A stretch of 64,000 nucleotides of DNA from Rhodanobacter sp. C05. GTDB lineage: Bacteria > Pseudomonadota > Gammaproteobacteria > Xanthomonadales > Rhodanobacteraceae. The number at the start of each line of letters is the position of its first letter. The first letter of the stretch is position 1. The notes under the pieces were generated by a model. It was given only the letters and a program-made list of their open reading frames with translations. It made no database searches and had not been told where the DNA came from. The DNA lies in NCBI RefSeq assembly GCF_002001165.1, contig NZ_MUNQ01000008.1, positions 248,001 to 312,000 on the forward strand. Direction: 5' to 3'. Of this stretch, positions 1 through 64,000 are shown in pieces. The position numbers and the translations under genes are program-made.

Positions 1-515
1 CTCCTTGTCTTTCAGCAACTCGCCGACGCCGTCGGCAAAACGCACCGTCTGGCACAGGTGCGACAGCCAGTAGTCCGGCGAGGTCACCTGCGCTTCTTCG
101 ATCCATGTGCCGGTCAGGTTGGACAGATAGGGAATCGTCGGTGCTTTCAGCGCGATATCCGACAGCAACTCGCGCAAGCCTTCGCACGCCGGTTCCATCA
201 TGTTCGAATGGAACGCATGCGTGGTCTGCAACCGGCGCGTCATGACCTGACGTTCACTCAAGCGTGCTTCCAACGCCTCGATCGCCGCCGTCGCCCCGGA
301 TACCACGGTCATCTTCGGGCTGTTGCAGATCGCCACCGACAGCGCCTCGCCCAGCAGCCTGCGCACTTCATCTTCCGGCAACGGCACGGCCAGCATCGCC
401 CCGCCCGGCAACGCGTCGATCAGCTTGGCGCGCAAGGCCACCACGCGCAGTGCATCTTCCAAGGACAAGCTGCCGGCCACCGTCGCGGCGACGTACTCGC
501 CCAGGCTGTAGCCCA
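1..515. repeat. Near-identical AT-encoding repeat (copy in AT6)
   Basis: Bases 1-515 match 13933-14447 with about ten mismatches by eye (offset 13,932 bp, in frame). Identity falls off after about 515. The repeat may continue past the left edge. It covers the AT active-site region. Confidence 0.85.
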
Positions 516-2428
516 CCAGCGCAGTCGGCATGAGGCCCCAGCTCATCAACAGATGCGCCAAGCAGTACTCGATCACGAACACACACGGCTGCGCCAACCA
601 GGTCTGCTGCAAGCTGTCGCCGGCCTGCGGTCCTTGCTCGCCACGCTTGAGGAGTGCCTTCAGATCGACCGCCGCGCGCGCCTCACCGGACAGGCCGCCC
701 GGCGTAAACAGCACCTCACGCAAATCCAGACCAATCACGGGTTCGAGCAGGCTGCAGCAGTGATCCAGTTCTTCGCGGAATACCGCTTCGTGCCGGTACA
801 GATCTACCGCCATGTCCTGGTAGTGGTCGCCCACGCCCGGGAACATGAACACAGCCGAACGCTTGCTGTTGGGTGGTTGATGCGCAGCCAGCACACGCTT
901 TACATCGCCCACTTCCAGAGCTGCGACCGCGTCGGTGTGATCGTGGCAAATGACCGCCTGTCTGAACTCGAGACGTTTGCGACCCGTCTGCAGTGTATAA
1001 GCCACGTCCGCCAGGTTCTGCTCGGGGTGCTCACGCAGATGCGCGCCGAGCCGGTCCACCATGCGCTCGAGCGAGCGCTGCGTCTTGGCCGAGAGCAACA
1101 GCAATTGTGCAGGCCTGGAGGCGCTGGATGCTTCGAGCAGCGGTGCTTCTTCCAGAATGAAGTGCACATTGGTGCCACCCAGGCCCAGCACATTCACGCC
1201 GGCGCGGCGCACGGTTTCACCGCGTGGCCACGCTATTGGCTTATTGGAGACAAAGAACGGGCTGTTGACGAAATCGATGTTCGGATTGGGGGCCGTGAAG
1301 TTCAACACTTGCGTAATCAACTCGTGCTGCAAGGACAGCGCTGCCTTGATCAACCCGGTGACACCTGAGGCACGATCCAGATGACCAATATTCGGCTTGA
1401 CCGAACCCAGCGCGCAGTAGCCAACGCGATCGGTACTGCCGCGATACGCCTTGGTCAGCGCCGCCACTTCGATTGGGTCACCCAGTTCAGTTGCCGTACC
1501 GTGGGTCTCGACGAAGCCGATGGTGCCGGCGTCGATACCCGCTACCGCCAGTGCCTCAGCGATGGCGACCGACTGGCCCTCCACGCTCGGTGCCGTGTAA
1601 CCCACTTTGAACGAACCATCGTTGTTGATGGCCGAACCTTTGACTACCGCGTAGATGTGATCGCCATCGGCCAGCGCATCTTCCAGGCGCTTGAATACCA
1701 CCATGCCTACACCGTCACCTAGTGCAGTGCCTTTCGAATTGACATCGAACGTACGCGTATGACCGTCGGGCGAGTCAATGCCGCCCTCTTCAAACATGTA
1801 GCCCGCCTTGCCGCTGATGGCGATGTGCACGCCACCGGCCATGGCGATGTCGGATTCGCCGAGCAACAGACTCTTGCATGCGAAATGCATCGCCACGCCC
1901 GAGGTCGAGCAGAAAGTCTGCACCGAAATCGCCGGGCCACGCAGGTTGAGCTTGTAAGCAACCCGCGTCGCCAATGCATCATTGCTGTTGCCGATACCAA
2001 TCTGCAGTCCTGCGACCGGGGATTCCATCAAATCCGGGCGGGACATCAGATTGTTGATATAGGCGCTCGCGTTCGATCCGGCGAACATGCCGATCATGCC
2101 GGCGTAGCGTTCCGGATCACAGGCGGCATCTTCGAGCGCTTCCCACGCGCACTCAAGAAGCTGCCGATGCTGTGGATCGATAAGTTCCGCTTCGCGTGGC
2201 GCATAACCGAACAACATGGCGTCGAACAGATCAAAGCCTTCGACGTCATAACCCGCGCGCACGTAATTCGGATTTCGCAATTTCGCCGGACTGACACCTG
2301 CCTCAAGCAACTCGGCGTCGGTGTAGAACGTCACCGACTCCACACCCGTGCTGAGGTTTTTCCACAACTCTTGCGGCGTCCGCGCACCGGGGAAACGACC
2401 GGACATGCCGATCAGGGCGATGTCGTTC
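1..2428 (-). other. PKS module 6 (partial): KS-AT
   Basis: KS6 starts near 2428 with VQTFCSTS (Cys7963, codon 1909-1911). AT6 has GYSLGEYVAA (Ser8431, codon 505-507) and HAFHS near 210. The window ends late in AT6, so the module's reducing domains and ACP are not visible. KS6 is very close to KS5, while AT6 is very close to AT3. Confidence 0.87.
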
Positions 2429-5400
2429 GAACTACGTCCCTGCCGGACTTTTCCGCGTCGCTCAGCCAGCAGTTGACCAGCACTTTCTTCCTGCCCGGTG
2501 GTTTCTTGCGCCGGTGACAACAATCGCACCAGCGCATCGATGGTCGGTGCTTGGTACAGCACCACCTGGGTCAGTTCGACATCAAGTTCTTTGCGCAACT
2601 CGGCAACGACCTGCAGGCCGACCAGCGAATTACCGCCAAGATCGAAGAAGTTGTCCTTGGTGCCAATCTGGTCGATACCCAACGCGCGTTGCCAAACCGC
2701 AGCGATCTTGCGTTCCATCTCATTGCTGGCGGCAATGAACTGACTCGACAACGCGGGGCGCGGATAAGCAGTGGAACGGCCTCCGCGGGTTTGCTTCACC
2801 GCGTTCGAGATGGTGGTGACCGCGCAGCTGTTGCTGCCCTCGATGATCGCCACTGTATCTTCGGGCAGCAGAATCATCTGCGGCGTGTCGAGTGCAAGGA
2901 TGCGGCGGACCGCTTCCATGCCTTCCTCGAAGGTAATGCCGAACTTGCGGCGATGACTGCGCAACGCTTCTTGCATTTCCGGCTGATAGCCCTTCAGGCC
3001 ATCGCTCCATGCATCCCACTGCCATTCGCCGAAGTTGATCGATACCGTCACGCCATGCTTGGTGTGATACCGCTGTGCGAATGCATCCAGGAACGAGTTC
3101 GCGGCGCAGTAGTCGATCTGGCCAGGACCGCCGCCGGTGATCGCCGCAACCGACGAGACCAGCATCATGAAATCCAAATCCACATCGGCGAACGCGCGAT
3201 CGAGTGCAAGCGTACCCTGGATCTTCGGTGCCATCACATCCGCTGCGGCTTGTGCGGTTTTCAGCTGGGTCAGGCCCTGGCCGGGCAGACCCGCTGCGTG
3301 GAATACACCGTTGATCGTGCCGAACTGTTCGAGCGCCTGACGTACGGCGTCTTCCATCTGCGTCGCGTCGGCTACGTCCACGGTAATGATCAACACTTCC
3401 GCGCCGGCATCGATCAGGCCACCGATCTTGCGCACCCGCTCGGTAATCCGGTCATCCTTGCCTGCGGCAAGAATATCAGCCCATTCCTCGCGCGGCGGCA
3501 GGCCGGAACGACCGACCAGCACAAGCTTCGCGTTGCGGGTTTGATAGACATAGTCGGCGAAGGCAAGGCCGATGCCACCCAAGCCGCCGGTGATGAAATA
3601 TACGCCGCCTTCCTTGAAGCGCGGCATTTCGTCCAACAAGGGCGCGTCGATGTGTACCGGCACGGCCACCGGAATCCAGCGTTGCTCATCACGGAACGCA
3701 GTGAACTGGCCTTGGCCGGACAGAATTTCCGCGGCCAGGCGTGTTCCCAATCGATCTGCGCCCAACGCTGCTTCGTTGGATGAGAACAGATCGATGCTGC
3801 GGCAGGCGATCGTTGCGTATTCCTGCCGAATCACTTTGCACGGACCGCGCAACGTTGCCTTGGTCGGATGAATCGTTTCCGTGCCCAGCACTGGCTCCAA
3901 ATCGCTGGCGACGATGCACAGTTCGATCGGCGTGTCGGCCAGTCGCTCGCCAATCGCACGGGCAACGTGGAACAGGCTGTAGAAGCTGTTTTCCAGTTGC
4001 TCGGTCAAATGAGCGGACATATCGGCGTCCCAGCGTTCGGCCGCCCATAGATGCACGATCCGCGCGGGTGTCAGACCGCGGCGCTTGAGATCTTTCAGCA
4101 CCGCGACATAGTCTTCCGGCTTCGCAGCGCGAAGCGAGAGCGAACCGTCCTGCATGACCGCGAAATCTTCGCCGCGTCGGACTAGCACCGTCTCGATGCC
4201 GAGCGACTTTACGGCTGCTGCCAGCGCATCGCCGATGCCGTCGGTATCCGCGAAGATCAGCCAGCATGTACCCGTCGTAGGCGTAGGCGCCTTCAATGCC
4301 CCATCGACGGTACCGACAGCTTTCCATAGCGGTGCATAGAATGAATCGGCAAGCGGCGATTTCTCCGCTAGTGTCATCATGCTCTTTTCCAGCGAGAACG
4401 CTGGTACGGCGACTTCGGCGTCGATCCAATAGCGCTGACGATCGAACGCATACGTGGGCAAGGAAACCTTGAGACGGCGCTCTTCCCCATGGAAAGACGC
4501 CCAATCCGGCTCGATGCCGGCCAGCCACAACCGCCCCACCGCGCCCAACAAGAACGCGTCATCGCGCTGATCTTGGAACGGTGCACGCAATGCAGCGATC
4601 ACCGCCATCCCACGCTCATACGCCGGATGTTGTTTGACGAACGAACCCAAACTTTGGCCCGCGCCCAACTCCAGCAACACGCGTCCCTTGTCCTTCAGCA
4701 ACTCGCCGATGCCATCGGCAAAGCGCACCGTGCCGCACATATGCGACACCCAGTAATCGGCTGATGCTGCTTCCTTCTCGCCGATCCAGGTGCCGGTTAG
4801 ATTCGACAGGTACGGAATCGTCGGCGCCGAGAACGTCACGTCCTCTAACAACTCACGCAACCCTTCGGCGGCGCCATCCAGCATCGGCGAATGGAATGCA
4901 TGTGTGGTTTGCAGTCGACGGTTGACGATGCTCCTTGCCGCCAAGATCGCTTCGAATACTGTGATCGCTGCATCCGATCCCGACACCACTGTTGTCTTCG
5001 GACCATTGCAGATCGCAATCGACACGCCTTCCGGCAGCAGCGCGGATACTTCCGCTTCCGCTAACGGCACTGCGAGCATCGCGCCACCTGGCAATGCTTC
5101 GATCAACTTCGCGCGCAAGGCCACCAAACGTAGCGCGTCTTCCAGCTCCAAACTCCCTGCCACCGTCGCAGCGACGTATTCACCCAGGCTGTAGCCGATC
5201 ATCGCCTGCGGCTGAATACCCCAACTCATCAGCAATTGCGCAAGGCTGTATTCAATGACAAATACTGCCGGCTGCGCCAACCAGGTTGCCTGCAGACGAT
5301 CGTCTGCGCGTGCACCTTGATCGCCGCGCTTCAACAGACCCTTCAGATCCATCGATGCACGTGCTTCGCCGGACAATCCACCTGGTGTAAACAACACCTC

Positions 5401-8400
5401 GCGCAGATCCAGACCGATGACCGGTTCCAATACGGCGCAGCAATGATCGATCAGATCGCGGAACACGACTTCGGTGCGATACAGATCCGCGGCCAAGTCC
5501 TGGTAGTGATCGCCCACACCCGGGAACATAAACACCACCGACGGCTTCGCGTTCGGCGTCAGATGGGCCTGCTCGCCGCCCTCTAGCAGCGCGGTTATCG
5601 CGTCACCCCGTTCGTTGCAGACGACCGCCTTACGGAACTCCAAACGCTTGCGTCCCATCTGCAACGTATAAGCCACGTCCGCCAGGTCTTGCTCGGGGTA
5701 CTCCTGCAGATGTGCGCTCAGCCGGGACGACATGTTATCGAGCGATGCCTGCGTCTTCGCCGATAGCAACAGCAATTGCGTAGGTCTCGAAGCGCTGGAT
5801 GCTTCGATCAGCGGTGCTTCTTCCAGGATGAAGTGCACATTGGTGCCACCCAGGCCCAGCACATTCACGCCGGCGCGGCGCACGGTTTCACCGCGTGGCC
5901 ATGCCACTGGTTTATCGACGACAAAGAACGGACTGTTGGCGAAATCGATATTCGGATTGGGGGCCGTGAAGTGCAGCACGTGAGTAATCAACTCGTGCTG
6001 CAAGGACAGCGCCGCCTTGATCAGTCCCGTGACACCCGAGGCACGATCCAGATGACCGACATTGGGCTTGATCGAGCCCAGTGCGCAGTAGCCGACGCGA
6101 TCGGTACTGCCGCGATATGCCCTGGTCAGTGCCGCCACTTCGATCGGGTCGCCCAGTTCGGTCGCGGTGCCATGGGTTTCCACGAAGCCGATGCTGTCGG
6201 CGTCAACGCCCGCCACCGCCAGCGCTTCGGCGATGGCGACCGACTGGCCCTCCACGCTCGGTGCCGTGTAGCCCACCTTGAACGAACCATCGTTGTTGAT
6301 CGCCGAACCTTTGACCACCGCGTAGATGTGATCGCCATCGGCCAGCGCATCTTCCAGGCGCTTGAATACCACCACACCTACGCCATCACCGATCACCGCG
6401 CCTTTTGAATTGACATCAAACGTACGCGTGTGGCCGTCGGGCGAGTCGATACTGCCCTCCTCAAACATGTAGCCGACCTTGCCGCTGATGGCGATATTCA
6501 CGCCACCGGCCATGGCGATGTCGCATTCGCCGTGCAACAGACTCCTGCACGCGGTATGCATGGCCACGCCCGAGGTCGAGCAGAAGGTCTGTACCGAGAT
6601 CGCCGGGCCGCGCAGATTCAACTTGTAGGCAACCCGCGTCGCCAACGCATCGTTGCTGTTGCCGATGCCAATCTGCAGTCCTGCGACCGGAGACTCCATC
6701 AAATCCGGGCGCGACATCAGATTGTGTACGTACGTGCTCGCGTTCGATCCGGCGAACATGCCGATTGTGCCGGCGTAGCGCCCCGGATCGCAGGCGGCAT
6801 CTTCGAGCGCTTCCCAGGCGCACTCGAGGAACTGCCGATGCTGCGGATCGATAAGTTCCGCTTCGCGTGGCGCATAACCGAACAACGGCGCGTCGAACAG
6901 ATCGAAACCCTCGACGTCATAACCCGCACGCACGTAATTCGGATTCCGCAATTTCGCCGGACTGACACCTGCCTCGAGCAACTCGGCCTCGGTGTAGAAC
7001 GTCACCGCCTCTACACCCGCACTGAGGTTCTTCCACAATTCTTGCGGTGTCCGCGCGCCGGGGAAACGACCGGACATGCCGATCAGGGCGATGTCGTTCG
7101 AGCTACGCCCCTGTCTGACTTTTCCGCGTCGCTCGGCCAGCCGTTGACTGGCGCTTTCTTCCTGTCCGGTGGTTTCTTGCGCCGGTGACAGCAAGCGCAC
7201 CAGCGCATCGATGGTCGGTGCTTCGTACAGCACCACCTGGGTCAGCTCGACATCGAGTTCTTTGCGCAACTCGGCGACGACCTGCAAGCCGACCAGCGAA
7301 TTGCCACCGAGATCGAAGAAATTATCCTTGGTGCCAATCTGGTCGATACCCAACGCACGCTGCCAAACCGCAGCGATCTTGCGTTCCATCTCATTGCTGG
7401 CCGCAATGAACTGACTCGACAACGCAGGGCGTGGATAGGCGGTCTGCCGACGCCCACGCGACTGCTGCACGGCGCTGGAAAGTTTGGCAACGGCACATAT
7501 GTTGCTGCCCCCGATCATCGCAACTGCATCTTCGGGCAGCACGATCATCTGCGGCACGTCGAGCGAAAGTATGCGGCGAATCGCCTCCATGCCTTCCTCG
7601 AAGGTGATACCGAATTGTCGACGATGCGCCACCATTGCCTCGCGCAGCTCCGGCTGGAATCCCTTCAAACCTTCGCTCCAGGCATCCCACTGCCATTCGC
7701 CGAAGTTGATCGACACCGTGGCGCCATGCCGGGATCGGTTGCGTTGTGCGAACGCATCGAGGAAAGCATTACCCGCACAGTAATCAATCTGGCCTGGGCC
7801 ACCGCCAGTCAATGCGGCAATCGACGAGACCAGCAGCATGAAGTCCAAGTCCACACCCGCGAACGCGTGATCGAGCGCAAGCGTGCCCTGAATCTTCGGC
7901 GCCATGACCTCCGCCGCGGCTTGTGCGGTTTTCAGCTGGGTCAGACCCTGGCCGGGAAGGCCTGCTGCGTGGAATACGCCGTTGATCGTGCCGAACTGCT
8001 CGGTCGCCTGGTGCACGGCGTCATTCATCTGCGCCTGATTTGCCACGTCCGCGGTGATGACCAGCACTTGAGCGCCGGCTTTCACCAAGTTGTTGAGCTT
8101 GCGTACCCGTTCGCTGACGCGGTCTTCGCCGACCTGCACGCTGATCTCATCCCACTGCTCACGCGGCGGCAACGCAGAACGTCCGACCAATACCAGCTTG
8201 GCGCTTTGGGTCTGATACAGATACTCGGCAATCGCCAGACCGATGCCACCCATGCCGCCGGTGATGAAATAGACCCCGCCTTCCTTGAGCCGTGGCGTAG
8301 CCTCAAGTGGCGCATCAATGCGCACACGCTCGACGAGCGGAAGCCAGCGTCGGTTGTCGCGGAAGGCGACGAACTGATCCTTATGGCCAGCCAACAGCTC

Positions 8401-11400
8401 CTTCGCAAGCTGTGCAACAAGTTGCTCCGTGCCCGTATGGCTATCGTGCGTGGAGAACAGGTCGATACTGCGGCAAGTGATGTCTGCGAATTCCTGACGA
8501 ATCACCTTGCACGGACCCTTGACCAGGGCCTTGGTGGGATGAATCGCCTCAATGCCAAGTACCGATTCCATGTCGCTGGACACGATGCACAACTCGACCG
8601 CTACATCGTTGAGGTAGTCCCCCAAGGACTGCGCCAGGCTGAACAGACTGTAGAAGCTCGCGTCGATCTGCTCCTGCAGCGGTGCCGTGGTTTGCTGCTC
8701 CCACTGCTCGGCCGTCCACATGTGCACAATCCGGCTTGGCAGTTGGCCGCGACGCTTCAGCGCCTTGAACAGTGCGTCGTAATCTTTCTTCTCGGCGGGA
8801 CGAAGCACGAACGTGCCATCTCCCGCCTCGGCGAAACTTTGCCCGCGCTGCACGCGTACCGCGTCGACACCCAACGGTTCGACCGTCTTGGCAAGCAGAT
8901 CGCCTGCCCCATCGGTGTCGGCGAAAATCAGCCAGCAGGCGCGCTCGGCTAACTTGAGCGCACTCAGATCGGCCGAGAGCTCGCCACTCGCTGCCCACAA
9001 TGGTGCATAGAAGAAATCAGGCAGCTTCGCCTTTTCGCGCTGCGTGAGCATCCCGTCGGCGATCGAGAAATCGTCTTGCGCAATCTCGATCCAATAACGT
9101 TGCCGCTCATACGCATACGTCGGCAACGGAATGCGACGGCGCGATTCACCTGTGTAATAGGTATTCCAATCGGGCGCGGTGCCCGACACCCACAGCCTCG
9201 CCATCGCACTGGTTAGTACCGCATGATCGTCGTCGCGCACATAGGCCGAGGGCAGCGTCGATACAACGACCGGACTCGTTTCGCTCTTAAGCGCGACAGC
9301 GCGTTGCTTGACCAGCGAAGCCAGGCTGATGCCCGGCCCCACTTCCAACAAGATCCAGTCACCCTTGCCGAGCAGTACATCCAAACATTCACCAAAGCGC
9401 GCGCTCTGGCACATGTGCCGGACCCAATATTCCGGATCGGTCGCTTCGGCATCGGTAATCCAGGTACCGGTGACATTGGACAGGTAACGCATGCTCGGCG
9501 CATGCAATGGAACTGTCTTCAGCAATTCGCGCAGCGCATCTGCAGCAGGCCGCATCATCGGCGAATGGAAGGCATGCGTGGTCGGCAGACGCCGACTGAC
9601 AATGTTCTTCGCCGCCAGCACCTTTTCGAATTCAGCGACTGCCGCTTCCGCTCCGGAGACCACGCACAACTTGGGACCGTTGCTGATACCGACCGCCAGC
9701 CCCGCCGACAGCAGCGGTGTGACTTCGCTTGCCGCAAGCGGCACGGCCAACATTACGCCGCCAGGCAAGGTGTCGATGATCCGCGCGCGTCCCGCGACCA
9801 AACGTACAGCATCCGACAACGACAAAATACCGGCGATGGCCGCCGCCGCGAACTCGCCTACGCTATAGCCGAGCATCGCTTCCGCTTGCACACCCCAACG
9901 CATCAGCTGCCGCGCGAGGCAGTACTCAAGTACGAACATGCACGGCTGCGCATGCACGGTTTGATTGAGCTTCTGCGTAAAGCTGTCCTGGGCGACATCG
10001 CCGCGCAGCATGCGTTTTTCCTGATTCTGCGCCGGCATGTTTTCAACGAAAAGCACGTCGCGAAGATCAATGTCGAATTCACGCAGAAGATCGAAGCAGT
10101 GCTCCATGTCTTGGCGGAACTCTGGCAGCTCTCGATAGAGTCCGGCAGCCATGTTGACGTACTGTTCGCCGACGCCAGGGAACAGAAACGCTACCGGTCG
10201 TTTGGCCGATTCTTTGCTGCCGCGCACGTGGCGTACGGAGTCGTGGTTGCGCAACGCCTGCACCATCTCGGCGTGGTCACGTCCCACCACCGCGAGGCGC
10301 TCGCCGAATTCGCGACGACCGCGATGCAGCGTGAACGCCGCATCCGCCAACTGAATGTTTTCATCGGCCTCAAGCGCTTCGGCCAGGTTTTCACGCATGG
10401 CATCGAGTGCTGTCGGCGTCCTGGCCGATAGCGTTAGGAAGTTCCACGGTTTGCCGGGTTCCGACGGCGCTAAGGTCGGGCTTTGTTCGAGGATGATATG
10501 TGCATTGGTGCCACCCACACCGAGGGCCGTCACACCGGCGCGACGCGGCGTTGCGGTAGCAGGCAGTCGATAAAGCTGGTTGCTGACAAAGAACGGACTA
10601 TTGGCCAGATCCATCTTTGGATTGGGCCGCTCGAAATGCAGCGTGGGCGGCGCCAAACCGGTCTGCAGAATGTGTGTGGCCTTGATCACACCGAAAACGC
10701 CCGCCGCACGGTCGGCATGGCCAAAATTGCTCTTGATGGAACCAAGCAAACAGAACTGCTTTTCTGCAGTGGTTTGACGGAACGCTCGGGTCAGCGCCGC
10801 CACTTCGATCGGGTCTCCCAATTCGGTGGCTGTGCCGTGCGCTTCGATGTAATGGATATCGGCGGGAGTCAGTTCGGCATCGGCGAGCGCGAGGGTGATG
10901 ACTTCCGCCTGACGCTCCACGCTGGGCGCGGTAAAGCCGGCTTTTAGCGAACCATCGTTATTGATCGCCGTGCCCTTGATCACCGCATGGATGGTGTCGC
11001 CATCTTCCAGAGCGTCATCCAGACGCTTCAACAGCACCATGCCTACGCCGTCGGAGAAGACCGTGCCTTGGGCGCGTGCATCGAAAGTGCGGGTGTGACC
11101 GTCTGGCGAACCCTGATTGCCCTGTTCGAACAGATGGCCTTGCCGGCTCGGCACGCGCAAGGAAGCAGCGCCGGCCAGAGCCATATCCGATTCGCCGGAA
11201 CGCAAGCTTTGACAAGCCAGATGGATCGCCACAGCCGAGGTCGAACAATAGGTACCGATCGACAAGCTGGGACCACTCAGGTTGAGCTTGTACGAAATGC
11301 GCGTGCTCAACGAATCTTGCGTATTGGCCATTGCCGTATCGAAGAAATCCAGCCCTGCCCACAGTTCGCGGTCCGTATGCAGCCGCATTTGATACAGGCT

Positions 11401-14400
11401 TTGCATGGTGCCGGCGAACACGCCGATGGGACCGTCATAGCGGTGCGAGTCGTAACCCGCGTGCTCCAGGGTTTGCCAGGCGACTTCCAGCATCAGGCGA
11501 TGCTGCGGGTCCATCAATTCAGCTTCGCGAGGATTGATTCCGAATACACCCGCATCGAACAGATCAACACCCTCGACAATGCCGCGTGCCTTTACATAGG
11601 CAGGGTTATGGATCAAGGCCGGATCGACACCCGCCTCGCGCAGCTCGTCGTCGCTGAAGATGGTCAAGGATTCGACCCCGTTCAACGCGTTATTCCAGAA
11701 TGTTTTGACGTCATCCGCGCCAGGGAAGCGACCGGACATGCCGATAATCGCGATACCCGAACCCGCATTACCGCGCCGGGCTCGTTGTCGGCGTTTGTCC
11801 GTGTCAACCTTCGACGGCGCATGCATCAAAGATTCATTGGCAGGCAACAAGTGCTTGGCTAACGCGCTGACACTCGATGCCTCAAACAAGAGGATCGGCG
11901 ACAGCGGCACATTGAATTCACGTTGCAATTCGGCAATGAGCTGCAACGAGATCAGCGAGTTGCCACCCAGTTCAAAATAGTTATCGTCCAGGCCTACCTT
12001 GTTGATGCCCAGCACATCCTGGAATACCTGCGCGATGCGCTGCTCGACTTCATTGCTGGCGGCTACATAAGACGTGCTTAGCGCCGGACGTTCGTAATAA
12101 GACAATGCTTCGCCACGTGCGGACTTCTGCCGCAGGTGCTTGCGATACACCCATTGGTCGAGGCGTGCGTGCAGACTGGCCGTAGAATTGATCAGGTGAT
12201 TCGCGCGGGTCGATCCAAGCACGCGACGCACCGCTTCAGAACCTTCATCCGGCCACATCAGGAAAGCTTCGAGCGTGGTTCCCTTATGGAACTGTTCGCC
12301 TTCGCGTGCCCAACTGTCCCAGTTCACCGACACCCAACGCGTATTTGCATTGTTGCGTTGGGACAATGCATAGCTGTCTTCGTATGCGTTCGCCGCGGCA
12401 TACATCGATAGCGTGATGCCACCCAAGGTCGCGGAAAGCGAGGAGAACAACATGCAGAAATCGGCGTGGCGCGATTCGAGCAACTTGCCAAGTACTTGCG
12501 TACCATGCACCTTGGCGACGAAATGCGCTTCGCAGCGCTCCCGCGTGGTTTCCTTAATGATGTTGTGCGACTCAAGCGTGTTGAGTCCGGCGGCATGAAA
12601 CACACCATGAATCTGCCCGTAGCGCGCTTCGAGCAAGGCGAACGCCTCGCCCATGCGTACTTCGTCGGCGCTGTCGGCAGTCAGCACCAGCACTTCACCG
12701 CCCGTTTCTTCTATCGCGCGCAACTGGATAATCTGGCGGCTGGTTTCGTCATCGCCGGCGTGCTCGCTCAGCCAGGTATCCCACAGCTCGCGCGCGGGGA
12801 AGTCGCGTCGCGACAGCAAGGCCACCTTGGCGGCATAACGACGCGCCAACATGCCTGCCAGCGTCATGCCTACATTGCCGAGGCCGCCGGTAATGACATA
12901 AGTACCGTTCTGACGTAAGACGTCATGATCCGGCAGTACTTCGTCCGCAGGCAGCGTGGCGTAGGTTTGCACCAGACGCTCGTCGCCGCGGTATGCCACT
13001 GCTACGTCGTCGGTGGTGGCGACCACTTCGCTAAAGAGACGATCGATATCGACAACGTCAAGATCGATGCTGCGCAACGTGATGTTGGGGCATTCCTGCG
13101 GAATAGTGCGGCAAGCGCCAATGCTGGTGCCCTTGCCGGAACTCATCGCATCGCCGTCTCTCACTGCGTACAAACCCGTCGATACAACCAACAGACGGAT
13201 CAAGCCGGTCATGCGGCTCTCGTCCAGCGCACGCACGAGGCCGAGCAGGCTGAAGAAGCCATGCTCCTGTAAAGCGTCGAATGTCTGCGCGTCGTCGACG
13301 TTGCCCAGATGCACGATGTGCTCGGGCGTGATGCCGGCTTGGCGTAGTTCACGCAGCACACGTGTGAGGTGGCTGGGATCGCCTGCATTGATCACATAGT
13401 CATGCGTGGCCGATGCACTGAACGTCGCTGTTTCGTGCGCCGTGATCGTCACTACGTGCTGCGCGTGTTCGCGCAGCTTGCTCGCCAGCGCGGCGCCCGC
13501 ACCAACACGGTCGAGCAGCACCAACCACGTCGACTGTTCCAGCGATTGAGCGTCTGTAGCGTTGGCGCCCAGCGGCGAAGGCAACCACTGCGTCTGGTAG
13601 AACCAGCGACCGATATCGGCGAGCTTACCGTTCTCGGCATCGTCCTCCAGGTTCGACTTGCCCGGCTCGATCCAGTAACGCTGTTGCTCAAAGGCGTACG
13701 TTGGCAGCGATAGCTTCAGGCGACGCTCGTTCGCGTAGTACGCCGCCCAATCCGGCTCGATACCGGTCAGCCACAGTTTTGCCAACGCCGTTTGCAGGAA
13801 CGCATCGTCCGCTTGCTCGTGGAATACCGCACGCAGCACCGAGATCACTGGCGCTGCGTCCTTGTCGTATCCCGGATGCTGCTTGACAAACGAGGCCAGG
13901 CTCTGCCCAGCGCCCACTTCGATCAGCACGCGTTCCTTGTCTTTCAGCAACTCGCCGACGCTGTCGGCAAAACGCACCGTCTGGCACAGGTGCGACAGCC
14001 AGTAGTCCGGCGAAGTTACCTGCGCTTCTTCGATCCATGTGCCGGTCAGGTTGGACAGATAGGGAATCGTCGGTGCTTTCAGCGCGATATCCGACAGCAA
14101 CTCGCGCAAGCCTTCGCACACCGGTTCCATCATGTTCGAATGGAACGCATGCGTGGTCTGCAACCGGCGCGTCATGACCTGACGTTCACTCAAGCGTGCT
14201 TCCAACGCCTCGATCGCCGCCGTCGCCCCGGATACCACGGTCATCTTCGGGCTGTTGCAGATCGCCACCGACAGCGCGTCGCCCAGCAGCCCGCGCACTT
14301 CATCTTCCGGCAACGGCACGGCCAGCATCGCCCCGCCCGGCAACGCGTCGATCAGCTTGGCGCGCAAGGCCACCACGCGCAGTGCATCCTCCAGGGACAA

Positions 14401-17400
14401 GCTGCCGGCTACCGTCGCGGCGACGTACTCGCCCAGGCTGTAGCCAATCAACGCCTGCGGCACGATGCCCCAGCTCATCAACAGATGTGCCAGGCAGTAT
14501 TCGATCACGAACACACACGGCTGTGCCAACCAGGTTTGTTGCAAGGCGTTGTCCGCCTGCGGCCCCTGTTCGCCACGCTTGAGGAGTGCCTTCAAATCCA
14601 ACACCGGGCGCGCGCCACCTACCCTGCCCGCCTGCGTAAACAATAGCTCGCGCAAATCAAGTCCGATCACTTGCTGCAACTGCTCGCAGCAATAATCGAG
14701 TTCATCGCGGAACACCGGCTCAGTGCGATACAAATCGACGGCCATGTCCTGATAGTGGTCGCCCACACCGGGGAACATAAACACCACCGACGGTTTTCCG
14801 TTCGGTGTCAAATGCCCCTGTTCGCCACCTTGCTCCAGCGCGGCAATGGCTTCGCCACGTTCGTTGCAAACCACCGCTTTGCGGAATTCCAACCGCTTGC
14901 GTCCCATCTGCAGCGTGTAGGCCACATCGGCCAGATTCTGTTCGGGATGTTCTTGCAGATGCGCGCTCAGTCGCGCGGACAAACCATCGAGCGACGATTG
15001 CGTTTTTGCCGACAACAACAGCAATTGCGTGCCGCGCGACGGGCCAGATGGTTCAAGCTCCGGTGCCTCTTCCAGAATGAAGTGCACATTGGTGCCGCCC
15101 AAGCCGAGCACATTGACAGCCGCACGACGGGGCACCGCTCCACGCGGCCATGCCATCGCCTGCTCTGCGACGAAGAACGGGCTGTTGGCAAAATCGATGT
15201 TCGGATTAGGCGCTTTGAAATGCAGTACTTGCGTGATCCGCTCGTGCTGCAGCGACAAAGCGGCTTTGATCATGCCGGTCACGCCAGCGGCGCGGTCGGT
15301 GTGGCCGATATTCGTCTTGATCGAACCCAACGCGCAGAAACCGACCTTGTCGGTGCTCTGACGATAAGCCTTGGTCAGCGCTGTTACTTCGATCGGATCG
15401 CCCAGCTCGGTTGCCGTACCGTGCGTTTCGATAAAGCTGATGCTATCCGCCGTAACGGCCGCCACCGCCAATGCCTCGGTGACCACCGCGACCTGACCTT
15501 CGACACTGGGTGCGGTATAGCCGATCTTGAACGAACCGTCGTTGTTGAGCGCCGAGCCCTTCACTACTGCATAAATATGATCGCCATCGGCCAGCGCATC
15601 TTCCAGACGCTTGAATACCACCACGCCAACGCCGTCACTGATCACTGAACCCTTGGCATCGGCATCGAACGTACGCGTATGACCATCGGGCGAATCGATG
15701 CCGCCCTCTTCATATAAATAGCCAGCCTTGCCCGAGATGCCGATGTGCACACCGCCGGCCATGGCGATATCGCATTCGCCATACTGCAGACTCTTGCAGG
15801 CGGCATGCATCGCCACGCCCGAGGTCGAGCAGAACGTCTGCACCGACATTGCCGGACCACGCAGATTGAGCTTGTAAGCCACCCGCGTTGCCAGCGAATC
15901 GTTATGATTGCCGATGCCTGCTTGCAGCGTCGCCAGACCGGAGGTCAATAGCTCCGGATGCGCGAGCACGTTGTGCATGTAGGCACTGCCCGCCGCGCCA
16001 GCGAAAATGCCGATCAAGCCGCGATAGGTTTCGGGATCGCACGCGGCATCTTCCAACGCCTCCCAGGCGCATTCGAGAAACTGGCGATGCTGCGGATCGA
16101 TCATCTCCGCTTCGCGCGGTGCATAACCGAACAACCGTGCGTCGAAGACGTCGAAGTCGGCAACGTCGTAGCCCACCCGCACATAGTTGGGATTGCGCAG
16201 TTTGGCTGCACTGACGCCCGCTTCCTGCAATTCCGCTTCGCTATAGAACGTCACCGACTCCACGCCGGCGCTGACGTTTTTCCACAACTCTTGCGGGGTT
16301 CTCGCGCCTGGGTAACGTCCGGACATGCCAACGAGTGCGATATCGCGCGAAGCACTTCCAACTCTTACCCGTTCGCGTCGCTCGGCCAGCACTCGGCCGG
16401 CGTCCTGGGCGACGGAATCTTCCGTCGCGGGCGACAGATAACGGACTAAAGCATCGATCGTCGGCGCTTCGAATAGCACGACCTGACGCAGATCGACGTC
16501 CAGCTCTTTGCGTAATTCGGCAACTACTTGCAAGCCGACCAGCGAATTACCGCCGAGATCGAAGAAGTTGTCCTTGGTGCCGATCTGGTCGATACCCAAG
16601 GCACGCTGCCAAATTGCAGCGATCTTGCGTTCCATTTCATTGCTGGCCGCAACGAATTGACTCGACAACGCCGGACGCGGATAGGCGGTCGGGCGGCGAC
16701 CGCGCGTTTGCTGCACGGCACTCGATATGTTGGTAACCCAGCAGCTGTTGCTGCCTTCGATCATCGCCACCGCATCTTCTGGCAGTAGGATCATCTGCGG
16801 CACATCGAGCGCAAGGATGCGGCGCACCGCTTCCATGCCTTCCTCAAACGTAATGCCGAATTGGCGACGATGACTGCGCAGCGCTTCCTGCATTTCCGGC
16901 TGATAGCCTTTCAGGCCATCGCTCCATGCATCCCACTGCCATTCACCGAAGTTGATCGATACCGTCACGCCATGCTTCGCGCGATGACGCTGCGCGAATG
17001 CATCCATAAACGCATTCGCCGCGCAGTAATCAATCTGGCCGGGGCCGCCGCCGGTGATCGCCGCAATCGACGACACCAAAATCATAAAGTCGAGCTTTAT
17101 CCCGGACAGCGCACGATCCAACGCCAAGGTGCCTTGGATCTTTGGCGCCATCACGTCCGCCGCAACCTGCACGGTCTTCAGCTGGGTCAAACCTTGGCCA
17201 GGCAGACCCGCTGCATGGAACACACCATCGATTGTTCCAAACCGAGCGACCGCTTCGCGTACCGACGCATCCATTTGGGTCTGATCAGCCACATCGGCGG
17301 TGATCATCAGCACGTCGGCGCCGGCCTCGATCAGACCGCTGATCTTGCGCACGCGTTCGGTGAGCTGGTCGTCCTTGCCTGCGGCAAGAATCGCATTCCA

Positions 17401-20400
17401 CTCCTCGCGCGGCGGCAATCCTGATCGGCCCACCAGCACGAGCTTCGCGTTGCGGGTTCGGTACACATACTCGGCGAAAGCGAAGCCGATACCGCCTAAA
17501 CCACCGGTGATGAAATAAACCCCGCCTTCCTTCAGGCGCGGAATCTCATCGAATGGCGCTTCGATTTGCACCGGCTCAGCGACCGCAATCCAACGTTGTC
17601 CGTCGCGGAATGCAGTGAACTGATCTTCGCCAGAGAGAATCTCGGCGGCCAGACGCGATCCCAATCGATCTGCCGCCAACACTGCTTCGCTGGACGAGAA
17701 CAGATCAATGCTGCGGCAGGCGACGCTTGCGAATTCCTGCCGAATGACTTTGCACGGACCGCGCAACGTCGCTTTCGTCGGGTGAATCGTTTCCGTGCCG
17801 AGCACCGGCTCCATATCGCTAGCGACGATGCACAGTTCGATTGGCGTATCGCTTAGCCGCTCACCGATGGCTTGGGCCAGATGGAACAAGCTGTAGAAGC
17901 CTGTTTCCAGGTGTTCTTGTAAATGGCCGGACAGATCAGCGTCCCAGCGTTCGGCCGCCCACAAATGCACGATCCGTGCGGGCGTCAGACCGCGGCGCTT
18001 GAGATCTTTCAGCACCGCAATGTAATCGTCCTTCTCTGCGGCACGAAGCGAGAGGGAACCATCGTTTGCGACCTCGAAAGCATCGCCACGCCTGACCAAC
18101 ACCGTCTCGATGCCAAGCGGTTTCACTGCCGCGGCCAACGCATCGCCGATGCCGTCCGTATCCGCAAAGATCAACCAACACGAACCGGTCGGCAGTGCGA
18201 ATGTCTTCAATGCGCCATCAACCGTCCCGATGCTCTTCCACGACGGTACGTAGAACGAATCGGCAAGCGGTGATTTCTCCGCCTGCGTCAGCATGCGATT
18301 TACGAGAGACCAATCGGTTACTTCCGTGTCGATCCAGTAGCGCTGACGATCGAATGCATAGGTCGGCAACGAAGCTTTGAGACGGCGTTCTTCGCGATAG
18401 AAAGCCGCCCAATCCGGCTCGATGCCGGCCAACCACATCCGGCCCACGGCGCCCAACAGGAAAGCATCATCGCGCTGATCTTGGAACGGTGCGCGTAGCG
18501 TCGGGATCACCGCCATCCCACGCCCATACGCCGGATGCTGCTTGACGAACGAGCCCAAACTCTGGCCCGCGCCCAGCTCCAGCAAGACGCGTCCCTTGTC
18601 TTCGCCCAACAACTCGCCGATGCCATCGGCGAAGCGCACCGTGCCGTACATATGCGACACCCAATAATCCGCCGAGGCCGCTTCCTGCTCGCCGATCCAG
18701 GTGCCGGTCAGATTCGACAGATACGGAATCGCCGGTGCCGAGAACACCACGTCCGCTAACAGCTCGCGCAGTCCTTCGGCCGCGCCGTCCAGCATCGGCG
18801 AATGGAACGCATGCGTGGTTTGCAAACGACGGCTGACAATCGTCTTTGCGGCAAGCGTCGCTTCGAATGCTGCAATCGCTGCGTCCGAGCCAGATACCAC
18901 CGTGGTCTTCGGGCCATTGCAGATGGCAATCGATACATCTTTCGGTAGCAGCGCAGCGACTTCCGCTTCCGCCAACGGCACCGCCAACATCGCCCCGCCC
19001 GGCAACGCTTCAATCAACTTCGCGCGCAACGCGACCAGGCGCAGCGCGTCTTCCAAACTCAGACTTCCTGCTACCGCCGCAGCAACATATTCGCCCAGGC
19101 TGTAACCGATCATCGCTTGCGGCTGGATACCCCAGCTCATCAGCAATTGCGCCAAGCTGTATTCGATGACGAAGACTGCAGGCTGTGCCAACCATGTCGC
19201 CTGCAGACGATCATCTGCGCGCGCGCTCTGATCGCCACGCTTTAGCAGAGCCTTCAGATCCATCGTTGCACGCGGCTGGCCGGACAAGCCACCTGGCGTG
19301 AACAGCACCTCGCGCAGATCCAAACCGATCACCGGCTCCAACACGGCGCAGCAATGATTGATCAGATCGCGGAACGCTGCCTCGGTCCGATACAGATCCG
19401 CAGCCAGGTCCTGGTAGTGATCGCCCACGCCCGGGAACATGAACACCACCGACGGCTTGCCGTTCGGTGCCAGATGCGGCTGTTGGTCTGCTTGCAGTGC
19501 AGCGATGGCTTCGCCGTGATCGTTGCAGACCACTGCTTTGCGGAATTCCAACCGCTTGCGTCCCGTTTGCAGCGTGTAGGCCACATCCGCCAGGTTCTGC
19601 TCGGGGTGTTCTTGTAGATGCGCACTCAGTCGCGCCGACAATCCATCCAGCGACGCTTGCGTCTTCGCCGACAACAACAAAAGTTGCGCGCCACGCGAGG
19701 GACCCGACGGCTCGATCTCCGGTGCTTCTTCCAGAATGAAGTGCACATTGGTGCCACCGACACCCAGTGTCGTCACGCCCGCGCGCCACGGCGAAACCGA
19801 GGCCGGGAGTTCCTGCCGCTGGTTGCTCACCACAAACGGACTGTTGGCCAGATCGATCTTGGGATTGGGCCGCTCGAAATGCAGCGTCGGCGGCACCAAG
19901 CCCGACTTCAGCACGTGGGTCGCCTTGATCACGCCGATCACACCAGCGGCGCGGTCGGTATGACCGATATTGGGTTTGATCGAGCCGAGCGCGCAGTAGC
20001 CAACCTTGTCGGTGCTCTCGCGATACGCCTTGGTCAGTGCCGCCAACTCGATCGGATCGCCCAGCTCGGTTGCCGTGCCATGCGCCTCGACATAATGAAT
20101 GTCAGCGGCGCTTAGTCCGGCGTTCTCAAGCGCCATTGAAACCACTTCGGACTGTTGCTCGACGCTAGGCGCGGTATAGCCAGCCTTTAGCGAACCGTCA
20201 TTGTTGACGGCCGAGCCCTTGATCACCGCGTGGATCGTGTCGCCGTCCTCAATCGCGTCCTCAAGACGCTTCAGCAACACCATGCCGATGCCGTCGGAGA
20301 ACACGGTGCCCTGTGCGCGCGCATCGAATGTACGTGTATGACCGTCGGGGGAAGCCTGATTGCCAGGCTCGTAGAGATAGCCGCCCGTGCTTGGAACACG

Positions 20401-23400
20401 CAGGGAGATGCCGCCTGCCAACGCCATATCGGACTCGCCGGCGCGCAAGCTCTGGCACGCCAGGTGGATCGCGACGCCGGACGTCGAACAATACGTGCCG
20501 ACCGAGAGACTCGGCCCTCTCAAATTTAGCTTGTAAGAAACGCGGGTAGCGAGCGAATCCTGGGTATTGGCCAGATAGGTATCGAACTCGTTGAGCCCTT
20601 CCCACAATGCCCGATCTAAAAACAGGCCAGCCTGGTATTCGCTGGGAGTGGTGCCGGCGAAGACAGCGATCGATCCGTCATAGCGATACGAATCGTAGCC
20701 GGCATGTTCCAGCGTCTCCCACGCGGTCTCCAGCATCAGGCGATGCTGCGGATCCATCAATTCCGCTTCGCGCGGACTGATGCCGAACACGCCCGCATCG
20801 AACAGGTCGATGTCCGCGACGACGCCGCGCACCTTCACGTAAGCGGGATTGTGCACAAGCGCCGGATCGACGCCGGCTTCGCGCAATTCGTCATCACTGA
20901 AACGGACCAACGATTCGACACCGTTCAGCGCGTTATCCCAAAGCGCGCGAATATCCGGCGCTCCCGAAGACCGGCTCGCCATGCCGATGATGGCGATATC
21001 CGAAGAAGTCGAACCACGCTTGACCAATCGGCGACGCCTGGCCGAGGTGTCAGCTGCCGCCGGTCGATCTTCGCCCCCAAGCAACGACGCCAGGCGTTGG
21101 CTGACCGCGCTGATGCTGGGCGCCTCGAAGATCAGGATCGGCGACAGCTGCGTTTCGAACTCGCGCTGCAATTCCGCCAGGATCTGCAAAGAGACCAGCG
21201 AGTTTCCACCAAGCTCAAAGAAATTATCTTCCAGCCCGATCGCGTCGATCCCCAGCACGTCCTGGAAAACCCGGGCGACGCGCTTCTCGATCTTGCTGCT
21301 CGCCGCGACATAGGCGGTGCTCACCGCCGGGCGCGCGTAGTAAGAAAGCTTGCGCTCCGTGTTGCCGCCAGTCGGGGATGCCGCCTTGCGATACACCCAC
21401 TGGTCGAGGCGCGACCACAGATCCGCCGTTGAATTGACAAGCCGCGCAGACGCGCTCGATCCCAACACCCGACGGACCGCCTCGGCGCCCTCGTCCGGCC
21501 ACATCAACAACCCTTCCAGGGTGGTGCCTTTATTGTCCTGTGTCCCCCGACCACTCGCCCAGGTGTCCCAATTCACCGAGACCCAGCGCGTACCCACGGC
21601 ATTGCGCCGCGACACCACGAAACTGTCTTCGAATGCATTCGCCGCGACATAAGCCGACAAGGTAAGGCCACCCAGCACCGCCGAAATCGACGAGAACACC
21701 AGGCAGAAATCGGCGTTGCGCGTTTCCAGCAAACGCGAGAGCGCCAGCGTTCCACGAATCTTCGCACTGAAATGCGTATCGATTTGCTGCGCCGTCAGTT
21801 CGCCGATGATGTTGTTGGACGCGGCAGTGATAAGGCCGGCGGCATGAAACACGCCATGCACCTGGCCATAACGTTCGTCGAGGAGGGCAAAAATTTCACC
21901 CATCCGCGCTTCGTCGGCAACGTCCGCGGTAAGCACCAGCACTTCACCGCCGGCGGCTTCCATCTCGAGCAGCTTGGTGATCTGCTGGCTGACGGATTCC
22001 TCGGCGTCATGCTCGGACAACCACTGCTCCCACTGCGCACGCTCAGGGAATGCACGACGCGATAGCAGCGCGACCTTTGCGTGATAGCGGTGGGTCAGCA
22101 TTCCGGCCACAGTCAAGCCGACGTTGCCGAGGCCGCCGGTGATGACGTATACACCACCCTGACGCAACACATCGCGATCCGCCGCGACTTCCGCCAGCGG
22201 CTCGGACTCATAGCGCTGCACCAGACGCACATCGCCACGATAGGCAATCGCGACGTCCTCGCTCGGCGACAGAATCTCCGCCAGCAGTCGACTGCCAGCT
22301 TCCGCATCGATGCCGTCGATGTCGACGCTGCGCACCGCGACGTTCTGATATTCCTGTGAGATGGTACGGATCGCACCGATCAGCGTTGCTTTCGCCGTGC
22401 TTATCGCATCGTCCATCCGTGCCGCATACAGTCCATTCGAAACGATATCGAGTTGAATCGGCGCTGTGCTCCGACTCTCTCCCAGCGCCTTCATCAACGC
22501 CAACAGGCTCAAATACCCCCGCGCCTGCGCAGCGTCAAAGTCATCTTCCGCGGTCAAACCACCAAGATGCACGATGCGATTCGGAACAAAGCCTTCCTTC
22601 CGCATCTCGCCAATCGCGCGCCGCAGACGCTCGGGATCCGACGCGACGTCGGTCGATACGATCCGCTTCGATCCACGCAAACCCTTGCTCAACGCTTCGC
22701 CCGCAGAACTATCTGCGAACAGCACGAGCCAGTTTGCCGCCCCGGCATCCGCACTGGCCTGCACTACCGATGCTTCGCTCCACGATTCTCGGTAGAACCA
22801 CTTGCCGATATCCGCAATCTTCTCGCCAACTTCTTGTGTCGACGGAACCACCTGCTGCCGCGCCTCGAGCCAATAGCGCTGGCGATCGAACAACCAACTG
22901 GGCAGCGAAACGTGGCTGCCGGGGGCATCTTCGAATGTAGCGTCCCAATTTACGGAACCGCCGGCGCACCAGAATTCACCGAGGCTCTTGAGGAAGACTG
23001 CCTGATCTTCTTGCGGATCGAACGCGCCACGGCAGGTGGAAACCACCAGGTGCTTGCGTTGATTAAAACTGGGGTGCAAGCGGGCCAGCGAGTTCAGACT
23101 CTGACCTGGGCCGATCTCGATCAACGCGCCGGACTCGCGCTCGAACAGCTTTTCGAGGCAAGCACCGAATTGCACGGTTTCGCAAAGATGACGTCCCCAA
23201 TAGGCAGAGGATGTCGCCTCATCATCTTGCAACCAGTCGCCAGTCACGTTCGACAGGATCGGGATGCGCGGAGCAGACAGCTGCATGCCGTCGATCAAAT
23301 CCGACAGCGCCTTCGCCACCGGCTGCATCATCGGCGAATGGAAAGCGTGCGAGGTGCCCAGGAGACGGCTGATAAAGCCATCTTCTTGCAGCTTTTCTTG

Positions 23401-25797
23401 AATCGCCTTGACCGCCGCGAGCGGGCCCGATACGACACTCAGACGCGGACCGTTGACGATGCCGATCGCCAGCTCCACATCCTTATTGAGATATTCGCCA
23501 AGCGCTTCCGTCCCAAGCGGTACGGCCAACATTGCACCGGCCGGCAATTCGCTTATCAAGCGCGCCCGGGTCGCAACGATCCGGAGCCCGTCTTCCAGCG
23601 AGAACACGCCCGCGAGCGTCGCCGCCGTATATTCCCCAAGGCTATAGCCGACACATGTTCCAGGCGCAATTCCCCATGTTTCCAGCAGGCGCGCCAACGC
23701 GTATTCCAGTACAAACACGGCCGGCTGCGCCAGTTCGGTCTGCGCCAGGATGCCAAGATCTCGCTCTCCGGCAACCATGCGGCGGAATGCGTCGCCCGCA
23801 CTGGCCTCCCTCGATGGCCGCGTCTGGAAGACATCCAGCAGATCGAGGTCGAGTTCACTCTTCAACCAGCCGCAGCAGTAATCCACCCATTGGCGGAATA
23901 CCGGTTCGGCTTGATAAAGACCCTGTCCCATTCCAAGGTAGTGATCGCCGACACCGGCAAACACGAATGCCGGCGACATCTCGGGAGAAAGCAAACGTTC
24001 CGATTTCGCAACTACAGGACTGGCACCAGGAGCCGCATCCGCGACAACGACCGCACGATAGGGATAGCTTTCACGCTTCGTTAGCGTATACGCCAGATTG
24101 CGGCGGGACGGCGCATTGCCACCGCGCAAGCTCTCATCGACAACGCGGCACGCACGCTCCAGGCCAGCAGCAGTCCGCGCTGAAACCGGGAAAGCTCTGA
24201 AGATGATCTCGTCGTCTTTTTCGGCCTCTGTCGGAGCAGCCTCCAAAACTACGTGCACGTTGGTGCCACCGAAACCAAACGCACTGACGCCAGCCAGAGG
24301 CAAGCGCGAGCTAGTCGGCCACGGCGTCAGCGCCGTGACGACTTCCACCATCGTCTTGTCGAAGCCGATGCGCGGATTCGGTCGTTCGAAATGGAGCGAG
24401 GCGGGAATTTGGCGATGCTTCATCGCCAGCACGGTCTTGATAAGACCGGCCATGCCGGCCGCAGCCTCCAGGTGACCGAGATTCGTCTTGACCGAGCCAA
24501 TCAGACATTTGCGATCGGCCGGTCGCCCTTGCCGCAACACCGCCGACAAGGCAGCGACTTCGATCACATCGCCGATCGGTGTCGCTGTTCCGTGAGCCTC
24601 GACATAGTCGACGTCCGCCGGCGAGATGGCCGCCGCCTCATAGGCGGCTTCCAGCATCGCTTCCTGGGCCGCCCGGTTCGGCGTCGTCAGCGCGAGCGTC
24701 CTGCCATCCTGATTGATTGCGCTGCCGCGGATCACGCCGTAAATGCGGTCGCCATCTGCTTGCGCGCGCGAACAGGTTTTGAGCACCAGCGCCGCGGCGC
24801 CTTCACCACGAACATAGCCGCTCGCATCCGCATCGAACGTTCGGCACTTCCCATCCGAGGACAACAATCCTGCCTGCGAAAACACGATGGTGAATTCCGG
24901 CGTCAACATCAAATTGACCGCGCCCACCAAAGCCGTTCGCGACTCGCCGCTGCGAAGGCTTTGGCAGGCCATGTGAATCGCCGTCAAAGCCGAGGAACAA
25001 GCCGTGTCGATCGATAAGCTCGGCCCGCGCAAATCGAAGAAATAGGAAATTCGATTAGCCGTGATGCTTGCTGAATTACCGGTTCCTGCATAAGCGTCGA
25101 TCGAGCAGCGATCACTGAATTGCCGGTCGCGATATTCCTGGTTCGACAGACCAACGAACACACCAACCCGGCTGCCGCGTACGGCGTCGCGATTGAGGCC
25201 AGCGTCTTCGAGCGCCTCCCATGCAACTTCGAGCATCGCCCGCTGCTGCGGGTCCATGCGTTCTGCTTCGCGCGGCGCTATGCCGAACGCTTCGGCGTCG
25301 AATTCCTCGATGTCAGGGATGAAGCCGCCATGTCGCGTGTTCATCTTGCCCGGTGTGCCGATGACCGGATCGTAGACGGAGTCCAGATCCCAACGCGCCG
25401 CAGGCACTTCCGAAATCGCGTCCTTGCCGGAACTCAGCAATTCCCAAAATTCAGCGAGATTTTGTGCGCCCGGAAAACGGCAGGACATGCCGACGATGGC
25501 GATCGGCTCCTGCGCCGGCAATGCCGGCTCCGCAGGTCGGGAAGAGCGTTGCGTCGACCGCTCACCCGTCGCAGAAATATATTCGACGACGTCGCCGATG
25601 GAATCGAAATCGTAAAACAGAGTGACCGGCAGTTCGGTTTCGAGCCAACGCTCGAAATCGCCGGTCAGGGCTGCGGCTTCGCTGGAGGATAGACCGAGAT
25701 CCGAAAAGGAATCATCCCACGTAATCTCCGACATCGAGACTCCGCTGATTTCCCCCAGATGCTCGACGAGCCACTGACCAATAACGTTCTTATCCAT
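1..25797 (-). CDS. Giant modular type I polyketide synthase (3' end beyond left edge)
   Basis: One uninterrupted frame of 8,599 codons reads from an ATG at 25797 to base 1 and stays open. Order: ACP0, (KS-AT-KR-ACP) x5, KS-AT. KS cysteines are at residues 267, 1770, 3323, 4851, 6406 and 7963, each followed by HGTAT and a GH motif. AT serines are at 719, 2233, 3787, 5312, 6870 and 8431 in GYS(L/V)GE(Y/F), and all ATs that can be checked carry HAFHS, the malonyl-type signature. Five KRs keep a glycine-rich NADPH motif and the K-S-Y-N residues. Five ACPs carry LGGNSL; ACP0 has LGLSS. No DH, ER, MT or TE motif is seen. A second in-frame ATG at 25806 is possible; neither start has a strong SD. The chain is predicted to be beta-hydroxylated at each step. 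ABC exporter and tailoring genes precede it on the same strand. Confidence 0.96.
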   Translation of the reverse strand, partial: MDKNVIGQWLVEHLGEISGVSMSEITWDDSFSDLGLSSSEAAALTGDFERWLETELPVTLFYDFDSIGDVVEYISATGERSTQRSSRPAEPALPAQEPIAIVGMSCRFPGAQNLAEFWELLSSGKDAISEVPAARWDLDSVYDPVIGTPGKMNTRHGGFIPDIEEFDAEAFGIAPREAERMDPQQRAMLEVAWEALEDAGLNRDAVRGSRVGVFVGLSNQEYRDRQFSDRCSIDAYAGTGNSASITANRISYFFDLRGPSLSIDTACSSALTAIHMACQSLRSGESRTALVGAVNLMLTPEFTIVFSQAGLLSSDGKCRTFDADASGYVRGEGAAALVLKTCSRAQADGDRIYGVIRGSAINQDGRTLALTTPNRAAQEAMLEAAYEAAAISPADVDYVEAHGTATPIGDVIEVAALSAVLRQGRPADRKCLIGSVKTNLGHLEAAAGMAGLIKTVLAMKHRQIPASLHFERPNPRIGFDKTMVEVVTALTPWPTSSRLPLAGVSAFGFGGTNVHVVLEAAPTEAEKDDEIIFRAFPVSARTAAGLERACRVVDESLRGGNAPSRRNLAYTLTKRESYPYRAVVVADAAPGASPVVAKSERLLSPEMSPAFVFAGVGDHYLGMGQGLYQAEPVFRQWVDYCCGWLKSELDLDLLDVFQTRPSREASAGDAFRRMVAGERDLGILAQTELAQPAVFVLEYALARLLETWGIAPGTCVGYSLGEYTAATLAGVFSLEDGLRIVATRARLISELPAGAMLAVPLGTEALGEYLNKDVELAIGIVNGPRLSVVSGPLAAVKAIQEKLQEDGFISRLLGTSHAFHSPMMQPVAKALSDLIDGMQLSAPRIPILSNVTGDWLQDDEATSSAYWGRHLCETVQFGACLEKLFERESGALIEIGPGQSLNSLARLHPSFNQRKHLVVSTCRGAFDPQEDQAVFLKSLGEFWCAGGSVNWDATFEDAPGSHVSLPSWLFDRQRYWLEARQQVVPSTQEVGEKIADIGKWFYRESWSEASVVQASADAGAANWLVLFADSSAGEALSKGLRGSKRIVSTDVASDPERLRRAIGEMRKEGFVPNRIVHLGGLTAEDDFDAAQARGYLSLLALMKALGESRSTAPIQLDIVSNGLYAARMDDAISTAKATLIGAIRTISQEYQNVAVRSVDIDGIDAEAGSRLLAEILSPSEDVAIAYRGDVRLVQRYESEPLAEVAADRDVLRQGGVYVITGGLGNVGLTVAGMLTHRYHAKVALLSRRAFPERAQWEQWLSEHDAEESVSQQITKLLEMEAAGGEVLVLTADVADEARMGEIFALLDERYGQVHGVFHAAGLITAASNNIIGELTAQQIDTHFSAKIRGTLALSRLLETRNADFCLVFSSISAVLGGLTLSAYVAANAFEDSFVVSRRNAVGTRWVSVNWDTWASGRGTQDNKGTTLEGLLMWPDEGAEAVRRVLGSSASARLVNSTADLWSRLDQWVYRKAASPTGGNTERKLSYYARPAVSTAYVAASSKIEKRVARVFQDVLGIDAIGLEDNFFELGGNSLVSLQILAELQREFETQLSPILIFEAPSISAVSQRLASLLGGEDRPAAADTSARRRRLVKRGSTSSDIAIIGMASRSSGAPDIRALWDNALNGVESLVRFSDDELREAGVDPALVHNPAYVKVRGVVADIDLFDAGVFGISPREAELMDPQHRLMLETAWETLEHAGYDSYRYDGSIAVFAGTTPSEYQAGLFLDRALWEGLNEFDTYLANTQDSLATRVSYKLNLRGPSLSVGTYCSTSGVAIHLACQSLRAGESDMALAGGISLRVPSTGGYLYEPGNQASPDGHTRTFDARAQGTVFSDGIGMVLLKRLEDAIEDGDTIHAVIKGSAVNNDGSLKAGYTAPSVEQQSEVVSMALENAGLSAADIHYVEAHGTATELGDPIELAALTKAYRESTDKVGYCALGSIKPNIGHTDRAAGVIGVIKATHVLKSGLVPPTLHFERPNPKIDLANSPFVVSNQRQELPASVSPWRAGVTTLGVGGTNVHFILEEAPEIEPSGPSRGAQLLLLSAKTQASLDGLSARLSAHLQEHPEQNLADVAYTLQTGRKRLEFRKAVVCNDHGEAIAALQADQQPHLAPNGKPSVVFMFPGVGDHYQDLAADLYRTEAAFRDLINHCCAVLEPVIGLDLREVLFTPGGLSGQPRATMDLKALLKRGDQSARADDRLQATWLAQPAVFVIEYSLAQLLMSWGIQPQAMIGYSLGEYVAAAVAGSLSLEDALRLVALRAKLIEALPGGAMLAVPLAEAEVAALLPKDVSIAICNGPKTTVVSGSDAAIAAFEATLAAKTIVSRRLQTTHAFHSPMLDGAAEGLRELLADVVFSAPAIPYLSNLTGTWIGEQEAASADYWVSHMYGTVRFADGIGELLGEDKGRVLLELGAGQSLGSFVKQHPAYGRGMAVIPTLRAPFQDQRDDAFLLGAVGRMWLAGIEPDWAAFYREERRLKASLPTYAFDRQRYWIDTEVTDWSLVNRMLTQAEKSPLADSFYVPSWKSIGTVDGALKTFALPTGSCWLIFADTDGIGDALAAAVKPLGIETVLVRRGDAFEVANDGSLSLRAAEKDDYIAVLKDLKRRGLTPARIVHLWAAERWDADLSGHLQEHLETGFYSLFHLAQAIGERLSDTPIELCIVASDMEPVLGTETIHPTKATLRGPCKVIRQEFASVACRSIDLFSSSEAVLAADRLGSRLAAEILSGEDQFTAFRDGQRWIAVAEPVQIEAPFDEIPRLKEGGVYFITGGLGGIGFAFAEYVYRTRNAKLVLVGRSGLPPREEWNAILAAGKDDQLTERVRKISGLIEAGADVLMITADVADQTQMDASVREAVARFGTIDGVFHAAGLPGQGLTQLKTVQVAADVMAPKIQGTLALDRALSGIKLDFMILVSSIAAITGGGPGQIDYCAANAFMDAFAQRHRAKHGVTVSINFGEWQWDAWSDGLKGYQPEMQEALRSHRRQFGITFEEGMEAVRRILALDVPQMILLPEDAVAMIEGSNSCWVTNISSAVQQTRGRRPTAYPRPALSSQFVAASNEMERKIAAIWQRALGIDQIGTKDNFFDLGGNSLVGLQVVAELRKELDVDLRQVVLFEAPTIDALVRYLSPATEDSVAQDAGRVLAERRERVRVGSASRDIALVGMSGRYPGARTPQELWKNVSAGVESVTFYSEAELQEAGVSAAKLRNPNYVRVGYDVADFDVFDARLFGYAPREAEMIDPQHRQFLECAWEALEDAACDPETYRGLIGIFAGAAGSAYMHNVLAHPELLTSGLATLQAGIGNHNDSLATRVAYKLNLRGPAMSVQTFCSTSGVAMHAACKSLQYGECDIAMAGGVHIGISGKAGYLYEEGGIDSPDGHTRTFDADAKGSVISDGVGVVVFKRLEDALADGDHIYAVVKGSALNNDGSFKIGYTAPSVEGQVAVVTEALAVAAVTADSISFIETHGTATELGDPIEVTALTKAYRQSTDKVGFCALGSIKTNIGHTDRAAGVTGMIKAALSLQHERITQVLHFKAPNPNIDFANSPFFVAEQAMAWPRGAVPRRAAVNVLGLGGTNVHFILEEAPELEPSGPSRGTQLLLLSAKTQSSLDGLSARLSAHLQEHPEQNLADVAYTLQMGRKRLEFRKAVVCNERGEAIAALEQGGEQGHLTPNGKPSVVFMFPGVGDHYQDMAVDLYRTEPVFRDELDYCCEQLQQVIGLDLRELLFTQAGRVGGARPVLDLKALLKRGEQGPQADNALQQTWLAQPCVFVIEYCLAHLLMSWGIVPQALIGYSLGEYVAATVAGSLSLEDALRVVALRAKLIDALPGGAMLAVPLPEDEVRGLLGDALSVAICNSPKMTVVSGATAAIEALEARLSERQVMTRRLQTTHAFHSNMMEPVCEGLRELLSDIALKAPTIPYLSNLTGTWIEEAQVTSPDYWLSHLCQTVRFADSVGELLKDKERVLIEVGAGQSLASFVKQHPGYDKDAAPVISVLRAVFHEQADDAFLQTALAKLWLTGIEPDWAAYYANERRLKLSLPTYAFEQQRYWIEPGKSNLEDDAENGKLADIGRWFYQTQWLPSPLGANATDAQSLEQSTWLVLLDRVGAGAALASKLREHAQHVVTITAHETATFSASATHDYVINAGDPSHLTRVLRELRQAGITPEHIVHLGNVDDAQTFDALQEHGFFSLLGLVRALDESRMTGLIRLLVVSTGLYAVRDGDAMSSGKGTSIGACRTIPQECPNITLRSIDLDVVDIDRLFSEVVATTDDVAVAYRGDERLVQTYATLPADEVLPDHDVLRQNGTYVITGGLGNVGMTLAGMLARRYAAKVALLSRRDFPARELWDTWLSEHAGDDETSRQIIQLRAIEETGGEVLVLTADSADEVRMGEAFALLEARYGQIHGVFHAAGLNTLESHNIIKETTRERCEAHFVAKVHGTQVLGKLLESRHADFCMLFSSLSATLGGITLSMYAAANAYEDSYALSQRNNANTRWVSVNWDSWAREGEQFHKGTTLEAFLMWPDEGSEAVRRVLGSTRANHLINSTASLHARLDQWVYRKHLRQKSARGEALSYYERPALSTSYVAASNEVEQRIAQVFQDVLGINKVGLDDNYFELGGNSLISLQLIAELQREFNVPLSPILLFEASSVSALAKHLLPANESLMHAPSKVDTDKRRQRARRGNAGSGIAIIGMSGRFPGADDVKTFWNNALNGVESLTIFSDDELREAGVDPALIHNPAYVKARGIVEGVDLFDAGVFGINPREAELMDPQHRLMLEVAWQTLEHAGYDSHRYDGPIGVFAGTMQSLYQMRLHTDRELWAGLDFFDTAMANTQDSLSTRISYKLNLSGPSLSIGTYCSTSAVAIHLACQSLRSGESDMALAGAASLRVPSRQGHLFEQGNQGSPDGHTRTFDARAQGTVFSDGVGMVLLKRLDDALEDGDTIHAVIKGTAINNDGSLKAGFTAPSVERQAEVITLALADAELTPADIHYIEAHGTATELGDPIEVAALTRAFRQTTAEKQFCLLGSIKSNFGHADRAAGVFGVIKATHILQTGLAPPTLHFERPNPKMDLANSPFFVSNQLYRLPATATPRRAGVTALGVGGTNAHIILEQSPTLAPSEPGKPWNFLTLSARTPTALDAMRENLAEALEADENIQLADAAFTLHRGRREFGERLAVVGRDHAEMVQALRNHDSVRHVRGSKESAKRPVAFLFPGVGEQYVNMAAGLYRELPEFRQDMEHCFDLLREFDIDLRDVLFVENMPAQNQEKRMLRGDVAQDSFTQKLNQTVHAQPCMFVLEYCLARQLMRWGVQAEAMLGYSVGEFAAAAIAGILSLSDAVRLVAGRARIIDTLPGGVMLAVPLAASEVTPLLSAGLAVGISNGPKLCVVSGAEAAVAEFEKVLAAKNIVSRRLPTTHAFHSPMMRPAADALRELLKTVPLHAPSMRYLSNVTGTWITDAEATDPEYWVRHMCQSARFGECLDVLLGKGDWILLEVGPGISLASLVKQRAVALKSETSPVVVSTLPSAYVRDDDHAVLTSAMARLWVSGTAPDWNTYYTGESRRRIPLPTYAYERQRYWIEIAQDDFSIADGMLTQREKAKLPDFFYAPLWAASGELSADLSALKLAERACWLIFADTDGAGDLLAKTVEPLGVDAVRVQRGQSFAEAGDGTFVLRPAEKKDYDALFKALKRRGQLPSRIVHMWTAEQWEQQTTAPLQEQIDASFYSLFSLAQSLGDYLNDVAVELCIVSSDMESVLGIEAIHPTKALVKGPCKVIRQEFADITCRSIDLFSTHDSHTGTEQLVAQLAKELLAGHKDQFVAFRDNRRWLPLVERVRIDAPLEATPRLKEGGVYFITGGMGGIGLAIAEYLYQTQSAKLVLVGRSALPPREQWDEISVQVGEDRVSERVRKLNNLVKAGAQVLVITADVANQAQMNDAVHQATEQFGTINGVFHAAGLPGQGLTQLKTAQAAAEVMAPKIQGTLALDHAFAGVDLDFMLLVSSIAALTGGGPGQIDYCAGNAFLDAFAQRNRSRHGATVSINFGEWQWDAWSEGLKGFQPELREAMVAHRRQFGITFEEGMEAIRRILSLDVPQMIVLPEDAVAMIGGSNICAVAKLSSAVQQSRGRRQTAYPRPALSSQFIAASNEMERKIAAVWQRALGIDQIGTKDNFFDLGGNSLVGLQVVAELRKELDVELTQVVLYEAPTIDALVRLLSPAQETTGQEESASQRLAERRGKVRQGRSSNDIALIGMSGRFPGARTPQELWKNLSAGVEAVTFYTEAELLEAGVSPAKLRNPNYVRAGYDVEGFDLFDAPLFGYAPREAELIDPQHRQFLECAWEALEDAACDPGRYAGTIGMFAGSNASTYVHNLMSRPDLMESPVAGLQIGIGNSNDALATRVAYKLNLRGPAISVQTFCSTSGVAMHTACRSLLHGECDIAMAGGVNIAISGKVGYMFEEGSIDSPDGHTRTFDVNSKGAVIGDGVGVVVFKRLEDALADGDHIYAVVKGSAINNDGSFKVGYTAPSVEGQSVAIAEALAVAGVDADSIGFVETHGTATELGDPIEVAALTRAYRGSTDRVGYCALGSIKPNVGHLDRASGVTGLIKAALSLQHELITHVLHFTAPNPNIDFANSPFFVVDKPVAWPRGETVRRAGVNVLGLGGTNVHFILEEAPLIEASSASRPTQLLLLSAKTQASLDNMSSRLSAHLQEYPEQDLADVAYTLQMGRKRLEFRKAVVCNERGDAITALLEGGEQAHLTPNAKPSVVFMFPGVGDHYQDLAADLYRTEVVFRDLIDHCCAVLEPVIGLDLREVLFTPGGLSGEARASMDLKGLLKRGDQGARADDRLQATWLAQPAVFVIEYSLAQLLMSWGIQPQAMIGYSLGEYVAATVAGSLELEDALRLVALRAKLIEALPGGAMLAVPLAEAEVSALLPEGVSIAICNGPKTTVVSGSDAAITVFEAILAARSIVNRRLQTTHAFHSPMLDGAAEGLRELLEDVTFSAPTIPYLSNLTGTWIGEKEAASADYWVSHMCGTVRFADGIGELLKDKGRVLLELGAGQSLGSFVKQHPAYERGMAVIAALRAPFQDQRDDAFLLGAVGRLWLAGIEPDWASFHGEERRLKVSLPTYAFDRQRYWIDAEVAVPAFSLEKSMMTLAEKSPLADSFYAPLWKAVGTVDGALKAPTPTTGTCWLIFADTDGIGDALAAAVKSLGIETVLVRRGEDFAVMQDGSLSLRAAKPEDYVAVLKDLKRRGLTPARIVHLWAAERWDADMSAHLTEQLENSFYSLFHVARAIGERLADTPIELCIVASDLEPVLGTETIHPTKATLRGPCKVIRQEYATIACRSIDLFSSNEAALGADRLGTRLAAEILSGQGQFTAFRDEQRWIPVAVPVHIDAPLLDEMPRFKEGGVYFITGGLGGIGLAFADYVYQTRNAKLVLVGRSGLPPREEWADILAAGKDDRITERVRKIGGLIDAGAEVLIITVDVADATQMEDAVRQALEQFGTINGVFHAAGLPGQGLTQLKTAQAAADVMAPKIQGTLALDRAFADVDLDFMMLVSSVAAITGGGPGQIDYCAANSFLDAFAQRYHTKHGVTVSINFGEWQWDAWSDGLKGYQPEMQEALRSHRRKFGITFEEGMEAVRRILALDTPQMILLPEDTVAIIEGSNSCAVTTISNAVKQTRGGRSTAYPRPALSSQFIAASNEMERKIAAVWQRALGIDQIGTKDNFFDLGGNSLVGLQVVAELRKELDVELTQVVLYQAPTIDALVRLLSPAQETTGQEESAGQLLAERRGKVRQGRSSNDIALIGMSGRFPGARTPQELWKNLSTGVESVTFYTDAELLEAGVSPAKLRNPNYVRAGYDVEGFDLFDAMLFGYAPREAELIDPQHRQLLECAWEALEDAACDPERYAGMIGMFAGSNASAYINNLMSRPDLMESPVAGLQIGIGNSNDALATRVAYKLNLRGPAISVQTFCSTSGVAMHFACKSLLLGESDIAMAGGVHIAISGKAGYMFEEGGIDSPDGHTRTFDVNSKGTALGDGVGMVVFKRLEDALADGDHIYAVVKGSAINNDGSFKVGYTAPSVEGQSVAIAEALAVAGIDAGTIGFVETHGTATELGDPIEVAALTKAYRGSTDRVGYCALGSVKPNIGHLDRASGVTGLIKAALSLQHELITQVLNFTAPNPNIDFVNSPFFVSNKPIAWPRGETVRRAGVNVLGLGGTNVHFILEEAPLLEASSASRPAQLLLLSAKTQRSLERMVDRLGAHLREHPEQNLADVAYTLQTGRKRLEFRQAVICHDHTDAVAALEVGDVKRVLAAHQPPNSKRSAVFMFPGVGDHYQDMAVDLYRHEAVFREELDHCCSLLEPVIGLDLREVLFTPGGLSGEARAAVDLKALLKRGEQGPQAGDSLQQTWLAQPCVFVIEYCLAHLLMSWGLMPTALVGYSLGEYVAATVAGSLSLEDALRVVALRAKLIDALPGGAMLAVPLPEDEVRRLLGEALSVAICNSPKMTVVSGATAAIEALEARLSERQVMTRRLQTTHAFHSNMMEPACEGLRELLSDIALKAPTIPYLSNLTGTWIEEAQVTSPDYWLSHLCQTVRFADGVGELLKDKE
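2429..7095 (-). other. PKS module 5: KS-AT-KR-ACP
   Basis: KS5 starts near 7095 with VQTFCSTS (Cys6406). AT5 has GYSLGEYVAA (Ser6870) and resembles AT2. KR5 (FITGGLGGIG, near 3600) has VSSVAA and DYCAANS. ACP5 has LGGNSLVGLQ near 2620-2640. The KS5 start and the KS6 start lie 4,671 bp apart and the flanking DNA is very similar. Confidence 0.88.
7096..11757 (-). other. PKS module 4: KS-AT-KR-ACP
   Basis: KS4 starts near 11757 with GTYCSTS (Cys4851). AT4 has GYSVGEFAAA (Ser5312) and FPGVGEQY, clearly different from the other ATs, although HAFHS is kept. KR4 (FITGGMGGIG, near 8280) has VSSIAA and DYCAGN. ACP4 carries LGGNSLVGLQ near 7300. AT4 is a candidate for an unusual extender, but this cannot be decided from sequence alone. 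Confidence 0.88.
11758..16344 (-). other. PKS module 3: KS-AT-KR-ACP
   Basis: KS3 starts at 16344 with VQTFCSTS (Cys3323). AT3 (Ser3787) is almost identical at DNA level to AT6 over about 500 bp. KR3 (YVITGGLGNVG, near 12900) is of the same subtype as KR1 and has MYAAAN at the catalytic tyrosine. ACP3 has LGGNSLISLQ near 11960. Catalytic residues are intact. Confidence 0.88.
13933..14447. repeat. Near-identical AT-encoding repeat (copy in AT3)
   Basis: Partner of the repeat at 1-515. The other ATs in the gene are clearly more divergent over the same stretch, so this looks like recent duplication or gene conversion between modules 3 and 6. Confidence 0.85.
16345..21000 (-). other. PKS module 2: KS-AT-KR-ACP
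   Basis: KS2 starts at 21000 (DIAIIGMAS) with active-site GTYCSTS (Cys1770). AT2 has GYSLGEYVAA (Ser2233) and resembles AT5. KR2 is of the FITGGLGGIG type (about 17530) with VSSIAA and IDYCAAN. The ACP carries LGGNSLVGLQ near 16530-16560. The catalytic residues are intact, so a beta-ketoreducing extension is predicted. Confidence 0.88.
21001..25515 (-). other. PKS module 1: KS-AT-KR-ACP
   Basis: KS1 begins near 25510 and has a canonical DTACSS active site (Cys267), unlike the other KSs, fitting its role of accepting the starter from ACP0. AT1 (Ser719, GYSLGEYTAA) is divergent from AT2, 3, 5 and 6. The KR core starts near 22170 (YVITGGLGNVG) with SS, AYVAAN and a lysine in FSAKIRG. The ACP (LGGNSLVSLQ) is near 21190-21240. 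There is no space for a DH between AT and KR beyond the KR structural subdomain. Predicted product: beta-hydroxy extension. Confidence 0.88.
25560..25797 (-). other. PKS N-terminal loading ACP (ACP0)
   Basis: Roughly residues 1-80. The sequence DDSFSDLGLSSSEA around residues 28-41 matches the helix-II start of a carrier protein, with Ser38 as the likely phosphopantetheine site. It lies in front of the first KS with no loading AT, so the starter is probably delivered in trans, most simply by the fatty-acyl-AMP ligase encoded at 28907-30736. The motif departs from the LGGNSL shared by all other ACPs in the protein. Confidence 0.8.
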
Positions 25798-25888
25798 AGT
25801 ACGCATTTGGCACCCATCGATTGCAATTCATTGATTGACAGCAGCAAAGGCGTTTGCCGAGGCCGCTGAAGAATCGAACGGAAGTACT

Positions 25889-27586
25889 TCAAGCAGGCAC
25901 GGCTATCTCTTGAGGGATTCCATGCACCATGCGACCGCTGTCGAGTTTTACGATCCGGTCCGCGACGTGGTAATAGCGGTCGTCGTGGCTGATCACGATG
26001 ACGGTTTTACCCTTGGCTTTCAGTTCGGGCAGAATCTTGTAGTAAAAAAATTCCCTGAACTCGGGATCCTGGTCCGCCGCCCACTCGTCAAACAGATAAA
26101 TGGGGCGGTCCTCGACATAAGTCGTGACGAGTGCCAGGCGTTTCCTCTGGCCTTGTGACAAAGAGATGGTTGAAAACCTGCCTTCATGCACCTGTACTTT
26201 TTTCTCCAGGCGACATTCACGCAGGTATGCCCTGATAACAGCATCGGTCTGCGGTAAATCCTCGGTGCCGTAGAGTTTGCTGAAAAGATATGAGTCCGAA
26301 AATACGGTGCCGAAGTGCTGCGTGTACCAAGCCCGGTTCTCCGACTGAACTCTCACGCCATTGAGCCAAACCTCACCACGTCCAGGCTCGTAAAGCCCGC
26401 AAAGAATTTTCGCGAACGTGGTCTTGCCGCTGCCGTTGCCACCGATGATGAATAGCAACTCACCCGCTTCAATAGAGAGACTGATCGGTCCGAGTTCGAA
26501 ACCGCTTTCACCATCGACGCCGCCGTAGGTGTGGCCAATGCCAGTCAGTTTTATGTTGCAACCGGAGGCATGCGGCCGTTCGCCGAGATTCACATCGTTT
26601 GCGACAGCAGTTGCGACGCGGTCACGTGAGTTGCGCGAATGCAATTCAGTCACGGACATCGACGCCGAGTGCCGGAACACGCCAAGCGCCTCAAGATTAT
26701 CCAGCGCCACACCTGCGCGAGCGAATTGGCTGCCGCTTTCGATCACGCGATCCATGTTCGCCTTCATGTAAAGAAGCGTGACCATGAAGCTGATCATGAC
26801 CTCATGGGAAATTCCGCCCAGGAGTTTTCCACCGTAGATAAGCAACGCGACAAAAATAAAAAAAGCTATTTCGGAGTATCCGTAGATAACTCCAAACAGC
26901 AGTTCAGCGCTGTAATTTCTATCCCGGTACTTAGTCGATACGTCATAGAGCTCACCGGCGTAAAAACCATTCCACCGGGACAAGTTCATTTTCAGTTCCT
27001 TGATGCCACCACTCATCGCGTTGTACGTGGCTAGCATCGTTTCCGCAAAAGCACGCGCTTCACGCAGGTATTGCTCGAACTTCTTTTTCAGAAATTCGCG
27101 CGTCACGGTCAGGACTACCATGAAACCCACCAGCACAAGCAACAGCTTCCAAGACAGATATCCCAGATAGCAGAAGGATGCGATGGTCACCGTGTAGTCG
27201 ACCAGCACCGCAGGGAGCGAGCGCATGGATTCCGACAGACGATCCACGTCCTGGGTAACGGCCGACAGCAGTTTGGCGTTGCCATCGCGCTCTAGTTCGA
27301 CAAGCGGCGTATTGATCCATTGCCGTCCGAGTTGGAGCCGAAGGTCGAACGCCGACCACAGCGCCAACTTGGAAATGCTCACCCTGGCAATGAAACTCGC
27401 CACTGCTGCGGCAGTGCAAAGACCGATGAATTCCCAAATGTCCGCATTCCCGTCAACGACACCCCTGAGGTGCGCATTGAATATCATCAGCAAGCGGACG
27501 GCGGTCAATCCAGCGACAGCTGAGATGATCGTGGTGACAATGATCACTCCAGGAGCGTACCCGAACAGAAAACGTAAGATCCTCAC
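25889..27586 (-). CDS. Cyclic-peptide-type ABC exporter (fused TMD-NBD)
   Basis: This 565-residue half-transporter has several hydrophobic helices in roughly residues 1-310, then a nucleotide-binding domain: Walker A GGNGSGKTT, signature LSQGQRKRL, Walker B PIYLFDEW and H-loop VISHDD. The short NBD and DEWAADQDP motif resemble the PvdE/SyrD-type cyclic peptide export family, whose members move siderophore precursors or lipopeptides across the inner membrane. The start is GTG at 27586 with AGAGAGG just upstream. It sits 91 bp before the PKS on the same strand, so it probably exports the product or a precursor. The cargo is inferred from context. Confidence 0.9.
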   Translation of the reverse strand: MRILRFLFGYAPGVIIVTTIISAVAGLTAVRLLMIFNAHLRGVVDGNADIWEFIGLCTAAAVASFIARVSISKLALWSAFDLRLQLGRQWINTPLVELERDGNAKLLSAVTQDVDRLSESMRSLPAVLVDYTVTIASFCYLGYLSWKLLLVLVGFMVVLTVTREFLKKKFEQYLREARAFAETMLATYNAMSGGIKELKMNLSRWNGFYAGELYDVSTKYRDRNYSAELLFGVIYGYSEIAFFIFVALLIYGGKLLGGISHEVMISFMVTLLYMKANMDRVIESGSQFARAGVALDNLEALGVFRHSASMSVTELHSRNSRDRVATAVANDVNLGERPHASGCNIKLTGIGHTYGGVDGESGFELGPISLSIEAGELLFIIGGNGSGKTTFAKILCGLYEPGRGEVWLNGVRVQSENRAWYTQHFGTVFSDSYLFSKLYGTEDLPQTDAVIRAYLRECRLEKKVQVHEGRFSTISLSQGQRKRLALVTTYVEDRPIYLFDEWAADQDPEFREFFYYKILPELKAKGKTVIVISHDDRYYHVADRIVKLDSGRMVHGIPQEIAVPA

Positions 27587-27664
27587 CGCACACCTCTCTC
27601 ACTCAGCGCTGGAATTTTCGAGTAATAAAATCGAATGCGAATCTAGAAACGGAACACCCTCGAG

Positions 27665-28774
27665 CTATGCGAATACATCTTCACGACACCCAATACCGTC
27701 CACGATATGTACGGAGGCGTAGGGGGGATAATCCGGCACCACGCGGCAGTCGTTTTCCAAAATACTGATGCCACCGACTTCACTTACGTTTTCAAAATTG
27801 CTGAAACGGTAAGTGATGTACATCATTCGATTTCGATCAGTCCGAATGAATTCAGCGCGCAAACGCACGCCAGCCTTGTTGGCTTCAGAGATCAAATAAT
27901 TGATGATGATCGTGCCCACGCCACGCGACATCACGCGACACGACATCAGCAGCAGCTTCACCGTCCAATGTTCCTGTGCGCGCTCCAACAAGCACAGGCC
28001 GATCTTTCCATAGGCGCCGAACTTGTCTTCCAATCCGGCGATAAGCAGATCGTGATCGGGCGAATCCATGATCGCCTTCAGCTCATCGTAGTTGTAGGTG
28101 CGCCCGGTGGTATTTAACTGATGGGTGCGCTTGGTGAGCTCTTCCGCTCGCTGCAAGTCATTTTCGGTCGCCCTTCCCATCGTCAGCTTGAGACCAAGGG
28201 TCGCCAGAAAATCATCTTTCGGCCCTTCGTACTCCGCTTCCACCGCGTTGCGCTGGATATCGCTGAGATACATGAGTCGGCGGCCTTTGGATTCGTCCGT
28301 GATGAAACGCGGAATGAATTCTTGCCGTTCGAGAATGGCGTCAAACTCGATCGCGTCGACACACAACACGTCCGGATGCGAGAACGCCACTTCCTCGCGT
28401 TCGTACGACTGATCGTCGATAAAGGCAATGCTATCGATACCGACATTGATCGCCGTGGCGATCGCCTGCACCGAGACGGCCTTTGATCCCCAGTTGATCT
28501 GCGGATAGAGAAAATATTCGGCGATGCCGAACGAACCCAGCTTCGCCATGGCGGTGGCGTGATCATTCTTGCTCGAAATCGACTGAAGGATGCCGCGGCG
28601 ATCGAGCTCCTGGATCACATTCATGACGCCGGGAATCAAGGTGACGGCCTCATCTTCGAGGAGAACACCGTCCCAGATCGTATTGTCGAGATCCCAGACG
28701 ACTACCTTGACCGACTTAGTGCGCCGCTCTTCTCTGTCTTTTTCCAACTCAACCAACAATGCATCGCTAGACAT
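27665..28774 (-). CDS. fkbH-like: FkbH-like HAD-IIIC protein (glyceryl-ACP formation)
   Basis: 369 residues. The HAD motif VVVWDLDNTIWDG spans about residues 24-36 (Asp28, Asp30), followed by SSKND, IDDQSYER and a GNAT-like C-terminal part. FkbH proteins use 1,3-bisphosphoglycerate to load a dephosphorylated glyceryl group on a stand-alone ACP, the first step to methoxy- or hydroxymalonyl-ACP. The start at 28774 is chosen over one 29 codons upstream because GGAGG lies 7-8 nt in front and the extra residues do not fit the family. The dehydrogenases and ACP of the same pathway are encoded at 31.5-33.9 kb. Confidence 0.92.
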   Translation of the reverse strand: MSSDALLVELEKDREERRTKSVKVVVWDLDNTIWDGVLLEDEAVTLIPGVMNVIQELDRRGILQSISSKNDHATAMAKLGSFGIAEYFLYPQINWGSKAVSVQAIATAINVGIDSIAFIDDQSYEREEVAFSHPDVLCVDAIEFDAILERQEFIPRFITDESKGRRLMYLSDIQRNAVEAEYEGPKDDFLATLGLKLTMGRATENDLQRAEELTKRTHQLNTTGRTYNYDELKAIMDSPDHDLLIAGLEDKFGAYGKIGLCLLERAQEHWTVKLLLMSCRVMSRGVGTIIINYLISEANKAGVRLRAEFIRTDRNRMMYITYRFSNFENVSEVGGISILENDCRVVPDYPPYASVHIVDGIGCREDVFA

Positions 28775-28906
28775 CTCTATTCCTCCGAAGAAAAGACAGC
28801 GAAAGATCGCAACTACGGATAGCAAAGCTTGAGTCGCCACTGTCGCCGGAACGATAAGCAACGCCCCAGCGCCGGAGCCGATGAAGAATTTGTGGTGGCG
28901 TACCGA

Positions 28907-30736
28907 TCAATTACCCGCAATTTCAAACAGAGATTGGCTTACATACTTCTCCCGACAGAGGGATCTCTGCAGCTTCCCGCTTGTCGTTTTCGGAATGGAA
29001 CCGGGAGGAATGAATCGAATGTCATGCACTCGAATCTGATGCTCTTCCGCCACCTCGCTGCGGATAGCCTTTTCGAGATCTCGCCGCGACACGGCCAGCG
29101 CGCCGGCATCACCATCGACGCTGTTTCCAACGCAGTACTCGGTGCCGATCTCACTGACGACGACCAGTCTCGCGTGTTCGTCCGCATCGACGGAAAACGC
29201 GATCGTGCAGCCTGGGCGTAGTGCCGGATGACTGGCTTCCGCGGTCTTTTCGATTTCCTGCGGATAGTGATTGCGCCCTTCGATGATGATCAAATCTTTT
29301 CTACGGCCGGTGAACACCAACTCGTTGCCGTCCATAAACCCAAGATCGCCACTGCGCATGTAGCGCTCTCCTGGCAAATCTTTGATCTGCGCGTGAAACT
29401 TTTCTTCGGTATCGCTCGGGCGGTTCCAATAGCCCTTCGCAATGAGGTCGCCGCTGACCCAAACTTCCCCGATTTCCCCAGGTTTACTTAGCTCGAACGA
29501 GTCTGGGTTGACAATGCGTACGTCGATCTTCCAGGGCCCGGGCCAAACGCGACCGCAGCCCATCATCACGATCGATGCTTGCCCATCCTTGGCCGACTGA
29601 ACCTTGTGATCTCGCAGGAGGGTCGCATCCAGCGAATAATATTTAGGCCCCGCATCGGCCAACGTAACCAACAAGGTCGCTTCGGCAAGCCCCCAGGCTG
29701 GGGCCATTGCATCGCGCCGCAGACCGCATGGTGCGAATGCCTCGATAAACCGATCCGTGCTGGTGTTGCGGATTGGCTCGGCGGCATTGTTGGCTCTGTG
29801 CCAGCAACTCAGATCAAGCAGTCGACGCTGCTCAGCGGTCGTTTTGCGCGCAACGAGATCGAACGCGAAATTCGGTCCCGAGCTATGGGACGCGCGATAG
29901 CGGTGAATCGCGTTGACCCAGCGCACCGGATTCTTTACGAATTCGAACGGCGTCATGACGTAAACCGACATGCCAAACGCCAAAGGCACCAGCAATCCGT
30001 CAATCAAACCGAAGTCGTGAAAATAGGGCATCCAGCAAACGGCTTGCGTTCCGGCTGTGGGACAGCCCGAAGCGGTGCCGTTGTAGTCAATGATCTTCAT
30101 CAGATTGCGATGGGTGACCATGACGCCTTTCGGCGTCGAGGTAGACCCTGAGGTGTATTGCAAGTAGGCGATGTCTTCCGCCTCCTGTTTCGGTTCGCGC
30201 CATGCGCTCGATTGATCGGCCAAGGTGTCAACCGCAATCCATTCCACGTCGGTGAGCCCGTCGATGGTGCTGGCGATGTCACGCAGCGTGTTCAGAACGG
30301 ATGACGTCGTCAGGATGAAACGTATGTCGCAATCTAAAACGACACCTTTGACGCGATTCAGATAGCGTTCCACCTTCCCCGAAAGCGGCGCAGGCATCGG
30401 TACGGCGATAATTCCGCCATAAGCGCAGCCCAGAAAGGCCTGCATGACCTCTGCGCCCGCATCGAACAACATCATCGCGCGGGCACCTTGCGCTCCCCGG
30501 CTTTGAAAATAGGCCGCCAACGAACGAGCCTCGCGGTCCAGCTCTGCAAAGGTCTTGGGCGCACCTTCGGTCTCGCCGTCGACCAACCTGGTCACCGCCG
30601 CTTTATCAGGCAGAACAGCGGCCAAGGCATGGAAATACGTACCCACTGTTGCATGGCCGGCACTGCGCACTTCTTCGACGAGCTTCCGGCGCTCTGTGTC
30701 CGAGTCATGTGTCTTCGAAGATTGAATGTCTTGCAT
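28907..30736 (-). CDS. Fatty-acyl-AMP ligase (FAAL)
   Basis: 609 residues from ATG 30736, which has GGGAG 7 nt upstream; an upstream TTG at 30775 is less likely. The adenylation core has YTSGSTSTPKGV, the FHDFGL stretch typical of FAALs, and near the C-terminus RSGDLGF and FTGRRKDLIIIEGRNHYPQ. FAALs form acyl-adenylates and pass the acyl chain to a carrier protein without CoA. The PKS begins with an ACP and no loading AT, so this enzyme probably supplies the starter unit to ACP0. The acyl substrate cannot be read from sequence. It lies 61 bp after the phosphopantetheinyl transferase gene and 132 bp before the FkbH gene. Confidence 0.92.
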   Translation of the reverse strand: MQDIQSSKTHDSDTERRKLVEEVRSAGHATVGTYFHALAAVLPDKAAVTRLVDGETEGAPKTFAELDREARSLAAYFQSRGAQGARAMMLFDAGAEVMQAFLGCAYGGIIAVPMPAPLSGKVERYLNRVKGVVLDCDIRFILTTSSVLNTLRDIASTIDGLTDVEWIAVDTLADQSSAWREPKQEAEDIAYLQYTSGSTSTPKGVMVTHRNLMKIIDYNGTASGCPTAGTQAVCWMPYFHDFGLIDGLLVPLAFGMSVYVMTPFEFVKNPVRWVNAIHRYRASHSSGPNFAFDLVARKTTAEQRRLLDLSCWHRANNAAEPIRNTSTDRFIEAFAPCGLRRDAMAPAWGLAEATLLVTLADAGPKYYSLDATLLRDHKVQSAKDGQASIVMMGCGRVWPGPWKIDVRIVNPDSFELSKPGEIGEVWVSGDLIAKGYWNRPSDTEEKFHAQIKDLPGERYMRSGDLGFMDGNELVFTGRRKDLIIIEGRNHYPQEIEKTAEASHPALRPGCTIAFSVDADEHARLVVVSEIGTEYCVGNSVDGDAGALAVSRRDLEKAIRSEVAEEHQIRVHDIRFIPPGSIPKTTSGKLQRSLCREKYVSQSLFEIAGN

Positions 30737-30797
30737 CACCCAACTCCCACTAGAAGGATCGTTCGAATGCGTCAATCACGCCGCCTCGCTGCGCACT

Positions 30798-31490
30798 TCA
30801 AGCGCGCGGGAGCGTCACGCCGGTATAGACACGCTCACCATGGACAAACCAGCGTCCGACAAAATCAGTCGAAGGACGTGGCATGGGTTTCACTTTATTT
30901 TCCAGAATGATCAAGAAGGTTCCCTCTTTAGAATTTTCCGCTGTGACGGAAAAAATCACGGAAACATCTCGAAACCCAAGAAAGGAACGTGTGCTTGGGT
31001 AATAGCACTTATAAAAAGACTCTTTGGCGCTGAAGGCGAGTTTCGGCCAATCAACGCCATCGATGCGCGGCAACGGATGGAAATGCTCAAGGTCATTCGG
31101 TCGACAAACCAAATGGTACAAATCACTTCCGAGTGGCTTTGCTTCTTCGGCGTCAAATCCCACGCCATCCGCATCGACTGACCGCGCGACTACTGCGGAA
31201 CAAAAACCCTCGCAATGCGTGATGCTTCCGCAGAAACTGTCCGGCCAACGTGGACTGCGGTCGAGCTCGGCAACGATCGGACCCACATCTGCGCCCGCCT
31301 TCGCCAACGCTTTGCGCGCTGCAGCGCGGCCTGCAGAAAATTCCCGACGCCGCGCCGGTATGGCTTTGCGGATGTAAGCCTCTTCTTCGGAGAAGAGCGG
31401 TGCGGAGAACATGTCCGAATCCGCGATGCATGCTGATATGGGTGCGACGAACAGATCCGCTAACGCACGCTCATCCATGACAGCGTTCAT
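30798..31490 (-). CDS. 4'-phosphopantetheinyl transferase (Sfp/EntD superfamily)
   Basis: 230 residues. It has the EntD-like RREFSAGRAAARKAL (about 48-62), GFDAEE (111-116, Mg-binding acidic residues) and FSAKESFYK (153-161). The enzyme moves phosphopantetheine from CoA to the ACP serines and is needed to activate the PKS and the free ACP. Its ATG at 31490 overlaps the TGA of the preceding dehydrogenase (ATGA), indicating translational coupling. A longer in-frame extension inside the dehydrogenase gene has no family resemblance and was discarded. Confidence 0.93.
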   Translation of the reverse strand: MNAVMDERALADLFVAPISACIADSDMFSAPLFSEEEAYIRKAIPARRREFSAGRAAARKALAKAGADVGPIVAELDRSPRWPDSFCGSITHCEGFCSAVVARSVDADGVGFDAEEAKPLGSDLYHLVCRPNDLEHFHPLPRIDGVDWPKLAFSAKESFYKCYYPSTRSFLGFRDVSVIFSVTAENSKEGTFLIILENKVKPMPRPSTDFVGRWFVHGERVYTGVTLPRA

Positions 31491-32704
31491 TGCGTCACCG
31501 CATCGAACTCGACTTGCCGCCTCTCCGGCGCACTGGCGTGGTGTCCCGCGGAATCGCCTCCCGCCATCAGCTTCTGTCGCTCGAATTCCTGGAAGCCGAG
31601 ATTGGCGATCGTGATTTGCTGGATCTGCGTACTGCCCTCGATGATCTCCATGATCTTGGCGTCTCGCATCAAGCGCTCGACCGGATAGGAGGGGCTGCAG
31701 CCATTCGCACCATGAATCTGCACTGCGCGATCCGCCGCCCGCATCGCTGCGGTCGACGCATGATATTTCGCGATAAAGGTATGCATGATGTCCTGGAAAT
31801 CTCCGGACTCGCGCATTGCTCCCGCCTGGCGGCACAACAACCGCGCCGCGACGCTATCCGTGATGATGTCGCTGATCATCTGCTGGATAAGCTGATGTTC
31901 TTTCAGGAAAGCGCCTGAACGTTTAGTGCTATTGGCATACTCGTAACACGCATCGAGACAGGCCTGCGCGATACCCACCGCACCGCACGCTACCGAATAG
32001 CGACCGAGTCCAAGCGCAGTTTGTGCCACTGTCGCCCCGAAGCCGGGCTTTCCGATCATATTTTCTTTAGGCACGCGGCAATGCTTGAACGTCGCCAGAG
32101 CCAGCATCGATCCGCGTGTGCCGAACATGTCGTTGATCGGTTCGACGGAAAGTCCCGGCCTATCGCGCTCGACCAGAAACGCTACTGGCAGATCGTTGTA
32201 TTTGCAGAGGACCAAATACAGATCGGCGATTTGGCCAAAGCTGATCCATTTCTTTTGGCCGTGAAGGAGAAACTCATCACCATCGGCAACCGCAACCGTT
32301 TCAACAGCATTGATATCGCTGCCCGCGTTGGGTTCGCTGATCCCAAGCGCACCAATGGCCTCTCCCTTGGCCAGCAACGGCAACCAACGCTCTTTCAGGC
32401 CAGCGCCGCCCCAACGAAGAATCGTATGGGCGATCATGTCATGCACGGTTAAAAGCGTGCGCACCGACGAGCAGGCTCTACCGAGTTCCTCATGCAGGAT
32501 CCCGTAAGTCACCATGTCCATCGATGCGCCGCCCCAACGATGTGGCAAGAACGGAGCGAAATAACCATTCTGAGCCAGATCCGATCTGATCGAATCAGAT
32601 AGCTTCTGAGAACGATCATGGAGTTCCGCAAAAGGGCTGACTTTGTCTAAAGCAAATTGACGAAATTCGCTCTGCCGACTATGTGTTTCCATTCCCTTGA
32701 TCAC
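31487..32704 (-). CDS. Acyl-CoA/ACP dehydrogenase, FkbI/ZmaE-like
   Basis: About 405 residues. It has the acyl-CoA dehydrogenase fold: GISEPNAGSDI, KKWISFGQ, and a C-terminal IIEGSTQIQQI with the expected catalytic glutamate. In hydroxy- and methoxymalonyl-ACP pathways such an enzyme oxidises the glyceryl/hydroxymalonyl semialdehyde-ACP. The start is uncertain: GTG 32704 has GAGGG about 8 nt upstream, ATG 32692 is the first ATG, and an outer TTG lies at 32719. It is followed by an ATGA overlap with the phosphopantetheinyl transferase and preceded closely by the ACP gene. The FkbI-like role rests on the FkbH, ACP and FkbK-like neighbours; the fold alone would fit a general acyl-CoA dehydrogenase. 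Confidence 0.87.
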   Translation of the reverse strand: MIKGMETHSRQSEFRQFALDKVSPFAELHDRSQKLSDSIRSDLAQNGYFAPFLPHRWGGASMDMVTYGILHEELGRACSSVRTLLTVHDMIAHTILRWGGAGLKERWLPLLAKGEAIGALGISEPNAGSDINAVETVAVADGDEFLLHGQKKWISFGQIADLYLVLCKYNDLPVAFLVERDRPGLSVEPINDMFGTRGSMLALATFKHCRVPKENMIGKPGFGATVAQTALGLGRYSVACGAVGIAQACLDACYEYANSTKRSGAFLKEHQLIQQMISDIITDSVAARLLCRQAGAMRESGDFQDIMHTFIAKYHASTAAMRAADRAVQIHGANGCSPSYPVERLMRDAKIMEIIEGSTQIQQITIANLGFQEFERQKLMAGGDSAGHHASAPERRQVEFDAVTQ

Positions 32705-32732
32705 AATCACAGCCCTCAAAATTTAAGTATCT

Positions 32733-32984
32733 TCAAGCAGGCACAACTACACCTACTTTTCTTCCAAGCATCTGCGCAATCGAATTAATCGTGCTGAAAT
32801 TTGTTAACTGCAGATCGTCATCCTCGATCGTGATCGAGAACTCTTTCTCCAGCCAGGCGATAAGTTGAATCGCGAACAATGAGTTCACGTAACCGCCTGC
32901 AAATACGTCGTCTGCGTCGTCGAGCCCATCCGTCCGGAAAAAGCGGGAAAAGAACTGACGGACTATTTGTTTGTACTCACTCAT
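32733..32984 (-). CDS. Stand-alone acyl carrier protein, FkbJ/ZmaD-like
   Basis: 83 residues from ATG 32984 (AAGGA 11 nt upstream); an ATG four codons earlier at 32996 is possible. The serine in GGYVNSLFAIQL is the predicted phosphopantetheine site. The VNSLFA form is typical of carriers that hold methoxy- or hydroxymalonyl units and differs from the LGGNSL of the PKS ACPs. It lies between FkbI-like and FkbK-like genes, so it should carry the glycerate-derived extender unit to a PKS acyltransferase. Confidence 0.9.
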   Translation of the reverse strand: MSEYKQIVRQFFSRFFRTDGLDDADDVFAGGYVNSLFAIQLIAWLEKEFSITIEDDDLQLTNFSTINSIAQMLGRKVGVVVPA

Positions 32985-33007
32985 AGTGGAATCCATCCTT
33001 TTCGGAA

Positions 33008-33862
33008 TCAGTATTCAAAAAAACCTCTGCCGCTCTTTTGACCATGCAAGCCCGCATCCACCATCTGCTTCAGCAAGGGGCATGGACGGTATTTGCTGTC
33101 ATTGAAACTTTCATACAGGACATCGATCGAGTACAAAATCGTATCCAGACCGATGAGGTCTGCAGTTGCTAGAGGACCCATCTTGTGGCCAAAGCACTCG
33201 ACAAAAATCTTGTCGATGTCGCTCGGTGGAGCAACGCGATCATGGACGAGGAATGCCGCCTCGTTGACGGTCAACATCAGTACTCGATTGGACACAAATC
33301 CAGGCGAGTCCCGCACAATCACGCCCTCTTTGCCGAACTGGCTCAGAAATTTGATCGCGGTATCGATTGTTTCAGTCGTTGTGTGATGGCCGCGGATGAC
33401 CTCGACCGTCTTTTTCATCGGTACCGGATTCATGAAATGCATTCCAAGAATCCGATCTGGACGTTTGGTAAGAGAACCAATCCGGGTAATCGATATCGCC
33501 GATGTATTCGCAGCGAAAACCGTCTGCGGTCGGCAGATCTGATCAATCTGTCGATAAATACCCTTCTTGATGTCGAAGTTTTCCGTGGCGTTCTCGACGA
33601 CAAAATCCGCTTCTTCCAAAACAGCTAGATCTGTCGAAGTAACTACCGCGGAAAGTATTTCGTCGGCGCTCTTGCCGCCATTCTTCTTACCCATGAGAAG
33701 CTGGGCTCGAATATTCTGGCGAATCGACCTCACCGCATCATCGAGGATGTCTTTTCCTGTATCGATAAGCAGCACTTTGTGCCCATGCTGGGCGAGATCC
33801 TGGGCCAAGCCGCGTCCCATCACGCCGGCACCCACAACTCCGATGACATTTAAATCTTGCAA
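33008..33862 (-). CDS. 3-hydroxyacyl-CoA/ACP dehydrogenase, FkbK/ZmaG-like
   Basis: 284 residues starting at TTG 33862, preceded by AAGGGG at about 7 nt; this places the NAD motif VIGVVGAGVMGRG at the N-terminus as in the family. An outer TTG at 33892 is possible. It also has ENATENFDIKK, FAANTSAIS and MHFMNPVPMKK, typical of 3-hydroxybutyryl-CoA dehydrogenases. In the extender pathway it oxidises the primary alcohol of glyceryl-ACP. Two short codon gaps separate it from the ACP gene, so the two are probably co-expressed. Confidence 0.9.
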   Translation of the reverse strand: MQDLNVIGVVGAGVMGRGLAQDLAQHGHKVLLIDTGKDILDDAVRSIRQNIRAQLLMGKKNGGKSADEILSAVVTSTDLAVLEEADFVVENATENFDIKKGIYRQIDQICRPQTVFAANTSAISITRIGSLTKRPDRILGMHFMNPVPMKKTVEVIRGHHTTTETIDTAIKFLSQFGKEGVIVRDSPGFVSNRVLMLTVNEAAFLVHDRVAPPSDIDKIFVECFGHKMGPLATADLIGLDTILYSIDVLYESFNDSKYRPCPLLKQMVDAGLHGQKSGRGFFEY

Positions 33863-33938
33863 GTTATCACCCCTTCGATAATGACCAATCAAAATGGTTG
33901 CGAACTGCGAAACGTCCCGATAAACATCGATGAAACTG

Positions 33939-34721
33939 TCAGCTTGCGCAACGTTCCTGCACCGCCGACCGCGCCATCATTTTGCGCAGTTCAATCGACA
34001 ATGCGCGCAGAAAAAGTGCTTGAGCCGAGCGAATGAAGAAGTGTCCGCCCGGCATCATCTGCAAACCGAATAAACCATCCGTCGCATCGCGCCATGCCGC
34101 CACATCGTCGCGCCCAGCTTCGGGATCGCACAGACCGCCGAACGCCAGGATGTCACACTGCAATCTGGGCTCGTGTTGATATTTGTAGTCTTCATGAACT
34201 GCCAGATCGGCGCGCAGCATCGGCTCGATCAGCGACATCAGCTCGCTATCGTTCAAGACTGCGGCAGGCGTGCCGTCCAATTGACGCAGACCTTCGATGA
34301 ATTCTTCATGCGGAAGATGATTGATCGGCGCGCGCGTTAACGGCCGCTGTGGCGCCACTCTTCCCGAAACGATCAGGCACTCCGGCGCAGGATGACCTTC
34401 CTGCTGCAGTCTCCGCGCCAACTCGTAAGCGACGATCGCGCCCATGCTATGCCCATATACGGCAAACGGACGATCCATCAGCGGAATTAATGCGGGCAAT
34501 ACCGCGTCGACGATATCGGCGGCATTCGCTATGGGCGTTTCGCGCTGACGCATTTCGCGCCCGGGAAGTTGCACCGCGCAAAGCTCAATGCTTCGCGGCA
34601 GATAGTCATGCCATTCCCTGAAAGCTTGAACTGAGCCACCTGCAAATGGAAAGCAAATGAGTCGTGCGATGGCGTTTTCTTGCGACTTGAAAATCTCGAC
34701 CCAAGGATTAGAACGATGCAC
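33939..34721 (-). CDS. Type II thioesterase (copy 1)
   Basis: 260 residues, alpha/beta hydrolase. GHSMGA places the nucleophile at Ser92; LICFPFAGGS is the oxyanion region near residues 21-30, CDPEAG holds the acid, and GGHFFI near the C-terminus the histidine. Type II thioesterases remove stalled or wrong acyl groups from PKS/NRPS carrier proteins. The start is GTG 34721 with GGGAG upstream. It follows MbtH copy 1 by 63 bp, and both are repeated 1.5 kb upstream. Confidence 0.92.
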   Translation of the reverse strand: MHRSNPWVEIFKSQENAIARLICFPFAGGSVQAFREWHDYLPRSIELCAVQLPGREMRQRETPIANAADIVDAVLPALIPLMDRPFAVYGHSMGAIVAYELARRLQQEGHPAPECLIVSGRVAPQRPLTRAPINHLPHEEFIEGLRQLDGTPAAVLNDSELMSLIEPMLRADLAVHEDYKYQHEPRLQCDILAFGGLCDPEAGRDDVAAWRDATDGLFGLQMMPGGHFFIRSAQALFLRALSIELRKMMARSAVQERCAS

Positions 34722-35061
34722 TGGCAGCTACTCCCTCGCTAAGACCATGACCGACAATCACTTCGCAGCATGTCCTGCAAGCTGCTAGCTACTCGACGCC
34801 TCCATCTGGCGGCGCAAGCTCAGTGGTCTCATGTCAAGCCAGGTGTGCTCGATGTACTCCAGGCACTCGTGCTTCGAACCGGATTTTCCGACTTCCTGCC
34901 ATCCTGCGGGCAAGGGCCTGTCGGCGGCCCATATCGAATATTGATCTTCGTGATTCTTGACGACTGCGAACGTCTCTTCCTTGCTCTCACCTTCAATCAT
35001 TGAAGTCCTCTCCCTATGGATGAAGCATCATCAGCGCCGAGCCCTGCCTCGCATTTGTCAT
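34642..35061. repeat. Near-identical 420-bp segment, copy 1 (TE N-terminus to MbtH leader)
   Basis: It matches 36150-36570 at an offset of 1,508 bp with a single-base indel in the leader. It covers the first codons of the thioesterase, the 63-bp spacer, all of mbtH and about 60 bp of leader. Beyond it the two thioesterase genes are clearly more divergent. Confidence 0.85.
34785..35000 (-). CDS. MbtH-family NRPS accessory protein (copy 1)
   Basis: 71 residues, the usual family length, with NHEDQYSIW, PAGW and WLDMRPLSLRR. MbtH proteins bind and activate NRPS adenylation domains; none is encoded in this window, so the partner is expected beyond the left edge. The ATG at 35000 has GAGG 6 nt upstream. 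It differs from copy 2 at only six positions, all in the N-terminal third. The usual proline after the tryptophan (SLWP) is alanine here. Confidence 0.92.
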   Translation of the reverse strand: MIEGESKEETFAVVKNHEDQYSIWAADRPLPAGWQEVGKSGSKHECLEYIEHTWLDMRPLSLRRQMEASSS

Positions 35062-35350
35062 GTTGCGAGTCGGTTTTCGCAGACAAGTGTCACTCGGATG
35101 TCACGCTTTCAAAATCAGGCAAAACCTTTCTGACATAGCTGCTGAAGCTATGAGCAATACAGATGAAAAGTTAATTCCCTACATATAAAGCAGACAGCAA
35201 CCAAAACGCCGCGCACACGCATTTATCGGACTATAAAGCTGCAAGCAACCACCCCCCTATCCCCTGGCGATCTGCTTACGACTTGTTGCTCCTTCCACAC
35301 AGGGTACACACCGTGCACGTCAAGTATATATTTGATGAAATGAAGATAAT

Positions 35351-35365
35351 GTGAAATAACTTCAC
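35351..35365. promoter_or_regulatory. Inverted repeat GTGAA-N5-TTCAC, candidate operator
   Basis: Five-base perfect arms with a 5-base spacer, in front of the leftward MbtH/thioesterase pair (about 350 bp from the start codon). A related repeat lies at 36612-36624 before the second pair, with similar flanks (ATT on one side, a TGTGACGC block on the other). Confidence 0.4.
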
Positions 35366-35374
35366 GCACTGTGA

Positions 35375-35401
35375 CGCTGTAACGCTGTAACGCTGTAACG
35401 C
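35375..35401. repeat. 8-bp tandem repeat (cgctgtaa), 3.4 copies
   Basis: Three exact copies of cgctgtaa and a partial fourth lie just before the stop of thioesterase copy 2. The equivalent place upstream of copy 2 has no expansion. Confidence 0.9.
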
Positions 35402-35419
35402 ACCTATAATTCCGAATCC

Positions 35420-36229
35420 CTAGCGAGAACTGGTGCAGGCCAGCCTAGCATTCGCCCGATAATGCGCGTTCGACCAGGCGACGCGGGTCTGCTGGTAAAT
35501 CTCGATCGACAGCATGCGCAGGAACAATGTCTGAGCTGTCTGGATGAAGAAGTGGTCACCCGGAACCATGCGCAAGCCGAAGTCGCCATCGGTGACCTCG
35601 CGCCAGTCGTCCATACCCTGGCGCCCCGCTTCGGAATCCTGCAGGCCGCCGAAAGCGAGAATGTTGCACTCGAGCCGCGGTTCGGCCGCATGAACGTATT
35701 CTTCGTTGATCGCGAAATCCGCGCGCAGCATGGGAGAGATCAGCGCCATCAGATCGCTGTCCCCCAGAACTTCTTCGGGGGTTCCGTGCAAATGCCGCAA
35801 AGCCTCGACGAACTCCGCTTGTGGCAATTTGTTGATCGGTTCTCGCGGAGGACGCCGGTGGGGTGCGACGCGGGCTGAAACCATCAGGCATTCCGGCGCG
35901 AGCGACATGCCCTGCAGACGCCTGGCGAATTCATAGGCAATCAGCGCACCCATGCTGTGTCCATACAGAATAAATGGACGATCCAGATAACCCTGCACTT
36001 CAGGCAGCATGGCGTCGAGCAGGCTGTCGACATCGCTCAGCGGCGTCTCGCGCATGCGCGTTTCCCGACCGGGGAGCTGGACGGCCAGCAGTTCGATGCC
36101 GTCGGGCAAATGGTCCGGCCATTTGTTGAAACTTTGCGCGCCGCCTCCGGCAAACGGAAAGCAAATGAGTCGCGCGATGGCGTTTTCTTGTGGCTTGAAA
36201 ATCTGGACCCAAGGATTGGAACGATGCAC
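35420..36229 (-). CDS. Type II thioesterase (copy 2)
   Basis: 269 residues. It has the same layout as copy 1: LICFPFAGGG, GHSMGA with Ser92, DSEAG and GDHFFI. The N-terminal 25 residues are almost the same as in copy 1; the rest is clearly related but diverged, and the C-terminal tail is longer. GTG start at 36229, as in copy 1. It follows MbtH copy 2 by 63 bp. Two type II thioesterases in one cluster may serve different carrier proteins, but this is inference. Confidence 0.92.
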   Translation of the reverse strand: MHRSNPWVQIFKPQENAIARLICFPFAGGGAQSFNKWPDHLPDGIELLAVQLPGRETRMRETPLSDVDSLLDAMLPEVQGYLDRPFILYGHSMGALIAYEFARRLQGMSLAPECLMVSARVAPHRRPPREPINKLPQAEFVEALRHLHGTPEEVLGDSDLMALISPMLRADFAINEEYVHAAEPRLECNILAFGGLQDSEAGRQGMDDWREVTDGDFGLRMVPGDHFFIQTAQTLFLRMLSIEIYQQTRVAWSNAHYRANARLACTSSR

Positions 36230-36570
36230 TGGCAGCTACTCCCTCGCTAAGACCATGACCGACAATCACTTCGCAGCATGTCCTGCACGCTGCTAGCTAC
36301 TCGACGCCTCCATCTGGCGGCGCAAGCTCAGTGGTCTCATGTCAAGCCAGGTGTGCTCGATGTACTCCAGGCACTCGTGCTTCGAACCGGATTTTCCGAC
36401 TTCCTGCCATCCTGCGGGCAAGGGCCTATCGACGGGCCATATCGGATATTGACCTTCGTGATTCTTGACGACCGTGAACGTCGCTTCCTTGCTCTCACCT
36501 TCAATCACCGAAGTCCTCTCCCTATGAATGAAACATCCATCAGCGCCGAGCTCGGCCTCGCATTTGTCAT
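36150..36570. repeat. Near-identical 420-bp segment, copy 2
   Basis: Partner of 34642-35061. The strong match ends abruptly on both sides, within the thioesterase gene and about 60 bp upstream of mbtH. Confidence 0.85.
36293..36508 (-). CDS. MbtH-family NRPS accessory protein (copy 2)
   Basis: 71 residues with NHEGQYPIWP, PAGW and WLDMRPLSLRR. The start is GTG at 36508, where copy 1 has ATG. The last 45 or so residues are identical to copy 1. Here the serine that usually precedes the LW/IW pair is proline, while the WP proline lost in copy 1 is kept. It is the most upstream gene of the biosynthetic cluster on this strand. Confidence 0.9.
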   Translation of the reverse strand: MIEGESKEATFTVVKNHEGQYPIWPVDRPLPAGWQEVGKSGSKHECLEYIEHTWLDMRPLSLRRQMEASSS

Positions 36571-36861
36571 CGCGGCGCGTATATTGAACTGTAGATCAAA
36601 ATAAAGTCAATGTGATGACTTCACACATACTGTGACGCAGTGGCGCACCACAAACCAGTGCATGGGTGGATGCATGGATATGCTGGGCCAGTCTACGCCG
36701 TAGCAGTGCGCAATATATTTCGGATGCCGTGGCGGCCGGTTCGCTTTGCCCGCAAATCTTTGTGCACCATGGGGTCGGCAGCGAAATGTGGAGCGAAGAC
36801 GCCTTCATGCGATTAGGCGATGCGGGTTGAAATTGCGCCGCATTCGAGGCGCCGATTCAAC
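36509..36861 (-). promoter_or_regulatory. Likely promoter region of the biosynthetic cluster
   Basis: About 350 bp without a credible gene. On the minus strand an inverted repeat (36612-36624) is followed directly by TTGACT (about 36604-36609), a good -35 match, and an AT-rich stretch; a clear -10 is not obvious. The gene for MbtH copy 2 begins about 100 bp downstream. This is the largest non-coding stretch ahead of the leftward gene series. Confidence 0.45.
36612..36624. promoter_or_regulatory. Inverted repeat GTGA-N5-TCAC, candidate operator
   Basis: The minus strand reads GTGAAGTCATCAC next to a TTGACT -35-like element. It is the counterpart of the repeat at 35351-35365. The position just upstream of -35 would fit an activator; the binding protein is unknown. 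The spacer is 5 rather than the 6 bases of a CRP site. Confidence 0.4.
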
Positions 36862-37383
36862 TCATACGTGACAACTTGCGTAGCGGCGCGCACGTGCCAC
36901 ATAGGACTGGTAGCTGCGCTCCATCATGACCAAATGCTTATCGGTGACCTGACCAACAACACGACCAGGGATGCCCCGCACGATTGAATTGTCAGGAATC
37001 ACCTTCCCTTCGGGAACCAAGGATTTGGCCGCAATGAGGCAGTTGGAACCAATCTTGGCTTCGTTCAAAACAACCGAGCCGATGCCAATCAACGATCCAT
37101 TTCCAATCTCGCATCCATGCAGCATGGCCAAATGGCCGACGGTGACTCTGTCCCCTATTACCAATTGGATGCCTGGATCCGTATGCAACACGGCGTTGTC
37201 CTGGATATTGCTCTCGCTACCCACAATGATTTTGTCGCTGTCGCCTCTCAAGACGGCACCAAACCATACGCTGGATGTGCGACCGATATGCACATCCCCA
37301 ATAAGCTTTGCAGAAGGAGCTATGTAAGCGCCTTCGTCCAACAGCAGCCCTGGCTTTTCCAGCGCAATGTAGAAAGAGTTCAC
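36862..37383 (-). CDS. Gamma-carbonic-anhydrase-like hexapeptide-repeat protein
   Basis: 173 residues of left-handed beta-helix repeats (I/V-G-x-x-x-x periodicity from about residue 25 to 145). It has RGDSDKIIVGSESNIQDNAV, LHTD, GHLAMLHGC and IGIGSVV, as in the YrdA/CaiE/gamma-CA family. The three histidines (in LHTD, VGHLA, MLHGC) sit where the family binds its metal. Its function in most bacteria is unclear; carbonic anhydrase activity is possible. It lies 480 bp upstream of the biosynthetic genes and is probably outside the cluster. Confidence 0.88.
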   Translation of the reverse strand: MNSFYIALEKPGLLLDEGAYIAPSAKLIGDVHIGRTSSVWFGAVLRGDSDKIIVGSESNIQDNAVLHTDPGIQLVIGDRVTVGHLAMLHGCEIGNGSLIGIGSVVLNEAKIGSNCLIAAKSLVPEGKVIPDNSIVRGIPGRVVGQVTDKHLVMMERSYQSYVARARRYASCHV

Positions 37384-37505
37384 TTGCTGTCAGTTTCCCT
37401 GGGTGAGATGTGATCGATGGCAGCGGCGCCAACCTCTTCGACCGTCCCCTCCAGCACCTTCATCGCTAAAGATGTTGTGACGACCGATTGAATCCGCCTT
37501 TACAC

Positions 37506-38738
37506 TCAATCGCTCCTCGTCGCCACTACCGGCGGAACTGCGGCGGCACGCAGCGCCGGGCCTAGCACGGCGAGCTGGCCAACCAACCACAAGGCGATTG
37601 CGCCGACGGGGAAATAGATCGCCGGCAGCCGTGGCAATTCGTAATGCTGCATCAGAAATTGGTTGATGCCATAGGCCAACACCATCCCCAACGCGATACC
37701 AATCGTCGCGAGCAGGAAGTTCTCGGTCTGGAAGTAATGCAGGATGTCGGCACGCGTGGCACCTAGCGCGCGGCGCACGCCGATCATCCGGCGGCGTTGT
37801 GCCACCCAGAAGCTGCCCAGCCCGACGATGCCCAGTGTGGTGACGATCAGCAACGCCGCGATCACCCCAATAAGTATGCCGGCCATGGCGCGGTCTGTGG
37901 CAAAAAAATCATTGCGCGCTTCATCGTACGTGCGCTTCTTTAACACCACGCGGTTGGGATTGAGTTCCTTCAGCTTGGTGACCGCCGCTTTCAGCACCGC
38001 CATGCGATCCTGCGGCGCGCAGCGAATCACGTAGCTCGCACCATCGGCCGAGGTCATGCGGATCGGCCATATCGTGCTGTATTCCAGGCCCTGCTGCAGG
38101 CCGTTCGGCCGTACTAGATGTGCGACCACACCGATCACACGGAACGCGACCCCGTCGCCCACGTAGATGACCTTGCCCAGCGCATCCTGTCCGGGCCACA
38201 ACCGCTCGGCCAGTGTGCGCGTGATGATCATGGTGTGCGGCATAATCGTTACGTCACCACGGTTCAAGCCAGCCACCACCGCGGCGAAATCGGCATACTC
38301 GCTGGGCTGAAAATCGCGTCCTGCCACCAATTGCATGCCCAGTGCGGGCACCAGGTTCTCACCCAAATACTGCGCAGCCTCAAGCGTATCTTCTTGCTGC
38401 TGAGGATCCAGCTTGATGCCGCTGTTGGATGAGCCATCGAGGGTGAATGGCAAGTAGCGGGTCAGCGTCACCTGCGTCACGCCGGGGATCTGCCGCAGCG
38501 CCGCCAGATCGGTCTGCGATTGCGCATTGCCATCGGGGCCAGCGCCGATGTAGCCCAGCTGGACCTCCACCAATTCGTTTTCGGCAATGCCGCTGGATAA
38601 ATGCATGACCTGCAACCGCTGGCCGATCAGGAACACCGCGTTGCAGACGATGGCGCAAGTCAGCGCGATCTCCATAATAAGCAGCAATGAGGTGAGCTTG
38701 TGGCGACGAAGGGTGGAAAGAATCGGCAGAATATCCAT
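37506..38738 (-). CDS. MacB/FtsX-type ABC transporter permease (second of a pair)
   Basis: 410 residues. An N-terminal membrane helix (about 15-40) is followed by a large periplasmic domain and three C-terminal helices. The last part has RRRMIGVRRALGATRADIL, the usual FtsX-like motif. ATG 38738 is preferred over GTG 38747 and lies one base after the stop of the first permease. Such proteins usually work with an ATPase and a periplasmic adaptor; neither is encoded nearby. Macrolide-export-like proteins of this type often move peptides or lipoproteins; substrate unknown. Confidence 0.87.
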   Translation of the reverse strand: MDILPILSTLRRHKLTSLLLIMEIALTCAIVCNAVFLIGQRLQVMHLSSGIAENELVEVQLGYIGAGPDGNAQSQTDLAALRQIPGVTQVTLTRYLPFTLDGSSNSGIKLDPQQQEDTLEAAQYLGENLVPALGMQLVAGRDFQPSEYADFAAVVAGLNRGDVTIMPHTMIITRTLAERLWPGQDALGKVIYVGDGVAFRVIGVVAHLVRPNGLQQGLEYSTIWPIRMTSADGASYVIRCAPQDRMAVLKAAVTKLKELNPNRVVLKKRTYDEARNDFFATDRAMAGILIGVIAALLIVTTLGIVGLGSFWVAQRRRMIGVRRALGATRADILHYFQTENFLLATIGIALGMVLAYGINQFLMQHYELPRLPAIYFPVGAIALWLVGQLAVLGPALRAAAVPPVVATRSD

Positions 38739-38739
38739 G

Positions 38740-40047
38740 TCAACCACTCTTCAATTGTAGGGCGGGAGCGATTTGGCAGGCACGCCAGGCCGGCAGCAGG
38801 CCAGCCAGCAAACTTGCGCATACCGCCAATAAAAAAGTGGCCAGCAGCATCGCTGTATCAAGATGCGCTAGCGCGGCGTATTCCGCCGGTTGCCTGCGCA
38901 CCAGCCACAAACCGAGCAAAGCCAGCAGCAGGCCGCCGATGCCACCGGCAAGACCGATCACACCCGACTCCACCAGCAGTTGCGCGAATAGCGCACGTTT
39001 CGATGCACCCAACGCACGGCGCACACCCAGCTCGCCGGAGCGACGCATGAACTTGGCCAGCATCAGGCCCATCATGTTGACCAGGCACACTAGCAGGAAG
39101 CCGAGCGCCAACCAGGTCTGCAGACGCACATCGTCAGGCACCACCTGGTTGTAGTCCAGCCACTGCGTGACATTGCGCAGACGCACATTCGGCGGTCGCT
39201 GGAAACGGCCCAGCGCTTTTTGCTGCGCCGAGTAATTAACGAGAAACGTCTTGTAATCAGCAGCCTTGGCTGGCGTGTCCAGTTGCACCCAGAATTGCAG
39301 CCAGACGCAAGGCGCCGCATGGCTGGGGTTCTTGCCGGATCCGGCATTGCCCCAGCAGTCAACGCTGCCTTGCTGATTCATGCCCACGTCCTGCGACGTG
39401 GATAGTGGCACGTAGATGCCTTCGTTCTCGCCGTAGCTTTTGCGGTTGAGGTCGTAGAACTGCGGATTGGGATGCCAGTCGCCGAGCACGCCAATGATGC
39501 GAAACGCGGCACCGGACAGTTGCAAGATCTGCCCGGTGCTGTCCTTGCCACCGAACAGTTTGTCGTTGAGCTCGGCGCTGATCACCGCCACGCGCGCATG
39601 CGCTTCGTCGTCTTCCGCATTCCACGCGCGACCGTATTGGAACGGCACGCCGAACATCGGAAAGAAATCGGCGGTGGTGTAGCGTGCAGCTTCGTAGAAC
39701 GAATCGAGCATCGCGTTGTCCAGCTGCACCGCCACCTGGCCGCCCGTCATCAGCGCCTGAAGGTCCGCGCGTTTGGCGCTCAGCAGGTTCGTGCCGTCGA
39801 TCCAGGACACCTGACCTGGCGGTTCCGTCGTGCCCGCCACATACCCGTTGGCGTCCCGCGGATCGAGCTGTGGGAAATAAGTCAGCGTGCTGCGCCCCGG
39901 CAATGGATCGCGCGACAGCACATGCAGCACGGTCAGCGTGGTCATGCTGGCGCCGATGCCCATCGCAACCGCCAGTACCATCAGCGCAGTAAGAGCCCTG
40001 TTGCGCCCGAGGCTACGCAAGGCCAAGTCAAGGTAATAGCCAAACAT
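38740..40047 (-). CDS. MacB/FtsX-type ABC transporter permease (first of a pair)
   Basis: 435 residues with a helix at about 18-45, a long periplasmic MacB_PCD-like domain and three C-terminal helices. It has RRSGELGVRRALGASKRALF near residue 335-355, and ends PAWRACQIAPALQLKSG, as in FtsX-like permeases. The ATG at 40047 has GGGAG 6 nt upstream. The two permeases are adjacent and probably form a heterodimer. No ATP-binding subunit lies next to them in either direction. Confidence 0.88.
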   Translation of the reverse strand: MFGYYLDLALRSLGRNRALTALMVLAVAMGIGASMTTLTVLHVLSRDPLPGRSTLTYFPQLDPRDANGYVAGTTEPPGQVSWIDGTNLLSAKRADLQALMTGGQVAVQLDNAMLDSFYEAARYTTADFFPMFGVPFQYGRAWNAEDDEAHARVAVISAELNDKLFGGKDSTGQILQLSGAAFRIIGVLGDWHPNPQFYDLNRKSYGENEGIYVPLSTSQDVGMNQQGSVDCWGNAGSGKNPSHAAPCVWLQFWVQLDTPAKAADYKTFLVNYSAQQKALGRFQRPPNVRLRNVTQWLDYNQVVPDDVRLQTWLALGFLLVCLVNMMGLMLAKFMRRSGELGVRRALGASKRALFAQLLVESGVIGLAGGIGGLLLALLGLWLVRRQPAEYAALAHLDTAMLLATFLLAVCASLLAGLLPAWRACQIAPALQLKSG

Positions 40048-40675
40048 CCGAAACTCCCTGTGGGTGCTAAGCGCCGATTCCTGTCATCCAACTTCGTTAG
40101 CGAATATCGTGCCAGTCGTGCGACCAAGACTTTGGACGAAATTTCAATGTGTTAACGGCCATTGCAACACAACAGCGCAGTCCGCGGACAGTATGCGGAC
40201 ACTTAACGGACACTCCTTCGTACTCCTGCTCCGGCGCCATCCACATCGCCCAAAATCGTACATTCGGTGAGCACCACGTTGTAGGTTCGTCCTCGCAGTC
40301 AGCTGAGAAACTTGAAAAAACCATCGTCATCGTTTGCGTAACTCGCCAATCACCCTGACCCAACACCAGGCCCAGTTCCTTCAGGATTAAAGTCGACCAG
40401 AATACGCAACACGCGAATCGAATGATCCTTCGGTGCACGATCTCCCACCGATGCGTATGAGAAAACACCCAACTGCTCGATATCTGGCCTGCATATCCTT
40501 GAGCTCCCATCAACGATAAATCGAGCCTATGACAAGTGGCAGTCCTTGTTGCCTGTCAGCAATGGTCGGTGTGATGCCGGCGGCGCATGAAGGATTTACC
40601 AAGAAGTGTCTGCTCGGATTGCGGGCATTGCTGACAGCGCGTACCCCTTCAAACATCTGCCAGTCTTTCGACAAC
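40048..40675. other. 630-bp stretch without a recognisable gene
   Basis: Open frames here are short and their translations show no domain or compositional sign of being real. It separates the permease pair from the glycosyltransferase, and is the place where an ATPase gene would be expected if the set were complete. No IS or tRNA-like structure was seen. Confidence 0.5.
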
Positions 40676-42199
40676 TCACCTGAATTCCGGCCCGTGCTTC
40701 CAAAGCTCGCTCCATGGCCTGCGCCTGGCGCCGCACACAAAGATATCGGGGTGCTCCCCGCTTTCCTCATTGGTCACGCCCAAGGTGTTGGCCGTGTGCC
40801 CGGCAACGCGGCAATCGGTGAAAAGCTCATCGGCGCGCTCGTGTGAACTTCCCAGCACGATATATGTAGCAGGTGGTGCCTGTGGATAGCCACGCAGCCA
40901 TCCGGAGTTGACGGCGGTGATGGGTGTGGGCAGGCGATAGCGCTGACCCAGCAGGGCAATGGCGCCGTACTCGCCATAGTTGCCCACGACAATGCCCAGG
41001 TTGGCTTGCTGTTCGGCAGGCAAGGCATCGCGAATAGCTGCCACTCGCGCGACGATTTCGTCCCAACCGATTTCTTCGCGGAGGTCGCCGTTGTTTTGGA
41101 GTGCAAAGTCTCGCAACGGACCGCCTGATGCGATGGGTACGATGCGCAGCGTCGCATAGATGCCGATGGCGAAGACACCCGTAAATACCAGTGTGGTGAT
41201 CCCAACACGCCATGCGGGGCGCAGCGTGCGCAACCATCGCTCGCCCACAACGGATCCCATGGCCAGGAGCATGGGGTAAGCGCCACAGGTGTAATAAAAG
41301 CGTCCCTGTGCCAACAGGAACAGCAGCAGTGGCACCACATACATCCAGGCAAGCATGCGATAGCGGCGGTCGTTGAAATAGGCGAACAAACCCACCAGCC
41401 AGACAGGCGCGGCGAACAGGTTGGCATTCAACAGAAACTGATCGCGCAGGAAGCCCTCAGCGCGCCCCTGATGTAGGTCGCGCGCATGGATGCCTTGCAG
41501 GAAATGGTAGGAAACGAAATCGTGCCTGATAAGCCAGGCAAGGTTGGGTGCGAATATAAGCAGCGCGATGACGCCACCGGCCCAGAACCAGCGATTAGCG
41601 ACATATCGCCGTGCGTCGGTGAGCAGTACTCCCACCAGCACGCCAGCGAGCACGAACGCGATCGAATACTTGGTCTGCAGGCCAAGGCCTGCGACTATGC
41701 CTATCGCCACCCACCAGCGTGGCTCATCGTCACGTACCAGACGAATCACGCACCAGGCGATAAGCACCCACCACAACAGGTCGAATGAGGAATACTGGAA
41801 TTCGGTCGCCCAGAACATCGGCAATGGCGACAGCGCTACCGCGATGGCGGCAAACGTCTGCGCCAGCCGCCCGCCCCCCAGATCGCGAGCCATGAGGCCA
41901 CTGGCGAGAACCACCAGGACTTGCGCGAGCACCGAAAACAAGCGCAAGCCCACGAGTGACAGGCCAAACATCTTGAGGCCCAGGTACTCCAGTGCAGCGG
42001 TCAGGGGTGGATAAGGCACAAAGCCCCAATCCAGATGCTGTGCATCGCTCAGGAATTGCCATTCGTCCCGGTGAAAACCGTACTGCCCGTTGGTCAATAT
42101 GTGGGCTACGCCAAAGAGCACGGCAATGACGAGCACCGGCATGGCGCTCCCCTCTTGGCCTGGCATAGCGCGCTGAACTGGAACACTGGTCGCAACCAT
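40676..42199 (-). CDS. GT39/ArnT-type integral membrane glycosyltransferase
   Basis: 507 residues with about ten hydrophobic helices. An early periplasmic loop holds YGFHRDEWQF, with the acidic residues typical of the PMT/GT39 superfamily, and PPLTAALEYL follows. These enzymes move a sugar from a polyprenyl-phosphate donor to lipid A, protein or other acceptors in the periplasm. ATG 42199 has AAGGA 7 nt upstream. The C-terminal soluble domain (about residue 360 on) is typical of the family. Acceptor unknown; it is divergent from the cytochrome gene to its right. Confidence 0.86.
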   Translation of the reverse strand: MVATSVPVQRAMPGQEGSAMPVLVIAVLFGVAHILTNGQYGFHRDEWQFLSDAQHLDWGFVPYPPLTAALEYLGLKMFGLSLVGLRLFSVLAQVLVVLASGLMARDLGGGRLAQTFAAIAVALSPLPMFWATEFQYSSFDLLWWVLIAWCVIRLVRDDEPRWWVAIGIVAGLGLQTKYSIAFVLAGVLVGVLLTDARRYVANRWFWAGGVIALLIFAPNLAWLIRHDFVSYHFLQGIHARDLHQGRAEGFLRDQFLLNANLFAAPVWLVGLFAYFNDRRYRMLAWMYVVPLLLFLLAQGRFYYTCGAYPMLLAMGSVVGERWLRTLRPAWRVGITTLVFTGVFAIGIYATLRIVPIASGGPLRDFALQNNGDLREEIGWDEIVARVAAIRDALPAEQQANLGIVVGNYGEYGAIALLGQRYRLPTPITAVNSGWLRGYPQAPPATYIVLGSSHERADELFTDCRVAGHTANTLGVTNEESGEHPDIFVCGARRRPWSELWKHGPEFR

Positions 42200-42939
42200 G
42201 GATACATCCTTGAAACAGGTCGACTGTTCGCCCGGTACCTTATACCGCCCCTATCGTGTCAGCTTTCGAAAGCAGGCATTGGCTATCTGTTCTCGATGTT
42301 CATAATTGGCAACTACCGGGCACCTTCCTTCGCACATCATGGTCACCTTTCCATGCGACAGATAAACGAAGAAAGCAGACCCCGTTGAACCCGCCCCCAG
42401 AACATGAGGTACAGCATCACGAACCATGCTGGTTGAGATAGACATGATCTCACCGTGAGGTAGCGAAGCAAAAGCATGTCTGTCGTTTTCAAGTACGGCC
42501 ATCCCGGGTCGCACGAGATCATGCATCTAGGCGAAATACTCATCCGTAAGCACAGCGACGAGCCATACCTATCGCTTTACCTTTCCGCCGGCCTTGCCGG
42601 TATGGAAGCTATCGTAGAACCTGTATGTGGTGGAGGTCCGGTAGGCGTGGCCAATGAGTTTCAAGGGATGTGCGGGGAGTTCAATTTGAATCGCGGTCAC
42701 GTTGACGGATAACAGCCAGCCATACGAACAATGGCGAGCGCCGTCGAGATGTACCTCTTGGCGAAATACGAGGGTTTGCACAGCGTGTATTGACACACTC
42801 CGCCTACCGGCGAGTAACCTCACGCAGCGTGGCGACGAACTAAGACAAGATGGGGCGATTAGGGCGGTAAAAGACCGGTTTCCGTCGCATCTGCATCAGA
42901 AGGCTGTTCTGTTCGCCATGTCCTGCCGAGGTGTACATC
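42200..42939. other. 740-bp divergent intergenic region
   Basis: It lies between the leftward glycosyltransferase and the rightward cytochrome b gene and should hold both promoters. Several short open frames occur on both strands but none shows a recognisable domain or a good ribosome site. No repeat, IS end or RNA structure was identified. Confidence 0.5.
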
Positions 42940-43845
42940 GTGAATACGGAAAGTATTGCTGTTGCCGAGATGGACGCGAGAGAACCATCCCAGCGGCTGA
43001 TCTATCGGCATACGCTACCGATCCGGATCATGCACTGGATCAATGTCATTGCACTGTCACTGATGCTATTCAGTGGTTTGCAGATCTTCAATGCGCATCC
43101 GAGCCTTTACTGGGGCAACCGATCCGACAAAGGCAAAGAGCTCCTGACGCTGGGCGCCCGTCAGGATTCGGCAGGACACCTTGTCGGGACCACCCGGATT
43201 GGCAGCCACGTATTCACTACCACTGGAGTGTTGGGCGTATCCAAAGGCAGTGATGGCACCCCCGAAGTACGCGGCTTTCCATCCTGGCTCACTGTGCCGG
43301 GCCCCGCCTGGCTAGCGATGGGAAGGCGCTGGCACTTCTTTTTCGCGTGGGTGTTCGTGCTGAACGGGCTTTGCTATGTTGGCTATTCGCTTGCCCGACG
43401 ACACTTGCAGCGCGACCTATGGCCCACACGTACCGATTGGCGCGGGATCGGCCATTCGATTCTCGACCACATTCGCTTCAAGCATCCGCATGGCGAAGAG
43501 GCTCTGCGCTACAACATCTTGCAACGACTTGCCTACCTGACCGTGATCTTCGTGTTCGGTGTCGGCATCGTGCTGATGGGCCTGGCGATGTCGCCACGCA
43601 TGGATGCAGTGCTCTCGCCCCTGGTCGAGGCCGTTGGCGGTCGTCAGTCCGCGCGGACCATTCATTTCATCATCGCCTGGGCCTTCGTGGCCTTCGTGCT
43701 GATCCATGTGTTCGAGGTGCTTATCAGCGGTGTATTCAATCAGCTTCGCGGCATGATCACCGGCTACTACAAAGTTGATACAGGCAAGGTCGATATCGTC
43801 AAACCCGACGAGACGATCTCTGCCGAGGAGCGCTCCCATGACTGA
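42940..43845 (+). CDS. Cytochrome b561-type membrane subunit
   Basis: About 301 residues. The helices include RIMHWINVIALSLMLFSGL, HFFFAWVFVLNG, and HFIIAWAFVAFVLIHVFE; their histidines are probable haem b ligands. The family contains formate dehydrogenase gamma and similar quinone-linked subunits. The GTG at 42940 is chosen because GAGG lies 8 nt upstream; an in-frame GTG at 42931 has none. The last 8 bp overlap the next gene, a sulfite-oxidase-fold protein, so this subunit probably links that molybdoenzyme to the quinone pool. Confidence 0.88.
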   Translation: MNTESIAVAEMDAREPSQRLIYRHTLPIRIMHWINVIALSLMLFSGLQIFNAHPSLYWGNRSDKGKELLTLGARQDSAGHLVGTTRIGSHVFTTTGVLGVSKGSDGTPEVRGFPSWLTVPGPAWLAMGRRWHFFFAWVFVLNGLCYVGYSLARRHLQRDLWPTRTDWRGIGHSILDHIRFKHPHGEEALRYNILQRLAYLTVIFVFGVGIVLMGLAMSPRMDAVLSPLVEAVGGRQSARTIHFIIAWAFVAFVLIHVFEVLISGVFNQLRGMITGYYKVDTGKVDIVKPDETISAEERSHD

Positions 43846-44593
43846 CCGTCGATCGTTCCTGCGCATCGCCATCATGGGCACGGCGAGCCTGATCGTCGCC
43901 GGCTGCGATCGCATTTCGCAAAGCGACTGGGGTCCGAAGGTGCTGAACAAGGCCGAGGGGCTGAACCGCCGCGTGCAGGCTTTGCTCTCACCTTCAAGCG
44001 CCATGGCGAAGGAATACACCGAGGCCGATATCTCCTCCGTGTTTCATCCGAACGGCACCACGATGCCCAACACGCCGGCCTATCAAGCACTGATGGCGAA
44101 CCAGTTCCGCGACTACAAGCTGCGGGTGGACGGCATGGTCAGCCGGCCCGCCATGCTGTCGATCGACGACCTGAAGAAAATCGACACACGCACGCAGATC
44201 ACCCGGCACGATTGCGTAGAGGGCTGGAGCGCCATCGGCAAGTGGCAAGGCACCTTGCTCTCCGCCGTACTCGATCATGTCGGGGCCGATCCGCAGGCGC
44301 GCTTCGTCGTCTTCCACTGCTTCGATGACATGGATGTGAACACGCCTTACTACGAGAGCGTGGACGTCGGCGAAGCGAGACATCCGCAAACGCTGCTTGC
44401 ATTCGCTCTGAACGACAAACCGTTGCCGGTGCCGAACGGCGCGCCCTTGCGCCTGCGCGTGGGTCGGCAACTTGGCTACAAGCAGGCGAAATACCTGAGC
44501 CGCATCGAGGTAGTCAAATCATTCGACGCGATCGGCGGTGGCAAGGGCGGCTACTGGGAAGACCAGGGTTACGAGTGGTACGCGGGTATCTGA
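43838..44593 (+). CDS. Tat-exported molybdopterin-dependent oxidoreductase (sulfite-oxidase fold)
   Basis: 251 residues. The N-terminus has DRRSFLR followed by a hydrophobic stretch and IVAGC, i.e. a twin-arginine signal with a lipobox, so it is likely an anchored periplasmic lipoprotein. RHDCVEGWS contains Cys126, the expected Mo ligand of the SUOX fold, and the GAPLRLRV and GYKQAKY segments fit the family. ATG 43838 overlaps the cytochrome b gene, giving a two-gene operon. It is smaller than plant or bacterial sulfite oxidases and close in size to YedY/MsrP-like proteins. Substrate unknown. Confidence 0.9.
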   Translation: MTDRRSFLRIAIMGTASLIVAGCDRISQSDWGPKVLNKAEGLNRRVQALLSPSSAMAKEYTEADISSVFHPNGTTMPNTPAYQALMANQFRDYKLRVDGMVSRPAMLSIDDLKKIDTRTQITRHDCVEGWSAIGKWQGTLLSAVLDHVGADPQARFVVFHCFDDMDVNTPYYESVDVGEARHPQTLLAFALNDKPLPVPNGAPLRLRVGRQLGYKQAKYLSRIEVVKSFDAIGGGKGGYWEDQGYEWYAGI

Positions 44594-44637
44594 TCGGGCA
44601 TGCATAACACGGCGGCAAGCCGCATGCTCATGCGTGC

Positions 44638-45207
44638 TTATTTGTCGGGACTGGCATCGCCATGCAATGACGAATGACCCGACACGGAGCCATCGACCAC
44701 CTCGATGGTCTCCACTTCACGCACCCAGCGTGCCGGCCGCTTGTCCCCTGCCACGACAAGCCGCAAGGGGCCGTCCTTGCCGTACAGTGGATGGCCATCC
44801 TGCCTGTCGACCACGAGCACGTTGCGATCGCCGAAGGCCGCATCCAGCTCGGTCAGACTGAAGACCACCTGGTAGCCATCGGCCGCGGTGACGCGGACGA
44901 ACTTTGTCATTTCGCGTCCACGCAACTGCTTGTCAAGCGGTGCGCCCGCGCGCCGCAGTAGCTCGACAAGTGCCACGCCTTCCCAAAGGCTCGGTTTCTC
45001 GTCATGCGCACCGGCTGTGACGCTGCTGCGGGGCAGACTCGCCAGGTCGCTTTCGTTGAACGTGCGGATTTCCTTGCCAGCAACCCGAACCTGGACAGAT
45101 CCCGAGCTCGATGGACTTGCGGGCAGTTGCGCTCCTCGGACGGGAAGCATGAGCGTCGACGCCAGACACAGAGCGATCCCGGATTTCATCAAGAAGGTCT
45201 TCAGCAT
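44638..45207 (-). CDS. Exported protein with truncated molybdopterin-binding (SUOX-like) fold
   Basis: 189 residues from ATG 45207 with a signal-peptide-like N-terminus (GIALCLASTLMLPVRG). The body resembles the second half of sulfite-oxidase-fold domains: SLWEGVALVELLRRAG, ADGYQVVFSLTELD, DGPLRLVV and WVREVETIEV. It has no cysteine at the position of the Mo ligand, so cofactor binding is doubtful. It converges on the SUOX-fold gene to its left. Small proteins of this type are often called molybdopterin-dependent oxidoreductases without proven activity. Start sites at 45189 or 45270 are possible. Confidence 0.7.
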   Translation of the reverse strand: MLKTFLMKSGIALCLASTLMLPVRGAQLPASPSSSGSVQVRVAGKEIRTFNESDLASLPRSSVTAGAHDEKPSLWEGVALVELLRRAGAPLDKQLRGREMTKFVRVTAADGYQVVFSLTELDAAFGDRNVLVVDRQDGHPLYGKDGPLRLVVAGDKRPARWVREVETIEVVDGSVSGHSSLHGDASPDK

Positions 45208-45396
45208 GGGATTCGCTCGATCTCTGTCATGGCGCGTTGATGTGGGCCAGTCTGCATGGAGTGGCTGCATGCCCGACTATATATCGCTCATGACCATCTC
45301 GATGAGTCAATACAGAAGACATTCGAGCGCTCCGCCGCTGCCCGTAGCGAGCAGACAAGGACGGACCGCTTGAAGTGCCTCAAACTCCGCTGCACA

Positions 45397-46101
45397 TCAC
45401 ATGGGAGGCACGGTGCCATCGAGGCCGACAGCCACGATCCTGGCGTTCACCGGATTGCCAGGCAGGCCCGCCACGAAGACGTGTGCGCCTTTGACGATCG
45501 CGCTCTTGTCCGCGGGTTTGAAGGTCACCACCGGCACGTTGGCCGGCACATCGATGGTCTTCTCGCCCTTTCCATAATCCACCACCAGCGAGCGATCACT
45601 GTTGCCGGACGCGCTCTTCACGGTACCGTTGGTCATCGCCGATGCCATCGGCATCGCGTGATTCATCTTCTTGACGGTCCCGTTCGTCATGGCCGAAGAC
45701 ATCACGCTGCCATTGGTCATTGCCGAAGCGCTGCCGTCTTTGGCCGGGAGATCCCAGGCGTAGTCGCCCAGGCCTGAGCCTTTCATCGCCGGTGGAAATA
45801 CCACCACTTCAAGCGCACGCGAGCTACTGCCATCGGGCACGTTGGCCGAACCGACAAACGAGCCAGGCGTGATCTGGTCGAGGCTGCTCGGCACCACGCC
45901 GGTAATACGTGTGTCGGCTGCGATGACGATGGTTCTGGGGCCGGCATCGGTCTGCACGGTAAAGCCGGCAGCCGTCACGGCGGTGACAGTACCGCGCACA
46001 TGCACGGGTTGATCAGCGGCCATCGCAGACATGGCCATTGCCGAGATCGCAACAGTCATGGCGGCGAGCAGCCCTTTTCGCTGGAGATAGCGGATTTTCA
46101 T
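45397..46101 (-). CDS. Exported protein with three SAMTNG(S/T)V-like repeats, function unknown
   Basis: 234 residues from ATG 46101, with AAGG 8 nt upstream. The N-terminus is a signal peptide ending about SAMAA. A beta-rich domain follows (HVRGTVTAVTAAGFTVQT...TRITG), resembling DUF5666-like or OB-fold modules; a second one ends the protein (VPVVTFKPAD...KGAHVFV). Between them are SAMTNGSV, SAMTNGTV and SAMTNGTV repeats. I do not recognise a function. It is encoded between a truncated SUOX-like protein and the aldehyde-oxidase-like complex, on the same strand. Confidence 0.7.
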   Translation of the reverse strand: MKIRYLQRKGLLAAMTVAISAMAMSAMAADQPVHVRGTVTAVTAAGFTVQTDAGPRTIVIAADTRITGVVPSSLDQITPGSFVGSANVPDGSSSRALEVVVFPPAMKGSGLGDYAWDLPAKDGSASAMTNGSVMSSAMTNGTVKKMNHAMPMASAMTNGTVKSASGNSDRSLVVDYGKGEKTIDVPANVPVVTFKPADKSAIVKGAHVFVAGLPGNPVNARIVAVGLDGTVPPM

Positions 46102-46276
46102 GAGCATGACCTTTCTTGGGTTGGGGAGCGAATAAGCCGATGATCCTGACCTTTCGCTGTGACATGCCCCATCGTTACCTCCCCCACGTTCGATCTGCAT
46201 GAGTCGAAGCAGCGCGCGACCTCCGATGCCTCATACCGTCTCCTGTTTGCATCGACGCCATATCGGCATGTGCGAT

Positions 46277-47581
46277 CTAGAGCTTTCGGCTTTGCGCCAC
46301 AGCGTCTGGGGTGACCGTTCCCGGCTTGTTGCCGAAGTGCGCGATGACATAGTTCGCCAGAGCTGCCACCTCCGTGTCCGAGTAAGCGCGACCGAATGCC
46401 GGCATGAAGACATCGTGCCCATCGAGGCGCATCTTGGAGCCATGCAAGATGACCTGGGTGACATTGGCACCGTCGATGTCATTCACGCCACGCGTACCCA
46501 GTAACGAGGCGTACGGTGTCTCCTGGCCTTGACCGTTCCATTGGTGACAGCTTGCGCAAGCGCTTTCGAAGAGTTTGAGCCCTGCGCTGTTTGCATCTGC
46601 GCTGTCTCCGCCGGGGGCCGTATCGCTTGAGGCCAGCGCGGGGGCTGCTTTCGCATCGATCGTGATCGGGTTCTTCCCTTCCCGTGCGGGAACGCTGCGC
46701 AGATAGGTCACCAGGGCAGTCGTGTCTTCGGGCTTCAGGTACTGAAGGCTGTTATCAACAGCCTCGCCCATCGGCCCGGAGGCAGAGCCGCGGCCATCCG
46801 CGTGCCCGGTGGACAGATAGTTGGCGATCTCGCCATCACTCCATGCACCTATGCCGTGTGCCGTATCCGATGTGATGTTGTAGGCGCGCCAGCCCTGCAA
46901 TACCTCACCAGCCAGTTCGTTACCGTGCTCCAGGCCGAAGCCCACATTGCGCGGGGTGTGGCATTCCGCGCAATGCCCTAAAGCGCCAGCCAGATAGGCG
47001 CCGCTGTTCCATTGCGGTGATTTCGATGCATCGACGACGAAGCGCCGGCTCTTGAAGAACGCCGCATTCCAGAAGCCCATGGCCCAGCGCTGGTTGAATG
47101 GGAAACCGAGATCATTGGATTTGTCCGACTGCCGAATCCTCGGCAGGCTGAAGAGATAGGCCTTGATCGCGAGGACATCGCTGCGGCTCAGCTGCGTATA
47201 CGAGGTATAGGGGAACGCGGGGTAAAGCCGCTTGCCATCCTTGCGTACACCCTCACGTATCGCGCGAACGAAATCATCATCGCTCCAGCTGCCGATGCCG
47301 GTTTGCGTATCGGCTGTGATGTTCGACGAATAAATCGTGCCGAACGGCAGACGGAACGGCACACCGCCGGCAAACGGTTTGCCGGAACCGGGCACGGTGT
47401 GACAGGCGGTACAGTCGGCCGCCTTGGTAAGGTATTCGCCACGCGCCAGCACGTCAGCCGTGGCAGGAGCACCGGCAATGGCGGGTGCCGTACCGTCGGA
47501 GCTGTCAGTGCGATTCAGTGCGAAATAGGCCACGCCACCGAGAATCAGCACGAGAACTACGATGATGAGGAAGCGTTTCAT
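46277..47581 (-). CDS. Membrane-anchored tri-haem cytochrome c subunit
   Basis: 434 residues with an N-terminal membrane anchor (about 4-22) and three haem c sites: CTACH near residue 57-61, CAECH near 210 and CASCH near 345. This is the layout of the cytochrome subunit of membrane-bound alcohol/aldehyde dehydrogenases. The start codon overlaps the stop of the Mo subunit gene (ATGA), so it is the third subunit of that complex and passes electrons from the aldehyde-oxidising subunits to the respiratory chain. Confidence 0.92.
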   Translation of the reverse strand: MKRFLIIVVLVLILGGVAYFALNRTDSSDGTAPAIAGAPATADVLARGEYLTKAADCTACHTVPGSGKPFAGGVPFRLPFGTIYSSNITADTQTGIGSWSDDDFVRAIREGVRKDGKRLYPAFPYTSYTQLSRSDVLAIKAYLFSLPRIRQSDKSNDLGFPFNQRWAMGFWNAAFFKSRRFVVDASKSPQWNSGAYLAGALGHCAECHTPRNVGFGLEHGNELAGEVLQGWRAYNITSDTAHGIGAWSDGEIANYLSTGHADGRGSASGPMGEAVDNSLQYLKPEDTTALVTYLRSVPAREGKNPITIDAKAAPALASSDTAPGGDSADANSAGLKLFESACASCHQWNGQGQETPYASLLGTRGVNDIDGANVTQVILHGSKMRLDGHDVFMPAFGRAYSDTEVAALANYVIAHFGNKPGTVTPDAVAQSRKL

Positions 47582-49854
47582 GCGTCATTCCTCCCCGTGC
47601 TGGCGACGGTTGCAGATACCACGCGCTTGAGTGCCTCGGCGTCTTGCACAAGAAGATTCCGGTCTACCGGAAGCTTGTAGAGCCGCACGCCCGTCGCAGC
47701 AAAGATCGCATTGGCCAGAGCGGGCGCCGCGATCGCGGTACCGACTTCGCCCAGGCCACCGGGTGTTTCGCTGTTTTCGATGCGATGGACTTCGATCAAC
47801 GGGGTTTCGTTGATGCGAAGGTTTCGGTAGTCGTGGAAATTACTCTGTTCGATCGCACCGTCCTTGATCGTGATCTCGCTGTAGAGCGCTGCACTGAACC
47901 CAAACAGAAGGCCGCCCTGGATCTGTGCCTCGATCGAGCTGGGATTGACCGCAATGCCGCAATCCAGGGTCACAACGGCGCGGCGTAGCCGGATTTCGCC
48001 CTGCGGGGTGACTTCGGTTTCGACGATGGCGCAGACCCGACTGCCGAAGGGTTCGCCCAGCGCGATGCCCCGCCCAACCCGCGCGGGCAACGGCTGACCG
48101 CCCCACCCGATTTTCTCTGCGGCCAGATTGAGCAAGGCCAGCGAGCGCGGGTTCTTCTGCAACAAGGCACGTCGATATTCCAGCGGATCCTTGCCGGCGT
48201 GATGTGCGAGTTCGTCCATGAAGCTTTCGACGACGAACAGGTTATGCGTCGATCCCACGCCACGCCACCAGCCGACAATCAGCCCCGGAGGCATGTCATG
48301 ACGAATCCACTCGACCTTGAGATTCGGGATTTCGTAAGGCACTTCCGCGACGCATTCCACCGCATCGCTGTCGAGGCCGTCCTTGCCCATGGCCATCGGG
48401 GCCCAACGCCCCAGCACGGTGCCACCACTCGTGCGATAGCCATACCAGGCTGGTCGGCCATTCGCGTCGAGCACAGCCGAAATGCGATCGTGGTACATCG
48501 GTCGCACACGATCGTGGCGGATGTCCTCCTCACGCGTCCATACGACCTTGAGCGGATACGACACCTGCTTGGCCAAGGCTAGTGCCTGCTCGACCGAATC
48601 CGTTTCCAGGCGTCGCCCGAAGCCGCCACCGAGATACTGGTTGTGCACGATGATCTTGTCTTTGGACAGGCCAGTGATCTTTGCCGCCACATCGAGAACG
48701 CGTGCAGGCACCTGGGTGCCCAGCCAGATTTCGCACTTGTCTGAAGTCACGAAGACGGTGGCGTTGAGCGGCTCCATGGTGGCGTGGGCGAGCATGGGCA
48801 GTTGATAGACCGACTCGACCGTTTTCCCATCGGCCGGCCGGCTGCCGACCTCGCGCGCAACGATCGACTTGCCATTGAGCGCACTCTCCGCGAGTGCGTC
48901 GCGAAGCTGCTGAGTGGTGAGGTTGGCGTTCTCGCCGCGGTCCCACGTGATACCCAGCGCCTCGAGTCCCTGCTTCGCGGCCCAGAAATGTTCGCCGACC
49001 ACGGCGACCGCATCGCCGATGCGGATCACGTCGACGACGCCCGGGATCGCGCGGGCGGCCTTGTCGTCGACCGAAGCGAGCTTGCCGCCGAAGGTAGGGC
49101 ATGCCTTGACGACGGCGATCTTCATGCCGGGCACTCGCACGTCCAGACCGAACTGGGTGGCGCCCTTGACCTTGTCGGCGGAATCCACGCGCCGCAGCGG
49201 TTTCCCGATCACCTGGAAATCCTTCGGGTCCTTCAGCTGCACCTTGTCCGGCATCGGCAACTGGGCCGCCGCCGAGGCCACTGCGCCGAAGCCAATGCTG
49301 CGGCCCGATGGGGTGTGGCGAACCATGCCCCGATCCACCGTGCATGTCGCCGGGTCGACATGCCACTGCGCCGCCGCGGCAGCCACCAGCAGTGTCCGCG
49401 CCACGGCACCGGCTTCGCGCAATACCTGCCAGGTGCCGCGCGTGCTGGTGGAGCCGCCGGTAATCTGGCCGCCCAGGAGCGGCATGCCGTACAGGTCATC
49501 GCTGGGCGGCGAATGCTCGACGGTGATCTGATCCATGCCGATGCCCAGCTCCTCGGCGAGCAACATGCTTGAACCGGTATAGATCGCCTGCCCCATTTCC
49601 ACCATCGGCATGACCAGCCGTACGGTGCCGTCGGTACCAATGCGGATGAAGGCATTCGGCGCGAAGGCCGGGTTGCCGTCCGCCAGGGCGGCGGCGGCAT
49701 CGCCCGGTTGCCTACGCGCATTGATCGCGGCGGAAGCTATGCCGCTTCCGCCCAGCCATAGAAAGGCGATCGCCAGACCGCCCGACTGGATGGCATGCCG
49801 GCGATTCAGGTCGATCTGGTCAGCTGTCTGGGGCTTGCCTGTTTTCAGCTTCAT
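47578..49854 (-). CDS. Molybdopterin-binding subunit of an XDH-family aldehyde oxidoreductase (IorB-like)
   Basis: 758 residues. Starts with [20 protein letters not shown], a Tat-like signal. The XDH-family Mo domains follow: [26 protein letters not shown], the [10 protein letters not shown] segment, and near the C-terminus [18 protein letters not shown] with the conserved glutamate of the family. The split size and the 2Fe-2S plus cytochrome c partners match periplasmic isoquinoline oxidoreductase/aldehyde dehydrogenases, which carry the cytosine dinucleotide form of the cofactor. Overlaps both neighbours by 4 bp. Substrate, probably an aldehyde or N-heterocycle, cannot be determined. Confidence 0.93.
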
Positions 49855-50354
49855 GGCGCGGCTCCCTCGGGCGAGGTAACGATCGTCTGCAGGATCTCAA
49901 GCTTGCCCGTTGCCGCCTGCTTGATGGCCGCCCGGATTCGCACGTAAGTACCGCAGCGGCAGATGTTGCCGGACATGGCCGCATCGATCTCGGCATCGCT
50001 GGGATTCGGCGAGCGCTTGAGCAGGGCTGTCGCCGACATGATCTGCCCTGACTGGCAGTAGCCACACTGCACGACATCCACATCCAGCCACGCCTGTTGG
50101 ATCTTCTGCCCACTCGGCGTATCGCCGATGGCTTCGATGGTGGTGATGGCCTTGCTGCCAATCGATCCTACGGGAAGCACACATGAACGAACCGGCTGGC
50201 CATCCAGATGCACCGTGCATGCCCCGCATTGCGCGATGCCGCAGCCGAATTTGGTACCCGTCAGGCCGATGACATCCCGCAGGACCCAGAGCAGCGGCAT
50301 GTCCGCAGGAACATCGACCGAATGCGACTCGCCGTTGACGGACAAGGACAGCAT
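49851..50354 (-). CDS. 2Fe-2S subunit of the XDH-family oxidoreductase (IorA-like)
   Basis: 167 residues. The ferredoxin-like cluster ligands are Cys38, Cys43, Cys46 and Cys58 ([16 protein letters not shown]), and the second cluster sits in CGYCQSG and ICRCGTY. This pattern is standard for the small subunit of xanthine-dehydrogenase-family enzymes. ATG 50354 has GGAGG 5 nt upstream. It starts the three-gene operon 2Fe-2S, Mo subunit, cytochrome c. Confidence 0.94.
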
Positions 50355-50677
50355 AGGTACCTCCGCACTGCGTTGAGAATCCAGGAAACGACGCTTGGAC
50401 GCTTGGTATCAAACAGCGGGTGGGGTTAGCCCCCAGACGGGTGTCGGAAACGCCATTTCAGCAATACACCCGTGAGAATCTCGTATACCAGAAGACTCCC
50501 TGCTCGCGATAGCGCGGTGGACGCACTTGCTGACGAATGTCGCGCTAGACTGAAAACCGCAAGCGGGCAGCCCGCTGGCGAGTTGCAGACACCTTAATTC
50601 TGGTACGCCTCAGACTGAGGACCTGCAGTCTTCCGCCAGTCTTGCTGCTCCCCCTTCCCTAGCTGGTGACATGATCG
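50355..50677. promoter_or_regulatory. Divergent promoter region between oxidoreductase and xdhC operons
   Basis: 323 bp between the leftward 2Fe-2S gene and the rightward xdhC-like gene. It should hold promoters for both. I see no convincing -35/-10 pair or operator by eye; short degenerate repeats of a CAGTCTT-like string occur around 50620-50645. Confidence 0.5.
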
Positions 50678-51772
50678 ATGAATTCGGCGCATGAGCTGAA
50701 CACCCTGATCGATGCACTACGCACGCTGGGCCGCGATACGCCACCAAAGGCTGCACTGGCAACACTGACCCGCACCCGCGGCTCCACCTTTCGCCGTCCC
50801 GGCACACGCATGCTTGTACTAGGCGACGGCAGCGTGGTCTGCGAACTGTCCGGTGGTTGCCCGCAACGCGACATCGTGGCGCGTGCGCAGGAGGTCATCG
50901 CCAGCGACCTTCCCCGCCTGATCCATTACAACGCGGATTCTGGCCTTGATGTATTGCTGGAGATGGGCTGCGGCGGTGAGCTCGAAATATTGATCGAGCC
51001 GCTGACTACCGCGCTCGCGATCGGCTTCATCGATGCCCTGGCGCAATGCCTCAATGAACGACGCTGCGCGCGGCTCGCCACTATGTTCGCTGTCGACGGC
51101 GTGGTGGTGATGCCGCAGCGGATGTTGTGGTGCGAGCGCGATGTGCTGCATGACGATATCGCCGATCCGGCATTGACCCGGTCGATCATCGATACTGTCG
51201 CATCGGCAACCGGCAAACGCACCAGCACACTAAGCCTGCCATCCGCACGAGGCGTGGTCGATGTGCTGGTGGAATCGATAGAACCACCGCACGCGCTGGT
51301 CGTCATCGGCAGCAGTGCCGCCGCACGTGCGTTACTCCCTCTGGCCAGGGCCTTGGGTTGGCAGACCACTCTGGTCGATCACGATCCGGTGCGCCTGCAG
51401 GCAACGCATCTGCCGGCCGGCTTGCATGCCGTTTGCGCATCGCCAGCCAGCTTGCGCCGTGTCTTGCCGCTCGACGCGCAGAGCTCGGTCGTGGTGATGA
51501 CGCACAACCTCGAACAGGACATCGCCTATCTGGCTGCCTTGCAAGGCGCGCCGGTGGCCTACCTTGGCGCACTCGGATCGCGTGAACGCGTGGGACGCAT
51601 GCGCGACCACGGTGCGCTTGCCGGTTTGCACGTGCATGCGCCGGCCGGGCTGGACATCGGTTCGGAAACACCGGAGGAAATCGCATTGGCGATCGCTGCT
51701 GAAATCATGGCGGTGATCAACCAGCGCGATGGTGGTCGGCTGCGCGACAACGAAGGCACGATTCACGGATGA
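50678..51772 (+). CDS. XdhC/CoxI-family molybdoenzyme maturation factor
   Basis: 364 residues. The N-terminal XdhC_CoxI part has RTRGSTFRRPGTRMLV and CELSGGCPQRDIV (near residues 50-70), and the C-terminal Rossmann part has ALVVIGSSAAARALL and ending YLGALGSRERVGRMRD. XdhC proteins bind the molybdenum cofactor, help sulfurate it and insert it in XDH-family enzymes. ATG 50678 has GGTGA 8 nt upstream. It is divergent from the oxidoreductase operon and overlaps mocA-like by 4 bp. Confidence 0.92.
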   Translation: MNSAHELNTLIDALRTLGRDTPPKAALATLTRTRGSTFRRPGTRMLVLGDGSVVCELSGGCPQRDIVARAQEVIASDLPRLIHYNADSGLDVLLEMGCGGELEILIEPLTTALAIGFIDALAQCLNERRCARLATMFAVDGVVVMPQRMLWCERDVLHDDIADPALTRSIIDTVASATGKRTSTLSLPSARGVVDVLVESIEPPHALVVIGSSAAARALLPLARALGWQTTLVDHDPVRLQATHLPAGLHAVCASPASLRRVLPLDAQSSVVVMTHNLEQDIAYLAALQGAPVAYLGALGSRERVGRMRDHGALAGLHVHAPAGLDIGSETPEEIALAIAAEIMAVINQRDGGRLRDNEGTIHG

Positions 51773-52395
51773 GCCATCCCGTCGAAAGCCCGGCATCGCC
51801 TGTCATCCTGCTGCTTGCAGCAGGCGAAAGCCTGCGCTTTGGCGGCATCAAGCAACTGGTCGAGATTCAGGGTGAGCCGATGGTGCGCCGTGCCGCGCGT
51901 AGCGCGCTGGAGCATGACATCCCTGTCGTCGTGGTGACGGGTGCCTATGCTGAACAAGTCGAGGCCGTACTCGACGATTTGCCGCTGCGGTTGATCCGAT
52001 TCGACGGCTGGCACGAGGGCATGGGCAGTTCGCTCGCCGCTGGCGTTCGTTACCTGGATGTCGAATATCCGCAGGCTTCTGCGCTACTCCTGTGTCTGGC
52101 CGATCAACCGTTGCTGGATGCGGCCTTGCCAGGGCATATGCTCCAGCGACATGCGCTGGCACCGGAGCGCCTGCTCGTTAGCGAGCAGAACGGCATATCA
52201 GGCCCACCGGTGCTGTTTCCACGGGATTGCTTTGCGGCACTGATGTCATGCTCCGGCCCGCGCGGCGCACATGACTTGATCGAGCGGGAGGCTTTTCGCG
52301 TCGAGCGATTTATTTCGCATGGCAACATCGATGTCGACACCCTGCTGGACCTGCGACATGTGCGCGACCAATTGGCCGGCGACGATTCCTGTTGA
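51769..52395 (+). CDS. mocA: Molybdenum cofactor cytidylyltransferase (MocA-like)
   Basis: 208 residues, nucleotidyltransferase fold: LLLAAGESLRFGGIKQL near residue 14-30, LCLADQPLL near 100 and GPPVLFPRDCF near 145. The tight LAAGxSxRFG form and pairing with XdhC favour MocA (CTP:molybdopterin cytidylyltransferase) over MobA. It overlaps the xdhC-like gene by ATGA. It probably makes the cytosine-dinucleotide cofactor used by the divergently encoded aldehyde-oxidase-like enzyme. Confidence 0.88.
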   Translation: MSHPVESPASPVILLLAAGESLRFGGIKQLVEIQGEPMVRRAARSALEHDIPVVVVTGAYAEQVEAVLDDLPLRLIRFDGWHEGMGSSLAAGVRYLDVEYPQASALLLCLADQPLLDAALPGHMLQRHALAPERLLVSEQNGISGPPVLFPRDCFAALMSCSGPRGAHDLIEREAFRVERFISHGNIDVDTLLDLRHVRDQLAGDDSC

Positions 52396-52469
52396 CGCCT
52401 GCGACAGTCACTTCAGTTGCATCGTCGGCGTAATATCCTCGATCAGGTTGAGCAGCGCGGTGCACGAGC

Positions 52470-54767
52470 ATGAGCGAGAAAAAGGTTCCCGGGGTCAGCG
52501 ACTATGAGGCACCCGCCGGCGGCTGGGGTGCGTTGGGTGCGGTAGCGCGCGCCGTAAGAGAGCAGATGGCGCCGATGCGCGAAACCCGCGCGCTGCATCG
52601 GGTGAACCAGCCCACTGGCTTTGATTGCCCCGGCTGTGCGTGGCCCGATCCGAAACACACCTCCTCGTTCGAGTTCTGCGAGAACGGCGCCAAGGCGGTA
52701 ACCTGGGAGGCCACCTCCAAGCGCACCACGCCCGAGTTCTTTGCCCAGCACACGGTCAGCGAACTCTGGACCTGGCACGACCACGCGCTGGAAAACGAAG
52801 GCCGGCTCACGCACCCCATGGCCTATGACCAGGCCACCGATACCTTCGTCGAGCTGAGCTGGAACGAAGCCATGCAACGCATCGGGACCGCCCTGCGTGC
52901 GCAGCCCGACCCGAACATGGTGGAGTTCTACACCTCGGGCCGCGCCTCGAACGAGGCTGCTTTCCTGTACCAGTTGTTTGCGCGGGAATACGGCACCAAC
53001 AACTTCCCCGACTGCTCGAACATGTGCCACGAAGCGACCAGCGTCGGCCTTCCCGAATCCATCGGCGTCGGCAAGGGCACGGTTACGCTGGAGGACTTCG
53101 ACCACTGCGATGCGCTGTTCTCGTTCGGTCACAACCCCGGCACCAACCACCCTCGCATGCTTTCCACCTTGCGCGAGGTGTCGCTGCGCGGCGTGCCGAT
53201 CATTGTGTTCAATCCCATGCCTGAGCGTGGTCTGGAACGCTTTACTGCACCGCAAGACCCCGTCGAAATGCTTACCGGCAAGTCCACAACGATTGCTTCG
53301 ACTTATTACAAGGTGAAAGTCGGTGGCGACGTGGCCGTGCTCAAGGGCATGATGAAATACCTGCTCGATACCGACGAGGCTGAGCGTGCCGCCGGCCGTG
53401 CCGGCACGATCGACCACGATTTCATTGCTGCCAACACCACCGGCTTCGACGCCCTGGTTGCGGATCTGCGGCGCACGAGGTGGGATGCGATCGAACGCAA
53501 GGCCGGCCTTACCCGCGCCGACATCGAGGCAGCCGCGGCGGCATACGCGAAAGCCGAACGCGTGATCGTCGCCTATGGCATGGGCATTACCCAGCACAGC
53601 CACGGCACCGAGAACGTTCAGCAGATCGCCAACCTGCTGCTGATGCGCGGTAATATCGGCCATGAAGGCGCCGGCATCTGCCCGGTACGCGGCCATTCCA
53701 ACGTGCAGGGCGACCGCACCGTCGGCATCACCGAAAAGCCGAACAAGGCGCTGAACGACGGCATCCGCAAGCGCTTCGGTTTTGAACCACCGGACATGCA
53801 TGGGCACGATGCCGTGGAAGCGGTGAAGGCGATCCGCGATGGGCGCTCGCGCGTCCTGCTCTGTCTCGGTGGCAACCTGGCGGTGGCGATGTCCGATCCG
53901 GCTGCCACGTTTGCCGCCATGGCCAAGCTCGACCTGGCCGTGCATATCGCGACCAAGCTCAATCGATCGCATCTGATCCTGGCGCGTGAATCGATCCTGC
54001 TGCCCTGCCTTGGCCGCACCGAGCTGGACGTACAGGCTGGTGGTCCGCAGTCGGTCACGGTGGAAGACTCCATGTCGATGGTGCACGCTTCCGCCGGCCG
54101 GCTGAAACCCGCGGGTCCGCTGCTGAAGTCCGAGCCGGCCATTGTTGCCGCCATGGCCAGAGCCACCCTGCCCGACTCCAAGGTGGAATGGGAAGCCTTC
54201 ATTGAAGACTACGACCGCATTCGTGATGCGATCGAAGCAGTGTTCCCGATCTTCGAGCGCTTCAACGAGCGCGTGCGTGTACCGGGCGGTTTCCGGTTGC
54301 CTGTCGCCGCATCCGACGGTGTGTGGGACACGCCCGACAAACGCGCGCATTTCCTTCTCGCGAGAGGGCTGGACGAAGACAAGAGCGGGCCCGAGGACAC
54401 GCTGACATTGACTACCCTGCGCTCGCACGACCAGTACAACACCACCATTTACGGCATGGACGATCGTTACCGTGGCATCACCGGCCGGCGTGACGTGATC
54501 TTCATCCATGCGAGTGATCTGGCCGCGCGTGGGCTGCAGCACGGCGACCTGATCGACGTTGAAGCCGTCGGCAAACCGGGAACTGCGCCACTTGCCGTTC
54601 GCGGCTACACCGCCGTGGCCTATCCCATCGCTGAAGGCTCTGTCGCGATGTATTACCCGGAGGGCAATGCGCTGGTTGCGCTGGAGAGCCACGACGCCCG
54701 TTCGGGAACCCCGTCCTATAAATCGGTGCCTGTGCGGATTCTGGCGGCGCGGCCGGCAGCGCCTTGA
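52470..54767 (+). CDS. FdhF/YdeP-family molybdopterin oxidoreductase
   Basis: 765 residues. The N-terminus has DCPGCAWPDP and FCENGAK cysteines, a probable Fe-S site. SNMCHEATSVGL gives Cys186 at the position of the Mo-coordinating Cys/Sec of formate dehydrogenases. FSFGHNPGTNHPRML and GMGITQHSHGTENVQ are typical of the family, and the molybdopterin-dinucleotide C-terminal domain has TLRSHDQYNTTIYG. YdeP proteins are linked with acid resistance in E. coli, but their reaction is not clear. A long antisense frame exists but is not credible. The gene converges on a small minus-strand gene via a hairpin. Confidence 0.93.
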   Translation: MSEKKVPGVSDYEAPAGGWGALGAVARAVREQMAPMRETRALHRVNQPTGFDCPGCAWPDPKHTSSFEFCENGAKAVTWEATSKRTTPEFFAQHTVSELWTWHDHALENEGRLTHPMAYDQATDTFVELSWNEAMQRIGTALRAQPDPNMVEFYTSGRASNEAAFLYQLFAREYGTNNFPDCSNMCHEATSVGLPESIGVGKGTVTLEDFDHCDALFSFGHNPGTNHPRMLSTLREVSLRGVPIIVFNPMPERGLERFTAPQDPVEMLTGKSTTIASTYYKVKVGGDVAVLKGMMKYLLDTDEAERAAGRAGTIDHDFIAANTTGFDALVADLRRTRWDAIERKAGLTRADIEAAAAAYAKAERVIVAYGMGITQHSHGTENVQQIANLLLMRGNIGHEGAGICPVRGHSNVQGDRTVGITEKPNKALNDGIRKRFGFEPPDMHGHDAVEAVKAIRDGRSRVLLCLGGNLAVAMSDPAATFAAMAKLDLAVHIATKLNRSHLILARESILLPCLGRTELDVQAGGPQSVTVEDSMSMVHASAGRLKPAGPLLKSEPAIVAAMARATLPDSKVEWEAFIEDYDRIRDAIEAVFPIFERFNERVRVPGGFRLPVAASDGVWDTPDKRAHFLLARGLDEDKSGPEDTLTLTTLRSHDQYNTTIYGMDDRYRGITGRRDVIFIHASDLAARGLQHGDLIDVEAVGKPGTAPLAVRGYTAVAYPIAEGSVAMYYPEGNALVALESHDARSGTPSYKSVPVRILAARPAAP

Positions 54768-54771
54768 TGCA

Positions 54772-54798
54772 CCTGGCGGGATAGAACTGCCCGTCAGG
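54772..54798. terminator. Hairpin between convergent genes, possible bidirectional terminator
   Basis: CCTGGCGGG, a 9-base loop and CCCGTCAGG form a 9-bp stem with one G-U pair. It lies exactly where the FdhF/YdeP-type gene (ending 54767) and the minus-strand gene (ending 54794) meet. There is no clear T tract, so intrinsic termination is tentative. Confidence 0.5.
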
Positions 54799-55144
54799 GT
54801 TTCGACCCGTGCCGCCGGCGCACGCTGTCGCGGACATCCACATCGAACAGCAACTCCAGCGCGTCGATGCCCTGCTCGCACGGCAGCAGGTAGCGCAGTC
54901 CTTCGCGCGTTGGCAGACGCGCCGCATGCTCGCGAACCGCGGCTTCGGGTAACCCGATCTGCCAGGCATCGGTGTATCCGGTGAGCACCGGTTCGACCTC
55001 GTGCTGCAATCGCAGCGTGAAGTGCATCATGAAGGCCTTGGCGAATTGCGTATGCCCCGCAACGATGTTGCCGGCGAGCAGTCGTGCCAGCTCGTCTTCA
55101 TCGATGCGGATCCGCAAGTGCTGGGCTTCGATCTGCAGTTTCAT
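54794..55144 (-). CDS. Small conserved protein, DUF7009-like
   Basis: 116 residues. It begins MKLQIEAQHLRIRIDEDELARLL, a pattern I associate with DUF7009-type proteins, and has LRYLLPCEQGIDALELLFDVD near the end. No catalytic motif or signal peptide. It is the last gene of the molybdenum cofactor operon, 23 bp after moeA, so it is probably co-transcribed with it. Function unknown. Confidence 0.7.
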   Translation of the reverse strand: MKLQIEAQHLRIRIDEDELARLLAGNIVAGHTQFAKAFMMHFTLRLQHEVEPVLTGYTDAWQIGLPEAAVREHAARLPTREGLRYLLPCEQGIDALELLFDVDVRDSVRRRHGSKP

Positions 55145-55167
55145 GCGCTAACGCTCCGTAGTCCGAG

Positions 55168-56421
55168 TCAGGGTGGCGCGCGATCGATACGTGGCGATTG
55201 GCCATGCGCCAGGCTTGCGACCTCCACGATCGAGCCTTCATCGCAGTCCGCAGCATGTTCAGGCAGCACCACCCAGGCGCCGCTTTCAGTGTAGGGATAG
55301 ATGCGAAACGGTTGCTGCTGCGGCAGCACGCGGGCGTGAAGCCGGCCATCGTCATCAAGATGCAAAGTGGCGCGCAGGAAATGGCGCAGACCGGGCTTGG
55401 GCTGTTGCGGTGTATCCAGCACCGCATGCAGTACGGGCTCCGTACCCTGTCCTGTCATCGTGCGCAGCACCGGCGCAACGAAGAAGCGCATCGCCGCCGC
55501 GACCGCCATCGGCGTACCGGGCAACGCCAGCAATAGCGGACCCTGCGCCAGTCGCGCGCATAACAGCGGCTTGCCAGGACGCATCGCCACGCCGTGGAAC
55601 AACAGCTCAGCCCCCAGGCCACGTAGCACTTCAGGCACGAAGTCATAGCGTCCCATCGATACGGCACCGGTGCTAAGTACCAGATCCACGCCGGCATCGA
55701 GTGCCTGTGCAAGCGCACCGGCATACGTCACCACGGTGTCGTCCACAGTCACGCAGGAGTGTACTTGTGCCCCGGCCGCGTCCAGCGTGGCCGCAAGGTA
55801 AGGGCCATTGGAATTGTGGATACGCTCGGCGACCAGTGGCTGCGAACGGTCTGCCTGCAGTTCCTTGCCGGTGCAGATGATCGCCACACGCGGGCGGCGT
55901 GCGGCATCGATCGAGCCGATACCCAGCGCTGCCAGCAGCATCACGTGCGCAGCATCGATGCGTGTGCCGGGGCCGAAGACTTCACTTCCCATCGCCACAT
56001 CCGAGCCGGCATGACGGACGTTTTGTGCGGCCTTGAGTGCCTGCAGCAGGCGGATGCTCGCCGACGTGCCATCGGCGTGCGTGGCCAGGAGCTGCGTGTC
56101 TTCCACGGCGACGACGCTGTTAAGGCCCTCGGGCAGTCGTGCGCCGGTCATGATTTCGCAAGCATCGCCGGTGGCTGCACCGGCACGATCACCTGCAGCC
56201 TGCGAACCCTGCACCGCATGTTCCGAACCGGGGGCCAGCGTATCTCGCACCTGCAAGGCATATCCGTCCATGGCCGCATGGTCGAATGTCGGCAAGGCCA
56301 GCGGGCTGCGAATCGCAGCTGCCGTGACTCGCCCCAACGCCTGGTCCAGCGGACAACTTTCGGCGGGCAACCGAACAGCATGCAAGAGCAAGCGTTGCAG
56401 GGCGTCTATGTACTCGATCAT
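55168..56421 (-). CDS. moeA: Molybdopterin molybdenumtransferase MoeA
   Basis: 417 residues from ATG 56421, the first residue at which the family resemblance begins (LDQALGRVTAAAIRSP, FDHAAMDGYAL). It has the MoeA signatures IICTGKEL, HNSNGPYLAA, STGAVSMGRYDFVPEVLRG and ALPGTPMAVAAAMRFFV. MoeA inserts molybdate in adenylated molybdopterin. It follows the fused MoaE-MoeB gene by 15 bp. A second MoeA-family gene is present at 60385-61587. Confidence 0.92.
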   Translation of the reverse strand: MIEYIDALQRLLLHAVRLPAESCPLDQALGRVTAAAIRSPLALPTFDHAAMDGYALQVRDTLAPGSEHAVQGSQAAGDRAGAATGDACEIMTGARLPEGLNSVVAVEDTQLLATHADGTSASIRLLQALKAAQNVRHAGSDVAMGSEVFGPGTRIDAAHVMLLAALGIGSIDAARRPRVAIICTGKELQADRSQPLVAERIHNSNGPYLAATLDAAGAQVHSCVTVDDTVVTYAGALAQALDAGVDLVLSTGAVSMGRYDFVPEVLRGLGAELLFHGVAMRPGKPLLCARLAQGPLLLALPGTPMAVAAAMRFFVAPVLRTMTGQGTEPVLHAVLDTPQQPKPGLRHFLRATLHLDDDGRLHARVLPQQQPFRIYPYTESGAWVVLPEHAADCDEGSIVEVASLAHGQSPRIDRAPP

Positions 56422-56435
56422 GGGCACGCCGAGGA

Positions 56436-58004
56436 TCAGCCCGCAACACGATCGCGTTGCGGTATCAGCGCCGCCACACCACCCGCCAGCGAATGGATAT
56501 TGAGCATGCCCTGCCCACGCAACATGCGTGCAGCCACGCCACTGCGGCGGCCGTATGCACAGACCAGCAACACCGGTCCCTTGACCAGCTCGGTGGCACG
56601 TTCGCCAATCAGCGCAGAGGGCATCCACTGCGATGGCGCGTTCAAGGGCTGCGCAGCAATCTCTTCGGCCTCGCGCACGTCGACCAAGGCGTAACCGGCG
56701 ACCATGGCGTCGTCCAAATCGACAAAGGCGAGCTCCACATCGCGTGCATCGTGCACGTGGCTCAGTCCAGCGCGTGCCGCCTCAACACAGCCGCCATGCA
56801 TGGCACACCCCTGGGCAGCATCGATCGGCAAGCGCTGGCTGGTGCCATCGAGCAGATTGATAAGCACTAAGGCATGGTCAGCCGGGCGCGGCAGGTCGAG
56901 CAACAGTTTCAGTGCCTCGATGGCCTGCATGCTGCCCAGCACGCCTGGCACCGGGCCGAGCACGCCGGACTCGATGCAACTGCCAGCCACACCGGCGGCC
57001 GGTTCCTGCGGCCACAGGCAACGCAGGCATGGATCCCCCGGCTTTGCCGTAACCACCTGCAACTGGCCTTCATACTGATAGACGCTGGCGAGGATCAGCG
57101 GGGTGCCGGTGAGGATCGCTGCATCATTGCTGAGATAACGACTACCCAGATCGTCGGTGCATTCCACCACCAGGTCGTACTGCCCGAATACGTCGACGAT
57201 GTTTCCGACGTGTAGTGGTTCGGCATAGGGATGCACAGCGACGGCAGGATTCAGTGCGGCGATACGCCGTGCGGCCAGATCCACCTTGCGCTCGCCGATG
57301 TCGCGCGCGTCGTAAAGCGTCTGTCGATGCAGGTTGCTCGCATCGAGGCGATCGCCGTCGACGATACCCAGCGTTCCAACACCCGCCCCGGCAAGGTAGG
57401 TCAGTACGGGGCAGCCGAGACCTCCGGCACCGATCACCAGCACGCGCGCGGCAGCCAGCTTCGCCTGGCCGGCTTCGCCGACTTCGCGCAGGCGTGTCTG
57501 CCGCGAGTAGTCCGGCACGAACGACGCAACCGGTTCATGCGCGTGATCGTGTCGATGATGGGGTTCGTGTTCATGCTCACGATGGGTGTGCGCGCAGGCA
57601 ACCCAGGCGGTATCGCCCTCGACGTAATGCTCCTTCTTCCAGATCGGAAGACGGTGCTTGATCTCGTCGATGATGTAACGACAGGCACGAAACGCCTCGT
57701 CGCGATGCGCGGACGACACGCCGATCCACACCGCAAGGTCGCCGATCGCCAGATTCCCGGTGCGATGCATGCAATGCGCGGCGTTGATGCCGTAACGCGC
57801 GATGGCTTCCTCGACGATGCGTTCGCCTTCGGCCAGGGCCAGCTCGGCATATGCCTCGTACTCCAGGCCATTGACCGCGCGCCCTTCGTTGCTGTTGCGT
57901 ACCCAGCCTTCGAACGCACAGAAGCCCCCGCTGCCCGGATGTTGCAGCGAAGCGTGCAACCCGGCGAGATCGATGGCATCGCTGGCGAGGCTGAAGTGCT
58001 TCAT
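56436..58004 (-). CDS. moaE/moeB: Fusion protein MoaE-MoeB-rhodanese
   Basis: 522 residues. Residues 1-140 are MoaE (GWVRNSNEGRAVNGLEYEAY, PIWKKEHYVEGDTAW), the large subunit of molybdopterin synthase. A histidine-rich linker follows (about 143-165). Residues 170-400 are MoeB/ThiF-like (VIGAGGLGCPV, ECTDDLGSRYLSN, zinc-site CLRC and HGGC), which adenylates MoaD. The C-terminal rhodanese (about 430-515) has the active loop CAYGRRS. The fusion joins sulfur activation and transfer with the enzyme that uses it. ATG 58004 overlaps the moaD stop (4 bp). Confidence 0.92.
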   Translation of the reverse strand: MKHFSLASDAIDLAGLHASLQHPGSGGFCAFEGWVRNSNEGRAVNGLEYEAYAELALAEGERIVEEAIARYGINAAHCMHRTGNLAIGDLAVWIGVSSAHRDEAFRACRYIIDEIKHRLPIWKKEHYVEGDTAWVACAHTHREHEHEPHHRHDHAHEPVASFVPDYSRQTRLREVGEAGQAKLAAARVLVIGAGGLGCPVLTYLAGAGVGTLGIVDGDRLDASNLHRQTLYDARDIGERKVDLAARRIAALNPAVAVHPYAEPLHVGNIVDVFGQYDLVVECTDDLGSRYLSNDAAILTGTPLILASVYQYEGQLQVVTAKPGDPCLRCLWPQEPAAGVAGSCIESGVLGPVPGVLGSMQAIEALKLLLDLPRPADHALVLINLLDGTSQRLPIDAAQGCAMHGGCVEAARAGLSHVHDARDVELAFVDLDDAMVAGYALVDVREAEEIAAQPLNAPSQWMPSALIGERATELVKGPVLLVCAYGRRSGVAARMLRGQGMLNIHSLAGGVAALIPQRDRVAG

Positions 58005-58243
58005 CCGCCGGCTACCGGTGGAATGAAGACGACCGTATCACCCTCGCGCAGTGCCCGGTTCCAGTCACTGAACTGGGCATTCACGGCCACCTTGAGCGCA
58101 TCGGACGACAAGCTGAAACCGTGGCGGGCGCGCAGCTCTTCATACAAATCATGCAGCGAGGTTGCCGATGTGCTGACCAGTTCACCGCTGGTGCGCGCCT
58201 GCTCGCGCAGTTGTGCGTAGTACTGCAAGGTAACGGTTGTCAT
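58001..58243 (-). CDS. moaD: Molybdopterin synthase small subunit MoaD
   Basis: 80 residues, ubiquitin-like, ending PPVAGG; the C-terminal Gly-Gly is adenylated and thiocarboxylated as the sulfur donor. It overlaps mobA upstream and the MoaE-MoeB fusion downstream by ATGA. The length matches the family. Confidence 0.94.
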   Translation of the reverse strand: MTTVTLQYYAQLREQARTSGELVSTSATSLHDLYEELRARHGFSLSSDALKVAVNAQFSDWNRALREGDTVVFIPPVAGG

Positions 58244-58842
58244 GACGCTGTCTCGATCTGGCGCTGAATCTGTTCGAATTCTTCCGGGGTATTGATGTTG
58301 TCCAGGGCGTCACCCGGCGCCGGCAGCAGTTTCGTGCGCGACAGGATCAGCGCCTTGCGTGGGCAGTAGCTGCCACCGTCGACGCGTTGTTTCAGCAGTC
58401 CATGGCTGGAGGGTTCCCACAGTGCGCAAAGCGGCTCAGGCAACTCATCGAAGCGGCTTGTGAATGCGGTGGCGTCGCCGGTTGCATCACGCGCGTCAAC
58501 CAGCGCCTGCAGCGTGATGCTGTCCAGCAGCGGCAAATCGCAGGCGATGACCAGCCATGCGACATCCGGATAGGCCTCCTGCGCCGTGAGAATGCCTGCA
58601 GCCGGCCCGATCGCCTCGTAGCGATCGACGATCTGCGGCAAGCCAGCTCTCAGTGGATCGTCACGCTGCTCGGCACGTACCGAAACGAAGGCACGTTCCG
58701 TCACAGCTTCCAGCAGGTGCCAGGCGCGCAGCAATTGTGGCTGGCCTTCATAGGAAAGCTGTGCCTTGTCGCGTTGCATGCGCCGGCTGGCACCGCCGGA
58801 AAGCAGCAGCCCGTAGATCGGAGGTGCAACGCGGACATTCAT
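58240..58842 (-). CDS. mobA: Molybdenum cofactor guanylyltransferase MobA
   Basis: 200 residues from ATG 58842, overlapping the moaC stop. LLLSGGASRRMQRDKAQL is the nucleotide-binding signature; ACDLPLLD and NINTPEEFEQ are also present. MobA adds GMP to the molybdenum cofactor, as used by FdhF-type enzymes. This complements the MocA-like cytidylyltransferase at 51769-52395. Confidence 0.9.
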   Translation of the reverse strand: MNVRVAPPIYGLLLSGGASRRMQRDKAQLSYEGQPQLLRAWHLLEAVTERAFVSVRAEQRDDPLRAGLPQIVDRYEAIGPAAGILTAQEAYPDVAWLVIACDLPLLDSITLQALVDARDATGDATAFTSRFDELPEPLCALWEPSSHGLLKQRVDGGSYCPRKALILSRTKLLPAPGDALDNINTPEEFEQIQRQIETAS

Positions 58843-59324
58843 GCCAGATCTGCGCCGATCGAATGATCGACGTCGCGCTTGCCACCGCTCTTCTTGATCA
58901 AGCGGATATCGCTGATGACGATGTCGTGCGACATCGCCTTGCACATGTCATAGATCGTCAACGCGGCAATGCTTGCACCGGTCAGTGCTTCCATCTCCAC
59001 GCCGGTGCGGCCCAGACAGGACACGGTGCAATCGATCAAGGCGTCATTGCCGTCCATGCGGATCACGACATCGCACTTGTCCAGGCTCAACGGATGACAT
59101 AGCGGAATCAATTGCGGCGTCGCCTTCGCACCCATCACGCCAGCGATATGCGCCACCGTCAGAACGGCCCCCTTGGGCGTTACGTAGCCGGCGGCATGCA
59201 ACGCCGTGGCCACATCGGCGGGAAACGTCACACGTGCACGCGCCTGCGCCACGCGCTGCGTGGCCTGCTTGGCGCCGATATCCACCATGCGCGGCTGCTG
59301 CGCCTCGTCTACGTGCGAGAGCAT
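58839..59324 (-). CDS. moaC: Cyclic pyranopterin monophosphate synthase MoaC
   Basis: 161 residues with the full MoaC pattern: MVDIGAK, KGAVLTVAHIAGVMGAK, IPLCHPL, GRTGVEMEALTGAS, and KSGGKRD. It completes the first step of molybdopterin synthesis after MoaA. ATG 59324 has GGAGG 7 nt upstream. It overlaps mobA and follows moaA by 3 bp. Confidence 0.96.
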   Translation of the reverse strand: MLSHVDEAQQPRMVDIGAKQATQRVAQARARVTFPADVATALHAAGYVTPKGAVLTVAHIAGVMGAKATPQLIPLCHPLSLDKCDVVIRMDGNDALIDCTVSCLGRTGVEMEALTGASIAALTIYDMCKAMSHDIVISDIRLIKKSGGKRDVDHSIGADLA

Positions 59325-59327
59325 GTT

Positions 59328-60383
59328 CTAACCTCCGATGTAATGCATTTCGATTTTACGCCGCGCGTGCTGGCGTTGCTCGGCGCGTTCCTCGCTGTAG
59401 CGGTCGGTTCGACGCAGCCAGGTGTCGCGCAATGTCTTGCGCAGCAGGTCGTCACTGGCACCTTCGCGCAGCAGTCCGCGCAAGTCCGTGCCCTGGGTGG
59501 CGAACAGGCACGTATAGAGCGTGCCTTCCGAGGACAGACGCGCCCGGGTGCAGCCACCACAGAATGGCGCACTGACCGAGGAAATCACCCCGATCTCGCC
59601 GGCACCGTCGCGAAGGCGGAAACGCGTGGCCACCTCACCCGCGTATTGCGCCGGCAGGGCTTCCAGTGGCCAGCGCGCGTCGATGCGCTCGATCAACTCG
59701 CGCGAAGGTACCACTGCCTCGGCGCTCCAGTGGTTGCGGTTGCCGACATCCATGTATTCGATGAAACGCAGCACGATGCCGCTACCCCGAAATCGCTCGA
59801 CCAGTTCGGTCACAGTGTGTTCGTTGACCCCACGCTGTACTACGGTGTTGAGCTTGATGCCGTGCGGGAAATTCGCTTGCTGCGCCGCCTCGATGCCATC
59901 GAGCACCTCGTGCAATGCACCGCGATTACCACTCATGCGATGGAACAGCGCCGGATCGAGCGTATCCAGGCTGATCGTGATGCGGTCAAGGCCGGCGTCG
60001 CGCAGCTCGGTGGCGTGACGGGCCAGCAGCACACCGTTGGTCGTCATCGCCAGGTCATCGATGCCGTCGATCCGGCGCAGCCGCGCGACCAGCTCGACAA
60101 GGTGCGGGCGCAACAGGGGTTCGCCGCCGGTCAGGCGTAGCTTGCTGACGCCCAGTTCCGCCGCCAGGCGGCACAGGCGCTCGATCTCGTCAAAACCGAG
60201 CCGCTCATCATTGCGCAGGAAGCTGAAGTGCTCGCCGTAGGTTGCCTCCGGCATGCAGTACGGACAGCGGAAATTGCAGCGGTCCATGACCGATATGCGC
60301 AGGTCATGCAGGGCGCGACCGCGCTGATCCCGTGGGTGTGCCTGTGCGGTTGGCAAATCGGCAATGGCTTGGAAGACGGTCAT
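59328..60383 (-). CDS. moaA: GTP 3',8-cyclase MoaA (radical SAM)
   Basis: 351 residues from ATG 60383. The radical SAM motif is C36-x3-C40-x2-C43 (MDRCNFRCPYCMPE), then LTGGEPLLR. The C-terminal second Fe-S cluster is in FCGGCTRARLSSEGTLYTC, and the protein ends with Gly-Gly as required. A longer in-frame extension into the preceding gene is not supported. It lies one base after the MoeA-like gene. Confidence 0.96.
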   Translation of the reverse strand: MTVFQAIADLPTAQAHPRDQRGRALHDLRISVMDRCNFRCPYCMPEATYGEHFSFLRNDERLGFDEIERLCRLAAELGVSKLRLTGGEPLLRPHLVELVARLRRIDGIDDLAMTTNGVLLARHATELRDAGLDRITISLDTLDPALFHRMSGNRGALHEVLDGIEAAQQANFPHGIKLNTVVQRGVNEHTVTELVERFRGSGIVLRFIEYMDVGNRNHWSAEAVVPSRELIERIDARWPLEALPAQYAGEVATRFRLRDGAGEIGVISSVSAPFCGGCTRARLSSEGTLYTCLFATQGTDLRGLLREGASDDLLRKTLRDTWLRRTDRYSEERAEQRQHARRKIEMHYIGG

Positions 60384-60384
60384 G

Positions 60385-61587
60385 TCACCAACGATAAAAG
60401 GTGGCAACCGTACCGGCTGGTACGACTGCGAGTCCGGGCGGCAATTCCACGAAACCATGCGTGCGCGGCAGCGAGGAGAAGTCACCCGAGGTGCCCGGCG
60501 GCAAGGGAGTAGCCATGGCCCGTCCGCTAGCGTCATGGTGGATGTGAACCGGTACAAAAAACGTCAAGGCAGGGTTGGTAGCCACCGCGCTTTCCAGGCA
60601 CACCGGCATGGCCGTTTCGGCAACCAGCCCGGTGGCCGATTGCAGCGCCGGCAACAGATAGCGCGCGGCGCAGACCAGCACCGACACCGGATTGCCTGGT
60701 AGTGCAAATACCACCTGCCCGTGCGGTCCGATGCCGAACCACATCGGCTTGCCGGGGCGCTGGGCAATACGATGCAACACCTGGCGCACCCCCAGCATGC
60801 GCAGCGCCTCGGGCACGTAATCGCGCTGCCCCACCGAAACGCCGCCGGAAAGCACCAGCACCTGACGCGTCCGTAGCAGCTCAGCCAGAGTGGCGGCAGT
60901 GGCAGCCAGGTCATCCGCGACCCGTGTCAGTTGCACGTCATCAAATCCGCGTGCACGCAGTGCGGCAGCCAGCGCGCGATCGTTGGAGCCGCGGATCTGC
61001 CCTTCGAGCAAAGGCTGGTCGACGCCAACCAATTCGTCACCGGTGGCGACAACCGTCACCGACGGCACCGTGGCCACCTCGACTTCGGCCATACCATTGG
61101 CGGCAAGCACAGCGATTTCAGGACCATGGAGGCGCACACCGGGTTCAAGCAACACGTCACCCATGCGGCAATCGGAACCATGCGGATGCACGAACTGCCC
61201 AGTCACTGGCAGGTAGTCTTCAGCAAGCAGGTAATGCTCGCCATCACGTCGCGTCTGTTCGACCGGAACAACGCTGTTGCAACCACGCGGCAACATCGCG
61301 CCGGTAGTGACCTCGATGCACGTATCTGGATCGTCCAGCGTCCGTTGCGTCATTCCTGCAAGTTGCAATCCGCCCTGCCGGAAACGGCGCTGGTCGCTGC
61401 TGCTTATCGCGATGGCGATGCCATCCATCATCACCCGGTCGAACGGCGGCTGATCCCGCTCGGCACGTACGACCTGGCGCAGCACGCGCCCCGCGGCCGC
61501 ATCCAGTGCCACGCATTCAGTGCCAAACACAGGCATTGCCTGCCGAATCAGCTGTTCGGCATCAGCGACACTGAGAAGCTCGCTCAT
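60385..61587 (-). CDS. Second MoeA-family molybdenumtransferase
   Basis: 400 residues. It has FDRVMMDGIAIA, TTGAMLPRGCNSVVPVE, VATGDELVG, RGSNDRALAAALR, LSGGVSVGQRDYVPEALR and ALPGNPVSVLVCA, all MoeA signatures. It is clearly distinct from the MoeA at 55168-56421 in sequence (e.g. RVMMDG versus HAAMDG). Two MoeA proteins could handle Mo insertion for different cofactor forms; this is inference. Confidence 0.9.
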   Translation of the reverse strand: MSELLSVADAEQLIRQAMPVFGTECVALDAAAGRVLRQVVRAERDQPPFDRVMMDGIAIAISSSDQRRFRQGGLQLAGMTQRTLDDPDTCIEVTTGAMLPRGCNSVVPVEQTRRDGEHYLLAEDYLPVTGQFVHPHGSDCRMGDVLLEPGVRLHGPEIAVLAANGMAEVEVATVPSVTVVATGDELVGVDQPLLEGQIRGSNDRALAAALRARGFDDVQLTRVADDLAATAATLAELLRTRQVLVLSGGVSVGQRDYVPEALRMLGVRQVLHRIAQRPGKPMWFGIGPHGQVVFALPGNPVSVLVCAARYLLPALQSATGLVAETAMPVCLESAVATNPALTFFVPVHIHHDASGRAMATPLPPGTSGDFSSLPRTHGFVELPPGLAVVPAGTVATFYRW

Positions 61588-61687
61588 GGGGAAGGAGGCC
61601 TGCTATCCGTAACGGCGACACATGCGGTGCCGAAGGAGAAATCATGGCGGTGGCTCGTCGCTTTGACAACCGCCTGCGCCTGCCTGA

Positions 61688-62779
61688 TCACGAGCCCAAT
61701 GCCGTGGCCTTGACCTGGGCCCACACGCGCGAGCCGGGAGCCAAGGCCAGCGAGCGCCAGGAGCGTCGCGTGATGCTGGCCAAGAGTGCTGTCCCGTGGA
61801 CATCCAGCCGCACGATGCACTGCGAGGGATGCGCTGCATCGATGATTCCGACGACGACCGCCTGGACCACGTTGAGTGCGCTGGATCCTGCCGCAGGAGG
61901 ACTGGTGCCGAGTACGACATCACGCGCCCCGATCCGGCAACGCAGGCGATCGCCCACGCGCTCTGCACGTTGTGGCAACCACAGGCGACCACCCTCGAAC
62001 GCCAGCTCGATGAGGTGATCAACCGGATCCTGGGCAATGACCTGCCCTTCGATCACGACACCGAGTTGATCGCTCATCGCCAGCGGTAGCTCGCCGCTGG
62101 CCAGCGTTGCCTGCAGGGAGCCTTGCGACAGGACGCGGCCAGCCTCCATCACCACCAGATGATCGGCGAGTCTGGCCACTTCATCGATGGCGTGGCTGAC
62201 ATAGATCGTCGGTATGCCGAGTTCCGCATGCAGTTGTTCAAGGCAACCCAGCAGTTCGCTGCGTGCCGGCGCATCGAGTGCCGACAGCGGTTCGTCGAGC
62301 AGCAGCAGAACCGGGTCGCTGAGGAGTGCCCGCACGATTGCCACGCGCTGCCGCTCACCGCCGGACAATCTGTCCACCTTGCGTGCAAGCAGATGGTCGA
62401 CGCCAAACTGTTTGAGCAATGCCTCGCGATCGACAGGCTTATTACCTGCGGCACGTCGCTGGCCGTAGCCGAGGTTGCCTGATACCGAAAGATGCGGAAA
62501 CAGGCTTGCCTCCTGGAAGACGTAGCCGATACGGCGCCGGTGTGTCGGTACGATGCGCCTGGTCGAACTGTCCTGCCAGATGTCTCCGGCAAAGGTGATG
62601 CGGCCTTCGATATCCGGGTCGAGTCCCGCGATGGCACGCAGGCATGTCGTCTTGCCGGCGCCGGATGGACCAAACAGCGCTGTGATACCTCGCGATGGCA
62701 CGTAGATATCCACATCCAGCGCGAAGTCGCCGCGCTGGTACTGCAACTGCACTTGCAAGCCGGAGCTGACTTCAATCAT
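61688..62779 (-). CDS. modC: Molybdate ABC transporter ATP-binding protein ModC
   Basis: 363 residues. [17 protein letters not shown] is Walker [17 protein letters not shown] the signature, [12 protein letters not shown] Walker B, and [12 protein letters not shown] the H-loop. The C-terminal 120 or so residues form the TOBE domain typical of ModC. It overlaps modB by 4 bp; a 100-bp gap separates it from the MoeA-like gene. Confidence 0.94.
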
Positions 62780-63459
62780 GGGCGATCAGCCGATCGCGGG
62801 CGCAACAGATGCATGGCGAGCAACGCGGCAAAGGAAAAGGCCAACAGGTAAAGCGAGAGAGCATGCGCCTGCAGGTATTCCCCGGCCTCGACATGATCGT
62901 AGATGCGCATCGACAACACGCGGGTCTGGCCGGGGATATTGCCGCCGATCATCAACACCACGCCAAATTCGCCAATGGTGTGGGCGAAACCGAGCACCAC
63001 CGCCGTCAGGAAGCCAGGCCACGCCAGCGGCAACGCCACCGAAAAGAACCGGTCGAGCGGCCCCGCCCCAAGACTTGCCGCCACATCGAACGGGCGCTGG
63101 CCGATCGCCTCGAACGCGTTCTGCAGCGGCTGCACCACGAACGGGAGCGAATACAGCATCGAGGCGACCACCAGTCCGGCAAACGTGAAAGGCAGCGTAC
63201 CCAGACCCAGCGCAGTCGTGAGGCGCCCGACTGCACCGTGCGGGCCAAGCAATAACAACAGGTAGAAGCCCAGCACGGTGGGCGGGAGTACCAGCGGCAA
63301 CGTGACCAGGGCTGAAACAGGTCGCCGCCACGCGGTACGGCCACGAGCCAGCCACCAGGCGAGTGGCGTCCCGAGCAACAGCAGCAGAACGGTCACCGTC
63401 GCTGCCAGACGCATGGTCAAGGCAAATGCGGTCCAATCTTCGGCAGATAGACCAGCCAT
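62776..63459 (-). CDS. modB: Molybdate ABC transporter permease ModB
   Basis: 227 residues with five to six helices. It has [11 protein letters not shown] near residue 30, [17 protein letters not shown], and the EAA-like segment [25 protein letters not shown], followed by [20 protein letters not shown], a ModB hallmark. Overlaps modC; 8 bp after modA. Confidence 0.95.
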
Positions 63460-63467
63460 GGAGGTTC

Positions 63468-64000
63468 TCAGTGTTCCGTTGCGGGGCTGGGCAGACTGAA
63501 ACCGTAGCGGCTGAATACGCTGCGCGCCTCGGCACTTTGCACGTACTGCGCAAAGTCGTGGGCCAGCGCGTTGTTGCCGCCACGCTTGGTCACCACAAAA
63601 CTCTGCAACAACGGTTGATAAAGCGATGCCGGAATGAGCGCATAGCTACCCTTCTTCGCCATCTGCGGATCCAGCGCAAGCGACTGCGCGATGATCCCGA
63701 CCTTGGCATTGCCGCTGGCAATGAACTGCGCCGTCTGCGCAATATTGTCGCCATAGACCAACCGCGACTGCACCGCATCCCATACACCGGTGGCGCGCAG
63801 TGCCTGCTCGGCACGCTTGCCGTACGGCGCATGCTCAGGGTTGGCAATCGCTATGTGGTCAAATGACGGCTTGGCCAGATCCGCCACGGTCAACTTGCTG
63901 GCATCGACGCTGGCACTCCAGATCACGATGTGTCCCAGCGCATAGGGCACCGGGTCACCGCTGGCGCCCTCGGCTGCCACCAGTTGTTTCGGATATTCGC
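63468..64000 (-). CDS. modA: Molybdate-binding periplasmic protein ModA (5' end beyond right edge)
   Basis: At least 177 residues; the frame is open to the right edge (GTG 63980 is internal, as ...[14 protein letters not shown] continues upstream). It has [32 protein letters not shown], and ends with [12 protein letters not shown], as in ModA. It begins the modABC-moe-moa operon that continues to about 54.8 kb. Confidence 0.92.

Follow-up and report, generated by a model that had tools for sequence, protein, structure and literature searches.

On balance, and with somewhat more confidence than doubt, we read the giant PKS in the window (the whole stretch of 64,000 nucleotides analysed; contig 22:248001-312000 of the 4.25-Mb genome of Rhodanobacter sp. 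C05) as the core of a PKS-NRPS line that is primed by a fatty acyl-AMP ligase (FAAL) and performs six rounds of hydroxymalonyl extension, which would give a lipid-polyol-peptide with some 12 hydroxylated carbons in unbroken succession. If true, this would be a modular, protein-templated route to stereodefined sugar-like chains, adding two hydroxyls per step. This reading draws on what the sequence shows: the order of genes and domains, motifs that are intact, the genes for the extender, and the AT signature together with its distribution.

On the minus strand, a single open frame runs without a stop from position 25806 to the left edge of the window (8,602 codons; ORF list and translation). 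With the sequence left of the window added, the full-length PKS comprises 10,748 aa (contig 22:241560-273806) and, as laid out by Pfam and by local domain models built on this PKS and its Dyella relative, consists of a loading carrier, six intact modules, and a decayed seventh (Table 1). The protein thus ends beyond the left edge, as the preliminary description had stated. In the window, Pfam finds six KS, six AT, five KR, and six carrier stretches, which bears out the five complete KS-AT-KR-ACP modules and the incomplete sixth described there; the loading carrier was taken as one of three PP-binding stretches in residues 1-4000. By motif reading, the KS Cys, EAHGT/ETHGT, and N-x-GH as well as the AT motifs GYSxG and HAFH are each present in 6/6 domains in the window, and the NADPH motif, Lys, and Tyr...Asn in 5/5 KRs. 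The intact KS and KR residues claimed earlier are therefore real, and the catalytic motifs that were checked are kept in modules 1-6. Moreover, no DH or ER family is detected by Pfam at E<=0.01 anywhere in the 10,748 aa, which speaks against a DH or ER hidden within the modules and gives an all-KR line over its full length.

Table 1. Features of the PKS and of the genes upstream of it, with positions in the window.
Feature	Position	Strand	Evidence
Type I PKS, N-terminal 8,602 of 10,748 aa; remainder beyond the left edge, ending at contig 22:241560	1..25806	-	
Module 6, partial: KS plus the greater part of AT; remainder beyond the left edge	1..2418	-	motifs and domain models
Module 5, KS-AT(GYSLG)-KR-ACP	2536..7089	-	motifs and domain models
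Module 4, KS-AT(GYSVG)-KR-ACP	7207..11751	-	motifs and domain models
Module 3, KS-AT(GYSLG)-KR-ACP	11866..16338	-	motifs and domain models
Module 2, KS-AT(GYSLG)-KR-ACP	16453..20994	-	motifs and domain models; AT2 best PDB match ZmaA 4qbu
Module 1, KS-AT(GYSLG)-KR-ACP	21109..25500	-	motifs and domain models
N-terminal loading carrier domain	25579..25806	-	motif LGLSSSE
Cyclic-peptide type ABC exporter	25889..27586	-	TIGR01194, 406 bits, cut-off 286
FkbH, glyceryl-ACP former	27665..28861	-	TIGR01686, 269 bits, cut-off 147
Fatty acyl-AMP ligase (FAAL), predicted starter loader	28907..30775	-	profile matches
4'-Phosphopantetheinyl transferase, long ORF	30798..31835	-	domain from residue 147-150 onward
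Acyl-CoA dehydrogenase, hydroxymalonyl set	31487..32719	-	profile matches
Discrete ACP, hydroxymalonyl set	32733..32996	-	
3-Hydroxyacyl-CoA dehydrogenase, hydroxymalonyl set	33008..33892	-	
Type II thioesterase	33939..34721	-	
MbtH-like protein	34785..35000	-	
Second type II thioesterase (paralogue)	35420..36229	-	
Second MbtH-like protein	36293..36508	-	by eye closely alike to 34785-35000

Four genes adjoining the PKS, for FkbH, a discrete ACP, a 3-hydroxyacyl-CoA dehydrogenase, and an acyl-CoA dehydrogenase, correspond to those given for hydroxymalonyl-ACP formation in zwittermicin and butyrolactol (PMC5355916, in part). Among the neighbouring ORFs scanned, there is no methyltransferase that would give methoxymalonyl, and these four genes without an O-methyltransferase are the complement sought for hydroxymalonyl-ACP use. 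A motif scan of FkbH loci for O-methyltransferases likewise gave no match, with a motif that may be too strict. The best named models of the FAAL are one NRPS/PKS model and FAAL models, all below their cut-offs; the FAAL models score well, though under the curated thresholds. As in FAAL-primed lipopeptide systems, the FAAL is accompanied by an N-terminal carrier on the first PKS, and a fatty-acid start is therefore indicated. Two further features of this region are a thioesterase and MbtH-like pair that stands twice in tandem (window 33939-36508), i.e. a local duplication, and a 349-base overlap between the phosphopantetheinyl transferase and acyl-CoA dehydrogenase ORFs (30798-31835 and 31487-32719). 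Since the transferase domain begins near residue 147, its true start is probably further in.

Downstream and in the same direction, the PKS continues into three NRPS proteins, the last of which ends in a thioesterase. According to domain search, NRPS 1 consists of a TubC docking domain followed by C-A-PCP, NRPS 2 of A-PCP-C-A-PCP, and NRPS 3 of three C-A-PCP modules and a TE. NRPS 2 (contig 22:232709-237883) opens with an adenylation domain that no condensation domain precedes, so that the peptide may depart from colinearity. With its string of catalytically intact KS-AT-KR-ACP modules and the C-A-PCP modules behind them, the line qualifies as a cis-AT modular type I PKS-NRPS hybrid. The predicted product is no pure polyketide, in that it starts from a fatty acid and is extended by NRPS modules.

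From this arrangement, we infer starter loading, the extender of each module, KR activity, transfer past module 7, product structure, and function. The FAAL would charge the N-terminal carrier domain with a fatty acid, and hydroxymalonyl would be made on the discrete ACP by FkbH and the two dehydrogenases. Modules 1-6 would each take hydroxymalonyl and, after condensation and keto reduction, leave CH(OH)-CH(OH) per round. With hydroxymalonyl in each module, about 12 contiguous hydroxylated carbons are therefore predicted for the acyl chain after six rounds. Further, the decayed module 7 would simply hand the chain onward, the three NRPS proteins would append amino acids, the thioesterase would free the product, and the cyclic-peptide type exporter would remove it.

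The choice of extender is addressed by the ATs. GYS[LV]G and HAFH are found in each of the six live ATs (motif reading). GYSFG occurs in ZmaA-AT, which uses hydroxymalonyl-ACP, and GYSLG in ZmaF, which uses aminomalonyl-ACP, while the five tabulated CoA-using ATs carry GHS (PMC4207774, in part). Thus, the GYSxG of ZmaA is found in 6/6 live ATs, whereas of the signature GHSxG plus HAFH, indicative of malonyl-CoA and a 1,3-polyol, HAFH is present and GHS absent. In addition, the best PDB match of AT2 is ZmaA (4qbu, 3.8e-63). Since all six live ATs are GYSxG, a contiguous 1,2-polyol is more likely than a 1,3-polyol, and each of the six modules probably adds hydroxymalonyl. The polyol from an all-KR line with hydroxymalonyl genes adjoining, as first described, accordingly stands, but its 1,3-pattern with optional alpha-hydroxyls is probably inverted.

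We regard it as distinctly less probable, though a serious contender, that malonyl-CoA serves most modules, giving a 1,3-polyol into which hydroxymalonyl enters only once or a few times. HAFH in 6/6 ATs and the Arg at the third RXR position, near the AT pocket, are malonyl-like features, which would speak against hydroxymalonyl use; the lid of ZmaA-AT, which uses hydroxymalonyl-ACP, as is predicted here, and shares the GYSxG motif, has GAAH and MCM where the ATs here have HAFH and hydrophobic-x-Arg (PMC4207774, in part). Hydrophobic residues at both RXR ends have been proposed for hydroxymalonyl-ACP use (PMC4207774, in part), and ZmaA has such a hydrophobic pair, whereas the site is hydrophobic-x-Arg in 6/6 live ATs. 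Arg at this site is also found in most GYS-HAFH ATs of other FkbH loci and in many GHS controls, and RXR was dropped as a classifier because GYS and GHS ATs are not told apart by it in this set. Moreover, one paper describes the AT motifs for methoxymalonyl-ACP as poorly defined (PMC7489565, in part), and AT1 and AT4 stand further apart, with 47% and 53% identity to AT2, so their substrate could differ. Against malonyl-CoA, all six ATs are GYS and cluster with those of loci carrying ACP-extender genes, while the ATs of relatives are mostly GHS (52/58, among the matches listed) and GHS in Herpetosiphon is limited to two large modules. Furthermore, hydroxymalonyl use may be compatible with a malonyl-like assignment: the late KR-only AT modules of butyrolactol are annotated as malonyl (PMC5932044, in part), and yet its polyol derives from hydroxymalonyl-ACP (PMC5355916, in part); gene order suggests that these late modules form that polyol.

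How closely GYS follows the extender genes was read from several samples. The best AT per genome, among the matches listed (capped at 30 per search) in 58 genomes of the family and class for which a locus was given, has H in 52, Y in five, and L in one. All five Y genomes carry a strong FkbH match; the 53 non-Y genomes include one (G409) with an FkbH of 58% identity and a few with weak FkbH of about 28-35%. Both ATs read in G409 are nevertheless GHS, and the match to its FkbH homologue (C25:43307-44344), beside a GHS AT, is reported with one internal TAA. In another genome (G232), the AT beside FkbH is GYS though only 30% identical to AT2, and a further AT there is GHS. Loci fetched around FkbH homologues contain 31 Y and 37 H among 68 readable ATs. 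FkbH presence therefore does not imply GYS, and the converse rule, in which each FkbH-side AT would be GYS, is ruled out by these 37/68 ATs and by G409.

For plasmids, a prediction was written before reading. An AT2-like AT is present in 152 plasmid records and FkbH at E<=1e-40 in 21; eight FkbH-bearing records were read along with 11 lacking FkbH. The AT match is GYS in 8/8 plasmids with FkbH (five streptomycete and three cyanobacterial records; one FkbH-bearing plasmid, L215, holds a GHS AT too) and GHS in 9/11 without. The two GYS exceptions are stand-alone ATs on Streptomyces plasmids NZ_CP108735.1 (L232) and NZ_CP107797.1 (L233). A divergent FkbH was ruled out for them, as no similarity was found in the one compared. 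Their operons hold a hydroxyacyl-CoA dehydrogenase, an ACP, an acyl-CoA dehydrogenase, and an amino acid:carrier-protein ligase/seryl-tRNA synthetase-like protein, which in both cases matches amino acid:carrier-protein ligase models below cut-off. These operons contain what an aminomalonyl-ACP pathway would need and thus represent a possible route to aminomalonyl-ACP. Together with ZmaF (PMC4207774, in part), these two ATs beside seryl-type carrier ligases demonstrate that GYS also occurs with aminomalonyl-type genes, and the GYS ATs here might take this other ACP-bound extender to form an aminopolyol. We give this very little credence, because the neighbouring gene here is FkbH and no seryl-type ligase is present among the neighbouring ORFs scanned.

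On a FastTree phylogeny of 154 of the 156 ATs collected (two with neither Y nor H were left out), the Y/H state changes only four times, and an independent-pairs test had two pairs and no power. The association of GYS with the extender therefore rests on few independent events, and with this weight the GYSxG signature appears to track ACP-bound hydroxymalonyl and aminomalonyl extenders. The GYS rule may serve as a quick flag for ATs that use such units.

Orthologous clusters are present in Dyella subtropica RXD159 (NZ_JAPDPD010000015.1) and Oleiagrimonas citrea MEBiC09124, with identities of 83/81% for FkbH, 87/86% for the ACP, 90/85% for HBDH, and 92/86% for KS1, respectively. These two are the best named FkbH matches, followed by matches of <=61% (the window's own genome possibly being excluded). 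A close FkbH occurs in 3/233 family genomes, the window's own included, which represent three genera; in a wider phylum sample, only the window's own of 398 genomes has one at E<=1e-70. Dyella subtropica has seven intact modules in a single PKS of 10,858 aa (C6:88692-121268), in contrast to the six plus a decayed seventh here, and by motif reading its NRPS has three modules, leaving no space for a TE, compared to three NRPS proteins plus TE here. The Oleiagrimonas locus is split across two contigs, and its last module has all four domains. Of the A-domain codes, read at assumed positions, just two had a standard look, both from Dyella and presumably for Ser.

Left of the window, module 6 is completed and followed by the decayed module 7 and the last ACP. 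Motif reading gives EASGT instead of EAHGT in KS7, an AT7 without GxSxG, and a KR7 without its motifs, while the KS Cys and the ACP Ser are retained; module 7 looks dead. As the last modules of Dyella and Oleiagrimonas are complete, its decay is seen in this genome only. In codon comparisons with Dyella, six domains of modules 1 and 2 have omega values of 0.04-0.23, and the intact part of the line is therefore under purifying selection, as judged by these ratios. KS7 has an omega of 0.18-0.31 against three Dyella KS, and ACP7 of 0.39. For AT7 and KR7, values of 0.59 and 0.71 against Dyella module 7 come from poor alignments with dS above 1. These two values, the catalytic residues lost in KS7, AT7, and KR7, and the rarity of a close FkbH in the family would fit a decaying cluster, its seventh module lost and its output small or nil. 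We consider this improbable in view of more than 10,000 stop-free codons, six intact modules, the low omega of the six intact domains, and the kept KS7 Cys and ACP7 Ser; the codon data indicate that selection maintains the intact part of the line.

Two types of KR occur among the modules, one GGxTxSxY-like and the other GGGPGQxxY; the KS domains past module 1 likewise fall into two types, GTYCSTS and QTFCSTS (motif reading). KS type matches the preceding KR type in 13/13 intact-KS pairs from the line in the window, Dyella, and Oleiagrimonas, the dead KS7 being the sole mismatch. This pairing fits a KS tuned to the incoming stereochemistry; shared ancestry of KR-ACP-KS blocks would equally yield it. 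No GTY-type KS is found among the Herpetosiphon KS motifs read.

The all-KR run is not unique: such modules number seven in Dyella subtropica and 14 in Herpetosiphon aurantiacus. In strain DSM 785 of the latter, 14 consecutive ATs match AT2 with 49-53% identity, and the region comprises two large GHS-AT modules, then 14 KS-AT(GYS)-KR-ACP modules, then FkbH and repeated-carrier proteins. Because of its 2+14 modules, its FkbH, and a GC content of 65.7%, it presumably corresponds to pks-nrps5 (Haur_04184-Haur_04206) of strain 114-95T, reported with 16 PKS and 7 NRPS modules, hydroxymalonyl-ACP genes, the label 'Macrolide', about 66% GC, and transposon fragments at its flanks (PMC3368417, in part). 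Like the line here, pks-nrps5 is a PKS-NRPS hybrid with hydroxymalonyl-ACP genes and a run of KS-AT(GYS)-KR-ACP modules; unlike it, two large GHS modules come first and the run of 14 is distributed across seven genes. Of the known systems pks-nrps5 stands closest, and the kind had thus already been seen in 2011, although the available part of that paper does not spell out a uniform hydroxymalonyl run and gives no product structure and no name beyond 'macrolide' (PMC3368417). A characterised cluster with another product did not turn up in the sequence and literature searches made, nor did a literature search of open-licence papers return one on this cluster or its product.

The only contiguous hydroxymalonyl-derived polyol we met for comparison is butyrolactol A, whose PKS likewise employs hydroxymalonyl-ACP, with ZmaN/D/G/E homologues and no O-methyltransferase near the cluster (PMC5355916, in part). 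It has eight contiguous oxygenated carbons (PMC5355916, in part), compared to about 12 predicted here if each module adds hydroxymalonyl. In contrast to the line here, the butyrolactol PKS has mixed DH/ER modules, some late modules are annotated without an AT, and the available part of its domain list contains neither the FAAL nor the NRPS present here (PMC5932044). A broader proposal, which we advance tentatively and at a little under even confidence, is a class of template-driven 'polyketide sugar' synthases, in which uniform hydroxymalonyl-only runs (six here, seven in Dyella, 14 in Herpetosiphon) would give fully hydroxylated chains of a predicted 12, 14, and 28 carbons, approximately, before the peptide. 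The order of the two KR types would set the stereochemistry, with each KS matched to the preceding KR, and the polyol would take the place that a glycan holds in a glycolipopeptide.

Directly past the last NRPS sit a nicotianamine synthase-like gene (contig 22:220033-221852; Pfam NAS, with a weak match to staphylopine CntL) and an adjoining gene for a 2OG-Fe(II) oxygenase. The nicotianamine synthase-like gene could modify the peptide or be part of a metallophore.
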